Below are positions 1 to 64,000 of a stretch of 64,000 nucleotides of DNA, piece by piece (positions within the stretch are counted from its first letter, which is position 1; each line of letters starts with the position of its first letter). This DNA is from Brachionus manjavacas. Its lineage: Eukaryota > Rotifera > Eurotatoria > Ploima > Brachionidae. The notes beneath the pieces are model-generated. The model was given only the letters and a program-made list of their open reading frames with translations. It was not told where the DNA came from and did not search any database. The stretch covers positions 3,162,001 through 3,226,000 of the forward strand of contig JAHQIY010000002.1 in the NCBI GenBank assembly GCA_019054805.1, written 5' to 3'. Both the position numbers and the translations under genes were made by a program.

Positions 1-474
1 GTAAAAGATGGACTGGTGAAGAGCGACTCTGATATAAAAAGCTTACTGCTTTACCTTAAAGAAGCAGAGCAAGTTTTGGCATCAGCAGTATACCAGTCAA
101 AGCTTAAACTGGACATGATTAAAAAGTCTAAGCCCTTACCAAGTGATGTTATAATCCGATATGCGCACAAAATTAGCAGCGAGTTTGGAGTTTGCTGCCC
201 TGAAAATTGGGCAGGCGACAATCCGTATCGACCGTATCCAACTGATGCGGACATGAGACGCGGATGGCTTGCAAAATTGAATAACTTTGTTGATCTTAAT
301 CCAGAGCCGGAAACTCAAAATAATGCACAACAATTGCTCAGATCGAATTCAAAGCTAATAGAACCAATTGTTCCGCAAGAGTTTAAATCTAATCAGCAAA
401 TTAATTCTCTTTTGCCAAGTATGAATGAATTTATGAGTGATTCGTCAAGTGGATCTTCAAGCGATAGTGACTAG
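1..474 (+). CDS. MED4: Mediator complex subunit 4 (3' part, cut by window start)
   Basis: This is the C-terminal part of the Mediator middle-module subunit MED4, a nuclear bridge between transcription factors and RNA polymerase II. The frame is open from base 1, so the true start lies outside the window. Family signatures seen are SDSDI, then LKEAEQVLASAVYQSK (end of the coiled coil), then IIRYAHKIS, then the diagnostic NPYRPYPTDADMR. The protein ends in an acidic, serine-rich tail (SSSGSSSDSD), as MED4 does in animals. The stop is TAG at 472-474 and an AATAAA lies at 529-534. About 157 residues are visible, against roughly 270 in typical animal MED4. An in-frame GTG at 16 is not a real start. 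Identification is confident because motif order and spacing match the family throughout. Confidence 0.93.
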   Translation, partial: VKDGLVKSDSDIKSLLLYLKEAEQVLASAVYQSKLKLDMIKKSKPLPSDVIIRYAHKISSEFGVCCPENWAGDNPYRPYPTDADMRRGWLAKLNNFVDLNPEPETQNNAQQLLRSNSKLIEPIVPQEFKSNQQINSLLPSMNEFMSDSSSGSSSDSD

Positions 475-1131
475 TTATAACTTTAAATATTTTTATCAAT
501 TATTTTTTATCAATTTTGGTTCCTTAATAATAAAAATATTTTATTTTCTGCTTACAAATTATTTATTAGTATTTTTTAACTTTTATATTATTTTATTAAT
601 TTTAAACTATTAACAAAACTTTAGTAGGCTACAAGTCAAATTAAAAACTTAAACTATTTCTATATTCGATTTCATCAGATTCTTATCTAAAAAATTTAGA
701 AAACATCAACTTTAATAAAAAATTTTATCTTTTGAATTAAGATCTTACAAAATAATAAACTTTAATTCTTTTTGAAATTGTTTTTAAAATTCCTTTTACA
801 AAGTTTATGTTCATGAAGCTAATAATGATGGACGTTCAAAGAGTAATGGCAGTTTTTAAAATTAACATCTTCTTAAACATAGAGCTATCAAATTTTATAT
901 GTTACCGTAAATTTCTAAAACACGTAAATTTAAAAATTTTCTGGTCTAACACTAAAAATGTAAAAAAATGAATAAATTTTAGATATTTACTGATTTTTTT
1001 TTGTATAAATAATTTACTGAAACGAAACGTATATTTTCAAAATAAAAAAAAAAACAAATATTTTTCTCTTTGAGTTTTAGTAATTTACTGGAATCTTTTT
1101 AGTTAATTACTGAAATAGTGTAATCAAAAAT
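475..1131. other. AT-rich intergenic DNA after MED4
   Basis: No gene is visible. It contains the probable MED4 polyadenylation signal (AATAAA, 529-534) and long A/T runs. From about 895 there are scattered TTTACTG and ACGTAAATT words like those in the MITEs near 46 and 61 kb, too degraded to assign. Confidence 0.5.
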
Positions 1132-1414
1132 TTATTTGTTTTTGCAGCTTGAATTCCCTCCATAACATCTTGAGTTACACAACAACTGGGATTTTTTGCA
1201 ACCACATCGATTTGTCATACATTTACCAGTGCAGTTGCATTTCACCATACCTTGACCACCAAGTAAGCTTTTGGAATATATTTCTTGTCATCATTTTTTG
1301 TGCTCGTTTTTGTTGATTATCACTTACATTATTTCTTATACCTAACAAAGAATTGGCTTTATCCATAATATCATCAATAGAAAGATCTTCGTTTGATGGC
1401 TCTGGATTGACCAT
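1132..1414 (-). pseudogene. Broken transposon-type protein with C-terminal cysteine cluster
   Basis: An ATG at 1414 opens a 63-codon frame (containing SDNQQKRAQKMMTRN). One frame over, the reading continues as SLLGGQGMVKCNCTGKCMTN, then RCGCKK and a third cysteine group, ending with TAA at 1132-1134. A GGQG-x-V-x-CNC start followed by CxTxRCxCxKxxxxCxxxC resembles the C-terminus of the integrase-like transposon proteins often labelled KRBA2-like (Ginger or gypsy-type integrases). The coding is split by a frameshift near 1262-1275, and no integrase core lies upstream. It is probably a dead tail fragment. The family name comes from memory of the motif and is moderately sure; the Cys cluster itself is plain. 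Confidence 0.55.
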
Positions 1415-2202
1415 TCTTCAAGTTTTAGTATATTACTGAAACCAAAAAATTGTTTTACATAATTTCTATCTGAAAAGTAAATTTAAAAAATTACTAGTAA
1501 AAAAACAAAACATAATTATTTTCCTATTTATTTTACATTTTACCAGTAAATTTACAAATAAATAAATTATTTAAATACGACGATTTTTCCAAAAGTAATG
1601 GTAAAAATATTTTTGAAATCACTCAATCTCCTAAATTTATTATTGTGCCAAAAATTCAAATTTTTATTTTTTGATCATAACTTAAGAACAGAATAAGTCA
1701 AAGACGTTAAATTTTTAACTTGACTACTCGATTGCCTAAAAAATAAAAATTTTTTTTTAAAATAATGAATGATTTTAAGCTATGATTGATCGAGGATATT
1801 ATTTTTCTTAATCAAAAAATAATTTAGTCAACATAATAGAGAGGAGCATAATTTTAGCGAAAAAAAAACTGATAAATTAAGCATTTTAGTTATGTAAAAT
1901 TTTTCTTGATTTTCAAAAGAAATAATCTTTTAATTGCTTTGATTTATTTTTCAGTGTTCAAAAAGAATTTGTGAATTTTAAAATAAAAATAAGCAAACTA
2001 TTTTGTTTAGTACATATAAAACATTTAAAATGAAGCGATAAGTCAAGAAAGCAATGCTCACCTTAAAAACGAAGTAAATTGATAAAAAATTATAAAAAAA
2101 TAAAAGAGAAGTTAAAATTATTAAAAGTTTATTAATTTAATTCATTGTGTTCTTTTTTTTTTTAAAAAAAGTGAAGAAATTTATTTATTTATAAAAATAA
2201 TC
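1415..2202. other. AT-rich intergenic DNA
   Basis: No coding region, RNA gene or recognisable repeat is seen. A short ACTAAAACTTGAAG-type stretch at the left edge is repeated in reverse near 1070-1090. The sequence just before the zinc-finger gene is homopolymer-rich and may contain its promoter. Confidence 0.4.
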
Positions 2203-3238
2203 ATGCATTCAAATTGGAAATTTAATGAGAAATTTGAGAAACAGAATCTAAAAGCTTTTTATTCGAACGAGTTATCTGCGAATCGGCAAAAACAAGAAAA
2301 TCAAAATACTATTATTAATTCATACCCAGAGAGCGACAAATTAAATGATTTCACAGCCCAAAACAGCTCAATTCTAAATATTGAGGAAAACAACCTAAAA
2401 GTCAAACAAGATAAAAATAAATCAGAATCAATCGACAAATTCTACTGCAACACATGCAATTTAAATTTACTTTCAGCAGCTCAATTAGAACAGCATTTAA
2501 CAGGGAAAAAGCATTTGAAAAAAATAAACTCAAATTTGAATAAGAAAACTGAATTCAGATGCGATTTATGTCAAATTGAAATGATTTCCGAAGCTCAATT
2601 AAAAAGTCATTTTTCAGGAAAAAAACATTTAAAAAAAATAGCCTCTTTTTCTCCCAATGTGTCAAATAGTGTAAAACTAACTACAAGAATTGATGGTAAA
2701 CCATTTTACATATTAGTTTACTTATAAAGAGAAATTTTTAAAACTAGATGAAAAAAGATACGAACAATATAATATTGCATGGGACAAGTATAAAATAAGT
2801 GAGCAGTTACGACATGAAACCCAGGATAAATACGATTTTTATTGTTTTTTATGCAACAAATACCTCCAGAAAAAACTACAATTAGTGGATGTAATTTTTT
2901 TTCGTATCTTACTTAAAATATTTTGAAAATTTTTTAAGCATTTGAGAAGCAAAAAGCATCATCGAAAAATTCATATTCAAAGACTAAAAGCTCAAGAAAT
3001 GAAAGAATTTCATTATTCTGATGAGCAATTAAGTGCTAAAACCAGCAGGCTTTCGTTTGATCAAAATAAGCAAAATCAAAGTTATTTTAATACTAAAAAG
3101 CGGGAAAGTGACGATTTAAATTTTCCTGAAAGTAAAAAATTTTTAAAGGAAACTGATTCCAAGATTAGTGCTTTGAATAAAGGAAATTTTTTAAATTCAT
3201 TAAGTTCAAGCCGATTTTCAAGTGAAAAGCCTGAATAA
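2203..3238 (+). CDS. Three-finger U1-type C2H2 zinc-finger protein
   Basis: The gene has three exons: 2203-2695, 2730-2890 and 2939-3238, giving about 317 residues. The introns are very small (34 and 48 bp), and both have GT and AG ends that keep the frame. Three U1-type (matrin/ZNF346-like) fingers are visible: CNTCNLNLLSAAQLEQHL-x-GKKH, CDLCQIEMISEAQLKSHF-x-GKKH, and CFLCNKYLQKKLQLVDHL-x-SKKH. The third finger is split by intron 2. This finger type (CxxC, long spacer, HxGKKH) typically binds double-stranded RNA or RNA-protein complexes. The N-terminus is polar and the C-terminus is lysine/serine-rich without a clear domain. It could be a ZMAT3/ZNF346 relative; orthology cannot be fixed by eye. 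The ATG at 2203 is the first in a frame with no earlier candidate. Confidence 0.8.
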
Positions 3239-3879
3239 ATTTAAGAAAAAATTTTAAAATTGTTTTAAAAAAATGTCAATTTAAAACATACGGTACAAGT
3301 AATTTAAATTTTAAATCATATAATTTATAAAACAGAAAAATGTTTAAGTTAATATCTGAAAAGTTTAATTTTTGCTGACTTATGTCATTTACTGTTTTCT
3401 TTATCATAAAGCGTATTTTCTTTGACTCAAAGAAAATTCATTTTTTCATAGAACGGGTCATATTTAAAAAAATGTTAGTAAATTTGAATTGTCTCAAATA
3501 TTAAACCACACCATCTCCTTTTAAATGTATCAATCAAAAATATTCACAATGATGTTTTTTTATTTTTTTAAATCTTTATAATAAATAAATTCTAAATATG
3601 TTTTATTTAAAATTTAATCTTCCTCAATATTGTGAAAAAGTAAATAAATGCTTTCGAAGCATTTGTTAGCAATAAGAATGGGATTTTTATTTTAATAATT
3701 TGACTTTATTATGGAAAAAAAAATTTTATTCTTCAAAAAAAAGGAAATTCTAATTAATAATAAATAAATTTTCAAAAGAGGGTTGATTAGATAAGCTGAA
3801 AGAAATTGTTCCAAATATTTCAAATAATATACTAAAAACAATTTTAATTTCCCATTCAACTTAAGAAACTTAAGCTTGT
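3239..3879. other. AT-rich intergenic DNA
   Basis: No gene or repeat is recognised. It contains 3' flanking sequence of the zinc-finger gene and A/T homopolymers. Confidence 0.4.
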
Positions 3880-4865
3880 GTCCGCATTAATTTATTTATT
3901 TAGAAAATAATTTAGGAAAAGTTTTCCAGGACAGTTCCGAATTGCGGCGCCTTCTTTTCAGCACTTATGGTTGCAATATGATTAAAAAATGTATCAAATA
4001 TATGTGTACAATTGGAGTAGAAAATAATATTTAAATTGTATTTGTTTTGTTAAATTATATTTCTGCTAAGAGTTTGTTGTGTTTAGGATTGAATCAAAGG
4101 GGTTTTGTATTTTATAATGTATCTCGAGGACCTCTGAAGCAGAAAATCCTGGATCTCGTGAGCTATTAATTCATGTTTTGCTTGATGACTTTATTTTTGA
4201 AAAAAGCTTGTTTGCCCTGTCATCGATCAAGTCGATTCTTTGTGTATTTTTTTGATACTTGTCCTAAATGGAAAATATTTGATGATTCAAAGACCCGATT
4301 TTACATTTTTTGTATTTTGGCTTTAATCTTTATAGTACCTGATTGAAGTATTATAAAACAGTAGTCAAATAATGATCTTATGAGTGACATGTATAGAATT
4401 CTGTTGATTTTAAAAAGGGTTTCTACTTAAAACTTTTAGTTTTTCTGGTTAATTATGGAGATTAATTTTGAATTGACAGTATTCGAATGTTCTTTGTAAT
4501 TGATTTTAGGCTCTAATTTAATACCAAGGAATGTGAGATTTGGTTCGAGAGAAATATGTGAGTTCCCGATTTTTAAATTCTTTCCATTAGTTTTCTCATT
4601 ATTTTTTCTAAGATCAGCCTTGGTAAATGTTGTGTAGCAAGTTTTCTCTTTTTTAATTTTTAATCCCCAATTTTTGCAGTTATATTGTTCAATGATTCTA
4701 TTCACTGCCTTTTGAACAATTATCTGAATATTTCTTTTATTGGCCTTGGATACCCAAACATAGAGGTTATTTGTAATCAAGTATCTATCTCAATATGTGG
4801 TCTTGATTGCTTTAAGATTTTCTGAAGCCAGACAAACAACTTTGTAGATTTTTTGAGTTTTCCAT
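3880..4865 (-). mobile_element. LINE fragment, RT C-terminus and 3' tail (family B)
   Basis: On the minus strand a 114-codon stretch (4780-4436) reads as the RT thumb/C-terminal part of a jockey-type LINE (KNWGLKIKKEKTCYTTF, then LTFLGIKLEPKINYKEH). It runs on, with stops, into SLIRSLFDYCF near 4390. The 3' end near 3885-3960 (GGAAAACTTTTCCTAAATTA, then AAATAAATAAA) recurs at 40,235 (same strand) and at 25,683 (plus strand), which defines a family with its own tail. It is 5'-truncated and inactive. Confidence 0.75.
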
Positions 4866-5174
4866 TTTAAATTCTGCATTGCTTAGTTACTAAATTTAAA
4901 TTCGTACTCAATCAAGCGGTAAAAGTTAAAAATGTTTTAACATGGGTGAGATGGTGTTATGAAGATGGGACACGCGAATACTCTATCTTTTTCTTAATCA
5001 TTGGCCTTTCGCATTTTGAGCACGATTTCGGTTATTTTTACCCTTATCTCTTGCAAAGAGTTACGTGTATTAAAAGATAAATACCAAATTTTAATGCATG
5101 CATGATTGCTCATCGATCCCATGTTTCAATTGACTCGTCTTAAAATAAACTTCAAACCATATCTAAAAAACCCA

Positions 5175-5535
5175 TGGAAAAAAATAAATAAATTTAGAAC
5201 AAAAAAGGATCAAATTTAATTCCTAATTTGATTTTAAATGAAAAGCAATTCAAAACTAATGAAGAAAAGGGAAAATGCTTCGGAGAACTCTTATCTTCAA
5301 CATTTAATCACAATTCTGATTTAATTGATACTTAGAGATATCGAAATACTTAATTCTAACTCTGAATTCGTTAGAAATTATGATCAGTGTAATTTTAATG
5401 ATCCAATTTGCTTAAATGAATAAATTATGGCTTGAAAAAGATTGAAAAATGAAGCGGTATCAGGACCTTACCAAATTCATAATTAAATGCTAAAAAACTT
5501 ACCTATAAATTCATTAATAGAAATCTTAAAACAAC
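5175..5535 (+). mobile_element. LINE fragment, linker to start of RT
   Basis: The degraded reading (FGELLSSTFNHNSDLID, later SEFVRNYDQCNFNDPICLNE, then AVSGPYQIHN-x-MLKNLPI) parallels the linker and RT start of the LINE at 6,700-6,970, where the same MLKNLPIE block occurs. It carries in-frame stops and ends just before the endonuclease of the next LINE. It is therefore a separate, older fragment rather than the 5' end of that element. Confidence 0.6.
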
Positions 5536-5578
5536 AAAAAAAAACTTTTTAAATCAATCTTCTTCAAAAAACAAGTTA

Positions 5579-8301
5579 GTAATTACACATTGGAATTGTT
5601 TTTATTTACCTAGTAGGATTCATCTTTTAGAAGAGTTTTTAGCTCAAAATTGCCCCGACATTGTTCTCCTTAATGAGATAAAAGTAAATCCTAGTGATAT
5701 AGACTTCTACTTTAATTTTAAAAACTATGTATCATTAGTTAAGGCTCGAAATAAACATGGTGGGGGAGTAGCTGTTTTAGTAAAAGAAGGAATTGAATTT
5801 AAACAAGAAAATTCATTTGATAAGTTTTCTGCAGAACTTCTTTGTATCAAGATAAGCTTAAAAAATACACACTTTTTTGTCATTAATCTTTACAATCCAC
5901 CACAAAATGAACTCCCTTTCGAACTTTTCCTTGAAATATCAAGGAAATGTGGAAAATTCATAATAGGAGGTGATCTTAATGCGAAGACAAAAAGTTTGGG
6001 TTGTTTGAGAGAAAATGAGAATGGCCTTATTTTAGAGAAAATTATTAACAGGCTCAACCTCTCAGTAATTAACGATAAGACACCAACATATAATAGATTT
6101 AAGACGGTATATTATGAAGTCCTTGATATTTTTTTGATCCCGTCTTCACTCTCAGATAGAGTTCACGACTTCAAGGTTCTTATAGATGATGAAATGTTGA
6201 GTGATCATTTTTCTATTCATTTCAGTTGAGCATACTATCACAGTTAATTATTCGAATTCTAATTTTAATTTTAAAAAAGCTAATTGGGGACTCTACCAAG
6301 ACCTACTTAAGTCTACAAGTCAACACAATAGTAATACAGAAAATATTGACGAGCTAAATGAACACATCTCAAAAAAGATCATTCACGCTGCTCAAAAAAG
6401 TATACCCCTCTACTCTCAAAAGTTTTTTAAATCTAGCTTACCAAAAAATATTGTAATATTAATTAAAGAACGAAGGAAAATGAGAAAACTTTTCCAAAAA
6501 CAAGATGTCCTTCTTTAAAGGTATCATTTAATAAGCTTACATCTGAGCTACGTCTCGGTCTTTAAGAATTTTGGAATCAAAACTGGCTCGAGTTTATGAA
6601 TAAAATAGGAAAAAATCCACTTTCAAGTAGACCTTTTTGGAGGAAAATAAATAAGTTCAGGAAAAAAAACTTACAAGACAAATACCATCATTACTTAAAG
6701 ATGGCAAAGAATATAATTCAGATGCAGATAAAGGAAAAATTTTTTGTGATCTTTTAGCCACAACCTTTAGTCCTCATCTTGATTTTGTTGGATCTGATGA
6801 CAATTGTGAAGTTTCACAAACAATAAGGGATATAGAAAAAAATAAATTACAAAATAATCCATATGAACCCATCACTCTCTAAGAAATTACAAAAGCTTTA
6901 AAAAAATTAAAAGAAATAGGGGGGTCTGGTCTTGAACGTATCCACAACCTCATGTTAAAAAATTTACCTATAGAGACTTTATTTGAAATAAGTCCACTCT
7001 TTAATAAGAGTATGGAAATAGGCCAGGTTCCAAAATCCTGGAAAATAGCAAGCATAACCATGATCCCTAAGAAATCTTTTCCTACTCAAGACCCTAACAA
7101 CTATCGTCCAATTAGTATGACAAGTTGTCTTGGAAAACTACTTGAACGTATTATTTACACCAGAATATATAATTTTCTTGAGAACAAAAAATTACTGATA
7201 CATGAGCAATCAGAAAACACAGACGCACTGCAGATAATCTTTATTTTTTCATTCAAAAAGTCGTAGAGTCTTTTAATAGAAAGAAAAAAGTCTGCTGTCT
7301 ATATTTTGACATTTCTAAAGCTTTTGATCGAGTTTGGTATGATGGACTAATTTATAAGTTAATTAAAATAAATCTACCTCCTTATCTCATTCATTGGACA
7401 AGATCGTTTTTGCATTCAAGATCCTTTAGAGTAAAAGTAAATGGTCATTTAAGTGATCAATACCCTATTAAAGCAGGAGTTCCACAAGGGTCGGTAATTA
7501 GTCCACTTCTTTTTAGCATTTTTATAAATGACATTCCAAAAAGAAACAAAACAAATTGCCAATGCTCTCTTCTTTTTGCAGATGATTTGGCTACTTTTTT
7601 TATTTTTAAAAAGACAGGAAATCTTTAAAAAATGATTAATAAGTACTTAAAAGAAGTTGAAAGATGGCTTTTCAAATGAAAAATTTCTACTGAAAAGTCA
7701 TGTTACATGATCTTTGAGAAATTAACTAAAGTTAAAATAAATCTTAACCTTAAAATTAATGACAGCAACTTAAATAACGAGGAAAAAGTGAAATTTTTAG
7801 GTATTACATTTGACTCAAAACTTACATTTGGTCCAATGCTGGATGAAATGAAAAAGCGCTGTAATTCAAGACTTAATATAATAAAATATCTTTCAAATAG
7901 GAAATGGGGTCTAAAACCAAAAACATTAAGTAATCTTTACAAATCCTTGATAGGATCAATCTTGGATTATTCTTTTCCTTGTTTAAATTCATTCTCAGAA
8001 ACTAACATAAAAAATACAAGTAATTCAAAATTCAGCGGTTCGATCTATTTTGAAGCTGAAATATGATACACCCTCAAATATTATGCGCCAAGAGGCCTTC
8101 AATAAACTTAAACTCCTAACAGTTACAAGTCTTTTTGAGTTGAGTGAGAGATATGTCAGGGCAGGATTGAATCATTCTGTTCCACTGGTCGTCAGACTAG
8201 TAGAAGAATACAGAGAAGGTTTCGAATCAAGATATATCGAATATCCAACTCCATTGTTTAATTGCTACCTATTAATTTCTTCTTTTTTTCCTGATTTATA
8301 A
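5579..8301 (+). mobile_element. Jockey-like non-LTR retrotransposon, nearly full ORF2, inactivated
   Basis: The endonuclease domain is open from 5579 to 6229, with the APE-type landmarks NEIKVNP, YNPPQNE, GGDLNAK and SDH in order. A frameshift near 6229 moves into the linker (to 6518). The reverse transcriptase covers about 6,880-7,770: PNNYRPISMTSCLGKLLER, then FDISKAFDRVW, then AGVPQGSVISPLLFS, and the catalytic FADDL. The C-terminal region (SNRKWGLKPKT, then LKYDTPSNIM, then EGFESRYIEYPTP) ends at 8301. At least five frameshifts or stops break it, including one after FIFKKTGNL at 7628. No ORF1 or gag is recognised. It is a useful reference copy, because the other jockey-like fragments at 9.6, 44, 53.9 and 63 kb align to it. 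Confidence 0.88.
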
Positions 8302-8420
8302 TATATCAAAACATGTATAACTTAATGTCCAATTGAAGAGAAATAAACAAAAAAAAAGGGTTTTTACCTAAAAAAAATAATTGAAAATCTCCGCTGTTGG
8401 ACCCCTCATGCTAACTCCTA

Positions 8421-8454
8421 GTTCGGTTTGAGTCGGTTTGATTCGGTTTGGTTC
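8421..8454. repeat. 10-bp minisatellite (about 3 units)
   Basis: Three and a half units of a 10-bp repeat with core TCGGTTTG lie between two LINE pieces. It is far less AT-rich than its surroundings. I assign no function. Confidence 0.7.
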
Positions 8455-8579
8455 AAAAAAAAGAAAAAAAACACAATCAATAATAATTTTCAAAATTAAA
8501 AAATTACATTTCAAAATAATGATAAATTATTATACAAACACCATAGCGTAATTTCTTGTCTTTGTCAATTCAGTTTAAT

Positions 8580-8826
8580 TTGTTTTTTACTTAACTCACT
8601 ACATATCAAAAAAAATAAAAGCTGTAACTCATGTAAAAATCTATTCCAATTCATGTCTTCTTAACTTTCATTTATTTAGCTTATTTTATTTTATTTTTAT
8701 TTATTTATTTTTATCTCATTTTATTAACTTTAATTTAATTTTTATTTTCTTCTTTTTTTTTTTTTTATTTATTCTGAAGGAGCTCTAGCTCGGTACAGAA
8801 AACAAATAAATAAATAAATAAATAGA
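8580..8826 (+). mobile_element. LINE 3' tail (jockey-like family A)
   Basis: This is the 3' terminal region only. A T-rich stretch is followed by the family A signature GAAGGAGCTCTAGCTCGGTA and CAGAAAACAAATAAATAAAT. The same tail ends copies at 40,956, 44,620, 54,120 and, reversed, 62,760. The GAGCTCTAGCTC block is self-complementary and would form a small hairpin just before the A-rich end, as LINE 3' recognition structures often do. Confidence 0.8.
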
Positions 8827-8948
8827 ACTTTTTAATTTATCTCTTAGAGAAGGATTAAGTCCCGAAAGCGTGGAAAACTTCGAACATTACAATGATTCAA
8901 AAAAATCATTTAATAGAAAAAAAAGAGTTTGTGGCCTGTTTTTTGATA

Positions 8949-9634
8949 CAGTAGAATCCCTCAAAAGTGAACACTCGCCGTCGCAAGGGATTTTTGTTCA
9001 TTCATAGGGCTGTTTACATTTGAGGATGCTCTCTCAAAAGTGAACTGTTCACTTTTGTGAGATTAATAAATGTTAAGTTAATTTTTGTGTAAAACAAAAA
9101 TAAAAATAAATATAAGACCATGTATTCATTTAAGTATCAGTTGAATGATGATAAAATTAATGCAAAAATTTGAATCTCAAAATTAATCTCTAATTAGGAA
9201 AATGTCAGCATCCAAGTTGAATAACTATAATAAATAACTATAACTCTTATTTAACTAATATCACCCTAGTTTATGTAAAGAATTTATGACTTTCGAGAGC
9301 AATTTAGTTGATGTGGCCAATGTTAAACAATCGAAAATCGAAGATTTTTTTAAAAATTAAATAAAATGTGTATTATAAATTTAAAAGTCATGTATATTAT
9401 GAAGATATTAAAAAAAATTTTTGAATTTAACTGTAAATAAATTTTTTTTCGAGTTTTTTGTTCACTTTTTCTAAATTTTTCATGTTCACATACCGAACGT
9501 TCACATTTGAGGGTGTTCACATTTGAGGGATTTTATGCCATGTAAAAAGATTCATTTTGGTCGGTCGCAAGAAATTTGTGTTCACTTATAGGGCTGTTCA
9601 CATTTGACGATGTTCATTTTGAGAGCTTCTACTG
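8949..9634. mobile_element. Pogo/Tigger-like non-autonomous DNA transposon (686 bp)
   Basis: The termini are inverted repeats starting CAGTAGAATCCCTCAAAAGT (left) and, reversed, CAGTAGAAGCTCTCAAAATG (right). They are flanked by a TA duplication (8947-8948 and 9635-9636). CAGT ends with TA target sites are typical of pogo/Tigger members of the Tc1-mariner superfamily. No transposase is encoded. Subterminal copies of the GTTCACTTTTGAGAG-like motif occur on both sides. It sits inside a LINE reverse transcriptase; deleting it with one TA restores the LINE reading frame. Confidence 0.9.
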
Positions 9635-10195
9635 TATTTCTAAAGCCTTTGATAGGGTTTGGCATGAAGGTTTACTTTTTAAATTGATTAAAATGAATCC
9701 ACCTCATTACTTGACTAACTGGATTAGATCCTTTTTAGATAGTAGGACATTTAAGTTAAATGTGAATGACCACTTGAGCGAAGAATATCAAATAACTGCA
9801 GGTGTCCCTCAAGGCTCAGTAATTAGTCCTTTTTTATTTAGTATACATATTAATGACATCCCTAAATGAAACAAAACAAATAATGAATACTCTCTGCTTT
9901 TCGCAGATGATCTAGTAACATTCTTCATTTATAACAAAAAGCGCAACCTAGAAAATAAGATAAATAGATACACCAACGAACTAGAACAATGGATTATTAA
10001 ATGGAAAATGAAGATATCAGCTGTAAAGTCGTGTTCAGTAGTCTTGTCTAGATACAAAAAAGAGAGTGTCAAGTTTCTTAATAAAATTTGATTCTAAATT
10101 AAATTTTAATATATTAGTAGACGAAATTAAAGAACGCTGCAATAAAAGGCTAAATCTTTTTAAGATATTGTCAAACAAAAAGTGGGGTCTTGATC

Positions 10196-10278
10196 AAAAT
10201 ACACTAGGAAATTTAAAATGAATCAAAGTGAATATTAGTTTTACATTTGGAAATTTAGTAAATTTCCTAGTGTATTTT
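10196..10278. repeat. 20-bp perfect inverted repeat inside LINE copy 2
   Basis: AAAATACACTAGGAAATTTA at 10196-10215 is repeated as its exact reverse complement at 10259-10278, with 43 bp between. The other LINE copies (44,088 and 63,290) have the first arm only, so the second arm is a local inverted duplication in this copy. Confidence 0.85.
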
Positions 10279-10679
10279 CTTAATTCCCTTCCATTAAAGA
10301 TTTAAATGATATTAATCTTTAGTCGGATCAATTTTAGACTATTCTTGGCCTTACTTGAATTTATTTTTAGAAAAAAAAATAAAAAACCTACAAGCAATTC
10401 AGAATACAACAGAAAGATCTATTCTTAAGTTTAAATATGATACTCCCTCCAACATCGTGCATCATGAATTTTTTAATAAACTTAAATTACTAACAATCTC
10501 GAATCGGCTTTTTGAGTTGAGTGAGAGTGATGTTGGGACAGGACTGAGTCATTCTATTCCATTGGTTGTAAGGCTGGTGGAGGAATACAAAGAAGGTTTC
10601 GAATCGAGATACATTGAATACCCAAATCCAACGTGTTGATAATTTACGTGAATTAAGAAACAAAAGTCTGGTCCAGTAC

Positions 10680-10745
10680 CCGAAAAAATGAGTGGGTTCG
10701 GGATCGGGTCTGGGTAACAAACCCAATCTTTAAAAAAATTCTGGG
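10680..10745. repeat. Short G-rich imperfect repeat
   Basis: GGGTTCGGGATCGGGTCTGG and neighbouring words form an irregular repeat of GGGT/CGGGT in an otherwise AT-rich gap. No second copy was found in the window. Confidence 0.45.
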
Positions 10746-10983
10746 TTCTTATCTCTTTTTGATGGAGCTTAAAAAAGTTCGAAATGATTAACATATGGCT
10801 TAATATCCGACTTATTCGACTTATGATTAAAATAAAGCTATTTATTTAAGATTCTCTTTATTCATTTTCAATTTTTTTCAAAAATGAATTTTACTTTTTA
10901 ATAGAATGAATAATAAGAATTGTCTTTGAGCATTTCTAATTAAAATTTATAATCTGAAAAATCAACTCGAATCTCAAATTTTT

Positions 10984-11340
10984 GGGGTTGTGAAGTTCAT
11001 TTCAATTCGATCGTTTCAATTCAGAAAAACTTGAATAACTTTTTTACTAAAAGAGATAATTTAGTTCTGTAAAATGCTCAATGGTTAAGCAACTTTGCTT
11101 AATTCAAAAATATATGTCTGCAAAAACTCTGCAGTGTAATTGCACACTTGATTGGAATACTTTTTAATGGGGTGCAAAATGCAGAAAATTGCAGAGTATT
11201 TTGCAGACTTATTTTACTGCATTAAGCAAATTTGCTTATAATTAAGCATTTTACAGAACTGAATTATCTCTTTTAGTAAAAAAGTTATTCAAATTTTTCT
11301 GAATTGAAATGATCGAATTGAAACGAACTTCACAACCGCC
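10984..11340. mobile_element. MITE with about 100-bp terminal inverted repeats (GGTTGTGAAGTTC family)
   Basis: The left end (GGGGTTGTGAAGTTCATTTC) and right end (GAACTTCACAACCGCC) begin inverted repeats that extend about 100 bp inward with few mismatches, through ACTAAAAGAGATAA and GTTCTGTAAAATGC. The centre is rich in TGCA words (AATGCAGAAAATTGCAGAG). AAATTTTT lies on both flanks (10976-10983 and 11341-11348) and may be an 8-bp target duplication. That would fit hAT elements, but the motif is low-complexity. No ORF. Related elements lie at 22,138 and 35,885. Confidence 0.85.
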
Positions 11341-11532
11341 AAATTTTTTCATATCTCTAATTAATAGTGTTATTTTTGGTCAAAAATGTGTCAATTAAAA
11401 ATAAAATGTGATTTTTTAAAATAATGTTAATTAATTTTTATTAATAAAACTTTTAAAAAAAATTCTAATTAATTAAATTCAAATAAATTCTAGTTTTTTA
11501 TCTAATAAATAAACACAAAAGGAAATTTTGAT

Positions 11533-12507
11533 TTAATTGCGACAAAGCAGCTTTTTAGAAAACCTTTTTCTATTTGGGTGATAATACAAAGATAAAAAAG
11601 GCACAATCATTACTGAACAATTTATATAAATTCTCAATAATGGTCTATAGTAAAAAAATACAATAAAAAAGTTGGGTATAATGTCTCTAAGGGAAAATAT
11701 CGAAAGAACGAAGGCCGAAGCAATCACTGATATACACATGAAAATAAACTGATTGGCAAAACGTTGCTGTTTTTTGAAATTCTGAGTTTCTTCTTTTTCT
11801 TGATTAGATGAATTTTTGCTATTCACTGTATCAATTTTTGATGAATTTAGAATGTAACTAACATGAACTCTTTTTGAGCTGGCTCGGAGTTTAATCATTA
11901 TTTTTATATAAATACTGACAATTATAATAGATGGCAACAAAATAATTAAATTATAATTAAATACAAAATACATGATGGTTCTTGAGAAGATTGGCGTGCT
12001 CCCATCTAGACAAAAAACACGCGAAGGTCTGGTTTCAAAAATAAATTTGAAAAGAATTGGAAACGTAATGGAAATCAGCCACACTAAAAAAATTGGGCTA
12101 ATAAGCATTATTAGTGAACTGTTCAATTTCTGAAAAATATCAGTGCGGAACACAGCAAAGTAACGATAGATAGCGATCAAAAAAATTGAATACATTCTAA
12201 CATAAGATGAGAATATCCACCATATTTCACTAAAAGAACATAAAACATTATTCAAAATTTCATTTTGAGTGTTTGGTCTTTCAAAAAATATGTACATGGT
12301 CATTACTAATGTGTAAAAGCAATTGACTATAGTGGCATGATTCACATATAATTTTGTTCTCTTTTTCAGGCTTTTTGACATTAAAAGGACCACAATGAAG
12401 AATAAATGAACCAAAATGGTGGAGTACCGAAACCCGTGATCGATCGTTAGTAAAACCTGATATAAGTGACTGTGTGACAAATTAAAACTCAAAGCTGAAG
12501 TGTTCAT
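11533..12507 (-). CDS. Rhodopsin-like orphan G-protein-coupled receptor
   Basis: A single-exon protein of 324 residues with seven hydrophobic segments, acting at the plasma membrane. Visible landmarks: an N-terminal NxS (NLSHS); TM1 (STILVHLFFIVVLLMS); TM3 starting at a Cys (CSFSEIWWIF) and ending IYRYFAVF, where the usual DRY is YRY; an extracellular-loop Cys (VFCLDG) that could pair with it; TM5 (LIILLPSIIIVSIYI); a long polar third intracellular loop; TM6 without CWxP; and TM7 where NPxxY is replaced by VPFLSLYY, followed by basic residues. The ligand cannot be named. It fits the lineage-expanded, chemoreceptor-like or peptide GPCRs common in small invertebrates. The ATG at 12507 is the first possible; no introns are needed. 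It lies 93 bp downstream of the BCS1L stop, same strand. Confidence 0.82.
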   Translation of the reverse strand: MNTSALSFNLSHSHLYQVLLTIDHGFRYSTILVHLFFIVVLLMSKSLKKRTKLYVNHATIVNCFYTLVMTMYIFFERPNTQNEILNNVLCSFSEIWWIFSSYVRMYSIFLIAIYRYFAVFRTDIFQKLNSSLIMLISPIFLVWLISITFPILFKFIFETRPSRVFCLDGSTPIFSRTIMYFVFNYNLIILLPSIIIVSIYIKIMIKLRASSKRVHVSYILNSSKIDTVNSKNSSNQEKEETQNFKKQQRFANQFIFMCISVIASAFVLSIFSLRDIIPNFFIVFFYYRPLLRIYINCSVMIVPFLSLYYHPNRKRFSKKLLCRN

Positions 12508-12600
12508 TTTAAAATTTAGTTAATGAAAATTTAGGGTCTTAAATATCAAATGTTTTAATCAGAAGTCATTTGTTTAATTAAAAATCAATGGAAATCTAAT

Positions 12601-14505
12601 TTATTTATTAAAATAGGAATCACAGTTCTCTAAAGCCAAAATAGGTTCATTTTTAAAAAGCATCAAAAAACCTTGAATTTGAGCAGAGCTCATGTTTTTG
12701 TTCATATTAGATAATTTTTGAGAAAATTTCGAGGCCAATTGTGAATCAGCATCAGGATAAAAATTCATGAACATTCTATAAATTTGTGATTTTGTTGCAT
12801 AACCAATAAATTGTTTGACATCAACACGGCCTGGTCTAATTAGTGCCGGATCCAGTCGTTCTACATAATTTGTTGTCATCATTACAATCCGTCCTTCCGA
12901 AGATGCTACACCATCTAACGCATTCAATAATCCTGATAAAGTTAATGGACTATACCCTTGAAAAGCAGTAGGATCTTAAAAATTTAAATACAAAATAACT
13001 TTAATATAATGGAATAAGTATTTTTTTTACTATTTTTCACAATGTCTCTACTTCCGAATGCTGCATCAATGTCTCTGAAGATAAATTAATAAATAAACAC
13101 GTGAATTAATGAAAATTAAAAAATTTAAAAAATATAATTAAAAAAAACGCTGAAAAACTTTGCTTTTAGAAGAGTTTCTTTTTCGAAAAATTTCTTTATA
13201 ATTCAAAAAAATTTGAATCACAATTAATTTTTCTTGCAAAATTTCTCAATATCTGATGAATATTTAATATGTAAAAGGGATGAAAATTTTTGAAATTGAA
13301 ATTTTTTTAATAAATCTTTTAAAAAAAAATTTAAAAAGATCTTTTTTTAGAACTCTATTTAGCCTAACACTTGCGATGAAGTATTGACGTAAAAGGGTTA
13401 ATTGGATTTCACTTTTGCCTAAAATTAAACCGAATTTAGCGGAAATTGGGTAAAATTTTGTGACAATGTAATGTGAATCATGGAGATAATTGTATAAAAA
13501 AATTTAATAAAAGAGTTAAACCTATTTATTTTTTTTACTTTATAAAAGCAAAATTGAAGAAAGGATCAACCAGTTTTTGTGAAAATAAAGTTCATTAATT
13601 TAATAGCTTACTTACTCTAATAAAATGACGCTATTTAATGGAGCTTTGGCAAATAAAACATTTAGTCTATCATCAGTTAGACTTCGGTCACTTAAATTTA
13701 AAATAGCAATATCGTGTTCAATAGCAGCAGCTAGAGCGGTAATAAACGAAGTTTTACCGCATCCAGGCGGACCATATAACAAGTATCCTCTTCGGTAAGG
13801 TATACCTCTATCAAAATACCATTTAGAACTATTAAGAAACTCTTTTATATCACTTTTAATATTTTCAGCAATTCCATTATCTAAAACTACTGATTTAAAA
13901 GGTCTCTTATCTTTGGGCCATCCAAAAAGACCCCAGTCTCCACCAAGTCCAGCATGATAAATTAAGGTTTTTCCTGATTGTTCACTCAGAGCACTTTGTC
14001 TAGCTTGTAAAAGCATATCTTGGAACAAATGTGTCTTAGTTCCTAAAGCGGTTAGCTTTAAAGTCTCAACAGGTGAGCCCGTATTGCGGTCAACCATTGA
14101 CTCTCTGGTTCTTTCTGCTCGAATCCAATCATTTTTATACTTAAAAAAATGTACACCTATACTAGGTGCAAACGAAAACGAGGTAGATACTCGCTGATTT
14201 TTATCATTTTTTTGAAAAAAAGTTTCCACACTTATGTGACGAGCTTTTTGCTTTAGGTGAGAATTAATCCATTTTAAGATCCACTCATAGCTTTTATCTC
14301 TACTAACCACTTCTAAGGACACGGTGAAACGTTTTTGAAATAAAGTGTAGCCTAGTGCTGTGCCTCGTTTTAAAATCGATAGACCAGCACCTATTCCAAC
14401 TAGGCCGAAGCCGGCACTAAAATATGGATTACCTTTGAGAGAATCAAAAAATGAGCTTTTTTCAGCTAAATCAATCGAGCTTATTTCTGAACTATCTAGG
14501 GTCAT
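12601..14505 (-). CDS. BCS1L: Mitochondrial chaperone BCS1 (AAA ATPase)
   Basis: The gene has three exons on the minus strand: 14505-13616, 13074-13031 and 12974-12601, encoding about 435 residues (human 419). Introns of 541 and 56 bp have GT-AG ends, and the joins keep the frame through LLEDIDAAFGSRDIVKNN. BCS1 sits in the mitochondrial inner membrane and inserts the Rieske Fe-S protein into complex III. Landmarks: NPYFSAGFGLVGIGAGL (N-terminal membrane anchor and internal targeting region), the BCS1-specific domain (SYEWILKWINSH, WIRAERTRES), Walker A (GPPGCGKTS), Walker B (VILLEDIDAA), LNALDGVASSEGRIVMMTTN, and the arginine-finger region DPALIRPGRVD. The C-terminal SAQIQGFLMLFKN matches the family. 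It lies 233 bp downstream of ISCU, same strand. Intron 1 is unusually long for this locus and holds nothing I recognise. Confidence 0.96.
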
Positions 14506-14738
14506 AACTAAACATTCTTAATTTTTTTTTCAATTCCTAATTATTCATGCTCAAAGTCGGCTAGAACTTTTAACAAAAAAATAGAAAAAATTTATTTTAA
14601 AGTTTATTTTTTACAATAAAAATAAAGCATCCGCTTTCATTTTTATTTAGATAGTTTTTGATGCTGATTTCTGTATTTCTAAATACATTTTAAGAAATTT
14701 AAACCATTTCAAGTCCTTCCAGTTAATGTTTTAAAAAT

Positions 14739-15261
14739 CTATTGGGCAGTTTTTCTTTTGACTTTGTAATCGTTGATAGCCGCTTTGATAGCATCTTCGG
14801 CCAACATAGAACAATGAAGTTTTACTGGTGGTAGGCATAATTCTTTGGCAATGTCTGTATTCTTTATTTTCATTGCATCTTCGGTCTTTGATTTAAAAAA
14901 GTTAGCCTATTTTTTTAAAGATTAAATTGCATCTTACCGATTTTCCTTTTATCCATTCAGTTGCCAATGAGCTAGAGGCAATGGCTGAACCACAGCCGAA
15001 TGTCTTAAATTTAGCATCGATTATTTTGCCACTGTCATCAACTTTGATTTGGAGTTTCATTACGTCGCCACACGCTGGAGCTCCTACTAGACCAGTGCCA
15101 ATATCAGTGTCTTTTTTGTTGAATGAGCCAACATTTCGCGGGTTTTCGTAATGGTCAATTACTTTTTCATGATAAGAACATGTTGGGATGCGCATGTTTT
15201 CCAGCGCTAGTCCTTGGACTAATTTTGAAGTTTTAAGGATACTTCTGCTCAGCGACATCAT
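14739..15261 (-). CDS. ISCU: Iron-sulfur cluster assembly scaffold ISCU
   Basis: The gene has two exons, 15261-14938 and 14885-14739, with a 52-bp GT-AG intron at 14937-14886; the product is 156 residues. ISCU is the mitochondrial scaffold on which the NFS1 complex builds [2Fe-2S] clusters. The first about 30 residues (MMSLSRSILKTSKLVQG) lack acidic residues and look like a presequence. Mature landmarks: YHEKVIDHYENPRNVG, the three cluster-ligand cysteines in GAPACGD, FKTFGCGSAIASSS and LPPVKLHCSMLAEDA, and KIKNTDIAKELC. All conserved ligands are present. The intron splits the protein after EWIKGKS. Reading through it gives only a short nonsense tail (VRCNLIFKKIG), so splicing is needed. An AATAAA on the minus strand near 14,645 may end the transcript. 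The neighbour BCS1L handles an Fe-S protein downstream of this pathway. Confidence 0.97.
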
Positions 15262-15744
15262 TTAAATAAGTTAAATTCGAAAATATTCTATTTTAAAATA
15301 AAATATTTGTTTGGATTGTTGTATTTAATTTATAGACTCTTTATAATCAAATTTATTACATGAACAATTGATATAACAAAAAATGCTTTTTAATTGCAAA
15401 ATAAAGTTATTTTTCAAAAAGATACTTTTTCTAGAACAAATAATATTTTAATTTTAAAAAAATTTCTAAACTTTACATAATTTTTCTCTTGGATTTTATG
15501 AAATATTGCAATTCAATTGAAATGAATAATTTTGCATAATTTTTCAATTCTTGTTTATTTATACAAAATAAATTATTAACAGAATTTAAGCTATTAAATT
15601 ATAAAAAAATTCAAATTTAGATTTTAAGAAAAAATTGCGTAATTAAATTTCAAATTTTAAAATGGTAAATTATTTTAAAAAAATTAAAACAACCAAATTT
15701 AAAATTTTGTTCATAAAAAAAATTAAATTTGAACAGGAGATATA
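15262..15744. other. AT-rich intergenic DNA upstream of ISCU
   Basis: No gene or repeat is seen. The ISCU promoter should lie in the right side of BCS1L-ISCU, that is just above 15261. Confidence 0.4.
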
Positions 15745-16066
15745 TTATTTTATTGCCAAGTAAAAATAAAAAATATTAAAATTGAAAAGTACATTGCTCA
15801 CTGAATCAAAATTAGTCATCTGGAAGTGTATTCGAAACTTATTACACCCTCTTTTTCTGTTTTTACCTTTTAGAATATTCTTTGCGGCGGAGAAGGTTTT
15901 GCTTACTTTAATGAAATCTCCAAACCGACTTGATGGCTGCATAAAAAAATTTTTAGAAGTAAAGACAACTTCACGTTCCTTTTTTCCTTTTGTCTTTTGA
16001 ATGGCATATTGATAACCAGCATAGAAAAAGAACTCTCCTTGTATTGATACGCAACCATCAAATCAT
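15745..16066 (-). other. Coding-like open frame without start codon
   Basis: The minus strand is open for about 107 codons from 16066 to a stop at 15745-15747 (GCVSIQGEFFFYAGYQYA, then MQPSSRFGDFIKVSKTF). An internal ATG (15942) gives 65 codons. Composition is mixed and protein-like rather than A/T-run driven, but I recognise no family. It could be an exon of an unidentified gene or a transposon relic. A 19-bp palindrome lies immediately beyond its 5' edge. Confidence 0.3.
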
Positions 16067-16076
16067 TAAAAGAAAT

Positions 16077-16118
16077 TTTCAAGAGTATAAAAATTCCAAA
16101 ATTTTTATACTCTTGAAA
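16077..16118. repeat. 19-bp perfect hairpin
   Basis: TTTCAAGAGTATAAAAATT (16077-16095) and its exact reverse complement (16100-16118) are separated by CCAA. It may be the fused ends of a decayed inverted-repeat element or a cruciform-forming site. Confidence 0.85.
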
Positions 16119-17169
16119 CCATTTTTCTACGTTTTTAAAACAAAGTTAAAAACATCTTGAGAATCACTCTCTTAGAATTTCCTAATTCTTGGTTTAAAAG
16201 TTGAAAGATTCAAGAGCGATATTGTGTTTAATCTGGCACCTTCTAGCCATGTCTGATAACTTGAAAATCACAGTTAAAAAAGTTTTGGGACCATTATCAT
16301 ACCTAACAGGAGGGTTTTGATAGATATGAAAATTATAAAAATTATTTCAATGGCAAAAATATACAATTCACTAATTATTAATTAATTTTAAACGGTATTA
16401 AATATTTTTAAAAAAATTTCATCTTCTATTTTTACTTTTCACAAAAACTTCTAAAATTTTATCAAAATTTAAAATATCGGCTCATAGAATTCCTCAAATA
16501 ATATTTAACTCCGCTAAGACAGAAGAAGACCGTTCTGCATTTGCATTTGGAATCGGAAAAGAAAGATAAATATTCTTTTAATTTCATTAAATTAAATTGG
16601 TCAGAGTTACGCCTTTTAAATTAGATTTAATTTTGCATTTTTTTTAATATTTTGGATAAATACTTTTTTTGGAAATAATCTGAATTTTTTTAATCATTAT
16701 TTTACTAGCGTTTGTAAATTCTTAAATTTTATAAAATTTTTAAAATTTTTAATTTGCTGTTCGAATTTAATTAAAGTTTAATTATAAATGAAGCAATTTC
16801 ATTATTTTCTTTTAGACAAGACAGTTTCACCTGAGATGAGCAAATAAGAGTGTTTTGAATTTAGATTTCAAGATCTCTTTTTCTCGGTGAAGAGTTTAAA
16901 GTCTTTCGTTACTAAGTTTCTTAGAGAGATGATTTTCAAAAGTTTGAATTTTTTGATTTTAAATTTTAGTTTGTATTTATCCATTCTATTGATAGATTTA
17001 AGTCTTGTTGAAAAATTGATAGGTTATGAAGGTTTTTAATTGTTAATATTATCTTGCTATCATGAAAAAATAATTTTCTAAAATCTACGACACTATTTAA
17101 AAAGATTGATAAAATTGTAAAGAAACTAAAGTCCTCAGACAATTCAAAGCTGATTGAGTACAGAATAGT
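16119..17169. other. Intergenic DNA, nothing recognised
   Basis: AT-rich sequence with short broken frames. The right part may include the decayed N-terminal half of the mariner-like transposase that follows, but I cannot align it. Confidence 0.35.
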
Positions 17170-17555
17170 TTATGTAAATGAAAAATTAATAGTCTGGATG
17201 ACAATTTTCACCACGAGGCATTAGCAAACCGTTTGCTCCAAGTTGTTTGTTTGTTAGAATTCATCAACATTTCTACCTTGGAGACCTTAAAAAGAAACGA
17301 CTTGAACCAATGATTCACAAATATTATAAAAATATCAACTATGTTTTTTGACTCGGCTTAGCACCATCTCATTATGCGAATACGGTACAGAATTATATAT
17401 TAAAAAACGATTGATATGAGTGATTGATATGAATGATTACAAGGCCAAAAATCTTAAGCAACTTGAAAAAAAAATTGCACTTGGCTGTTCATTAATGATT
17501 TTAAGGTTGTACATGATCGTGCCATGATTGTTCGCGCTAGACTATAACGTAATTT
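17170..17555 (+). pseudogene. Dead Tc1/mariner-type transposase fragment
   Basis: With frame changes the plus strand reads VWMTI, SPRGISKPFAPSCLFV, then KKKRLEPMIHKYYKNINYVF, stop, LGLAPSHYANTVQNY, then AKNLKQLEKKIA and VVHDRAMIVRARL. This follows the order of a mariner-type DDE catalytic domain, where the usual block is F-x-P-D-L-A-x-x-HYA. Here the catalytic aspartate position reads G (GLAPSHYA) and a stop precedes it. At least three disruptions are visible and no terminal repeats were found, so the element is long inactive. Confidence 0.7.
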
Positions 17556-20047
17556 GCTATGGATAAAATTTTATTATACAAATAGTAATTAATTTAAAAA
17601 TTAAGATTGAGAGTTAAAAAAATTAATAATGTTTATATTCTTGTTTGTTTGATTTATTCACAAGTTCCGGTTCTAGTTTTAGGATACTTTTTCTTTGTCA
17701 TTATGGAACCCAAATATGAACACAAGTATATTTATTGAGAATATATATTTTTACATTTAATACAATTTTAATCTCTTTTTGTCATTTTAAAATGTTCATT
17801 TTTATAATGATATTCAAAAATAAACTCATTTTGAAATTTTGATTTTACTTAAAACTCGTTCACAATTCAAAACAAGTCAAAAATTTAAAATTCGAATTTC
17901 ATGAATTTTCCGAATATTTTAATAACAGACAGCATGATATACTTTATACAATTGCTGAAATAATCTATTCACATGATTATTACTCTTAATTAGAGAATTA
18001 CTTACTATCATTAGTGGATCTGTTAAATAAAATAGCCTGGAAAAATTCACTTTAAAGAAATTTTGAAATTTTTGTAAATAACTAATTGAAAAAAACATAA
18101 ACCATAATATATAAAAAAGGTTGATAAACTTTGATAAAATTTAATAGATTTTTTAAATTTACAAATTTTAGTCAAGTCTAAAAAAATGTGTATGAAAATA
18201 AAAATTAAATTGTGAGTTTATGATACTTGAGTCAAAGTTTTCTCAGCAAAGTTTAATTTTTTTTGACTTTGTCAGAAACAGGGCTCTTATGAGACTTTTC
18301 CTTTTGACTCGATGAAGTCAAGCTTTATTAAATGTCTTTGTAAATTACCAAATCATGTTGATTTTATTTTTAACAATTTAGTTTTATTTTAGTCATTATT
18401 TTGCTAAATATTTGTTTTAGATGTTTTTAATTTTTTTTCATTGACATAATGAATTTTTAAATGAAATTCTAAAAAATTTGTAAAATCAAGGAAAAAATAA
18501 GTTTTTTTGTTTAAAATAAAATCTTTATTAAAACTAAATTAAAAAATTTAATTATACACAATTTTTAAATTGAAATGCTTTTTTTAAAAGAATATTTTTT
18601 TTAATCACTTAAAATAAATTTTCTTAATTTTGTTTTTAAACCATTACTTATTAAGTAATTGAATCAGTTTTTCATTATTTTTTTTTTTTTAAATCAGTAA
18701 AACATATTAGATACAGTCAAAATATTAAGTTAAAAAAACATTTCACTAATTAGATAAAAATGAAAGAACAATCCTATAATATCTAATCAATTGTTTTTTT
18801 TCATTAATTATCTTCTTTTTTTATTAAATAAATAGACTATAAAAAGAAAAAAAAATCCTGGTCTGTGATTACTCACTTCGATTTATATGGATAGAATTAG
18901 TAAATTAAATAAAATAAGATAAAATTTTTGAATCAAATTCATAAAAATTAATAAAAATATAAAATAATATAAAAATGGAGAAAAAAGTTGGAAATCAAGT
19001 TAATGTTCGTATCAATTTTGGTCTCAATCTCATGAAATAATATCAAAAAATCAAATATTGCTATAGTCTTGAATTACTTGATGATGATCCAAAAGAAGAT
19101 GATTTCTACAAAGTCGTAAGAACCGGAAAGAAAAAGTTGCATGATTCATTAACATTATGAGAAGTTTGACGTCAATATGTTTAAAAAAAGGTTATTTTTG
19201 TCTTAATCAGTTCACTGAAAAAGTAAAAAAATTATTAGAAGTTTTTTATTTTTTTAATATTATTTAAAATTATTTATTAGTTTTAAATTTGCTAAATTAG
19301 TGAAGATAATTAAAATAATATGGCGATTTAATTGAATTAGTGTCATTTTTCCCTTTTTTGATCTAAATAAACCAAACTGAATTGGATAATTGTTGATTAT
19401 TTTTTATTTCTTTAACCGAAGCAGTGGAGATTTGTGGATAAAAATTATTGACACTCTTTCTTAAATAATTGAAATTATTAAATATCAAGTGCTTTAGATT
19501 ACTTAATTGCCCTAAATTTTTATTTATGCGTTTTTTTTTTATTTTGACTCCAATTTATTTTTAAGCTATTTTAAATTTTTTATACTAGAATTTCAAAAAT
19601 AAATTTTGAGACAATGCTTGTATTTATTTTAGTTAATAAAATTTTTTTCAAAAATTTTAATCATTTTATTTTTTAAAAAATAGAAGAATTTAATTTAATA
19701 GAATAAATTATTCAAAATTCAGAAAATACTGAAACTAGTAAAATATTTTTGATTTATCTAAAATCAATTAAAAACAAATAAATACTGTTCTCGAAATGGT
19801 TTTCTTAATAATTGTATTTGATCAGCACAGTTAATAAATTACTTTATTTAAAAGAATCATAAAATTAAAATGTTATAAAAATACCTTGCAAAAAATGGGA
19901 CATATAATTCAATAATTTCAAATTATAAATGTTGTTACCATGACAATTGAGTCTATCTCACCGAAAAAAATTCAACTGTCTTTGCTATTTCTAATGAACA
20001 AATTTTTTTAAAAGAGTAAAAATTTCATTTGAAATCAACACCCCAAG
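17556..20047. other. Long AT-rich intergenic region
   Basis: About 2.5 kb without a supported gene. A short protein-like stretch near 18,975-19,160 (SLELLDDDPKEDDFYKVVR) has stops on both sides and no recognised family. Homopolymer tracts are frequent. The DZIP1 promoter should be just left of 20048. Confidence 0.35.
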
Positions 20048-23000
20048 ATGGTATCTGGTCTGCACTATGACAATAAAATGCCGCTAAACGAGTCCATCAG
20101 CAACTCGTTTGGTTTTCGTAAAAAAAATTCCCGACTTGACTGGCGAAAACTAGCCGCTGTTGATCTCGACCGTGTGGCTCGCGAGATCGATATTTTTACT
20201 CTTCAAGACAACATCGATCACATCACATATTGTAACATAGATGCAGAATTGGATACTCGGATGATGGATCCAAATTATATTAAACTTTTTAAATTGAGCC
20301 AATTTATGATCGAATATTTGGTACATTCCCAAGGCTATTTGACAGATGTAATCGGCAACATCGAAAACCAGCTCAATGGTGCGCTTGGCCAAAATGAAGA
20401 ATTTAAAAAGTTAAATGAAAAAATACAAAAAGAATTGACTGAAGTTAAAAAAGAAAATAAAAAGCGAAAAAAAATGATAGAAACACAGCAAACTTTAATG
20501 AGTGTTACGTCGGCAAATTATCATCAGTGCGCCTTTTGCTCTAAGGTTTTCCTAAATGTGAACTATTTACAAGCACATATGACCAGAAGACACCCCGATG
20601 TTGACCATTCTTCGGTATCAAAACAAGCTCTTGAGTTCGAAAAAGAATTAGAGAGAATTAAAGAAAGACTAAGGATTACAGAAAGTGAATTAATGATGGA
20701 ACGAAATTTAAGACTAAGTGGCACTCAGAAAAACGTATCGAATACTGATGAGGTCAATGTACTTCTGAAAAAAATAGAAGATCTTAAAAATAATGAAATG
20801 CGTCAGCAAAAAGATGAATATGATAAAAATTGTAAATCTTTGAAAAAAAAGATTAGTGATTTAGAAGATAAAAATTTGAAATTCGAGGAAGAAATAAAAA
20901 ATCTTCAAGAAAAATTAGGCAAAAAATCTTCAATTGGATGGATGAAAGATGACGTAGATTTAGAAAAGGATTCCGTATTAAAAATGAAGAAAGAAGTGGA
21001 GCGACTTAAAGAATTGGTAAATTATTTTAATTATATTTTTAAATTAAGTTAAATTTTTTACACAATATAAAATTTTTGAACTAATTTTTTGGAAAAATAA
21101 TTCAAAAATAAATAGACTACCTTGGAATTATAAATAGACTACCGCGGGTCCATTATTTAGTTCTTATTTTGTTTTTTCAAGATGAGAAAAATAGATTCCT
21201 TAAAGAACAATTTTTCTATTAAATTAATACTCTTTGTAGATAAATCAAGGAATTGAGCAAGAATTGGTTCAATTTGTATATGAGATTTTTCTCTGGAAAA
21301 TTCTTAACAAACTTGAAATGTAAGAATAGATTTAAAAATTAAATAATTAAATTAATCATTTAATAATTAAAACAAAAATTTGATTAGTAAATATTTATTT
21401 TAATTTTAATTATAAATATTTTAAAGGCTTTTAATAATAATTTTAGGTTTTTAAATACTTGAACTTGAAAATAAAAATCACGCTAATAATTTTTTAAGAA
21501 ATCGTGATTTCAGACAAAAATAAAAAAATCTTAGTTTCTTTTTTATAAAAGCCCAAAATTTAGTTTTAATGAAAATGATAAGAAAAAAATTTATATTATT
21601 TTTATTTTTAAATCAAAATTAGTTATGTGAAAGTTCTGTTTTTTTGGATTCCAAAAATTATAGGGCTATTTTTAAGTTCAATCTGAGCAAAAAATTGGTG
21701 AAAAATTTAATTTAATCTAAAGAACCTTTCCGGGTTTCTATTGGATTTGTGCCCTCTTTTTTTTGTTCTAACATGAATAAAAAATTTAAGAAAAAAGATA
21801 TCATTTAAGAGCTTATTTTATTAACTATGGAATTCTGTATTTTTCTATGAAATCATTCCTTTTTTGACCAAAATTGGAAAATAAAATTGAAATTCTTTCA
21901 AATCTATTGTTTTTGTTTCTATTCTTTTTAATCTCTTTTTAGACATTTTCTAATATAATTATAAACCTTTAGCCCTTTTTGTGTTTTTAAATATAATTTT
22001 ACTTTGGCTTTTAAAATTTAAAGTGAACATGCTTTCGCTGATGTGCGCATTAAACTGAAGGTTACTAGTTTTTAAAGGATTTGTCTCTCTAAGCTACTAA
22101 TTAGAATTATTGACTCTGTTTGACACAAGTAAACTTTGGTTTTGTGAAGTTCAGTACAGAAGAACAAAACAGAGTGTAAAATAATACAATTAATTTTTTT
22201 CTAAAAGCTTAAAATTAGTTCCTTGCACTATGATGTATTCACAAAACTAATTTTAAGCTTTTAGAAAAAAAGCAATTCAATTTTTTTTAATATTTTTTGT
22301 TCTTTTTATCATTCTGTTCTAGAATTTATAAAACCGTCAACTTTTAAAAAACTTAGGATTTTAAACACCTAAATTATTCAGTAATATAGTTTGTTATCTT
22401 TTAAAAGTAGCAGTAAAATTCTGACTGAAAAAAATAATGATAAATAAATTATTAAATAATTTATTAATAAATAGATTAACTTTTTTTTATATTTTATATT
22501 TTTAATGCTTTTTATAATGCAAAAATCAAACCTCTTATTATTTATTATTATTATTATTATTATTATCATTATTTGACAAAAAAACTTGTACAGACCTCAT
22601 AAGTCAAAATCTTATATTCATAGTAATATAATCTTATATGTACAAATTAAAATTATTATTTTAATTGAAACTAAATTAACAAAAAAATCTATTTTTCGTT
22701 TTTATTTCTAATTTTCATCATTATTTTTGTCTTACATTTTAATTATAAATTTTTTTAATTTTAATGCATCGCCAGAATTGGCGCTAAATGAAATAAAAAA
22801 ATAATAATTTTAGACAATCTTTCAAGTAATTAGTTTGTCATTATAGATTCGTTCTTGTTTTAAAGCTGATGATTTTGAATTTTCTCCTGAATTTAGATTA
22901 GGATATTAAAATAAAAAATACTGAATTATCTGCAAATTTTTAAAATTCACAAGTCCTATAAATCAAGCATTAAAGTTTATTTTAAAGATAATGTGGAACT

Positions 23001-25071
23001 TACGAATGACTTAAAAGTTATGTGAAATAATAATTAATTGATCATTATATCAATTTTTTCATTATCATTAAAAAAGTTTAACTTAAAACCAAATAAATGA
23101 CACTCATTATAGGTTTTCAAAAATTTAAGCTATTGAGATTTGACTTAAGCTATTGAGATATATTTTAATATCAAACTATTATGATAAAAAAATTAATCGA
23201 TATCCTTTAAAATAATGTAATGGCCTAAAAATTTAAATAGATATATCAGAAAAATTCTTTTTCTATAGTTTGAAAGATGAATCTAAAAAAATATTAAAAA
23301 TCGGGGGAAGAAATTCAAAATATATTTTTCAATTTTTCCAAGTAAATTTTTTATTTTTTGAACTAAAATAAATATTAAATATTCAGAAAATTTTAAAATT
23401 TTTAACAATTTTAACTCCTCTCAAATGGTTTTTTTATTCAAAAATATAAGTTAAAAATAACGTAGTACTTAAAGCAGATATGGTAAAAATTTTATTGAAA
23501 AAAATTATTCACTTATTAAAAGAAAATTTCCAATTCTATTCACATATTTTTTAGTTTCATTATATAACGGGGAAAACTTTAGACTCCAAAATTCTAAATT
23601 AATTATCTTTAATTTTAAAATGATTTAAAATTTCTAATTCTTTTTTTTAGATTACAAATTATGAGCAAGAAATCAAAAATCTTAACAATCAACTATCTAA
23701 ACTTAAAAAACAAGAATCGATTCTTAAAAATAAACACCAAAAAGAAATCAAAGAAGTAGTTTAAAAAATTAAATTAAAAAAATTAATTTATTTTTTTTAA
23801 AGAAAGAAGAGGAGATTTCAAGATTGAAAGAAAAACTGCAAGAATTGAAAAATACGGTAGGCAAAAGTGACAATGAATTACAGACAAGAATACAGCAAAT
23901 CCAGGATGAATTGCATTCTGAACAACAATTGAGACAAAAACTTGAATCCGATCTTAAAAATCGGCCACCTACAGTGACGCCAAGACAGCAGCCCAACCAA
24001 GTGCCAGCACCTGTGCCATCTAAAAAACTACCCACTCAACCAGTCAAAAATTTTCCAAAATCAATAGAAATTTACTTGCCCCAATATTGTCCCATAACCC
24101 TGAAAAAAGTTCAGTCAAACCCGTCCTATTTGGACAGCTTTAAAAAATCTGCCCTTGAAGCATTCGAGAAAGAGCTGGACGATCTTGGAATTAACATCAA
24201 TGATACGCGCTTATCAAATCAGGACTATAAACTTGTCATGAATAAAGTTAAAAATTTGAAAGCCGAACGAACCGATGACTTGGTCAAGTTCAATGAGGTG
24301 AGAAAAGTGCTAAACGAGATTTGTTTTAAACATGCTTCACAACGGGTCACCTCATCAGTTCGCTCTTCGCGGGTCCATTTTAAAAGTGATGTTACATCAA
24401 AAAAATTAGACGATTTGGAGGATGAAGAAAGCACATGGATACATGATTCAGTAACAAAATCAAGGACAAGAAATGACCAAGGTGAAGAGACTGACGAAGA
24501 TGTGAGCGTTCCGAACGCATTCGAGTCCGATGATGACGACACTGAGCCAACAAAGTCAATTCTTCAGGAGCCAAAAACCAAATCAAGAGGTTCTGTGTCG
24601 CCTCGAAAGGGATCTCGTTTTTCCAACAGTTCAAATTTTGATGAAACAAGTGATTTTGATAATGTGAGCCAATTGACCGAATCCTACCGCAAAAATAGAA
24701 GCCCTAGCAAAAAATTGCTTACAAGCAGCCAGGCCAAGTCGTCAGTAAGTGATTTAAAGAAAAAATTGGAAAAGCAGTTAGATGAATCGGCTAGAAAAGG
24801 TTATAAGCCGTCGGCAAATGCTGTGCCGGTGGGGTTCAGAGAAGGAAATGATGATGAGAACAGTTTAGGCACTGTGTCTGAATTAGACGAATACAAAAGC
24901 CCACGACCGAGAAGTGCAGTTAGATCATCGATCCAGGATTCGAACAGCTCCGGCTTATGGATTGGTGATTCGCATTCCATGGATCCAAATCCGCAGATTT
25001 TAGATAGACCACCAACAGCCAACTCGTCAAAAACCTTAAATGACACAGATGAAATAACTAATATTGATTAA
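20048..25071 (+). CDS. DZIP1: DZIP1-type cilium basal-body zinc-finger protein
   Basis: The gene has three exons, 20048-21016, 23651-23755 and 23803-25071, giving about 780 residues. Both joins are phase 0 (introns 2,634 and 47 bp) and continue one coiled coil (IKEKEEEISRLKEKLQEL). DZIP1/DZIP1L act at the ciliary base and transition zone and affect Hedgehog signalling. Landmarks: the DZIP-type N-terminal domain (FGFRKKNSRLDWRKLAAVD, then LDRVAREIDI), a coiled coil at about 115-155, one C2H2 finger (CAFCSKVFLNVNYLQAHMTR, then RHP), long coiled coils to about 400, a conserved helical block (YLDSFKKSALEAFEKELDDL), and a serine/acidic disordered tail. The ATG at 20048 is chosen because the N-terminal domain begins soon after. 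AATAAA occurs near 25,187. The large first intron is exceptional here and carries a MITE and a LINE tail. Confidence 0.9.
22138..22335. mobile_element. MITE of the GGTTTTGTGAAGTTC family with internal palindrome
   Basis: The left end GGTTTTGTGAAGTTCAGTAC and right end (reversed) GGTTTTATAAATTCTAGAAC start imperfect inverted repeats that both contain GAACAAAA/GAACAG words. Inside, a perfect 26-bp palindrome (arms 22195-22220 and 22245-22270, core CTAAAAGCTTAAAATTAGTT) surrounds a 24-bp loop. There is no ORF. It lies in DZIP1 intron 1. Flanking AAACTTT and CAACTTT may be a decayed target duplication. Confidence 0.8.
22767..22810 (+). mobile_element. LINE 3' tail with CGCCA hairpin
   Basis: A hairpin CGCCAGAATTGGCG is followed by AAATGAAATAAAAAAATAAT. 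The same hairpin-plus-tail arrangement recurs reversed at 51,985-52,050 and, weakly, in an 82-bp insertion at 43,964. It probably marks a separate LINE family represented only by 3' ends here. Confidence 0.55.
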
Positions 25072-25682
25072 ACAGTTTCTTTTGTTGCAGCAAATGATTA
25101 TATTTTCGATAGGCTAGTTTTTATGTTTGGCATTTTTGATAAGTTTATTAATCAAATAATTTTGTGCTTTTTTAAAAATATTTTTTAATAAACTGAAAAT
25201 TACTAATGTTTTTTTTTCATCTAACAAAAAAAGATTTGTTGACATATATTACTTGATATTTTTGAGTTTTTGAAAGTTTAATTTAATTAGTAAATATTCA
25301 CAGTAAGAAATATTTAAAAATAACTAGAAAAATCTAAATTTTTTAATATTTTTAAAATAAGATTTTTTTTGAAAAATCTAATGAACAAGACCGCCAAAAT
25401 AAGTAATATTAAACATCTCAATTCTTTCCAAATTAAACAATATTCACAAATGGTACCAAAAATTAATAATCTAGCGAATATTAAACTTTTTTCGTACAGG
25501 TTAAAGTCGGAAAATATTAAGTCAAATATCGCTTAACTCGAAAGAAAAATGTGTTAAAATTTGCTTTTTTTTAACACTCAAGTCTTAAATAAATTTCTTA
25601 AATTAAAAATAAAATGTAATCTTTATAATTAATTTTATAATACATATATTTAAATACATATTTTAATCATATTGAAACCATG
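25072..25682. other. 3' flank of DZIP1 and intergenic DNA
   Basis: Contains a likely polyadenylation signal (AATAAA near 25,187). No other feature is recognised. Confidence 0.45.
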
Positions 25683-25760
25683 TGGGCTGAAAAGAAGGCT
25701 CTGCAATTCGGAACTGCCGTGGAAAAACTTTTCCTAAATTATTTTTTTAATAATTTTTTT
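25683..25760 (+). mobile_element. LINE 3' tail (family B)
   Basis: GCTGAAAAGAAGGCTCTGCA, then AATTCGGAACTGCCGTGGAA and CTTTTCCTAAATTATTTT match, in reverse orientation, the ends at 3,885-3,960 and 40,235-40,310. Only the 3' terminus is present. Confidence 0.75.
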
Positions 25761-26366
25761 TTGTAATCAATTATAGATTTTCTATATTAGATTTTTTTCG
25801 TCAATTATTAACCCTTTTAATTTTGTGCTGTAAGAAAGCTCTAGTTGGTGTAAGGAACAAAGAAAAGATATATTTGATGAACATGAAAATGTTCAAATCT
25901 TGAAAAGCGTGAACGAATGAGGGGATCTAAGTTTGATCAGGTATTTGTTCCGTCTCATGGTGAAGCTTTAGAATTTATTGCAAAGCTTAAGTTATTTTTC
26001 TAATTAAATTAATTTTCTTTGTTTTATTTTTTTTTTATAAAAAAATTTCACATTTCAAAAACAATATTTTGTTTAATTTTTTATTACGGTTAAGTCAAAA
26101 CTTTTTTTGACCGCCCTTCAAATTCGCAAATTGTAAAAAGATTCTGATAAAATGGGTAGAATAATTTTTTAATAAGGTTTTAGTGAACATGTTAGCGACC
26201 ATCGATCCCAAATTCGAAAATTCAGATCCTAAATTTTGTTGAAAGGATAAGATTAAAGATTTTAAAAAAAGTGCGCGATTAACTATTATTTTTTGAATTC
26301 AAAAATTTTTTAAAATCAAATATTATAACCTTATATACATTTTTTTCTAAAAGAAAAATATTTATG
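25761..26366. other. Intergenic DNA, nothing recognised
   Basis: AT-rich sequence between a LINE tail and the tRNA gene, with no supported frame. Confidence 0.4.
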
Positions 26367-26375
26367 AAAAAAAAA
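26367..26375 (-). terminator. RNA polymerase III terminator of the tRNA gene
   Basis: A run of nine T on the minus strand begins one base past the tRNA 3' end, the standard Pol III stop signal. Confidence 0.9.
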
Positions 26376-26376
26376 G

Positions 26377-26448
26377 TAGCAGCGAATGGTTTCGATCCAC
26401 CGACCTCTGAGTTATGAGCCCAGCACGCTTCCACTGCGCCACGCTGCT
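26377..26448 (-). tRNA. tRNA-iMet(CAU): Initiator tRNA-Met (anticodon CAU)
   Basis: A 72-nt intronless cloverleaf on the minus strand. Reading 5'-3' it begins AGCAGCGTGGCGCAGTGGAA, carries the anticodon in CTGGG-CTCATAA-CTCAG, and has the T arm GGTGGATCGAAACC before the 3' half of the acceptor. Initiator hallmarks are present: a terminal A1:U72 pair, the initiator-type T loop beginning AUCG instead of TTCG, and the box A and box B promoters (TGGCGCAGTGG, GGATCGAAACC). One of the three G:C pairs expected in the initiator anticodon stem is replaced by G:U (30:40). Position 33 is U rather than the C found in many animal initiators. It supplies methionine for translation start. Confidence 0.95.
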
Positions 26449-26767
26449 TCATTAGTTAAGTATTAAATTTTTTATTTTATTTATTTTTGGAATTATAAGC
26501 ATATTTTATCATTCAAAGACAGAGTTTTTTCCAAAAACAAAAAAAAAGTGTTCAAGTAAATTTAGAATTACTTGACAAATTAATATTAAATTTTAATTAT
26601 GTACGTTCCCGATTTTGCTTTAACTTTTCAATTGAGAGCATTGTTTTTGGCCACTTTATAAGTCTAAAAATCAATTTTGAAAAATCAGTCGAAGCTTGAA
26701 TTAAAAGTTTATATCAAAAAACTTAAAAATAATTCTAGTAAAAAATATCATTATGGAAACAATTTTA
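26449..26767. other. Intergenic DNA between tRNA and FAM234-like gene
   Basis: AT-rich with no gene seen. The 3' end of the FAM234-like transcript falls here. Confidence 0.4.
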
Positions 26768-28802
26768 TTAATTAAAAGAACTATTTGAATATGTTCCCAT
26801 ATAAGCATTCCAAGACTGATTCTGTAAAAATCTCAATTCACTGATATGAATTTCATTCTTTTTGTCATAATCAAATTTTTTAACAATTAAATTTTCATAA
26901 ATTTCTGATTTAAGTCTCTGGTCCTTTAAAAGTGAATTACGTAAATTATTTTTAAAAACTTTCATATCGGTCACAATTTTGATAAAATTTCCACTATCTG
27001 GGTCTCTAGCATTTGCATTTCTAGTCACAATTGTAATTAAATCTAAATCACTTTTGCTTGAAAAGTGTCCTATGGCACCAGTATTTCTATCCTTTGGTTC
27101 CATTACCAGACATAACTCAATGAATTTTTGATTTAAAGTTAAATTCAGCATTTTCTCCTCGGGCTCTGTTTTGAAAACTAGAATTGGATTTTCTTGGCTA
27201 CTGCGATCTACCAAAAAACCATAACCGGATGAATACAGAGAATTCTTATCATTTCCGCAACGAGGCTCCAACGAGTAAGAGCTAAAGTTTCTATCAACCA
27301 AACTTAGACATTTTTTGAATTCATTACTAGATCTTTTTCTATTATTTGGCTGCTGTGGCTCAATGCCATGATACACCTGCATCGAATTAGCGAATTCTTC
27401 AACTCCTTGGACCCTGAAAAAAAATATATCCCTGAAATAGCTATCAGTTTGAATGGTCAATGGAGAGACCATTTGCATTGGGCCAGTATTCATTCTCCAC
27501 AAAATTGAGCCATCTGCACCACTTAATATAACAACTGAAGAATTGAGATAATAATCAAAGGTTCCTAAATTTTGAATCAGCATAAAATCTAAAATATCAT
27601 CATCATCAAAAAAACCAGGCGATGGGGTTGTGTAAGTTTCGTGACATTCAAATTTAATCGACCATAATTGTTCAAAATTTAGCCCATTTAGCATCAATAC
27701 TTCTCCATCAAAAGATAAGATTAAAATATCCTTAATTCCATCATTAGTTACATCAGCCAAAACTGGCGGAACCATCAATCCTTTAGAATTGCTCTTAAAA
27801 ATCCTATACAAACCATTTAAATTTGGAACTTGCATAAATTTGTCCAAGAGTGGGTCATATTCACTATGAGAGATATTTCCAATAATGAAATTATAAAAAT
27901 TTGATAAAGATTGAGCGTACAAATCACCAGGCACTGTAAAACCACCTGTACCGAATAAAAGATAATGCTGTTGGTTGATAGAATGAAGAATTGGTGACAT
28001 GTAAGTTTCATTTTTCTCTGGTAAGATTAAATCCTCCCCAATTTGCTGTCCAGTTTTTCCTGAGAACAATATAATTCTGCCTGCCTCTGGCTCGTGTACA
28101 TTGGATGAAATTTCTGGATTACCACAAGCGGATATTAAAAATTCTTTTATTCCATCTTTATCATAGTCAACTGGGAGAATAACTGGATTATAAATGTTCC
28201 AGTTATCATTTAGGTTCAGCATAAAAGACCTGTCCCAGAATATGCTACCACTATGAGGATCAAAACCAATTAAACTGTGCTTGCGACCAGAGCCAATACA
28301 GTCTAAACGACCATCTAAATCCAAGTCAATAAGACAATTTATTTCGAATATTTCTGATTTAGTACTGATGTTCCATAGACTTTTGCCATCCGAACCCCTG
28401 ATAGCCATTAGTAGGCCTTCATTTCGGTTCGTATCGTTTCCTTTTCGATTTATTTCCTCAATGCCAACTAAGCCGAAAATTAAATCGTCCAAACCATCTT
28501 CGTCAATGTCATACACTCGGATGCAAGATTCGGTACCAAATGAGTCAATTGAAAAATACCAATCGTTTATGTTTTTATTTTTAAATTTTCTCTCAACAAA
28601 TGAAGAAAATTTTCTTATTGAGTTAATTAAAGATTTTTCCATGCCAAAGATGAAAAAAATAAGAAAAAAAAAATATGATAAACAAAAGACAATAGAAACA
28701 TTTTATTAATTTGTGATGAAACGTTTTACGTTTTTTTTTTGTCGGTTGATTTAGAAGTATCGAACTAATCGTTTGATCCTCATCGTCTGAAATTTCAGCC
28801 AT
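26768..28802 (-). CDS. FAM234-like type II membrane protein with FG-GAP/VCBS repeats
   Basis: An intact 624-codon frame starts at ATG 28642. The real N-terminus probably lies upstream: ATG 28802 opens a frame (MAEISDDEDQTISS, a lysine-rich stretch, then a hydrophobic CFYCLLFIIFFF helix) that meets the long frame only if one T is removed from the T10 run at 28664-28673 (minus strand). FAM234A/B have this layout: short acidic cytoplasmic part, one membrane span, large lumenal/extracellular beta-propeller. Calcium-loop repeats are visible at DIDEDGLDDLIFG, DLDLDGRLDCIGSG, DYDKDGIKEFLIS, DVTNDGIKDILIL and DDDDILDFML, with NxS/T glycosylation sites. Upstream of 28802 the frame stays open to an AG near 28,877, suggesting a further exon. 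Function in this family is poorly known. Confidence is good for the family, moderate for the start. Confidence 0.8.
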
Positions 28803-28879
28803 TTTATTTGATCTGCGTTCTTTTAGAGAGAAGTCTTCATCCAGTTCATTGCTGAGACGTTCATATTTGGACCACCTTT

Positions 28880-29359
28880 AACATATTTTAAATTTAAAAA
28901 TAAGATATTTTCAAATTTATATTTGGAATAAATTACATTTTACATCAATGCTATTAAATGAATGAAGATTCAATTTTTTTTCTTTTTACATGGTAGCAGG
29001 TGTTTAAATTACCATATTCTTAAAATTATTTTTAAGATAATAAATATTTTTTTATCAAAATTTCAATGTTCAAAATTACAAATAAAGAAAATTAGAATCT
29101 ATATTAATATTTTATTTATTTCAAAAAATTTATTAAATAAAATTTAGACAAGCTTCACTTTTTTTAATTAAAATTTTGATTCTGATTTAGAATTTTTTTA
29201 ATTAATTGGAAATTATTTGAGAAAAAACTATTAACACAATCAAATTTTTCTCAATAAGGGTCGATTTGGCTGTGTATTTTACAATGGATTTAGCCACACC
29301 CTTGAGGTTTTGGTCGCACTTTTGCGACCTCAATTTGAGCAATTAGAATAAAACTAAGC
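28880..29359. other. Intergenic DNA upstream of the FAM234-like gene
   Basis: It may include the first exon and promoter of the FAM234-like gene near 28,880-28,930. Otherwise AT-rich, with one small GC hairpin (GGTCGCA/TGCGACC, 29312-29329). Confidence 0.4.
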
Positions 29360-29830
29360 ACATTATTGTGATCGATTTCTTTTTCTAAATAAAGTCACCA
29401 AGAACTTATTGCATGCTCTAAGTGTGACCGCACAAGCGGTGTTTACAACATTCTCAAAGAGTCTGTATTTAAATATCTGAAATTCGTTGCTATCATTCCT
29501 AGCATTCGGTTTGCACAACTTGTGCAGTACCTGGCTTTGGTTTTTCCATTTAAGATCATTTAGAATATAGATACTTAAATCCTTTTCTAGCGTCGTTTTA
29601 GATAGTTTTTTAGTTCCATATTTTTTAAAGGTGTATAATCATAGTTTGGATTTTTTGAACCAATATGCATTACAAAACATTTTTCGATGTTTAAATCAAG
29701 AGACGAGATGAGAGACCTGCTTCAAATATGATCTTTATCTTTTTGAAATTACCTGTTGTCTTTTACACTTTAAACAATGATAATGTAATTGTATCATCAG
29801 CAAATTACTCACATTCCCCAGCGAAAACCT
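29360..29830 (-). mobile_element. LINE RT remnant (CR1-like)
   Basis: On the minus strand a broken reading gives the catalytic box FADDTITLSLFKV near 29,800-29,760, then LDLNIEKCFVMHIGS, and finally ANRMLGMIATNFRYLNTDS and LVRSHLEHA towards 29,400. This order (FADD, the KC box, the LGMI/LVRSHLEY block) is that of CR1/jockey-clade reverse transcriptases, but it is a different subfamily from the one at 5.6-10.6 kb. It has several stops and no tail. Confidence 0.7.
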
Positions 29831-31260
29831 GAATTTTTGAGACCTTCTTCTTCATTAAGTTTATTTCTTTGCTCTCTAAGTTGCCTCCCAAAACTTGGAG
29901 GACTTGAACTCCGGCTTTTTGCTTTAAAGCGACGCATAAATATTATACAATCTTTAGATCTCACTTTATTTAAAAATATTGTTGACGTTACTTCTATCAT
30001 TCTTCAATTGATCACTAAGATCAACTTAACTTGACTACCTGCCAGTTGAACAATTGAAGTCCAAGATTTCCTGGAAAAAGAGTCATTTTTGCTTCCCTTT
30101 TCAAGTTTTTCGAGGGTGTCTACCCTCGAAAAACCCTTGAAGTGCCCAAGAAAATGATCTATTTAGATCATGACATGATAAGCGCCGATTCAACGGTGAA
30201 TTCGATGGCTGGAAACGTTTTCCTGTTTCAATTACAGCCACAGATGAATATTTAGTCCGGTTTTGTGGTAAAGTCATCTGAATCAACGATTATTTGGTCA
30301 TTAGTTTCGTTTAGCATTTTTTATCAAATTATTAAGATAGTTTTAGAATTAATTTTTTTTTTAGTTTAGTTTCTTTTATCTTTTATAAATTAGAAATAGC
30401 TTCTGCTTTACTTATAAAATTGGTTTCATAAAAGAAATTAAAACTTTTAATTCTTTAAAACCTATAATTACTTATATTCACAAATGTTTGAAACATGAAC
30501 ACACTCATTGGACTTTTTGAATGGTTCTGCTCAAATTTTTAACAACAAAGAGATTTAAAAAAAAATTCTTTTATTTTTTAATAAAAACTAAGAATATTAT
30601 TAACAATTAAAAAGCATGTTATGAGAGTGTTTACAATTTTATTATTTATCTTTTCCTATCTTATTATTAAGATTAAATTTGCATACTTTTTGCATTATTA
30701 ACACTTTAAAGTCATGGACAAATTGAATTTGACAACAGTTCAATTTTTTCCGATCTACATGGTCAATTCTATGTAAAATTTCAATTCGAGCATTTAAATT
30801 TAATTTATTTTTCATTAAATAAATATTTTTTTTATTTAATAATTAAAAATAGAGTTTAATTTTATAATCAAATTTTAAATAGAATCAATTTAAAAAGCAA
30901 TCATAGAGGTAAAAAAAGAATAAAACGATTATAAAGAGAAATTCCTATTTTCAATTAAATCAGTAGGATTGACACGAAAATTTATAAAATTTAATCTATT
31001 GAAAAATAAAAATTTAAATCAATGAAAATAGTAGCAAAACTAACTTTTTAAAGATTCAAGACAAAACTATTTCAAAGTTAATTTTGGCAATTTAATGCAT
31101 GCAAAATTGGTTAGAGATTGATTGAAAAAAAATGTGTTCTCATTTTTGATTTGAATTTGCATTGAAAAATCAACCCAAGATAAATTTTTTTGTAATAAAA
31201 TAAATAAAAAATCCATAACATTTTTTTCCTAAATTTGAGTTTTTTTAAATATTCTTTTAG
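29831..31260. other. Intergenic DNA with one hairpin
   Basis: No supported gene. A 12-bp perfect stem with a GTCT loop (TTTTTCGAGGGT at 30106-30117 and its complement at 30122-30133) lies in a less AT-rich block (about 30,030-30,290) with short frames on both strands but no recognised protein. Confidence 0.45.
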
Positions 31261-33066
31261 ATGGATGAAATAGAAAAGGACGAACGATTCAAGCATATAA
31301 TAAAAGATAGCCGTTTTCGGGTAATGCCGAAAAATGAGCGCAAATTCAAGCTTGATAAAAGATTCAAAAACATGTTTGAGGACAAAAAGTTCAAGCTTAA
31401 ATACACCGTTGATAAACGCGGCCGCCCTATCAATTTGACCACCGACGATAACTTGAAAAAATTCTATCAATTATCTTCCGATAGTGAGGACCAAGACGAT
31501 GAGGACAAAAAAGAAGCAGACACAACAGTGGATAAAAAAGAGTCTGATGACAAAAGTGAATCGGAATCAGAAAGCGAATCAGCAAGTGAATCAGAATCTG
31601 AAAGCGAAGAATCTTCTGAAAGTGAACAAGAAGCTGAGCCAATACCTTGGAACGAATTGGACGCTGACACAAAGCGAGGAGACGATGTCACAAGACGCTT
31701 AGCTTTGTGCAACATGGACTGGGACCGAATCAAAGCTATCGATCTTTTTGTTTTGCTCAACTCTTTTAAGCCAGCACAGGGTGTTATTAAATCAGTTAAA
31801 ATTTATCTATCACAGTATGGTAAAGAAAGAATGGAATATGAAAAAATGCATGGTCCCGAAGAGCTTACCGTGAATGATATTCAGCAAGAAGAGGAATCTG
31901 ACTCGGACACAAACGATGATGAAGATGAGGGACGAAAATTTGACCGAAGAAAGCTTCGAATTTACCAGTTCAATCGCCTTAGATATTTTTATGCCGTGGT
32001 GGAGTGTGACTCGGCCGAAACAGCAGATAAAATCTACACAGAATGCGATGGGCTAGAATACGAATCAAGCTCTACCAGGCTGGATCTCCGATTTATTCCG
32101 GATGACACCGAGTTTGATGAAACTGATTTGAAAGACTCGTGCTGTGATGCTCCGGATCCAATCACTTACAAACCAAACTTGTTCGTAACTACTGCGCTAA
32201 ATCAAACAAAGGTCGAATGCACATGGGATGAGACGCCCAAAGACAGATTGGCCATTACAATGAGAAATTATACCGAAGAGGACTTGAAAAATTCTGATTT
32301 CAGGCACATTTTAGCCACCAGTTCTGAAGAAGAAGGTGAGACTGAAGATAACGAAAAGGAGGAAGAGAAAAAAGAGGAAAAAAACGATGCAAATGCGGAG
32401 GAAAAAGACGAAGAAGAAGAACGAATAAGCAAATATAGGCAATTGTTGTTAGGGGCGGATAATAAATCAAAAAAAAATCGAGACTGTGACTTGGAATTTT
32501 CGTGGGATGGAGGCATTGAAGAAGATGGATTCAATGAGTTGTTTGCAGACAAAAAATCAAGCAAGAAAAATAGAAAATTTGATAAGAAAAGTAAAACTGA
32601 GCTGACTGAGGAAGAAAAAAAAGACCAAGCAAGATTAAGTTTGCTAACTATGGACAATGAGGACCATAAGTCACATTTTAATTTAGACGATTTATTATTA
32701 GATAAAAAACAAAAAAAGAATAAAAAGAAATCGAAATGCGATGATGAAGAGAAAAAAGAGGACAATTTTGAGGTTAATCTCAAAGATCCTCGTTTCGAGG
32801 CTATTTTTACTGATCACAGATTCAATATTGATCCGTCAGATCAGCTGTTCAAAAAGACCAAAGCTATGGAGAATATTTTGAATGAAAAAGTTAAGCGAAT
32901 TAAAGAGGGACAATTAGCCGAGAACAGAAATGAAGATGGTCGGGTGGATAAAAATGAGTCAGACGGTGTATCGTTGTTGGTCAAATCAATTAAAAGCAAA
33001 ACTGAAAGCTTGAAAAGAAAAAAGGATCATACAAAATTTAATAAAAATAAAAAATTTAATAATTAA
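31261..33066 (+). CDS. ESF1: ESF1 homologue, nucleolar pre-rRNA processing factor
   Basis: A single-exon 601-residue protein. ESF1 works in the nucleolus in 18S rRNA maturation (small-subunit processome). Landmarks in order: DERFKHIIKDSRFRVMP and FKNMFEDKKFKLKYTVDKRG (N-terminal repeats), an acidic/serine tract (about 80-130), TRRLALCNMDWDRIKAIDLF (start of the RRM-like core), VKIYLSQYGKERMEYE, the split domain YQFNRLRYFYAVVECDSAET, RLDLRFIPDD, KVECTWDETPKDR, and the C-terminal NUC153-type block (DPRFEAIFTDHRFNIDPSD). The human protein is about 850 residues; the difference is mostly in the shorter acidic linkers. The start ATG follows a T-rich stretch and AG directly (TTCTTTTAG|ATG), so a spliced 5' UTR or a trans-spliced leader is possible. 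Confidence 0.96.
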   Translation: MDEIEKDERFKHIIKDSRFRVMPKNERKFKLDKRFKNMFEDKKFKLKYTVDKRGRPINLTTDDNLKKFYQLSSDSEDQDDEDKKEADTTVDKKESDDKSESESESESASESESESEESSESEQEAEPIPWNELDADTKRGDDVTRRLALCNMDWDRIKAIDLFVLLNSFKPAQGVIKSVKIYLSQYGKERMEYEKMHGPEELTVNDIQQEEESDSDTNDDEDEGRKFDRRKLRIYQFNRLRYFYAVVECDSAETADKIYTECDGLEYESSSTRLDLRFIPDDTEFDETDLKDSCCDAPDPITYKPNLFVTTALNQTKVECTWDETPKDRLAITMRNYTEEDLKNSDFRHILATSSEEEGETEDNEKEEEKKEEKNDANAEEKDEEEERISKYRQLLLGADNKSKKNRDCDLEFSWDGGIEEDGFNELFADKKSSKKNRKFDKKSKTELTEEEKKDQARLSLLTMDNEDHKSHFNLDDLLLDKKQKKNKKKSKCDDEEKKEDNFEVNLKDPRFEAIFTDHRFNIDPSDQLFKKTKAMENILNEKVKRIKEGQLAENRNEDGRVDKNESDGVSLLVKSIKSKTESLKRKKDHTKFNKNKKFNN

Positions 33067-33689
33067 AAAAGTTCTATCTAATATTGCTTCAAAAAAAAAT
33101 TGAGATAATATTTTCGACACAGCATTTGCTGTTTTTGCACATGTTGCTAAAGAGAAAATTTTAGTTTCTTTGAAAATTAAAGAATGCATTATATTTATTT
33201 TAAGAAAAGAAATTTTCATATTTTTTCTATCTATTTCTCTGGTATAAATTCGAAAAAAAATTAGTCAATTCTTTTCCAATTGTCTATATCCTTCAGATGC
33301 TAGTTTTTAGAAAAAAATCAAAAAAATAGTCTTCTTCAAAAATTAAATCCTAAAAAATTGTCTTAATTAAAAATTACAGTGGTGATTTGATCATTGCAAT
33401 CAAACATTTTTTACGTAAACTTACGTGATTTTTTTTCATTTTTTATTCTTAATTAAATAATTTTTACATTTTTTTACTTGAAGTTAAGTTAGGGTAAAAA
33501 ATAATAAATTTTCGTCAAAAAAAGGAAAAAAAATTAAAAATAAAACAAAATGGAATTTTAATTATCCGAATTCTGATTAAAAATAATATCATATAATAAA
33601 GAATAAATTTATATAATAAAGATGATAATCAATGATCCTTTAACGGAGCATAAAGATTAGTTATATGTATTGTATTAACCAAAAAAAGT
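33067..33689. other. Intergenic DNA after ESF1
   Basis: AT-rich. Words such as TTTACGTAAACTTACGTGAT near 33,410-33,430 resemble subterminal motifs of the 418-bp MITE at 45,980. No gene is seen. Confidence 0.4.
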
Positions 33690-33850
33690 ATCATTGAAAT
33701 TTATCAAAGTTTTTTCCTGTTTTAAATTGTTCAATTAAATTTCCTCTTATTCTTCTTTGTTCAAGCTTTCTAAGTTTTACATTTCTAAGGCTTTCTTCAT
33801 AGCTCAAGTTTCTCAATTCACCGATTTGTCTTCGATGGTAAATCGTTTTA
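33690..33850 (-). mobile_element. LINE C-terminal fragment (CR1-like)
   Basis: The minus strand reads YHRRQIGELRNLSYEESLRN, then KLRKLEQRRIRGNLIEQFK and a short end (NFDKFQ, stop). This matches the post-RT block L-x-x-LE-x-RRIRGDLI-x-x-FK of CR1-type LINEs. Only about 50 codons remain. Confidence 0.65.
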
Positions 33851-35884
33851 ATTAATTTTCATTTAATTTATTCAAATTTTTTTTGTAGATATAAATAAGC
33901 TTTTAAAAGGATAGACTTTAGTATTTCAAAAAACATAACTACATAATTAAAATTGTTCGAATGCAGAGAATAGTTGAGTTTCCATAAAAGAGGTATTGAT
34001 TAAAGCAAAAAAAAATTGCATTAAGATTTTTTTAGGCCTTGATATTAACCTTGAAATGTTCTAAGATTTTTTAACATAAGTGTGGATCGAATTCCACAAA
34101 AATCTGAAAATACATTTGAACACTGTAAGCGCTTAAGGGACATTTTTAATCATTAAAGAAAAACTTTATAATTTGTAGAACAAACTTTAAGGATTATTGA
34201 AGAAAACCTAAAACTTACAACATATTTCCCATAAAATTCATTTTGGTTTTTTTAAATTTTTTTACATTTTTTGCAGAAAATTTGCTATTTTTAAGTAAAA
34301 TTCAGTAAAAATTTGAAAAAACTATTGAAAAAAATTAATAAAAACGTTCTTTTTTGAGCTTTTGATTTCCGATAATTTACGTACATTTTCGTAAATTAAC
34401 AATAATTTCCTTTTTTTTAATTTTAAGATGATCAGTTAAATTTGATAATTAACTTCAATTCGCCGAATTAAATTTGGGTTTTTAATTCGCATAATTATTT
34501 TACTGTTAAAAAAAATATTTTTAAAAATTTATTACAATTTAAAAAAAAAATAATTCTGAATTAATTATTCATTGTCAATGAATAATCAAAAATAATCATA
34601 CCATATTTTAAAATAGTAAAATGCTAAATTATGCCTTCGCTTTTTGAAATATCAAATTATCCCGAAAGTTTCCTATTTAATAAACTTAATAAAGATAATT
34701 AAATCAAAAAATTTTATCTGAATTCTTGTATTCTTATAAAACTATAAATTTTGTGAAAATAATTTTAAAAAATGGTCAAACTGATGTTACAATGAAAGAT
34801 CGTATTTAAAAAATTCAATCTAATTATCTAAGGTCAATATTGATTATTTGACAATAATTATATTGGTTTTTTTTTCTGGGTTTTTTTTAACGTCAGAATG
34901 ATCAGTTGATTTTTTCAGACCCGGTTATTAAATTAAAATCACAAATTACTTTTTTTATATTAAAAAACTTATATACTCAAAATTTCTTAATGTTTAGTTC
35001 CTATTTTTTTAAATCAATTTGTTTATAAATTTCTAATAACTCATTAGTAATTATGAACTTGTTGGTTTTTTATTCTTGATCGATTGAACAAATTATTATT
35101 CTTTCAAAAATTTTTCAATTCTTAAAAATTAAAATTGAAATTTATTTTCTTATAAACTGATCTAGTATTAAATTGTTAAACACACTTTAATACTCGATCA
35201 GTTTAGTTTGACTACTTTTATTACTACCAAACTTTGCAGCTATTTTCTGTAGAGAAAAAATTTTCAAAAATGTGAAAATGCTGTTGAAATAAATTGGTGA
35301 TTTTTTTTAAATGGTATCAAATGTTGGCGTACAATTTGTAAATTCGATGCATCAAAAATTGTGAGATCACTTTTTTAAGAGGTTATTTAATTTATTAATT
35401 TTGTAAATTTTTTATTAAAAAAAAATTAATATTTATAATAAAAATAATAATTTAGCTATGCATGACTAGTTTTGTTTAAAAAGTGATCTTTGACTGTGAC
35501 TAGACTGGTTAAAGCTGGCTATTGACCATATGCTGAATATCTAAAAGAACAAAATGTTTAAAATATAAATTATCTATAAATTAAAACATCTACACATAAA
35601 TAAACAATTAAAACACATATTAATTCTAATAACATTTAGACATTAGACGGAAAGACGATAATTTACACGAAATTTTAACATTCAACATTGATTTGAAAGT
35701 ACCATTAAAATCATGGTCGTAATTTAAGCTGTTAGTTTCATTTAAAACACCATTTGAAATTGAATTTGATTCTGAAAATTTGTCCTTAAAAAAAATATGT
35801 AAAATTAAATCATGAAATATTTTAAAAATAAAATTATTCAAAATACTAAAATTAGAGTTTATTATTTAAAATTCAGTAAAATGA
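33851..35884. other. Long AT-rich intergenic region
   Basis: No gene is supported. A possible small exon on the minus strand (35,780-35,626, read after an AG: DKFSESNSISNGVLNETNSL) ends in a stop but has no partner exon that I can identify. ACGTAA-type words at 34,370-34,400 look like MITE debris. Confidence 0.35.
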
Positions 35885-36930
35885 GGTTTTGTGAAATTCA
35901 GTACAAAACGAAAAAAAGAACAGAAAAAATGTAAAAAAATTGAATAATTTTTTTTTAAAGGTTTAAACTTGGTTCTGTAAATGCAACATAGTGCAACTTT
36001 CAAAGTTGCATCAAATATCAAAGCCTACTAAATTTGTAGAGTTATGCAGAAATTAAATTTCAATATAATGGAGCGTGGTGCATTTTGCAGAGATTCTGCA
36101 CACCATTAGCAGACTTTTACAGTTGATGCAATTTTGAATATTGCACCATGCTGCATTTACAGAATTTGGAAGTAGTAGTAGTAGTAGTATTTTTGACTGT
36201 AGCTGGCTATTTATTTAATTTATTTTAAACTTTTAGATAAGAATTTATTAAATTTTTGATTCCAAATGCTTATGACCCAGAAAATAGCAAAAATCGAATT
36301 CTTTCCAAAATTTTTAATTGATTTTATTATGAAAAAATTTCAATTTTCCTTTCATTTCTTACATTTCTTACATAGTTTTGATATGAAAATATAACTCAAT
36401 TTATTGAATTTTTTTATTTTTTATAAAAAAATTAATTAAAATTTTTGAAAATATTCGATTTTTGTTATTTTTTAATAAAGACCTTAATTTTTTTGCCATA
36501 AGCATTTGGAATAGTTTTAGTAAAAGTTAAATTACATGCCTTTACCGACTAATATTCACTTAAAATTACGTAAAATAATTAAAATAATTTAGCCAATTGT
36601 GGGCTTTTTTTAGAAGCAGCGTATTATTTTATTAAAATGATAAAAAATATAGGATTAGTTTAAAATTATCTATTTGAATGCAACATAGTTCAGCACACTT
36701 TTGCGCAACATAAGCCTATTTCTGACAGGACACTGCAAATTTAACAGAAACTAAATTTCAGTGTAATAAAGCGTACTGCTTTTTGCCTTAATCTGCACAT
36801 CTTTAGCAGGCCCTCACATTTGGTTCAATTATATTTGCTGCAACATAATGCATTCACAGAACTAATGGAAAAAAGTAATTAAATTTGTTATCATTTTGCT
36901 CTGTTCTTTTATACTGAATTTCTCAAAGGC
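35885..36930. mobile_element. Composite MITE of the GGTTTTGTGAAGTTC family (about 1.05 kb)
   Basis: The left end GGTTTTGTGAAATTCAGTAC and the reversed right end GCCTTTGAGAAATTCAGTAT start imperfect inverted repeats that share GAACAG. Inside are two palindromic blocks with the same plan as the 10,984 element: 35,973-36,165 (TTCTGTAAATGCAACATAGT and its near complement) and 36,675-36,865 (ATGCAACATAGTTCAGCACA to CATTCACAGAAC). A short TAG microsatellite lies at 36,175-36,190. It is either one long element or two related ones that each lost an outer end. Its right end is 23 bp from the stop of the MBD gene. Confidence 0.65.
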
Positions 36931-36952
36931 ATTTATTTGGGTTTGTTTTACT

Positions 36953-38293
36953 TTAAATAAATATAAAACATTGGTTTTTAGTGTTCAAAAAAAAGGAATA
37001 TTTCAAAGGTAAAATAGACATTGCTTGTATTTGTATTATTACAGTCAAAATTACCATGGTTAAGGAATTGAATTGGTTGTGTTCAAAGGCAAAATTCTTT
37101 TCATCAAATAACAAATCGTTTGAGTCAAACTGAATTGATTCTCTGTTTGAATCTGAATTTAAGACAAAATTTGAAATTAAAATTGAATCTGATTGCTGCT
37201 GAGGTAAATTAGCATCTTGAATTTGATTGTTTTGACCGTGGTTATTTTGGCTAATAATTGCAGTATTTTCAACTTTTTGATTTGTTTTGGACTTTTTGGG
37301 GCAAGGCTTTTTGTCACTTATTGTTCGCTTAGAGTTTTGGTTCACTTCATCCAGGACTTTGACTAAATTTTTTTGTTTTTTAATACCATGACAAACATGT
37401 CTGCAAGAACAGGAGTTTTTCGATGATTTTTTGGAAGTTGCAGTTTCTACAGACGGATTGAAATTAAAAGTGTCGTATATGTTCAAAGGACATTCTAGTC
37501 CACACTTACAGGTCTGGTCACTAAGTAAATAATTTTTGACATCTTGGTGGGACTTGAGTCGAAAACCAGTTGGGCTGATGTAACTTATAGTTTTATCAGG
37601 CTCTACTAGTCTGTTCCAGTCTTGAGGTATTTCGAGTATTTTTTTTGGCTTGGTTTTGGGATTTTTTGACTTTGACTTTTTGGGTTTAGACTGAGATTTT
37701 GAGCCATCACTGTCATAGAATTCGTTCGAATCGTTAAGCTCGTTTGAAAAGCTATCTTGAGAATAATTTTTTGAAAATTCTGAATCATTTTGTGACACAT
37801 TGTTTAATTTTAGGCCTGACTTTTGGTCAGATATATTGGTGGATTTTAAATTTTGATTTAAGCTTTCAAGTTCTTTGGTCTTTTCCTTAATGTTGCGAAG
37901 TATTTCGGACACTAATTGAGACGTTCTTTCTTCGTCTATCTCAGAGGTGGCCTGAGTTGACTTTTTCTTTTGAGATTTTTTTTGCGATTTATTACCAATT
38001 TCGTGTGAATCAAGTGAGTGTTTAAAGGCAGGATTGGCAGATGCAGGCGCTGGTGATGAAGAAGAATTGGACGAAGGAGACAAGATTTCTTGATTTTGCA
38101 AAGACTTGCTTACATTTTGGTTAATTACATGAACTTGCTGTTGAGGCTCTGATTTGGAATAATTGTAGTACAAAATATCCTTTATCATTACCGCATTTTG
38201 CTGATGCATATTTAAGTTTTGACTCAGCTGAAAGTTCAGAGTGTTGTGGGATAAATCGGTCAGAGTCAGGTCTTGGTCCTGGTTTTCCAACAT
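36953..38293 (-). CDS. MBD5/6-type methyl-CpG-binding-domain protein
   Basis: A single long frame of 446 residues. The domain at about 225-295 (IPQDWNRLVEPDKTISYISP, then TGFRLKSHQDVKNYLLSDQ and TCKCGLECPLNIYDTFNF) is the diverged MBD of the MBD5/MBD6 (fly six-banded) group. The TCKCGLECPL block is the group's signature. These proteins join the PR-DUB histone H2A deubiquitinase complex, and their MBD is not a classical reader of methyl-CpG. A second Cys cluster (SCSCRHVCH) follows, then a basic stretch (KKPCPKKSKTNQK). The N-terminal half is Q/S/N-rich with a coiled-coil-like segment (KEKTKELESLNQNL). The last about 35 residues (MVILTVIIQIQ...) look non-native; a donor-like GTAATTTTG follows CCATG there, so the true C-terminus may be in another exon. 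ATG at 38293 is the first in frame. Confidence 0.85.
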   Translation of the reverse strand: MLENQDQDLTLTDLSHNTLNFQLSQNLNMHQQNAVMIKDILYYNYSKSEPQQQVHVINQNVSKSLQNQEILSPSSNSSSSPAPASANPAFKHSLDSHEIGNKSQKKSQKKKSTQATSEIDEERTSQLVSEILRNIKEKTKELESLNQNLKSTNISDQKSGLKLNNVSQNDSEFSKNYSQDSFSNELNDSNEFYDSDGSKSQSKPKKSKSKNPKTKPKKILEIPQDWNRLVEPDKTISYISPTGFRLKSHQDVKNYLLSDQTCKCGLECPLNIYDTFNFNPSVETATSKKSSKNSCSCRHVCHGIKKQKNLVKVLDEVNQNSKRTISDKKPCPKKSKTNQKVENTAIISQNNHGQNNQIQDANLPQQQSDSILISNFVLNSDSNRESIQFDSNDLLFDEKNFAFEHNQFNSLTMVILTVIIQIQAMSILPLKYSFFLNTKNQCFIFI

Positions 38294-39008
38294 TTTAAAA
38301 ATGAAAAAAACAAAATTTCAAAAGAAATAATTTTGGAAAACCGACATTTTGAAATTCATGTCGCATAATTGTCGTATGCCTCTGGAGGAAAAGTGTCATA
38401 AACGGAAATAATTTTTAATTGTTCAAAATTTTGTTAACATTTGTTTAAAAATGCTTTTCACAATCTCATTTTACTGATGAAAATGAACATCTAGGTAATT
38501 AGTAGCTAAATTTGAAGACCGGGTTTAAAAAAAAGTAAAATTAGAATAACTTTTAAATGATACAACATGTTAAAAACAAAGCATTAAACATATATTTTCG
38601 TCATTTAATAAAATTTTTCATCGTTTATTGAATAAATCGACTTTAGAGAAGAGGATTACAACAAATAAAGATTCAAATCAAGATTGCAAACAAAATTAAA
38701 TAAAATTAAATATTATTTCTTCTTGCAAAATAAACATTTATTCCTGTTAAAATATTTTTCTTATTTAACTTTATCAGACTTATTTTTCTTTTTATTTTAC
38801 CTTATTTTAATGATTTTTTAACCAAAAGAAGCACTAGATGGAAATAAACTAGAAATAAACTAATAAATAAGTAATCATCAAGATCAACATAATATAAACT
38901 TTTTCGTTTAAAAAATTAATCTGATGAAAGTAAAAATTAACCTTTTAAGTAAAAGTAAATGAAGCTTCTAATAGATCTAATTATGTTTGGATTTAATAAG
39001 AAGAAGAA
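38294..39008. other. Intergenic DNA upstream of the MBD gene
   Basis: AT-rich, no gene seen. It should include the MBD gene promoter just above 38293. Confidence 0.4.
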
Positions 39009-39012
39009 TTAA

Positions 39013-40197
39013 CTTTAGAAGACACATTTTTTTTACCGTTAATACCCGAGAAGTTAGACAACTTCTTTTTTAAATTACAATGAAAAAGTGAGGTATTTTG
39101 AACATTTCGATAATGAACAATTTATTTTATTAAATTAAAATTCAGAATTAGTTCAAATTGCTCCAAAATTGCTGACTCAAAAGAAAAATTAATTGCAAAA
39201 GAATAAAAAATCAAGTGAATAGAGCTACAGGAATTCTCGGCCAGTTGAAAAGATCCTTTAGATATTGGATCATAGATACTGAGGGACCCTCTACTATGCT
39301 TAAGTAAGACTCCATCTGGAATATGCCGCTGCTGTTTGGTTCCTCTCTAGCAAGAAAGACGCAGTGATGCTGGAGCAGGTGCAGAGAAGGGCCACCAAAC
39401 TTGTGCCCCAAATTAGAAACTGACTTTACATGAACGCCGTGTACGTGGAGACTTAATCCAGGTGTTCAAACTCACCAAAGGCATCAACTAGGTGAGCTGG
39501 ATGAACCCCCAGGCTGCTGCAATTTCAATATCTCAACCAGGACTCGTCGGTGGTATCAGAGGTCATGCGAGAAGACTGTCCGGCCAAGCCTTCACCAAAT
39601 GTCTACAAAGGACAAATGCATTCAACAACAGGATAGTCAACGAGTGGAACGCCCTGCCAGCTACAGTCACAGATGCCGACTCGGTCAACAAGTTCAAGAA
39701 ATGATACGACGCCTTCTGGTCTAGTCAACAATCTTGAACATAAACATTTACTTGTAAAATTTTCAAATTTTTTTATTTTTTAATTATTCTATTATTGCGC
39801 TTTCAATTTTAGTGTAAAATTATCCAACAATTGTACTATACATACTTCAGCTTTTTCAATCTATAATCTTAACTCTTATTCGACTTAAAAATTAAACTTC
39901 ATTTCTTCTGTCGGTATTTTTCTAAGTGTGATGCGCAAGGAGCTACCATAGGGGACCTCCTAGTAGGTCACCTCCGCAAGCTAGCCTTGCTGTAGCTTAT
40001 ATATATTATTATTAAGATGCTTGACAGGCAAAAAAAAACTTCTCGGGACTTAATTTCGATTTTTTTAATGGTTTTTAATAAGTGATAAAAATAATTCTTA
40101 ACAAAATATAATTTATATTTTTGAAAATGAATTAGCGAAAAATTTTCGTGTTTTGATGACCAAAAAAATTCTAAAATACTTCTCGGGTCTTCTAGTG
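39013..40197. mobile_element. Decayed piggyBac-type element with nested LINE
   Basis: The left end at 39013 (TTAA, then CTTTAGAAGACAC, later ACCGTTAATACCCGAGAAG) and the right end (CTTCTCGGGTCTTCTAGTG, then TTAT) match the ends of the piggyBac element at 55,651-57,091 (CACTAGAAGACCCG, ACCGTTAAGTCCC). One flanking TTAA is intact; the other has become TTAT. The interior carries a CR1-like LINE (39,195-40,018). No transposase coding is visible, so this is a deleted or MITE-like relative. Confidence 0.75.
39195..40018 (+). mobile_element. CR1-like LINE 3' part, less AT-rich
   Basis: With frameshifts it reads VNRATGILGQLKRSFRYW, then RRGDLIQVFKLTKGIN-like text, then HARRLSGQAFTKCLQR, NAFNNRIVNEWNALPATV and DADSVNKFKK (about 39,690). 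This is the end of a CR1-type ORF2. The 3' UTR reaches a tail of TATATATTATTATTA at about 40,000-40,018. Its base composition is close to balanced, unlike its surroundings, suggesting relatively recent arrival or a donor with different composition. It lies inside the piggyBac remnant. Confidence 0.8.
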
Positions 40198-40234
40198 TTA
40201 TTGTTTAAAAAAAGAAAACTATAACCAATATTTA

Positions 40235-40735
40235 ATTATTTAAAAATAATTTAGGAAAAGTTTTTTCAGGGCAATTCCAAATCGCGATGCCTTCTTTTCA
40301 GCTTCAACCATTGCAAAATGGCAAAAAAAAGTTAAATAATAAAAGCTATAAATAATAGAGTAGAGTAATATTTATTTTTTGATTAAATTGTTAAATTAAA
40401 ATTCTCCCAAGAGTTCGGTGTGTTTAAGGTTGAATCAAAGAAAGTTTAGCACTTTATATTGTTTCTGTGCGAGCTTTGGAGCAGTAAGTCCTGGATCTCG
40501 TAAGCTATTAATTCATGATTTTGCTTGGAGGTGATAAATCTTGAAAAAAGATTGTTTGCTCTATCATCAATCAAATCGATTCTAAATCTTTGATACTTGT
40601 TTTTACTGGAAAATATTTGATAATTTTCAAGGTACGGCTTTTATCTTTTGAGTACCTGATTGAGGTGTTATAAAGCAGTAGTGACATAATTTAAGAATTC
40701 TGTTGATTTTAAAAGAGGATCCTCACCAAAATTTT
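40235..40735 (-). mobile_element. LINE 3' part (family B)
   Basis: It is similar over most of its length to the minus-strand LINE at 3,880-4,390: the 3' end AATTTAGGAAAAGTTTTTTC, the block TCAAAGAAAGTTTAGCA and CTGGATCTCGTAAGCTATTA recur in the same order. Truncated on the 5' side, with no open frame. Confidence 0.7.
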
Positions 40736-40744
40736 TCACATGTA

Positions 40745-40956
40745 ACAATCTTTTCCAATTTTATATATTCTTAATTTTCATTTATTTAGCTTATTTACTT
40801 TTTTTTAATTCTTCATCTTAATCTTAATCTTATTTTATTAACTTTAATTTTATTTTTATTTTATTTTATTTCATTTTTATTTTATTTTTTTTAATTTTTA
40901 ACTTATTCTGAAGGAGCTCTAGCTCGGTACAGAAAACAAATAAATAAATAAATAAT
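40745..40956 (+). mobile_element. LINE 3' tail (family A)
   Basis: A T-rich stretch, then GAAGGAGCTCTAGCTCGGTA and CAGAAAACAAATAAATAAAT. It is nearly the same as the tail at 8,580-8,826, including the run-in CTTAATTTTCATTTATTTAG. Confidence 0.8.
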
Positions 40957-41509
40957 AACTTTTGGTCAAATAATTTTTCAACTATTTAAGGATGTATGTT
41001 TTAAATTAATTTAAAATTTATTATGTTTGATCTTTTTTAGGATAGTCACGAATACTTCTTTAGCAAATTTTTGAACCAGATTATTTAGTATTTTTGACGA
41101 AAAAAAAAAATGATTATTAAACGAAAATTATTTTGGTCATTTAAAAACATTTTTTATTAATAATGACATTTATTTTATACTCAATAAATGTTTGTGCAAT
41201 TTTTGAAAGAGACATTTGTAAAAATTACTTTTATTGGTCTCTAAAATTTATAAAAGTAATTAAAAATTTTTAAATGAAAATGGTGAAAACTTCAAAAAAA
41301 ATATTTTAGACCTTTCTCAAAAAATAAGACTTATGACCAACTTAGACAAAAAGAAAAAAAGGTATTTTATTTATATTGATTTATTAAAAGATACTGTAAT
41401 TATGAATTAATATTTTATTAATTAAAAACATTGTTTATAATTGTTTTTTTAAATGCAAATAATTAAAAGTGGATAAATAAAATGTTTTACATTAGAGAAA
41501 ATTAATAAA
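40957..41509. other. Intergenic DNA, 3' flank of the Ig gene
   Basis: AT-rich, with no gene or repeat recognised. Confidence 0.4.
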
Positions 41510-43009
41510 TTATCTAATAAAAGATTTTTGTGAAAGTGGTCTTGTTGAAATGGAATGGTTGGTTAGCGATGATGGTTGTTTACTGTTCAGATGATAAATT
41601 GGATAATAGTTGAACTGGATAGGCTTTGGAAGATTTACGATGATTGGATTTTGAGGAGTTGTATTTTTTGAATAAACAACTGCCATCTGATCCAGACCTC
41701 TATTGTTAGGCGTTGAATTTGTGACCATTGGAACAAAGGAATATCGTTTCAAATTGTAATTACTGTTTTCAATAGAACCACGAGACAAATGGTGCAATGA
41801 ATTCGATATTTGTCTGTTTTCATTCATTTTCCTAGGCAAATTGTCAATGCCTACACTGATTTCTTTGTCACTTCGCAGTTTTATCCAGTAATAGCAAAAC
41901 AAAACAGAAATAAACAAAACCGAAAATATTGAAAAAATTATTATGGCTATTATGGACAAAGGAATAGTGGAATGGCCCAAATTTTGTCTAGGATTTTCAA
42001 GGTCAAGTGCCAGTTCACCTCTGGTTCTAAACTCGATCACATCAAGATCATATACTTGAGATGACAGTTGTCCTTTTGTCATGCACACATACAAGCCATT
42101 TTCTAAAATAGATGGACTGATTAGCATCAATTTGTTGCTTTCAGTTAAATGCAATTCATTTGTGACTAATTTGTAGAACAAATTGAATCCAATCATCACT
42201 TGAGATGATCTTGATTTAATGTTTTTATTTTTGTAGTGAACATACCATTCAGCATTGTCACTACGACATTCCAAGCTAACCAATTCATTTGCCTTGGTTG
42301 CAACTTTTTTGATGGCAGCTACTTGTATTCGAAAATGGCGATTTATTTGGCCGTGTTCGTTTGACACTTGACAACGATATTCGCCCGAGTCCGAAGAAAC
42401 AAGACGCCTGAACTTAAAACTCATCTTATTTCTCACTAGACCGTATTCTTCCTCGCCAACAACTTGGCCATTTTTGTACCACAAAACAGAGGGACGAGGA
42501 GAACCAAAAGCCGAACAATCTAAATCCAACTCGGACTGTTCAAAAAAGTATTTTGTTCTATTTTGATGATCATTGATGAACACAGGCGAGTTTCCACTAA
42601 TTACATGAGTTTTTGCTCGCACTAAATAATTGCCACTGGCTTTGAGATTATTTTCTATTGATTGCAAAATTATTGTTTTGCTACGAACTATTTCACCATT
42701 GCCTTTGACAAGTTGACATTCATAAGTTCCACAATCAGTTGGCAAAAATTCACTAATTACCAGTCGATTCAGATTTATCTGCACTCTCTTGTCTGTTAGA
42801 ACAGAAAAAAGTTTTTCCTTGTCTTTGTACCATGAAAACAAATTAACATTGTTGTCATTGCTGGCTTCTTCAAATGGACAGTTGAGCTCAATTTGTTCGC
42901 CTCTAGCAAATGTGTGCACCGAATTTTCATTCAAGTAAATTTGACTCAAATCGACTTGCGAAATTAGATTTGTAATTGTAGACAAGATTATAAACATCAA
43001 GTGAATCAT
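41510..43009 (-). CDS. Three-Ig-domain single-pass receptor, possibly FGFRL1-like
   Basis: A single-exon 499-residue type I membrane protein. A hydrophobic signal peptide (MIHLMFIILSTITNLISQ) leads to Ig1 (IELNCPFEE, LFSWYKDKE, DCGTYECQL), Ig2 (LDLDCSAFGSPRPSVLWYKN, SSDSGEYRCQVSNEHG) and a weaker Ig3 (VSLECRSDNAEWYVHYKN, ILENGLYVCM). The membrane span is about 354-380 (LSIIAIIIFSIFSVLFISVL), followed by a 115-residue cytoplasmic tail with no kinase. The layout (three Ig, one span, kinase-less tail) and the Ig2 sequence recall FGFRL1, but other cell-adhesion Ig proteins are not excluded. Each Ig has its Cys pair; Ig1 has an extra Cys (TDCGTYEC). The ATG at 43009 starts the signal peptide. The large duplication begins about 230 bp upstream of this gene. 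Confidence 0.75.
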   Translation of the reverse strand: MIHLMFIILSTITNLISQVDLSQIYLNENSVHTFARGEQIELNCPFEEASNDNNVNLFSWYKDKEKLFSVLTDKRVQINLNRLVISEFLPTDCGTYECQLVKGNGEIVRSKTIILQSIENNLKASGNYLVRAKTHVISGNSPVFINDHQNRTKYFFEQSELDLDCSAFGSPRPSVLWYKNGQVVGEEEYGLVRNKMSFKFRRLVSSDSGEYRCQVSNEHGQINRHFRIQVAAIKKVATKANELVSLECRSDNAEWYVHYKNKNIKSRSSQVMIGFNLFYKLVTNELHLTESNKLMLISPSILENGLYVCMTKGQLSSQVYDLDVIEFRTRGELALDLENPRQNLGHSTIPLSIIAIIIFSIFSVLFISVLFCYYWIKLRSDKEISVGIDNLPRKMNENRQISNSLHHLSRGSIENSNYNLKRYSFVPMVTNSTPNNRGLDQMAVVYSKNTTPQNPIIVNLPKPIQFNYYPIYHLNSKQPSSLTNHSISTRPLSQKSFIR

Positions 43010-43549
43010 TTTGTATTTTGTGAAAGACAGTGAAATGATTATTTAAAATTGTGCTCGACAAACGACATTTACATTTATTTAAATAAGTCAATGTACGATA
43101 AAAATCGGCAAGATAAACCATCAATCAGTGGAATATTTTAAGGCATCTCTGGTTTGTAAAGAAGACGTTCACAATTCAATTCAAAGAATAAAAGAATAAT
43201 GAAAGATTCAGAAAATAATTTAGCAGTCTTTTATTAAAATTGCTATTTTAGATAATTGCACAAAGGTAAATTTTACCGCAAAGCTAAAAATAATTTACAA
43301 GTGCAACAGACTGTCAATTAGTGATTGTAATAATTAACTGGCAAAATAATGTGGTTGTTGGTCATTCAATACACAAACTGAAACTAGTGAACCCTTAAGT
43401 GTCACTAAAACAATTCTTTGTAAATTTTGGATGATCTTTACAAAATTAAATTTTGGTAGTCAATTGAATAATCTTAATCATTTTTTTGTAATTTTTTTGT
43501 AAACAAACTGAATTTTTTACTTTATTGTAAAATGGATATTTAACTGTCC

Positions 43550-43751
43550 ATTTTTTTTTTTATTTCAATTTTTCCATGGGACTTAAACTTTAATTAAATA
43601 AATAAATAAATAAAATCTAAAAAGGAAAATGTTGACCTTAACAAGAAAATAAATAGTAATAAATTATCAAACAGCATCGTCCATTGAGCTCGGTTCAATA
43701 TCAAAGGAACATTTGAAACTGTTCAGTAATCAAATAAATAAATAATGAATT
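43550..43751. other. A-rich junk with LINE-tail-like ends
   Basis: Short tails of AAATAAATAAATAAAT and a block ATTGAGCTCGGTTCAATATC suggest decayed LINE 3' ends. GTTGACCTTAACAAGAAAAT recurs, reversed, at 53,850 and 63,740. Confidence 0.5.
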
Positions 43752-44620
43752 TAAAAGATATCAGTTGAGAGGTCGTGTTCAGTAGTCTTTTCTAGGTACA
43801 AAAAAAGTGATAATCAATACTTAAAAATTTATGGAAACAAATTAGTGAGCCAAAAAGAAATCAAGTTTCTTGGTATTAAATTTGATTCTAAGCTAAACTT
43901 CAATATACTGATGGACGAAATTAAAGAACGCTGCAATAAAAGGCCAAATATTATTAAGATATTATAATTATAATTATTATTTATTTCAAAAAATTACGCC
44001 AAATTTTGCAGTGTATAAAAAATAAAATAAAAAGTATCAAGTATCATTATTAAGATATTGTCAAATAAAAAATGGGATCTTACTCAAAACACACTAGGAA
44101 ATTTTTACAAATCTTTAGTCGGATCAATTTTAGACTATTCTTTTCCTTGCTTGAATTCATTTTCAGAAAATAATATCAAAAAACTACAAGCAATTCAGAA
44201 TACAGCAGAAAGATCTACCCTTAAGTTTAAATGTGATACTCCCTCCAACATCGTGCATCATGAAATTTTTAATAAACTTAAATTACTAACAGTCTCGAAT
44301 CGGTTTTTTGAGTTGAGAGATAGAGTAGTGTTGGGACAGGAATGAGTCATTCTATTCTATTGGTTGTCAGACTGGTGGAGGAATACAAAGAAGGTTTCGA
44401 ATCGAAATATATTGAATACCCAACTCCATTGTGTAATTGCTAACTTACTATTTCCTCCTTTTTTCCTGACAACTGAACTATGTAAACATGTGCCACAATT
44501 AGCAATCAATGTATTCTTAACTTTCATTTTTTTTTTAGTTTATTTACTTTATTTTGATTTTTTTGTAATTCATTCTGAAGGAGCCCTAGCTCGTTACAAA
44601 AATCAAATAAATAAAATAAA
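43752..44620 (+). mobile_element. Jockey-like LINE 3' part (family A), left-arm copy
   Basis: It reads KEIKFLGIKFDSKLNFNILM, an interrupting 82-bp insert, SNKKWDLTQNTLGNFYKSLV, LDYSFPCLNSFSENNIKKL, AERSTLKFKCDTPSNIVHHE and EGFESKYIEYPTP, then the family A tail (GAAGGAGCCCTAGCTCG) ending about 44,620. It has frameshifts near 44,330 and no RT catalytic box. The right-arm mirror is at 62,760-63,632. Confidence 0.85.
43950..44059. repeat. 82-bp insertion flanked by a 14-bp direct repeat
   Basis: ATTATTAAGATATT occurs at 43950-43963 and 44046-44059 around an 82-bp insert. Removing the insert and one repeat restores the LINE reading NIIKILSNKKW. The insert contains TTATTTATTTC and an ACGCCA word like the LINE tails at 22,767 and 51,985, so it is probably a tiny retrotransposed 3' end with its target-site duplication. 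The right arm carries it too. Confidence 0.85.
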
Positions 44621-44794
44621 TCAGAATCTAATTGACCTGCTTTGTGTTCAAAGGGACCATAGACCCGCAGTTTAAATTAATAATTAAAAAAAATTCAATT
44701 ATCTTTTGTTATGCTCATAATTCCCATTAGTCCCTTTTTATCCTAGTCGATAATGAAGAGGCGCTATCTTATACCAAAGAAACAAATACCAATT

Positions 44795-45125
44795 AAGATA
44801 CTCCTCGTGGAGCATTGGATCATTTCTTTTGATTTTCATTCAAATGTATCTTTTGCCTTTACCCTTGCTTCTCCCCATGTCATACCCATTTCGATGAGCT
44901 CTTTCGTGATTGTTGACCTCCATTTTACTGCTTGTCGTCTTACCATACGTCGCCCTTGAGGTGTCCATTGGAGGGCCCTTTTTGGTATCCGTGTTTCTTT
45001 CATTCTAAGTACATGCCCAAGCCGTCGCAGTCTTTTGTTCTTAATGCATTCACTGAATTTGTTATTCTGTTTAGGTCAGCATTCGACAATGTCTCAGGCC
45101 CAAATATCTCAATTTTTATAAAATA
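44795..45125 (-). mobile_element. RTE LINE 3' fragment, decayed (left arm)
   Basis: The minus strand matches the 3' end of the RTE at 52,163-53,755 (the ETLSNADL, LIEMG and CSTRSE regions) but with many stops and a deletion (the block around the GHVLRMKETR region is damaged). It mirrors 62,265-62,590. It is older than the 52-kb insertion of the same family. Confidence 0.75.
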
Positions 45126-45979
45126 ACTTAATCAAAAAAATGCTCAAAATAACTAAAAATATCCAACACTGTCTTTATCCAAAGTAATCTTTTTATTGAA
45201 AAATTTAAAATTTCTCATCCAGTGGTGGTCCATGAAAATCAATTTTATTTTTAAGCTCTTTTTTTTTTAATAGAATCTTAAAATATTTTTTTGTTCTGTT
45301 TGGTTATTAAGAAACCTTTTTTTTTGTTAAAATTTAGTATTTAATTAGGATGGTATTCAAATCCTATCGGTATTTGTTTCCGTCGTTATTAAATTCTTAA
45401 AATTTTCTGGTACAAAATTCTGTTCGAATTAATTTCATTGTTAATAGATTCGTGGAATAAGTTTTGTTAGATATTACCAAAGACTAATCAAACATACATT
45501 TAAAATTAACTTATAAATTTAATTCAAAAAAGAGAAAAATTAGAATTAAAAAGCTTTAAAAAATGAGTTAATCCTTTGATAAATATTGACATATTTTGAA
45601 TTGTTAATTTTTTTGTTAATTTATCTATAATTTATTCTTTTTAAAAATGTAAAATAAATTTAAAGTTTTTTATAATTTTTAATTGAATTTAAAAATAAAA
45701 TATATTAATTCATTATATTTTTGATTCATTTTTGAAGAATAAACTTTATCATAATATTTAATTTCAAATATTTAGTTGCAAGAAACAAAAAAATGCTCTT
45801 TAAACAAAAAAGTAATATTAAATAAAAATAAGAATTTAGCAAAAAGTGTTTTTTTAAATCCTTCAAAACATCCATGTATTATTTCTACTAAGAGTTTGCG
45901 AAATATTAAAATATTGTGAAAAATAAAATAAAACTTTTTAAATTTCAAAATTTTCAAAATCATAAAAAAGTCGGTGAAA
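45126..45979. other. AT-rich part of the duplicated unit
   Basis: No gene. The stretch 45,715-45,900 (GAATAAACTTTATCATAATA and following) has another copy at 49,930-50,080 beside IF1 as well as the right-arm copy. Confidence 0.5.
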
Positions 45980-46397
45980 CAGTGCTTTTAAAAAAGGTCC
46001 AGGATTGGCTAAATTACGTAATTTTCATTAATTTTTAGTAATCTTCCGGAAGTTTACGTAATCTTACGTGAATATTTGCTGGTAAGAATATGTAATTACA
46101 CGTAAAATTACTTTAGTTTTCATTAAAAATCGTAAATTTTAGTAAAATTATTTCAAAATTTTGTAAAAACAGTCAATTTTTAAATTTTTCTTACCGAAAC
46201 CTAATTGTTTTTGGCCGTTAGCAATTAGGCATAATTTTACTAAAAGTTACGTTTTTTAAATGAAAGGTAACATAATTTTACGTATAATTACATGTTCTTA
46301 GCAAAAAAAAATATAAACGTATGATTACGTAAGTTTACTAAAAAGAATGCAAAATAACATAAATTCATCTGATTCTGGACATTTTATAAACGCACTG
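45980..46397. mobile_element. 418-bp MITE with CAGTGC ends (left arm)
   Basis: Terminal inverted repeats of about 40 bp: CAGTGCTTTTAAAAAAGGTC at the left and, reversed, CAGTGCGTTTATAAAATGTC at the right. The interior is full of ACGTAA words on both strands (TTACGTAATCTTACGTGAAT, ATTACGTAAGTTTACT) around a central ATTGTTTTTGGCCGTTAGCA. No ORF. A full copy is in the right arm (60,989-61,404); a partial copy lies at 50,080-50,276. CAGTG-type ends suggest a Tc1/mariner or pogo affiliation, but a TA target duplication is not clear. Confidence 0.8.
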
Positions 46398-47043
46398 TAG
46401 GTGTTGTTATCGGTCTAAAATTTTAATTTATTCATGGAACTTTTTCTTTTTTTGTTTTTTAAAGTATGATTTATATTTTAATACTATTTTTGATATCTAA
46501 TATTTTACTTTTTAAAATCGTTACCATAAACGAAATAGTTGAATTTAAATAAGAGTTTGTGGAGTTTGAAAAAAAATTTGAAAAATAAAATAAACCTTTT
46601 TAAATTTCAAAATTTTTCAACATTAAAAAATGGTCGGTGATAGGCTTAGAATATTTGAATTATTTACTTAGTTTAAAAAAATGTAATCACAAAAAATTAT
46701 TTTGAATATCAAGACTTTTCTATTTTAAGTTTGAAATTTTTTGTTCTTTTTAAGAGATTTTTTATTTTGATTAGGAAATTATTTTCTCTCTTTTAATGCT
46801 TGTTATTTCTCATATTTTATTTGACTCAATTTTAAGTTGAGAAGCTAATATAAATCATATTTGATTATTTTAATCAAACATATATTTAAATTTTATCTAA
46901 AATGCTAAACTTTAACATAACAACAGACGCGTAGTAAAAACAACTTATGGTTTAAATTTTCTCTTTAATGTAAAGTGACTATCAAAGTTTACATATAAAT
47001 TTAATTTAAATAGAGAAAAATTAAAATTTAAAAGCTTATAAAA
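46398..47043. other. Single copy of a unit that is tandem in the right arm, and ASS1 5' flank
   Basis: 46,400-46,640 (TATCGGTCTAAAATTTTAAT to CAACATTAAAAAATGGTCGG) corresponds to a unit present about three times at 60,160-60,988. The rest is the upstream region of ASS1. Confidence 0.6.
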
Positions 47044-48547
47044 ATGAGTTCTTTCAAAAATGAAAATAGAACTGTTGTCTTGGCTTATAGTGGTGGATTA
47101 GACACATCTTGCATTCTAGTTTGGTTAATTGAGCAAAACTATGAAGTTATAGCTTATATGGTAAAAGATAACCAAACTATTTATCCACCCAGAATTTTTT
47201 AATTACAACCTTTTAAAGGCTAATATTGGTCAAGATGAAGACTTCAATTCTGCCAAAGAAAAAGCTTTGAAACTCGGAGCCAAAGATGTAATTTTTTTCT
47301 CTTAAAAAGCTAAATTTTTTATTTCTTAAAAAAGTTTGTTTGCCTTGATTTGAGAAAAGAGTTTGTTGTAGATTACATTTTTCCTGCAATACAAGCAAAC
47401 GCTATTTACGAGGACAGATATCTTTTAGGAACATCTCTGGCTCGTCCATGCATTACTAAGTAAACTAATTCTTATATTTTTTCTCAAATATTTAAAAAAA
47501 GAGTAAATTTAGAGGTTTGATTAAAGTAGCGTATGAAAAAACGCAGCTTATATCTCTCATGGTGCAACTGGCAAGGGAAATGATCAAGTCAGATTTGAGT
47601 TGAGTAGCTTTGCGCTTAAACCTGATATTGAAGTAATATCACCATGGAAAATACCTGAATTTTATGAGCGCTTCAAAGGAAGAACTGACTTGTTCAATTA
47701 TGCTTCTGCTCACGATATTCCTTTACCAGTGACTCCAAAAAATCCGTGGTCAATGGATGCCAATTTGCTGCACATTAGCTATGAATCTGGTATTTTGGAA
47801 AAACCGGAATGTCCAGCTCCAGATAATATTTATCAAATGACCTCGAATCCTAGTGACTGGCCTGACACCGCTGATCTAATTAAAATCGAGTTTAAAAAAG
47901 GAATTCCAGTAAATGTAAAAAATTTGAGCAAATCTGTATCTTTTTCTGACCCACTTGATATAATGAATTATTTAAATGAGATCGGAAAAATCCATGGCAT
48001 TGGAAGAATTGATATTGTTGAAAATAGATTTGTCGGCATGAAATCAAGAGGTATCTATGAGACACCTGGAGGGACCATTTTATATAATGCTCATTTAGAT
48101 ATAGAGCTTTTAACAATGGATAGAGTATACTTTTGATTATTTTTTCTTTTTCTTTTAATGCTTTGAGTAGGAAGTAAGAAAAATCAAGCAATCTTTGGTA
48201 CCTAAATATTCTGAAATAATATATAATGGATTTTGGTTTAGCCCAGAAGCTAATTTTATGAGAGATATTATAACAAAAAGTCAAGAAAATGTTGACGGAT
48301 CAGTAACTGTGTCAGTTTTTAAAGGAAATGTGTATGCCAAAGCAAGAGAGTCGAATAAATCCCTATATAATGAAACTTTAGTTAGCATGGATGTAAAAGG
48401 AGACTATGAGCCTTCGGATGCTGCAGGATTTATTAAAATAAACGCTGTCAGGTAAAATTAAATAAATTTGAATAGATTTAAATTCTGAAAAAATTATTAA
48501 ATTTTAGATTAAAAGAAAATTATTTGCAAAGAGGTTCAAAGTTTTAA
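47044..48547 (+). pseudogene. ASS1: Argininosuccinate synthase, left copy with one-base frameshift
   Basis: There are six exons: 47044-47160, 47219-47287, 47335-47459, 47513-48124, 48171-48451 and 48508-48547. Introns are 46-58 bp with GT-AG ends. Without the frameshift it would be 414 residues (human 412). ASS1 joins citrulline and aspartate using ATP in arginine synthesis. Visible: the ATP P-loop [83 protein letters not shown] and [12 protein letters not shown]. In exon 4 a run of six A (47536-47541) replaces the seven A of the right copy; reading shifts and stops at 47601-47603. This is either a real inactivating deletion or a homopolymer error in the assembly. The 3' end converges on FAXC, 146 bp away. 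Confidence 0.9.
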
Positions 48548-48693
48548 GAATTTTTTTTAGCTAGAAAACTTTTTTCAAAAATTCAAAAACTTTAATTTTA
48601 AATAAATTTTTCTAATTCCTATTTCAGTTTATCATAAAAAAAAATTTAAATTCCATACGTTTTTATTAAAATTAGAAGACAATGTTATTTTGA

Positions 48694-49535
48694 TTATCTG
48701 GAACGGTCCTCCCAATCTTTCCAGTAAAGGTTTTTTAAATTTTCAAAATACCTAAAAAGAAAAGGAAATTTTTTTTTTCTCAGCGTCTCTATTTCTGAAT
48801 TATTCAGACAAAAAATTTGACTAAGGATACCAAATAAAGCTGCATCGTTTGCCGTAGGTATTTCACCAAATAGGAATTTTTTTGATTTTAAAAAATCTTG
48901 CATAGCCATCAAATCTAATTCAATAGTTTCCGATACTATAAAATAAAAAAATGAATTTTAGAAAAATAAAAACCAAATTCACCTTTTTCTCTTGAGTGAT
49001 TTGAATTAAATTTAATTTCATTTTTTAAATTTTTTCTATTTAACATAAACTCAATCCATGATAACTGGACATCTTCTTGGGATCCAAATAAATATCTGTA
49101 AATCAAAATTGATTTTGCCAGACTGTGTTTGTTAAAAACTAAGAAAGATCTAGCTATTGATTTTTCTATTCGATTTAAACAATCAGATAGGTCTTTTCCA
49201 TAGGCTCTTCCCAAATAATTAATGGCTTCATCTATACCAGAAAGAGTTATTCCGTGAAGAACTATTTTTGGCTTATTATGGTATGAGTAAAATCGAGAGT
49301 TAATTAAATTTAAATCATATGTAATACCGGATATTCTTAGCCAAGTCTCTAATTGAATCAACTCAATACTCCTACTCGGGCACTTCGAGTGAGCGTCTTT
49401 GTAGTGAATTAAAACAGGTTTATTTTTTGGAAAGATGATCTTGCTACGTCTTCGCTTAACAACAAGAATAGTTATTCCTAGAGTGAGGAGAGCTGTTGCA
49501 GACAGAATTTTAAAATTAGTCAATTTAATAATCAT
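48694..49535 (-). CDS. FAXC: FAXC (failed axon connections)/metaxin-like GST-fold protein
   Basis: The gene has two exons, 49535-48983 and 48935-48694, with a 47-bp intron; the product is 264 residues. An N-terminal membrane anchor (ILSATALLTLGITILVV) precedes a basic stop-transfer (KRRRSK). A thioredoxin-like N-domain follows (KPVLIHYKDAHSKCPS, LETWLRISGITYDL), then a GST C-terminal helical domain (KFLFGEIPTANDAALFGILS, FENLKNLYWKDWEDR). The pattern L-E-T-W-L-R-I-x-x-I-x-Y-x followed by P-T-x-x-D-x-A-x-F-G is that of the FAXC/CDR-type family. In flies it affects axon development; the biochemical role is unsettled. Reading through the intron gives only GEFGFYFSK and a stop, so splicing is required. 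It is divergent from IF1 by about 100 bp. Its last exon is partly duplicated at 57,905-58,089. Confidence 0.88.
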
Positions 49536-49636
49536 AATAAATTATGAAACAAAAACATGAAATATTTCGTTAATTTTGAAATAACAAACAAATAAATAAC
49601 TTTGAAAATATTTCTTTATTTTAAGATTTTTTTTCA

Positions 49637-49840
49637 ATGGAGAATTCTCAAGGTTATTCAACTGGAAAATACGGAGGACCCATTTGCCAAAGTGGAGGTG
49701 CTTTTGGAGCTAGAGAACACTTAAATGAAGAAATTTATTTCAGAAAACAAGATGAAATAAAATTTGAACAAATGAGAAATAAAATAAAAACTCAAAAGCA
49801 AAAAGAAGATAAAAAAGAATCTGATCAAGCGAAAACTTGA
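49637..49840 (+). CDS. ATPIF1: ATP synthase inhibitor IF1-like protein
   Basis: A 67-residue single-exon protein. The core GGAFGAREHLNEEIYFRKQD is the minimal inhibitory region of IF1, which inserts between alpha and beta subunits of mitochondrial F1 and blocks ATP hydrolysis. The C-terminal third is a charged helix (QMRNKIKTQKQKEDKKES). Two things are odd. The sequence before the core (MENSQGYSTGKYGGPICQS) lacks the arginine-rich presequence usual for mitochondrial import. The histidine pair that sets pH control in mammalian IF1 is absent. It may therefore be a cytosolic form, as nematode MAI-1 is, or miss an upstream exon. Divergent from FAXC by 101 bp. An AATAAA at 49952-49957 lies inside a dispersed repeat copy. 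Confidence 0.85.
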   Translation: MENSQGYSTGKYGGPICQSGGAFGAREHLNEEIYFRKQDEIKFEQMRNKIKTQKQKEDKKESDQAKT

Positions 49841-49924
49841 AGTTTTCCAGTAATAAGAATTCAGAAAAAAATGGTGATGTAAACAATATGACTCTTGAAA
49901 ACTTGAAAATGAAATATACAAATT

Positions 49925-50276
49925 CATTATAATATTGATTCATTTTTAAAGAATAAACTTTATTTTAATATTTAATTTCAAATTAAGTCGCAAGAAACAA
50001 AAAAATTGCTTTTTAAACAAAAAGATAAAATTAAGGAAGAAGTTTTTTTTTCAATCTTTCAAATAATCCATGTTTTAGTATTACTAAGATTTTACGTGAA
50101 TATATGTTTGTAAGCATTTGTAATTATACGTAAAATTATATTAGCTTACATTAAAAATCGTAAATTTTAGTAAAATTATTTCAAAATTTTGGAAAAACAG
50201 TCAATTTTTACATTTTTCTTACCGAAACCTAATTGTTTTTGGCCGTTAGCAATTAGGAATAATTTTACTAAAAGTT
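49925..50276. repeat. Third, deleted copy of the 45.7-46.25 kb repeat
   Basis: 49,930-50,075 matches 45,715-45,890, and 50,080-50,276 matches 46,055-46,255 (inner part of the 418-bp MITE). About 165 bp between them, including the MITE's left end, is missing. Direct orientation relative to the left arm. It also ends abruptly in AAAAGTTATGG, where the GC-richer block starts. Confidence 0.8.
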
Positions 50277-50600
50277 ATGGCTGCTCACCTATCATATAAA
50301 AAAGCCGGTGATACATTATTTCTCTTGCAATGGCTGCTCACCTATCAATTGATCTTCAAAAAATGGTTCAGTCGTTCTAATCGGCTGATTAGTGGTCGAA
50401 TGATGCTGCTGATTGTTTGCTGTAACGCATTGGTAAGTTTGATGCACAGACATGTGTTCCCTATTTCTCATTCTATCGGAGCTGTAGCCAGATTACGCTT
50501 GACCAATGCATTTTTGACGAGAGTATGTCCAGTCTCGATCTTTGCGAAAAATATAGAGTGTTTGAGTAGGTCGTGTTTAGTCTTAGTTTAATGTTATCAA
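50277..50600. other. GC-richer block of unknown origin with a direct repeat
   Basis: Composition changes sharply here. ATGGCTGCTCACCTATCA occurs at 50277-50294 and again at 50331-50348. One plus-strand frame is open for 104 codons, but minus-strand frames also read protein-like (IETGHTLVKNALVKRN, then TNALQQTISSIIRPLISRLE) with a frame break. I recognise no family; a decayed transposon gene on the minus strand is my best guess. Confidence 0.4.
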
Positions 50601-51189
50601 GGTTAAACAAAAGGCTGGTGCCGATTTCATAACAAACCGATTATTATTTTGATATAATTCTAAAAAAAATTATTACAAATTTAAAAATAAAATTTATTTA
50701 AATAATATAAATGATTTAAAAAAGTTATTTTAAAAAAACTAAAACATTGAAATGTTTAATAAATAATAATTAAAATATTTTTTTTTTCATATTATTGAAT
50801 ATAGAATGTTTGAGTATTGCAGACTTCAACAATGATCTCTTGATCACAAAGCTATTCATCAGTCTTGTATAAAATTTTAACAATTTTTGACAAATGGTTC
50901 AATCAGGTTGTCACTAATTCTTGAATTGTATTTTAAATCTCAAGAATCATTTTTCTATAATTTCATTCTTAAATTTTCAGGCGAATTATGGAAAAAAAAA
51001 GTTTAAAATGCAATTAGTATAAATAAGCCTAATTAAAAAAAAGCATGAAAGCCATATTTTTTTATAAATTTTTTAAAGTCATTGAAGTGATCAATACCAA
51101 ATTTATATTTAATAAATCGCGCCTTTTTTTTTAGCAGAATCATATTTTATTTATAATACTGTAAACGATTTAATCGAAGTGAATTAGCA
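50601..51189. other. AT-rich intergenic DNA
   Basis: No gene or repeat is recognised. Confidence 0.4.
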
Positions 51190-51925
51190 GATGGAGGAAA
51201 GGAGACGCAGTTGAGAGGAAAGGTTTATCGGAGAATGATTAGGATTTCTCTTAGGCCTTCATTAGTCCATGGATATGAGGGTGAGGAAACAAATCATGAC
51301 AGCGCTTGACTCACCCTATGTAATATGTGTAGCAGAAACTTGGTTCCAAGAAGACTATGTGCCTTCAATGCACAACTTTGTATTATATAGACGTGATAGA
51401 GCTGGTCACGGTGGTAGTGTTGCCATATTCGAACCGTAAAATCTTCAGAAATTACAAACGCAAGCTAAAAAGCTAGTAACCGACCAAGTTGAGCAAATAA
51501 GGTGTGAAGTGAGCTTTAAAAACGAGAAACCATTAGTTAAACATTAATATCGGACCCTGTGGCGAGTAGAGTTTAGTCAGAAATCCACAAAGAAATAGCT
51601 AGTGCGGATGAGATCTGGCAATCGGACAAAGTAACAGTGTTAAGTGCAAGTCGTTCTCTTAGCCACGCATTAGTTGACGCGTTGAATAACTAGTCTTTGC
51701 ATCAAGCAGTTGACATCAGTTTGCATCAAGCAAGACATTTATAGATGCTGGGAGTATTTTCTGGCTTGTTCATTCATCAGACAAGAGCAAGACTCTATTA
51801 CCAAAAAGGTGATAATGTGACTATGAATAAAAAGCTTTAAACAGCCAAAGCTTTCAACAAGCAATTCTCATCAGTTTTTGTTTAAGAGTCTGATAAAGAA
51901 AATCTTACTGATAAAATGTAAGCAC
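51190..51925 (+). mobile_element. CR1-like LINE fragment: endonuclease and linker
   Basis: With frame breaks it reads DSPYVICVAETWFQEDYVPS, MHNFVLYRRDRAGHGGSVAI, then KSLVTDQVEQIRCEVSFKNE-like text. Near 51,790-51,900 comes LYYQKGDNV, then TAKAFNKQFSSVFV. These are the start of an APE endonuclease (A/V-ETW, YRRDRxGHGGG-AIF) and the segment before RT of CR1-type LINEs. Most of the endonuclease and all of the RT are lost. Less AT-rich than its surroundings. Confidence 0.75.
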
Positions 51926-51984
51926 GTATTTTGAATTATATACAATTAAAACTTAATTTACTGTAAAAGGATATCGAATTTAAT

Positions 51985-52050
51985 TATTATTATAATTATT
52001 ATTTAGTTTCAATTTACGCCAATTCTGACGATGATAATATATATAAAATA
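51985..52050 (-). mobile_element. LINE 3' tail with CGCCA hairpin
   Basis: The minus strand has ATCGTCAGAATTGGCGTAAA followed by TAAATAATAATTATAATAAT. It is the same signature as 22,767-22,810, in the opposite orientation. Confidence 0.55.
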
Positions 52051-52057
52051 ATTTAAT

Positions 52058-53775
52058 GACCGTAATTATCCGAATTGAGTGACATATCTTAAAAATAGAG
52101 TACTCTAGTTAAGTGACACGCATGTAATAGATTCTATAGTGACATGTCACTAAATCCGGATATTTTTTTTTTTTTTTTTTTTTTTCCTTATTCACTCCTT
52201 GTGGAGCATAGGGTCATTACTTTTGATTTCCACTCAAGTCGATCTTTTGCCTTTACCCTTGCTTCTCCCCATGTCATACCCATTTCGATGAGCTCTTTCG
52301 TGATTGTTGACCTCCATGTTACTGCTGGTCGTCCTACCTTACGTCGCCCTTGAGGTGTCCATTGGAGGGCCCTTTTTGGTATCCGTGTTTCTTTCATTCT
52401 AAGTACATGCCCAAGCCGTCGCAGTCTTTTGTTCTTAATGCATTGACTTAATGGCTCTGAATTTGTTCTTCTGTATAGGTCAGCATTTGACAATGTCTCA
52501 GGCCAGTGTATCCCGAGAATCCTCCGCAGGCTTCCCGTGTGGAAGCTGTTAAGGCTTTTCCTGTCAGATTCACTTATCCCCCAACATTCACTTCCGTACA
52601 TCAATGTTGCTTTTACTACACTGTTGTATAGTTTAAGCTTTGTTTCCTTGCTAAAGCTTTTTGATTTCCATGCTGGTCGGAGTCTAGCAAAGACACTCTT
52701 TGCTTTAGCAAGTCTATTCTTAATTTCTCTGTGTGTTCCCAACGTTGTATTAATTGTGCTACCTAGGTATGTGAATTCATTTACACACTCGATTTGTGCA
52801 CCATCGATGATGATCGGGGTATCCAATTTGGTGTTTATGCACATAACTTTCGTTTTGGCTCCATTTATTTCGAGTCCAGTTGGTTTAGCGTTGTTCGCCA
52901 AGTCTTGCGTCTTCATATGCATATGTGCTTCTGTATTAGATATTAGCACCAGATCATCCGCAAAGTCTAAGTCTTCAAGTTTTGCAGTTAATCCCCATTG
53001 AATACCTCTCGCACTAACCGTAGTTATCTTCATGACATAGTCAATCAATATTAGAAATAGTGTCGGAGAGAGAACGCACCCTTGTCTGACTCCTGTACAC
53101 ACTTTGAAACTCTCAGATTTTCCTTTTTCCAGAATCACGTTACACTCGAAATTCTCGTAGAAGAGTTTTATCAAGTTAACTATCTTCTGTGGTAGGCCAT
53201 AAGATCTTAATATAGCCCACAAGGTTTCTCTGTGTATGCTATCAAAAGCTTTCTTGAAGTCAATGAAGTTAAGATACAGGGGGCTATTCCATTCCAGACT
53301 TTGTTCTATGATGTTCCTTATTGTAAATATCTGGTCTATGCATCCTCTACCTCGTCTAAAACCTGCTTGTTCTTCTCTAAGTATAACATCTAAAGAATTC
53401 CTGATTCGTTCCAGTATTATACTGCAGAACGCCTTGCTTGCTATTGGAAGCAGTGTTATTCCTCGCCAATTGTCACATATCATTTTGTTACCTTTCTTTG
53501 GGAGCCTGACTATTAGACCTTTTGACCAGTCCTCTGGTATTATTTCTTGCCGCCATATCTTACTGAAGAGGTCTTGCAATATCCCTACTGTGATACTGCC
53601 ATCAGCTTTTAACATTTACCAGAATACGGTTTAGAGGTGCTAGGTATATGTGAAAGTCGCTGGACAGGATCAGGCCAAATAAACAACAGTAGATGGACCT
53701 TCCTGTATTCTGGTACTGATAACACAAGACAACACGGCGTAGGGATAATTCTTTCAAATCCGGATAATTACGTTC
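52058..53775. mobile_element. Small palindromic MITE, split by an RTE insertion
   Basis: The left terminal repeat at 52058-52083 (GACCGTAATTATCCGAATTG, then AGTGAC) has its inverted partner at the far side: GTCACTAAATCCGGATA at 52146-52162, continued by ATTACGTTC at 53767-53775. With the inserted LINE and one target duplication removed the arms match at about 23 of 26 positions. The original element is only about 115 bp. Confidence 0.8.
52163..53755 (-). mobile_element. RTE-type LINE insertion with 5' inversion, poly(A) and target duplication
   Basis: The minus strand carries a 475-codon uninterrupted RT frame (53615-52188): ITLLPIASKAFCSIILERI, AGFRRGRGCIDQIF, FKKAFDSIHRETLW, GVRQGCVLSPTLF, the catalytic FADDLVLIS and the C-terminal ILGIHWPETLSNADL, GRPAVTWRS and CSTRSE. 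This is the RTE/BovB-like clade. The stop is followed by ATAAGG and 23 A (52185-52163). From about 53,620 to 53,755 the plus strand instead encodes part of the family's endonuclease (LEVLGICESRWTGSGQ, then RQHGVGIILS), so the 5' end is inverted. AAATCCGGATA flanks both sides (52152-52162 and 53756-53766). The intact frame, long A tail and perfect target duplication mark a young insertion. Confidence 0.95.
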
Positions 53776-53839
53776 ATTTAAATTAGTGAAATGAAATGAT
53801 TATTTGTGGCACATGTGTTTGATTATTTATTTATATTTA

Positions 53840-54125
53840 TTTTCTTGTTAAGGTCAACATTATCAATAGTCAATATAGAGAAGGTTTCCAATCAACTCCA
53901 TTGTGCAATTGCTACCTAGTAATTTTTTCTTTTCCTTGTTAAATATTTAAGCATGTCTAATACTAGCCTACGTTTAAAAAAAAAGTATTTATCATTTATT
54001 ACATATTTATTTATCTTTTCTTTAATTTACTTTATTTTACCTTTTTTTTCTTTATTTTTTATTTTATTTTTTTTTTTTTAATTCTGAGGGAGCTCAAGCT
54101 CGATACAGAAAAAAGATAAAAATTC
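53840..54125 (+). mobile_element. LINE 3' part (family A)
   Basis: GGTTTCCAATCAACTCCATT corresponds to the EGF-to-PTPL block at the end of the jockey-like ORF. It is followed by a T-rich 3' UTR and a variant tail (GAGGGAGCTCAAGCTCGATA, then CAGAAAAAAGATAAAA) at about 54,075-54,125. Extremely 5'-truncated. Confidence 0.75.
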
Positions 54126-54687
54126 AATAAAAATTCTACAGAAAAGGAAAAATGGATTTTTTATTATTTCATTCAATTTTTTTTCTAAACAAATTAAAAT
54201 ATATAATGTTTAAATATTAATTTTTTTATTGAAAATTAATATTTAAACATTATTTACAAAATAAATTTTTTTTTTCTAGCTTTTTTTGCTTTTAAGCTGT
54301 TAGCTGTCTTGTCCCAAGCTTCTTTGAATGTTGATCCTTTTGGAAAAAATTTTACAAGCCCAGCTTTTTAAAAAAATTTATATCTAACTTTTGATTTCAT
54401 TTAAAGCATATTATTTTACTTTTGATATTAAGCATTCCAAAAAACTATGACAGTTGAAAAATGTAAGAAATATATAAATCATCTTAAATATGTAAAAAAT
54501 ATTAAAAAATTTTTATTATTTTAATTTTTTAATAAAACATTTCTAGGTTGTTGAGATTGTCAGTGAAAGAAATGGTGACTGGTCAGATCATTAAATTCTG
54601 TTTGTATATCTTTTTTTTTATAGATTTTTACCATTTTTTACTTTTTTTTACAGGAATTTACCGAAATTTACGTCAATTTTTGAGGTA
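54126..54687. other. AT-rich DNA left of the foldback element
   Basis: Contains a short inverted pair (ATAATGTTTAAATATTAATT near 54,203 and its complement at about 54,233-54,253). No gene is seen. Confidence 0.45.
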
Positions 54688-55228
54688 TAGACAATGAAAA
54701 TATTTAAAAATAAAAATCCTTTCTGTACTTTTTGTACTTTTTCAGAATATTATTTTATTTGGTCCTGTTCCTTTTTGTACTTTCTGTACTTTTTGTACTT
54801 TTTGTACTTTTTCAGAATATTATTTTATTTGGCCCTGTTCCTTTTTGTACTTTCTGTACTTTTTGTACTTTTTCAGAATATTATTTTATTTGGCCTTGTT
54901 CCTTTTTGTACTTTCTGTACTTTTTGTACTTTTGGTTCTTAATGGTAATAAAAAAACCTTTTATTAATATTTAACTAATATTTTTCTTACCTTCAGCATA
55001 CCCGAATCCCTAAACCAGGGCTCCGCCCCGGACCCCGTTTAAGTTTTAATAAAATTATTAAAATTATCATTAATCACAGAAACAGGGCCAAATAAAATAA
55101 TATTCTGAAAAAGTACAAAAAGTACAGAAAGTACAAAAAGGAACAGGGCCAAATAAAATAATATTTTGAAAAAGTACAAAAAGTAAAGAAAGGAAAATGA
55201 TTTTTTAAAAGTTTGATCCCATTGTCTA
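54688..55228. mobile_element. Foldback-type element with tandem repeats in its arms
   Basis: The outer ends are TAGACAATG (54688) and CATTGTCTA (to 55228). The left arm contains three tandem units of 60-70 bp, each with TTTTTGTAC words, CAGAATATTATTTTATTT and GGCCCTGTTCC (54,716-54,935). The right arm holds about two units in inverse orientation (55,077-55,195). The unique centre includes a GC-rich block (GGGCTCCGCCCCGGACCCCG, 55019-55038). Open frames across the repeats are artefacts of the repeat. Inverted arms made of tandem repeats are the hallmark of foldback elements. Confidence 0.8.
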
Positions 55229-55650
55229 TCCATGCAATTTTTATCAAAAAAATTTTTTTCATGAAAATTGTTTTTTTTCGAGAAATTTTTGATTTTTTTT
55301 TTCACTGAATCTTACAGTAATTATCGGTATTTTACGATAATTATCGTTATTTTACGAAAAATACCCTTTTTTAGATTACCATATTTTACGGTAAATATGG
55401 TAAAATATCGTGAATTTACCATAATTTACGTAAAATATCGTGAATTCAAGGTATCGTAGCAGCACTGTATATAAAGAAAAAAAACTTAAAACAAAATTAT
55501 AATTTTATTTCAGGGAAAAAACATATAATCAGTTGAATAAAAAAGGTAAAACACATAAACCAAAATCAAAAATTTTATAAAAGAAAAATAGATATATTCA
55601 ATTGAATAAAAAGGATAAAACACATAAACCTAAACCAAAAAATTTTTTAA
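55229..55650. other. Palindrome-rich AT DNA between foldback and piggyBac
   Basis: 55,315-55,445 is packed with short palindromes (TTACGATAATTATCGTTATT, TTTTACGGTAAATATGG). GCACTGTATA at about 55,459 looks like the right end of a CAGTGC-type element whose left end I cannot find. 55,500-55,640 has about two copies of an AAAACACATAAACC-containing unit. Confidence 0.5.
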
Positions 55651-57091
55651 CACTAGAAGACCCGATTTTTTTTATACCGTTAAGTCCCAAAATGGGTTTA
55701 AAAAACCCATTTTCTAATTTAACTCTAACTAAGGTCAAAATAAAGTTTTTTTTTCAAAATAAAATTTATTTAATGTTATTTATGCTAATTAATAGTAGCT
55801 TGATTATGGAGAAAAAAAATGTATTATATTTAAGCCATATGATTAAAAATTCTGACATAATTACATTTTAAATAAAAGAAAAAATGAAATTTTTAATGAA
55901 AAAACTCTAATTTAAAACTTTTTTCCATCTTCAAAACACTTTTGACATAAAGCTATGTTTTTTTTGTTCTTTACAACATGTACCACAACAATACTTTTTA
56001 CATGAAATACAGGTAACGTTTGTTTTATTCTGATTACAAAACCTAATTCGACAATTTTTCTTATCCTTTTTTGTGTCCATTTTTTTGGATGGAGTCGAAT
56101 CAACATTCAAATCAACTGATGCAAGTCTTTTACGAGTAGGGGAGTTTTTGGTGTCGTTGGTTGACTATTAGATGAAGATGCCTGAGAATTCCTTGAACCT
56201 TTAGTGGTCTCAGAGAGCTCCTCAACAAGTTTGATTATGAAGTCTCTTCTGGTAATTTTAGATTTGTTTACCTCTTTGAACAAAACCTCTTGACAACAAA
56301 AGACCAATAAAAGCAAGAATTTCTTCTTTTTTTAATGACAATTGAGGGTCAACAGACTCAGCAAAAGCATTTGTACAGTCTAGTACCATTTTTACCATGC
56401 TCAAATCAAAAATGACCAAAAATGCCGATAAAGCAGTGCTATCTATTCTTGAAGCTGCAAAACTTGTAGGACCACTTTTTTCATTAAAAACTATTCTTTT
56501 TCTAATACATGTTTCATCACCGTCATCTAACTTAGTCCAATGAACACCAGCTTTTGAAGTTTTGTCTAAATTTCTAGATTGCCCAGATGGTGGTTGTTGG
56601 TCACTGCTGCATTCAATTGGTTCATCGAATTCAGACTCACATTCATCGTCTGATGAATAATCAGAAACAAGATATTCATCTTCAGAGTCTAAATCTTGAA
56701 GGTCAAAATCAACGTCAGACTCGTCTGAGCCACCTGATTCGGCATCGTTGGCATTGACAAGTAAGTTTAATGCACGTAGGGCTGAAGCTCTGATTGGCAT
56801 TTTTATAATTTTTAATTGTTTGATAAAGTTAATAGTAAAATTATAATTTTTTTAGTGTCAAAAAGTTGAAAAATTTAACTGGGTTTAAAAAACTCCCTCC
56901 GGGACTTTATGTATAATTTTTTTTTTTGACACCAAAAAATTATAATTTATAAATTCTAACTATCAAATTACATATACAATTCATTTTCAAATTAAAGAGG
57001 AAAAAAAAATTTAAAAAAAAAAAATTTTTCTGATTTTTATTCGATTTTTTGCAAAAAAAAAGAGCTTAAAAAACCCGCGGGTCTTCTAGTG
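55651..57091 (-). mobile_element. Internally deleted piggyBac transposon (1,441 bp)
   Basis: Both ends read CACTAGAAGACCCG inward and are flanked by TTAA (55647-55650 and 57092-57095), the piggyBac target. The minus strand encodes a transposase N-terminus from ATG 56800 (acidic DSEDEYLVSDYSSDDE, then VFNEKSGPTSFAASRI and LSLKKEEILAFIGLLLSRG). It jumps by frame into a late segment (KEVNKSKITRRDFIIKLVEE) and ends with a cysteine-rich tail (KKNCRIRFCNQNKTNVTC, then CKKYCCGTCC). The middle DDD catalytic domain, normally several hundred residues, is missing. The coding is interrupted, so it can only move in trans, if at all. Subterminal hairpin AAAATGGGTTTAAAAAACCC lies inside the left end. Related to the remnant at 39,013. 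Confidence 0.9.
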
Positions 57092-57179
57092 TTAAATCTT
57101 AAATTTAATTCAAGAGAAAAACACATAAAATCAATTGAAAAAAAAGATAAACAGCATTAATTTAATTCTAATTCCTTCA

Positions 57180-57480
57180 TTAATCATATTGTAAACAAGG
57201 ACCAGCTTTTCGCTTCCGACCTTCTTTAGGTCTATTTTGAAAATATTTTGTAGTTAATAAGCCGGGATAATTAATTTTATTTTTGAATAAACAAGAGATT
57301 AGATGTACACACATTCCTTTGTCCATAAAATATGAACACGAACAATAGCAGCAATTAATGCAAAAGCATTCATCGCTAACAGCAACTTGATAAAGATTGT
57401 CATAAGTAAATGCGAATGATCTTGAATGGATCAAAATTTGCGTTTCAAAAATTTCGCATACCGGTAATACGTTTGATTTA
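57180..57480 (-). pseudogene. SWIM-type zinc-finger fragment (MULE-like)
   Basis: The minus strand reads LPVCEIFETQILIHSRSFAF, then CFCINCCYCSCSYFMDKGMC, VHLISCLF, and a basic end (RPKEGRKRKAGPCLQYD, stop). CxC...CxH with SYFMDKGMCVHLI is a SWIM finger, found in MULE-type transposases and a few cellular proteins. A TTKYFQNRPKEGRKRKAGP-like end follows it in transposon copies. No transposase core is upstream in the window, so I treat it as a fragment. Confidence 0.6.
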
Positions 57481-57482
57481 AT

Positions 57483-57705
57483 TTTATGTTTTTTCTCTTT
57501 TAGAATTTTATAATTTATGTCTTTTTTCTCTCATTATATAAGCTAAATTTGTTAAAATTGATTTTATGTTTTTTCTCTTTTTGTTTTTTATAATTTTATG
57601 TTTTTTTTCTCTCATTATTTAAGCTAAATTTGTTTAATTAGTTATATGTTTTTTCCTTTTTTTAATGTTTTTTTCTCTTTTTTTATGTTTTTTTCTACCT
57701 CACCC
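57483..57705. repeat. About 80-bp tandem repeat (two units plus fragments)
   Basis: Two units, about 57,483-57,562 and 57,563-57,641, share ATTTTATGTTTTTTCTCTTT, a second TTATGT block, TTTTCTCTCATTAT and TAAGCTAAATTTGTT. Shorter ATGTTTTTTTCTCTTTTT pieces continue to 57,690. Similar words in reverse flank the piggyBac element on its left (55,500-55,640), so that element may have landed inside this array. Confidence 0.7.
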
Positions 57706-57904
57706 ATCAAAATTTTACAAAGAATTGTTTTAGTGACACTTGAAGATTCACTAGATTCAGTTTGTGATTGAATGACCAACATCCATATTATTTTGCCAGT
57801 TAATTACTATAATCACTAATTGACAGTCGCTTGAACTTGAAATTATTTTTAGCTTTGCGGTAAAATTTACCTTTGTGCAATTATCTAAAATAGCAATTTT
57901 AAAA

Positions 57905-58089
57905 AATTCCTATTTGGTGAAATACCTACGGCAAACGATGCAGCTTTATTTGGTATCCTTAGTCAAATTTTTTGTCTGAATAATTCAGAAATAGAGACGC
58001 TGAGAAAAAAAAAATTTCCTTTTCTTTTTAGGTATTTTGAAAATTTAAAAAACCTTTACTGGAAAGATTGGGAGGACCGTTCCAGATAA
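57905..58089 (+). pseudogene. FAXC last-exon fragment
   Basis: About 60 codons matching the end of the FAXC gene at 48,694-48,880 (FLFGEIPTANDAALFGILSQ to YWKDWEDRSR, stop at 58087-58089). Everything upstream, including exon 1 and the promoter, is absent because the duplication breakpoint falls inside the exon. It lacks a start and cannot make FAXC. Confidence 0.93.
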
Positions 58090-58235
58090 TCAAAATAACA
58101 TTGTCTTCTAATTTTAATAAAAACGTATGGAATTTAAATTTTTTTTTATGATAAACTGAAATAGGAATAAGAAAAATTTATTTAAAATTAAAGTTTTTGA
58201 ATTTTTGAAAAAAGTTTTCTAGCTAAAAAAAATTC

Positions 58236-59739
58236 TTAAAACTTTGAACCTCTTTGCAAATAATTTTCTTTTAATCTAAAATTTAATAATTTTTTCAGAA
58301 TTTAAATCTATTCAAATTTATTTAATTTTACCTGACAGCGTTTATTTTAATAAATCCTGCAGCATCCGAAGGCTCATAGTCTCCTTTTACATCCATGCTA
58401 ACTAAAGTTTCATTATATAGGGATTTATTCGACTCTCTTGCTTTGGCATACACATTTCCTTTAAAAACTGACACAGTTACTGATCCGTCAACATTTTCTT
58501 GACTTTTTGTTATAATATCTCTCATAAAATCAGCTTCTGGGCTAAACCAAAATCCATTATATATTATTTCAGAATATTTAGGTACCAAAGATTGCTTGAT
58601 TTTTCTTACTTCCTACTCAAAGCATTAAAAGAAAAAGAAAAAATAATCAAAAGTATACTCTATCCATTGTTAAAAGCTCTATATCTAAATGAGCATTATA
58701 TAAAATGGTCCCTCCAGGTGTCTCATAGATACCTCTTGATTTCATGCCGACAAATCTATTTTCAACAATATCAATTCTTCCAATGCCATGGATTTTTCCG
58801 ATCTCATTTAAATAATTCATTATATCAAGTGGGTCAGAAAAAGATACAGATTTGCTCAAATTTTTTACATTTACTGGAATTCCTTTTTTAAACTCGATTT
58901 TAATTAGATCAGCGGTGTCAGGCCAGTCACTAGGATTCGAGGTCATTTGATAAATATTATCTGGAGCTGGACATTCCGGTTTTTCCAAAATACCAGATTC
59001 ATAGCTAATGTGCAGCAAATTGGCATCCATTGACCACGGATTTTTTGGAGTCACTGGTAAAGGAATATCGTGAGCAGAAGCATAATTGAACAAGTCAGTT
59101 CTTCCTTTGAAGCGCTCATAAAATTCAGGTATTTTCCATGGTGATATTACTTCAATATCAGGTTTAAGCGCAAAGCTACTCAACTCAAATCTGACTTGAT
59201 CATTTCCCTTGCCAGTTGCACCATGAGAGATATAAGCTGCGTTTTTTTCATACGCTACTTTAATCAAACCTCTAAATTTACTCTTTTTTTAAATATTTGA
59301 GAAAAAATATAAGAATTAGTTTACTTAGTAATGCATGGACGAGCCAGAGATGTTCCTAAAAGATATCTGTCCTCGTAAATAGCGTTTGCTTGTATTGCAG
59401 GAAAAATGTAATCTACAACAAACTCTTTTCTCAAATCAAGGCAAACAAACTTTTTTTAAGAAATAAAAATTTAGCTTTTTAAAGAAAAAAATTACATCTT
59501 TGGCTCCGAGTTTCAAAGCTTTTTCTTTGGCAGAATTGAAGTCTTCATCTTGACCAATATTAGCCTTTAAAAGGTTGTAATTAAAAAATTCTGGGTGGAT
59601 AAATAGTTTGGTTATCTTTTACCATGTAAGCTATAACTTCATAGTTTTGCTCAATTAACCAAACTAGAATGCAAGATGTGTCTAATCCACCACTATAAGC
59701 CAAGACAACAGTTCTATTTTCATTTTTGAAAGAACTCAT
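58236..59739 (-). CDS. ASS1: Argininosuccinate synthase, intact right copy
   Basis: There are six exons on the minus strand: 59739-59623, 59564-59496, 59449-59325, 59271-58659, 58612-58332 and 58275-58236. All joins keep the frame and give 414 residues. It catalyses ATP-dependent condensation of citrulline with aspartate to argininosuccinate (arginine synthesis, urea and NO-linked recycling; cytosolic). Landmarks: [15 protein letters not shown] (ATP pyrophosphatase loop), [85 protein letters not shown] and [17 protein letters not shown]. Exon 4 keeps the seven-A run (GAAAAAAAC) that the left copy has lost. One visible amino-acid difference from the left copy is SPEADFM versus SPEANFM. About 2 kb of upstream sequence was copied with it, so its promoter is probably included. 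Confidence 0.95.
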
Positions 59740-60159
59740 TTTTATAAGCTTTTAAATTTTAATTTTTCTCTATTTAAATTAAATTTATATGTAAACTTTG
59801 ATAGTCACTTTACATTAAAGAGAAAATTTAAACCATAAGTTGTTTTTACTACGCGTCTGTTGTTATGTTAAAGTTTAGCATTTTAGATAAAATTTAAATA
59901 TATGTTTGATTAAAATAATCAAATATGATTTATATTAGCTTCTCAACTTAAAATTGAGTCAAATAAAATATGAGAAATAACAAGCATTAAAAGAGAGAAA
60001 ATAATATCCTAATCAAAATAAAAAATCTCTTAAAAAGAACAAAAAATTTCAAACTTAAAATAGAAAAGTCTTGATATTCAAAAAAATTTTTGTGATTACA
60101 TTTTTTTAAACTAAGTAAATAATTCAAATGTTCTAAGCCTATCACCGACCATTTTTTAA

Positions 60160-60988
60160 TGTTGAAAAATTTTGAAATTTAAAAAGGTTTATTTTATTTT
60201 TTTAATATTCCGCTAACTCTATTTAAAATTCAACAATTTCGTTTTTGATAACTTTTTAAGATAGTATAAATAATAATTTAAAACAAAAATGAAAAAAGTT
60301 GCATTAATAAATTTAAAATTTTAGACTGATAGCAACACAAACAACAAAATAAAAAAAAAGGAAGAAAAATTTTGAAATTTTGAAAAGGTTTATTTTATTT
60401 TTCAAATTTTTTTAAAACACCACAAACTCTAATTAAAATTCAACAATTTTGTTTTTGGTAACTATTTTGAAAACTAAAATAGTAGATATCATTAAAAGTA
60501 TTAATAATTCTCCCTTTTCTATCCTAGTGGATAATGAGGAGGCGCTCATCTCCTTTTCTAGTATTTTTTTTGAGCAATGGCTCCGATCTGGCACAGAAGT
60601 TACTGCATCGAATTGATCACCTTCACTGAATAAGCATTTTAATCATAAATTTTTTTTCACTTTTGTTTTAAAGTATAAATCATACTTTAAAACAAAAATA
60701 AAAAATAATTTCCATGAAAAATTAAAATTTTAGACCGATAACAGCACATACAACAAAATAATATAAAGAAGAAAAATTTTGAAATTTAAAAAGGTTTATT
60801 TTCTTTATCAAATTTTTTTTCAAACTCCACAAACTCTTATTTAAATTCAACTATTTCGTTTATGGTAACGATTTTAAAAAGTAAAATAGTAGATATCAAA
60901 AATAGTATTAAAATATGAATCATACTTTAAAAAAAATTTCCATGAAAAAATTAAAATTTTAGACCGATAACAACACATACAACACCTA
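60160..60988. repeat. Tandem-unit expansion specific to the right arm
   Basis: Copies of a unit with TTGAAATTTAAAAAGGTTTA, CAAACTCTTATTTAAATTCA and TTTTAGACCGATAACA-like words start near 60,170, 60,370 and 60,775; the left arm has one (46,400-46,640). Between the second and third lies an unrelated less AT-rich piece (60,515-60,640, GGATAATGAGGAGGCGCTCA) related to the sequence at 44,745-44,775. Confidence 0.7.
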
Positions 60989-61404
60989 CAGTGCGTTTAT
61001 AAAATGTCCAGAATCAGATGAATTTATGTTATTTTGCATTCTTTTTAGTAAACTTAAGTAATCATACGTTTATATTTTTTTGCTAAGAACATGTAATTAT
61101 ACGTAAAATTATGTTACCTTTCATTTAAAAAACGTTAATTTTAGTAAAATTATGCCTAATTGCTAACGGCCAAAAACAATTAGGTTTCGGTAAGAAAAAT
61201 GTAAAAATTGACTGTTTTTACAAAATTTTGAAATAATTTTACTAAAATTTACGATTTTTAATGAAAACTAAAGTAATTTTACGTGTAATTACATATTCTT
61301 ACCAGCAAATATTCACGTAAGATTACGTAAACTTCCGGAAGATTACTAAAAATTAATGAAAATTACGTAATTTAGCCAATCCTGGACCTTTTTTAAAAGC
61401 ACTG
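60989..61404. mobile_element. CAGTGC-ended MITE, right-arm copy
   Basis: A 416-bp reverse counterpart of 45,980-46,397 with the same about 40-bp inverted ends. Small differences inside confirm that the arms are not identical copies. Confidence 0.8.
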
Positions 61405-62264
61405 TTTCACCGACTTTTTTATGATTTTGAAAAATTTTGAAATTTAAAAAGTTTTATTTTATCTTTCACAATATTTTAATATTTTGCAAACTCATAGTAA
61501 AAATAATACATGGATGTTTTGAAGGATTTAAAAAAACACTTTTTGCTAAATTCTTATTTTTATTTATTACTTTTTTGTTTAAAGAGCATTTTTTTGTTTC
61601 TTGCAACTAAATATTTGAAATTAAATATTATGATAAAGTTTATTCTTCAAAAATGAATCAAAAATATAATGAATTAATATATTTTATTTCTAAATTCAAT
61701 TAAAAATTATAAAAAACTTTAAATTTATTTTACATTTTTAAAAAGAATAAATTATAGAAAAATTAACAAAAAAATTAACAATTCAAAATATGTCAATATT
61801 TATCAAAGGATTAACTCATTTTTTAAAGCTTTTAAATTCTAATTTTTCTCTTTTTTGAATTAAATTTATAAGTAAATATTAAATTTATGTTTGATTAGTC
61901 TTTGGTATTATCTAACAAAACTTATTCCACGAATCTTTTAACAATGAAATTAATTCGAACAGAATTTTGTACCAGAAAATTTTAAGAATTTAATATCGAC
62001 GGAAACAAATACCGATAGGATTTGAATACCAACCTAATTAAATATCAAATTTTAACAAAAAAAAAGGTTTCTTAATAACCAAACAGAACAAAAAAATATT
62101 TTAAGATTCTATTAAAAAAAAAAGAGCTTAAAAATAAATTTGATTTTCATGGACCACCACTGGATGAGAAATTTTAAATTTTTCAATAAAAAGATTACTT
62201 TGGATAAAGAAAGTGTTGGATATTTTTAGTTATTTTGAGCATTTTTTTGATTAAGTTATATTAT
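61405..62264. other. AT-rich part of the right arm
   Basis: Reverse counterpart of 45,126-45,979. No gene is seen. Confidence 0.5.
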
Positions 62265-62590
62265 AAAAATTGAGATATTTGGGCCTGAGACATTGTCGAA
62301 TGCTGACCTAAACAGAATAACAAATTCAGTGAATGCATTAAGAACAAAAGACTGCGATGGCTCGGGTATGTACTTAGCATGAAATAGACACGGAAACCAA
62401 AAAGAGCCCATCAATGGACACCTCAAGGGCGACGTATGGTAAGACGACAAGCAGTAAAATGGAGGTCAACAATCACGAAAGAGCTCATCGAAGTGGGAAT
62501 GACATTGGGAGAAGCAAGGGTAAAGGCAAAAGATACATTTGAATGAAAATCAAAAGAAATGATCCAATGCTCCACGAGGAGTATCTTAAT
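62265..62590 (+). mobile_element. RTE LINE 3' fragment, decayed (right arm)
   Basis: Mirror of 44,795-45,125: FGPETLSNADLNRITNS, later blocks with stops, and the end of the RTE C-terminus. Inactive. Confidence 0.75.
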
Positions 62591-62759
62591 TGGTATTTGT
62601 TTCTTTGGTATAAGATAGCGCCTCTTCATTATCGACTAGGATAAAAAGGGACTTATGGGAATTATGAGCATAACAAAAGATAATTGAATTTTTTTTAATT
62701 ATTAATTTAAACTGCGGGTCTATGGTCCCTTTGAACACAAAGCAGGTCAATTAGATTCT

Positions 62760-63632
62760 GATTTATTTTATTTATTTGATTTTTGTAACGAGCTAGGGCT
62801 CCTTCAGAATGAATTACAAAAAAATCAAAATAAAGTAAATAAACTAAAAAAAAAATGAAAGTTAAGAATACATTGATTGCTAAATGTGGCACATGTTTAC
62901 ATAGTTCAGTTGTCAGGAAAAAAGGAGGAAATAGTAAGTTAGCAATTACACAATGGAGTTGGGTATTCAATATATTTCGATTCGAAACCTTCTTTGTATT
63001 CCTCCACCAGTCTGACAACCAATAGAATAGAATGACTCATTCCTGTCCCAACACTACTCTATCTCTCAACTCAAAAAGCCGATTCGAGACTGTTAGTAAT
63101 TTAAGTTTATTAAAAGCCTAATGATACACGATGTTGGAGGGAGTATCATATTTAAACTTAAGGGTAGATCTTTCTGCTGTATTCTGAATTGTTTGTAGTT
63201 TTTTGATATTATTTTCTGAAAATGAATTCAAGCAAGGAAAAGAATGGTCTAAAATTGATCCGACTAAAGATTTGTAAAAATTTCCTAGTGTGTTTTGAGT
63301 AAGACCCCATTTTTTATTTGACAATATCTTAATAATGATACATGATACTTTTTATTTTATTTTATTTTTTACACTGCAAAATTTGGCGTAATTTTTTGAA
63401 ATAAATAATAATTGTAATAATAATATCTTAATAATATTTGGCCTTTTATTGCAGCGTTCTTTAATTTCGTCCATCAGTATATTGAAGTTTAGCTTAGAAT
63501 CAAATTTAATACCAAGGAACTTGATTTCTTTTTGGCTCACTAATTTGTTTCCATAAATTTTTAAGTATTGATTATCACTTTTTTTGTACCTAGAAAAGAC
63601 TACTGAACACGACTTCTCAACTGATATCTTTT
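62760..63632 (-). mobile_element. Jockey-like LINE 3' part (family A), right-arm copy
   Basis: Mirror of 43,752-44,620, with the same 82-bp insertion and 14-bp repeat (about 63,330-63,435), SNKKWGLTQNTLGNFYKSLV and the family A tail at its low-coordinate end. A local change at about 63,118 (CATCGTGTATCATTAGGCTT) replaces the HHEIFNKLK codons, so this copy has an extra lesion. Confidence 0.82.
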
Positions 63633-64000
63633 AAATTCATTATTTATTTATTTGATTACTGAACAGTTTCAAATGTTCGTTTTATATTCAACCGAGCTCA
63701 ATGGACGATGCTGTTTGACAATTTATTACTATTTATTTTCTTGTTAAGGTCAACATTTTCCTTTTTAGATTTTATTTATTTATTTATTTAATTAAAGTTT
63801 AAGTCCCATGGAAAAATTGAAATAAAAAAAAAATGGACAGTTAAATATCCATTTTAAAATAAAGTAAAAAATTCAGTTTGTTTACAAAAAAATTACAAAA
63901 AAATGATTAAGATTATTCAATTGACTACCAAAATTTAATTTTGTAAAGATCATCCAAAATTTACAAAGAATTGTTTTAGTGACACTTGAAGGTTCACTAG
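63633..64000. other. Right-arm end, A-rich
   Basis: Mirror of 43,387-43,751, including the GAGCTCAATGG and AAATAAATAAAT pieces. The window stops inside the duplication. Confidence 0.6.

Follow-up and report, generated by a model that had tools for sequence, protein, structure and literature searches.

Within a stretch of 64,000 nucleotides from the rotifer Brachionus manjavacas (the window), two long arms lie in opposite orientation around a spacer. In a comparison of the window with itself by BLAST, positions 60771-64000 match the reverse complement of 43384-46618 (97.0% identity, E = 0.0), and positions 57901-60283 match that of 46488-48882 (98.3%, E = 0.0). A repeat search separate from BLAST agrees on the inverted arms, and the inverted duplication reported in an earlier note on this DNA is thus present in the assembly. 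It is, however, larger than the 5.6 kb first given for each arm, because the end of the window cuts the right arm: with flanking contig sequence added, 41386-46618 matches the reverse complement of 65995-60771 at 97.5%. The confident core of the left arm covers 41411-48882 (forward strand, about 7.5 kb), and that of the right arm covers 57901-65970 in window numbering (reverse strand, about 8.1 kb, with 57901-64000 inside the window). The spacer between them (48883-57900) measures 9,018 bp, slightly more than the roughly 8.8 kb first estimated.

Two genes are complete in each arm, and a third is represented by its end. The outermost, an Ig-domain gene, was missed in the earlier note, which did list the LINE debris, the MITE, ASS1 and the end of FAXC that are found in the arms. 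Its left copy is a single open frame of 499 aa on the reverse strand (41510-43009); the right copy, which lies past the window end at 64373-65871 in its numbering, is shifted out of frame by one base after about 150 codons. ASS1 (argininosuccinate synthase) has the same five exons in both arms, according to models made by eye; the left copy (47044-48455, forward) has a one-base frameshift early in exon 4, and the right copy (58328-59739, reverse) has an uninterrupted frame of 402 aa. The third gene, presumably FAXC (a name taken over from the earlier note and resting on no search result), lies on the reverse strand at 48694-49541 as two open pieces that cross the inner edge of the left arm, with a GST_C_6 domain and a GST_N_4 match below the Pfam cut-off. 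The MITE, placed at 45979-46399 in the left arm and present in both, belongs to a TIR family found at dozens of places in the genome. The spacer holds the rest of FAXC, a LINE with an RVT_1 frame (52188-53615, reverse), a minisatellite (54719-54940) and transposon sequence, including a DDE_Tnp_1_7 element (55647-57095), which we take to be of the piggyBac type, nested in a TIR element ending at about 57706. There is also an older partial copy of 45686-46249 in the spacer, at 49900-50277 on the forward strand, in the orientation of the left arm. A segmental duplication is a stretch of at least 1 kb of non-transposon DNA found at more than one genomic site with at least 90% identity; the arms are 98.7% identical in aligned columns over 7.5 kb at two sites, and with a spacer between inverted arms they have the geometry of a palindrome.

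The inner edges of the arms indicate the direction of the copying. As the earlier note had observed, FAXC runs intact through the inner edge of the left arm, whereas on the right only a truncated 3' exon fragment is left (57901-58089, forward), cut at 57901. The junction between the left arm and the spacer is therefore the old one, and the left arm lies on the source side. It does not seem to be an unaltered source, though. A block of 607 bp (60202-60808, reverse) occurs in the right arm only, most plausibly because the left arm lost it; the exact placement of the block depends on the alignment, as the internal repeats are about 85% alike. The left ASS1 also carries its frameshift in this assembly.

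The junction on the right has one more element. A piece of about 200 bp from the 5' flank of the Ig-domain gene (R1, 43229-43433, forward) has a third copy (R2, 57705-57906, reverse) that abuts the inner edge of the right arm, with about 2 bp of shared sequence. A transposon origin of R1 and R2 was rejected, since the piece was found at three places in the genome (a lower bound), all of them at this locus. Over 188 columns, R2 has nine unique substitutions against two in the left copy and one in the right (P = 0.004 for a star tree); R2 predates the divergence of the arms.

The outer edges are surrounded by different sequence. The flanks 30000-41400 and 65980-80000 share a single match of 38 bp. 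On the right, a dispersed repeat found at four other places has 66027-66278 and 66482-66789 in common with them (one copy reaches only 66739), and the end shared by the copies is about 56 bp away from the outer edge of the arm (core end 65970). With so little shared between the flanks, the idea that this repeat is a later insertion within a longer arm is not supported. A Pfam search of its frame at this locus and of four frames from two other copies found no domain, and the naming of the repeat as a LINE is a guess from the peptide.

The divergence between the arms amounts to 98 substitutions in 7,449 aligned columns (1.32%), and it is uneven. By class, there are 78 substitutions in 4,550 noncoding columns, 18 in 1,502 of the Ig-domain gene, 2 in 1,208 of ASS1 and none in the 189 of FAXC; synonymous changes number 1 in 250.7 sites for ASS1 and 6.5 in 314.5 for the Ig-domain gene. 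The innermost stretch of the left arm (47328-48882, forward) differs from its counterpart by just 2 substitutions in 1,555 aligned columns (0.13%), where 17.6 would be expected with the coding parts of ASS1 and FAXC evolving at the rate of the Ig-domain gene, and 8.0 with these parts at 0.1 of the noncoding rate. Constraint explains part of this low divergence, because the stretch is mostly coding. So long a stretch, with its limits picked after the data were seen, arose in none of 10,000 unweighted shuffles, and in 0, 2, 26 and 106 of 3,000 shuffles under four weights for coding constraint, the last being the strongest. Outside the exons of ASS1 and the Ig-domain gene (the FAXC exon being counted as noncoding), the stretch has 1 substitution in 533 columns versus 77 in 4,167 elsewhere (P = 0.0009). 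These patterns suggest gene conversion from arm to arm; cross-mapping of reads during polishing could also homogenise nearly identical arms and mimic conversion. The divergence of R2 is 5-6%, against 1.3% between the arms and 0.13% in the inner 1.5 kb. For this reason the earlier note, though supported in seeing a real duplication, may have mistaken homogenisation for a recent origin when it called the event fairly recent.

The two whole genes are broken in a reciprocal manner: ASS1 is broken on the left and open on the right, and the Ig-domain gene is open on the left and broken on the right. The earlier note had the coding parts differing by one residue in the exons compared, which is correct for ASS1 apart from the one-base frameshift that it missed. 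Shifting the acceptor of exon 4 by two bases leads to a stop and does not rescue the left ASS1 through splicing. Both frameshifts lie within short homopolymers, and a control for homopolymer errors was made with HSP70 genes. Among 26 matches, three on contig C21 were set aside as bacterial-looking and the shorter ones were not used; eight stretches outside C21, 1,581-1,821 nt long (one of them spanning only 1-524 of the 599 profile positions), are all open in one frame. Their sum of 14,286 nt leaves out a ninth open stretch (C1:10649224, 1,749 nt, profile 35-556) and one HSP70 gene that has two stops within it and is split at profile 130-133. The duplicated coding sequence has two frameshifts in 5,424 nt, the HSP70 stretches none in 14,286 nt, and the comparison (P = 0.076) is not decisive. 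Judging from sequence, it is conceivable, if doubtful, that the pair reflects reciprocal decay, with the only open copy of the Ig-domain gene kept in the left arm and, in the derived right arm, the one eukaryotic ASS1 found to be open, while conversion still runs over the end of ASS1. The metabolic gene would then be in the course of being moved to a new position.

Taken together, these observations make it very probable that the locus is a genuine inverted segmental duplication, one that belongs to a known kind and has no machinery of its own. We favor, as a likely history, an intrachromosomal inverted copying by template switching or illegitimate repair, followed by partial homogenisation. 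A 7.5-kb block with the Ig-domain gene, ASS1 and the last part of FAXC would have been copied, reversed, to a site 9 kb away that is rich in repeats, possibly during break-induced replication. Such an origin would explain why the junction shares about 2 bp, why an extra templated fragment is present and why repeats flank the edges. Gene conversion would later have homogenised part of the arms, with the inner 1.5 kb affected last.

The greater divergence of R2 could instead mean a separate, older duplication rather than homogenised arms. In a two-step history of this sort, 43234-48882 would first have been duplicated in tandem, head to tail, and inverted copying of the array and loss of a unit on the left would have followed; R2 would be the start of the second tandem unit and would need no gene conversion. 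The junction of FAXC at 48882 with R at 43234 does resemble a tandem junction, R2 predates the split of the arms, and the spacer has its older direct copy of 45686-46249. However, the supposed second unit is represented by only about 200 bp, no tandem unit was seen on the left, and the identity of the inner 1.5 kb is left unexplained; we regard this history as unlikely. Somewhat less probable still is an inversion through staggered breaks, in which the spacer and one arm were inverted and the stretch between the breaks was filled in, leaving one copy at each end. Arms in opposite orientation around a spacer are the signature described for inversion ends in Drosophila (PMC7584159), and a single old junction, as at FAXC, is allowed by the model, but the breaks would have to be about 7.5 kb apart, and the model itself does not account for R2.

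Scaffolding is known to produce false palindromes (PMC7953838), and a mirrored or haplotypic assembly of one locus would be expected to give nearly identical arms, with shared flanks or no true spacer. What is found is a 9-kb spacer, uneven divergence of 1.32%, an extra 607 bp, an older third fragment marking the junction, and flanks without homology beyond 38 bp where haplotypic copies should share them, all within one contig of 9.9 Mb; the earlier preference for a duplication over a mirrored contig is supported, and an artefact appears very improbable. The inverted arms and the transposon sequence between them might recall a large transposable element bounded by terminal repeats, a reading that is next to impossible given the intron-bearing host genes in the arms and a genome search with 48000-49000 that returned the two arm copies and one 47-bp match rather than many terminal repeats.

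The locus has known parallels. The palindromes of the human and ape Y chromosomes, in the work of Rozen et al. from 2003 that PMC5490193 and PMC7953838 cite, reportedly have inverted arms whose similarity is maintained through gene conversion. Their arms are longer and more alike than those of the rotifer, and homogenisation here, if real, is partial. Palindromic blocks have also been described for Adineta vaga and Folsomia candida (PMC5490193, PMC7953838). There, too, whole genes of a small invertebrate are duplicated on one chromosome with the copies facing opposite ways, and conversion between the arms was proposed. Those blocks were counted from gene collinearity in annotations, and the counts may include scaffolding errors (PMC5490193, PMC7953838); the locus here, in contrast, has two genes and a fragment in arms that differ by 1.3%, a spacer of 9 kb and breakpoints at the level of sequence. 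In Folsomia candida, the range of Ks was wide and the authors judged that concerted evolution did not explain the palindromes (PMC7953838), which counts against the conversion in our preferred reading. Inversion O7 of Drosophila subobscura, with inverted Attacin and staggered-break duplicates (PMC7584159), also has close inverted gene copies under concerted evolution and complex breakpoints with extra duplicated fragments; its ancestral state was shown by alternative arrangements, whereas a single arrangement is known here. Among the literature titles and abstract openings listed, none describes the present locus.

For animals that reproduce without sex, gene repair by conversion between inverted duplicates has been discussed, with the caution that reported cases may include scaffolding errors (PMC7953838). 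The locus described here is a small case resolved at the level of sequence: its breakpoints can be read, an older fragment marks one junction, and one tract is a candidate for conversion. Gene editing has been reported for this rotifer (PMC10395877). The duplication has left the animal with a second ASS1, a second Ig-domain gene and a fragment of FAXC. If the paired frameshifts are real, the relocation of a gene by reciprocal loss would have been caught in progress, and the position of a metabolic gene would vary between lineages that fixed different copies.

Self-comparison of the window places 43384-46618 against 64000-60771 in inverted orientation at 97.0% identity, in agreement with a second repeat search, and 46488-48882 against 60283-57901 at 98.3%. 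Since the first of these matches ended at the window end, flanks from the same 9.9-Mb contig were added, with positions above 64000 continuing the window numbering. The right arm was then seen to extend past the window edge, which had concealed about a quarter of it, and the match reached back to 41386 on the left. Base-by-base alignment gave confident cores of 41411-48882 for the left arm and 57901-65970 for the right, with a spacer of 9,018 bp between them and 98 substitutions in 7,449 aligned columns (1.32%). The inverted duplication proposed in an earlier note is thus borne out by the self-comparison, but its arms measure ~7.5 and ~8.1 kb, not ~5.6 kb. The window has a G+C content of 27.4%, and the host assembly comprises 114.2 Mb in 61 contigs. 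A vasa guide target and two vasa primers published for Brachionus manjavacas (PMC10395877) have exact matches in this assembly: a single site for the guide in a search that tolerated one mismatch, and a single site for each primer in the surrounding locus, where the pair spans 144 bp. The source is therefore B. manjavacas or a very close relative.

The left arm carries a gene with Ig domains by Pfam (41510-43009, minus strand), which among solved structures comes closest to neural adhesion receptors such as neurofascin and DCC; FGF receptors rank lower. It is followed by an intergenic stretch containing a MITE (45979-46399) and dispersed repeats, of which 44048-44469 resembles 7879-8294, a segment that comes after LINE frames for reverse transcriptase and endonuclease. 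Next are the five exons of ASS1 (47044-48455), for which the closest solved structure is the argininosuccinate synthase 2nz2. The arm ends inside a further gene (48694-49541, minus strand), of which it holds the 3' part; this gene has GST_N_4-like and GST_C_6 domains and is provisionally called FAXC here, after the earlier note. FAXC continues uncut through the left inner edge and its right-arm copy is cut at 57901, so the junction of left arm and spacer is the old one, and the left side is the source, as had been argued before. Six matches to the ASS1 C-terminal domain were found in the genome, four of them exons of the two arms, with no further eukaryotic-looking ASS1 among them. The other two, on contigs C45 and C40, lie in argininosuccinate synthase-like frames at bacterial-looking loci of 46% and 45% G+C. 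Another contig, C21, has a 667-aa COX1 frame and also looks bacterial; all three possibly come from bacteria that the animals fed on or lived with.

The right ASS1 is an unbroken 402-aa frame, and the left has a one-base shift early in exon 4; the Ig gene is open in the left copy and shifted by one base after ~150 codons in the right. Frameshifts aside, 401 codons of ASS1 show two differences between the arms, one of them synonymous and the other changing an amino acid, so that the single-residue difference noted earlier holds, with the left-copy frameshift to be added to it; the Ig copies differ at 16 of 498 codons (dS 0.021, dN 0.010). Both shifts are one-base differences within runs of 5-7 identical bases. 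Sequencing errors usually fall in such runs, and polishing is difficult where two copies are nearly identical. To provide a yardstick, eight of 26 HSP70 matches were used; these, all outside C21 (14,286 nt in total), were open in one frame, which argues that the assembly is not riddled with frameshift errors; set aside were three matches on C21, one open 1,749-nt stretch, one split gene with two stops, and shorter matches. Against this yardstick the arm frameshifts give P = 0.076, not decisive between error and real shift.

Divergence is uneven along the arms. Noncoding sites differ at 78 of 4,550 (1.71%), and 47328-48882, with limits set after the data were seen, holds 2 substitutions in 1,555 columns. 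An equally long stretch arose in 0, 2, 26 and 106 of 3,000 shuffles when the ASS1 and FAXC coding sites were given weights, relative to noncoding sites, of 0.68, 0.3, 0.2 and 0.1. Constraint is therefore a partial explanation, and probably insufficient alone; the low divergence fits arm-to-arm gene conversion, or cross-polishing in the assembly.

Just outside the right arm core, which ends at 65970, lies a dispersed repeat that copies at four other places share up to 66027; two overlapping loci from one of these places also match 65996-66019. The repeat may be LINE-like, but no Pfam domain was found in its frame at this locus or in four frames of two other copies. The outer flanks of the two arms have no match beyond one of 38 bp, and the spacer and left flank have a few short repeat matches in common. 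The right arm holds an extra 607 bp involving repeats only ~85% alike; as these are older than the arms' split, the 607 bp were more likely deleted from the left arm.

Directly joined to the right-arm inner edge is R2 (57705-57906), a third copy of 43229-43433, the sequence flanking the Ig gene on its 5' side, with ~2 bp in common at the join and the orientation of a head-to-tail tandem junction. Its sequence was found at three places in the genome, all at this locus. In 188 columns R2 has nine unique substitutions and the arm copies two and one (star tree P = 0.004), so R2 diverged earlier than the last time the two arms had a common sequence. R2 lies directly upstream of the FAXC 3' fragment in the same direction (57705-58089), and a chimeric transcript is conceivable from this layout. 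The far side of R2 adjoins the end of a TIR element split by an inserted transposon, presumably of piggyBac type (55647-57095), which matches parts of its other copies at up to 99.6% identity, has TTAA at its right end, and looks recently active. A minisatellite of ~61-70-bp units has an inverted block close by (54719-55192). Part of 45686-46249 recurs in the spacer at 49900-50277 as an older copy in direct orientation. Outside the arms, the genome has 15 further matches to 45680-45905, all of them shorter than this one, and the locus seems to have been duplicated more than once.

The most economical account, we infer, is that repair by replication, with switches of template, would have placed the inverted copy in a region rich in repeats, and that the arms would then have been partly homogenised. 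A two-step history, in which a tandem duplication preceded the inverted copy, is a less likely alternative; an origin in a staggered-break inversion seems somewhat less probable again. An assembly artefact is unlikely, even with the warning, in one survey, that false palindromes arise from scaffolding errors (PMC7953838).

No published description of this locus was found in the part of the literature search results covered, and its absence from print is unproven. The locus can be set beside other inverted gene blocks. One paper lists 11 palindromes in Folsomia candida and 17 in Adineta vaga, and in its authors' judgement those of Folsomia are not explained by concerted evolution (PMC5490193). 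At the Drosophila inversion O7, the breakpoints have inverted duplicates and extra fragments, and the inverted Attacin copies undergo concerted evolution (PMC7584159). The present rotifer locus is a further member of this kind of inverted duplicate.
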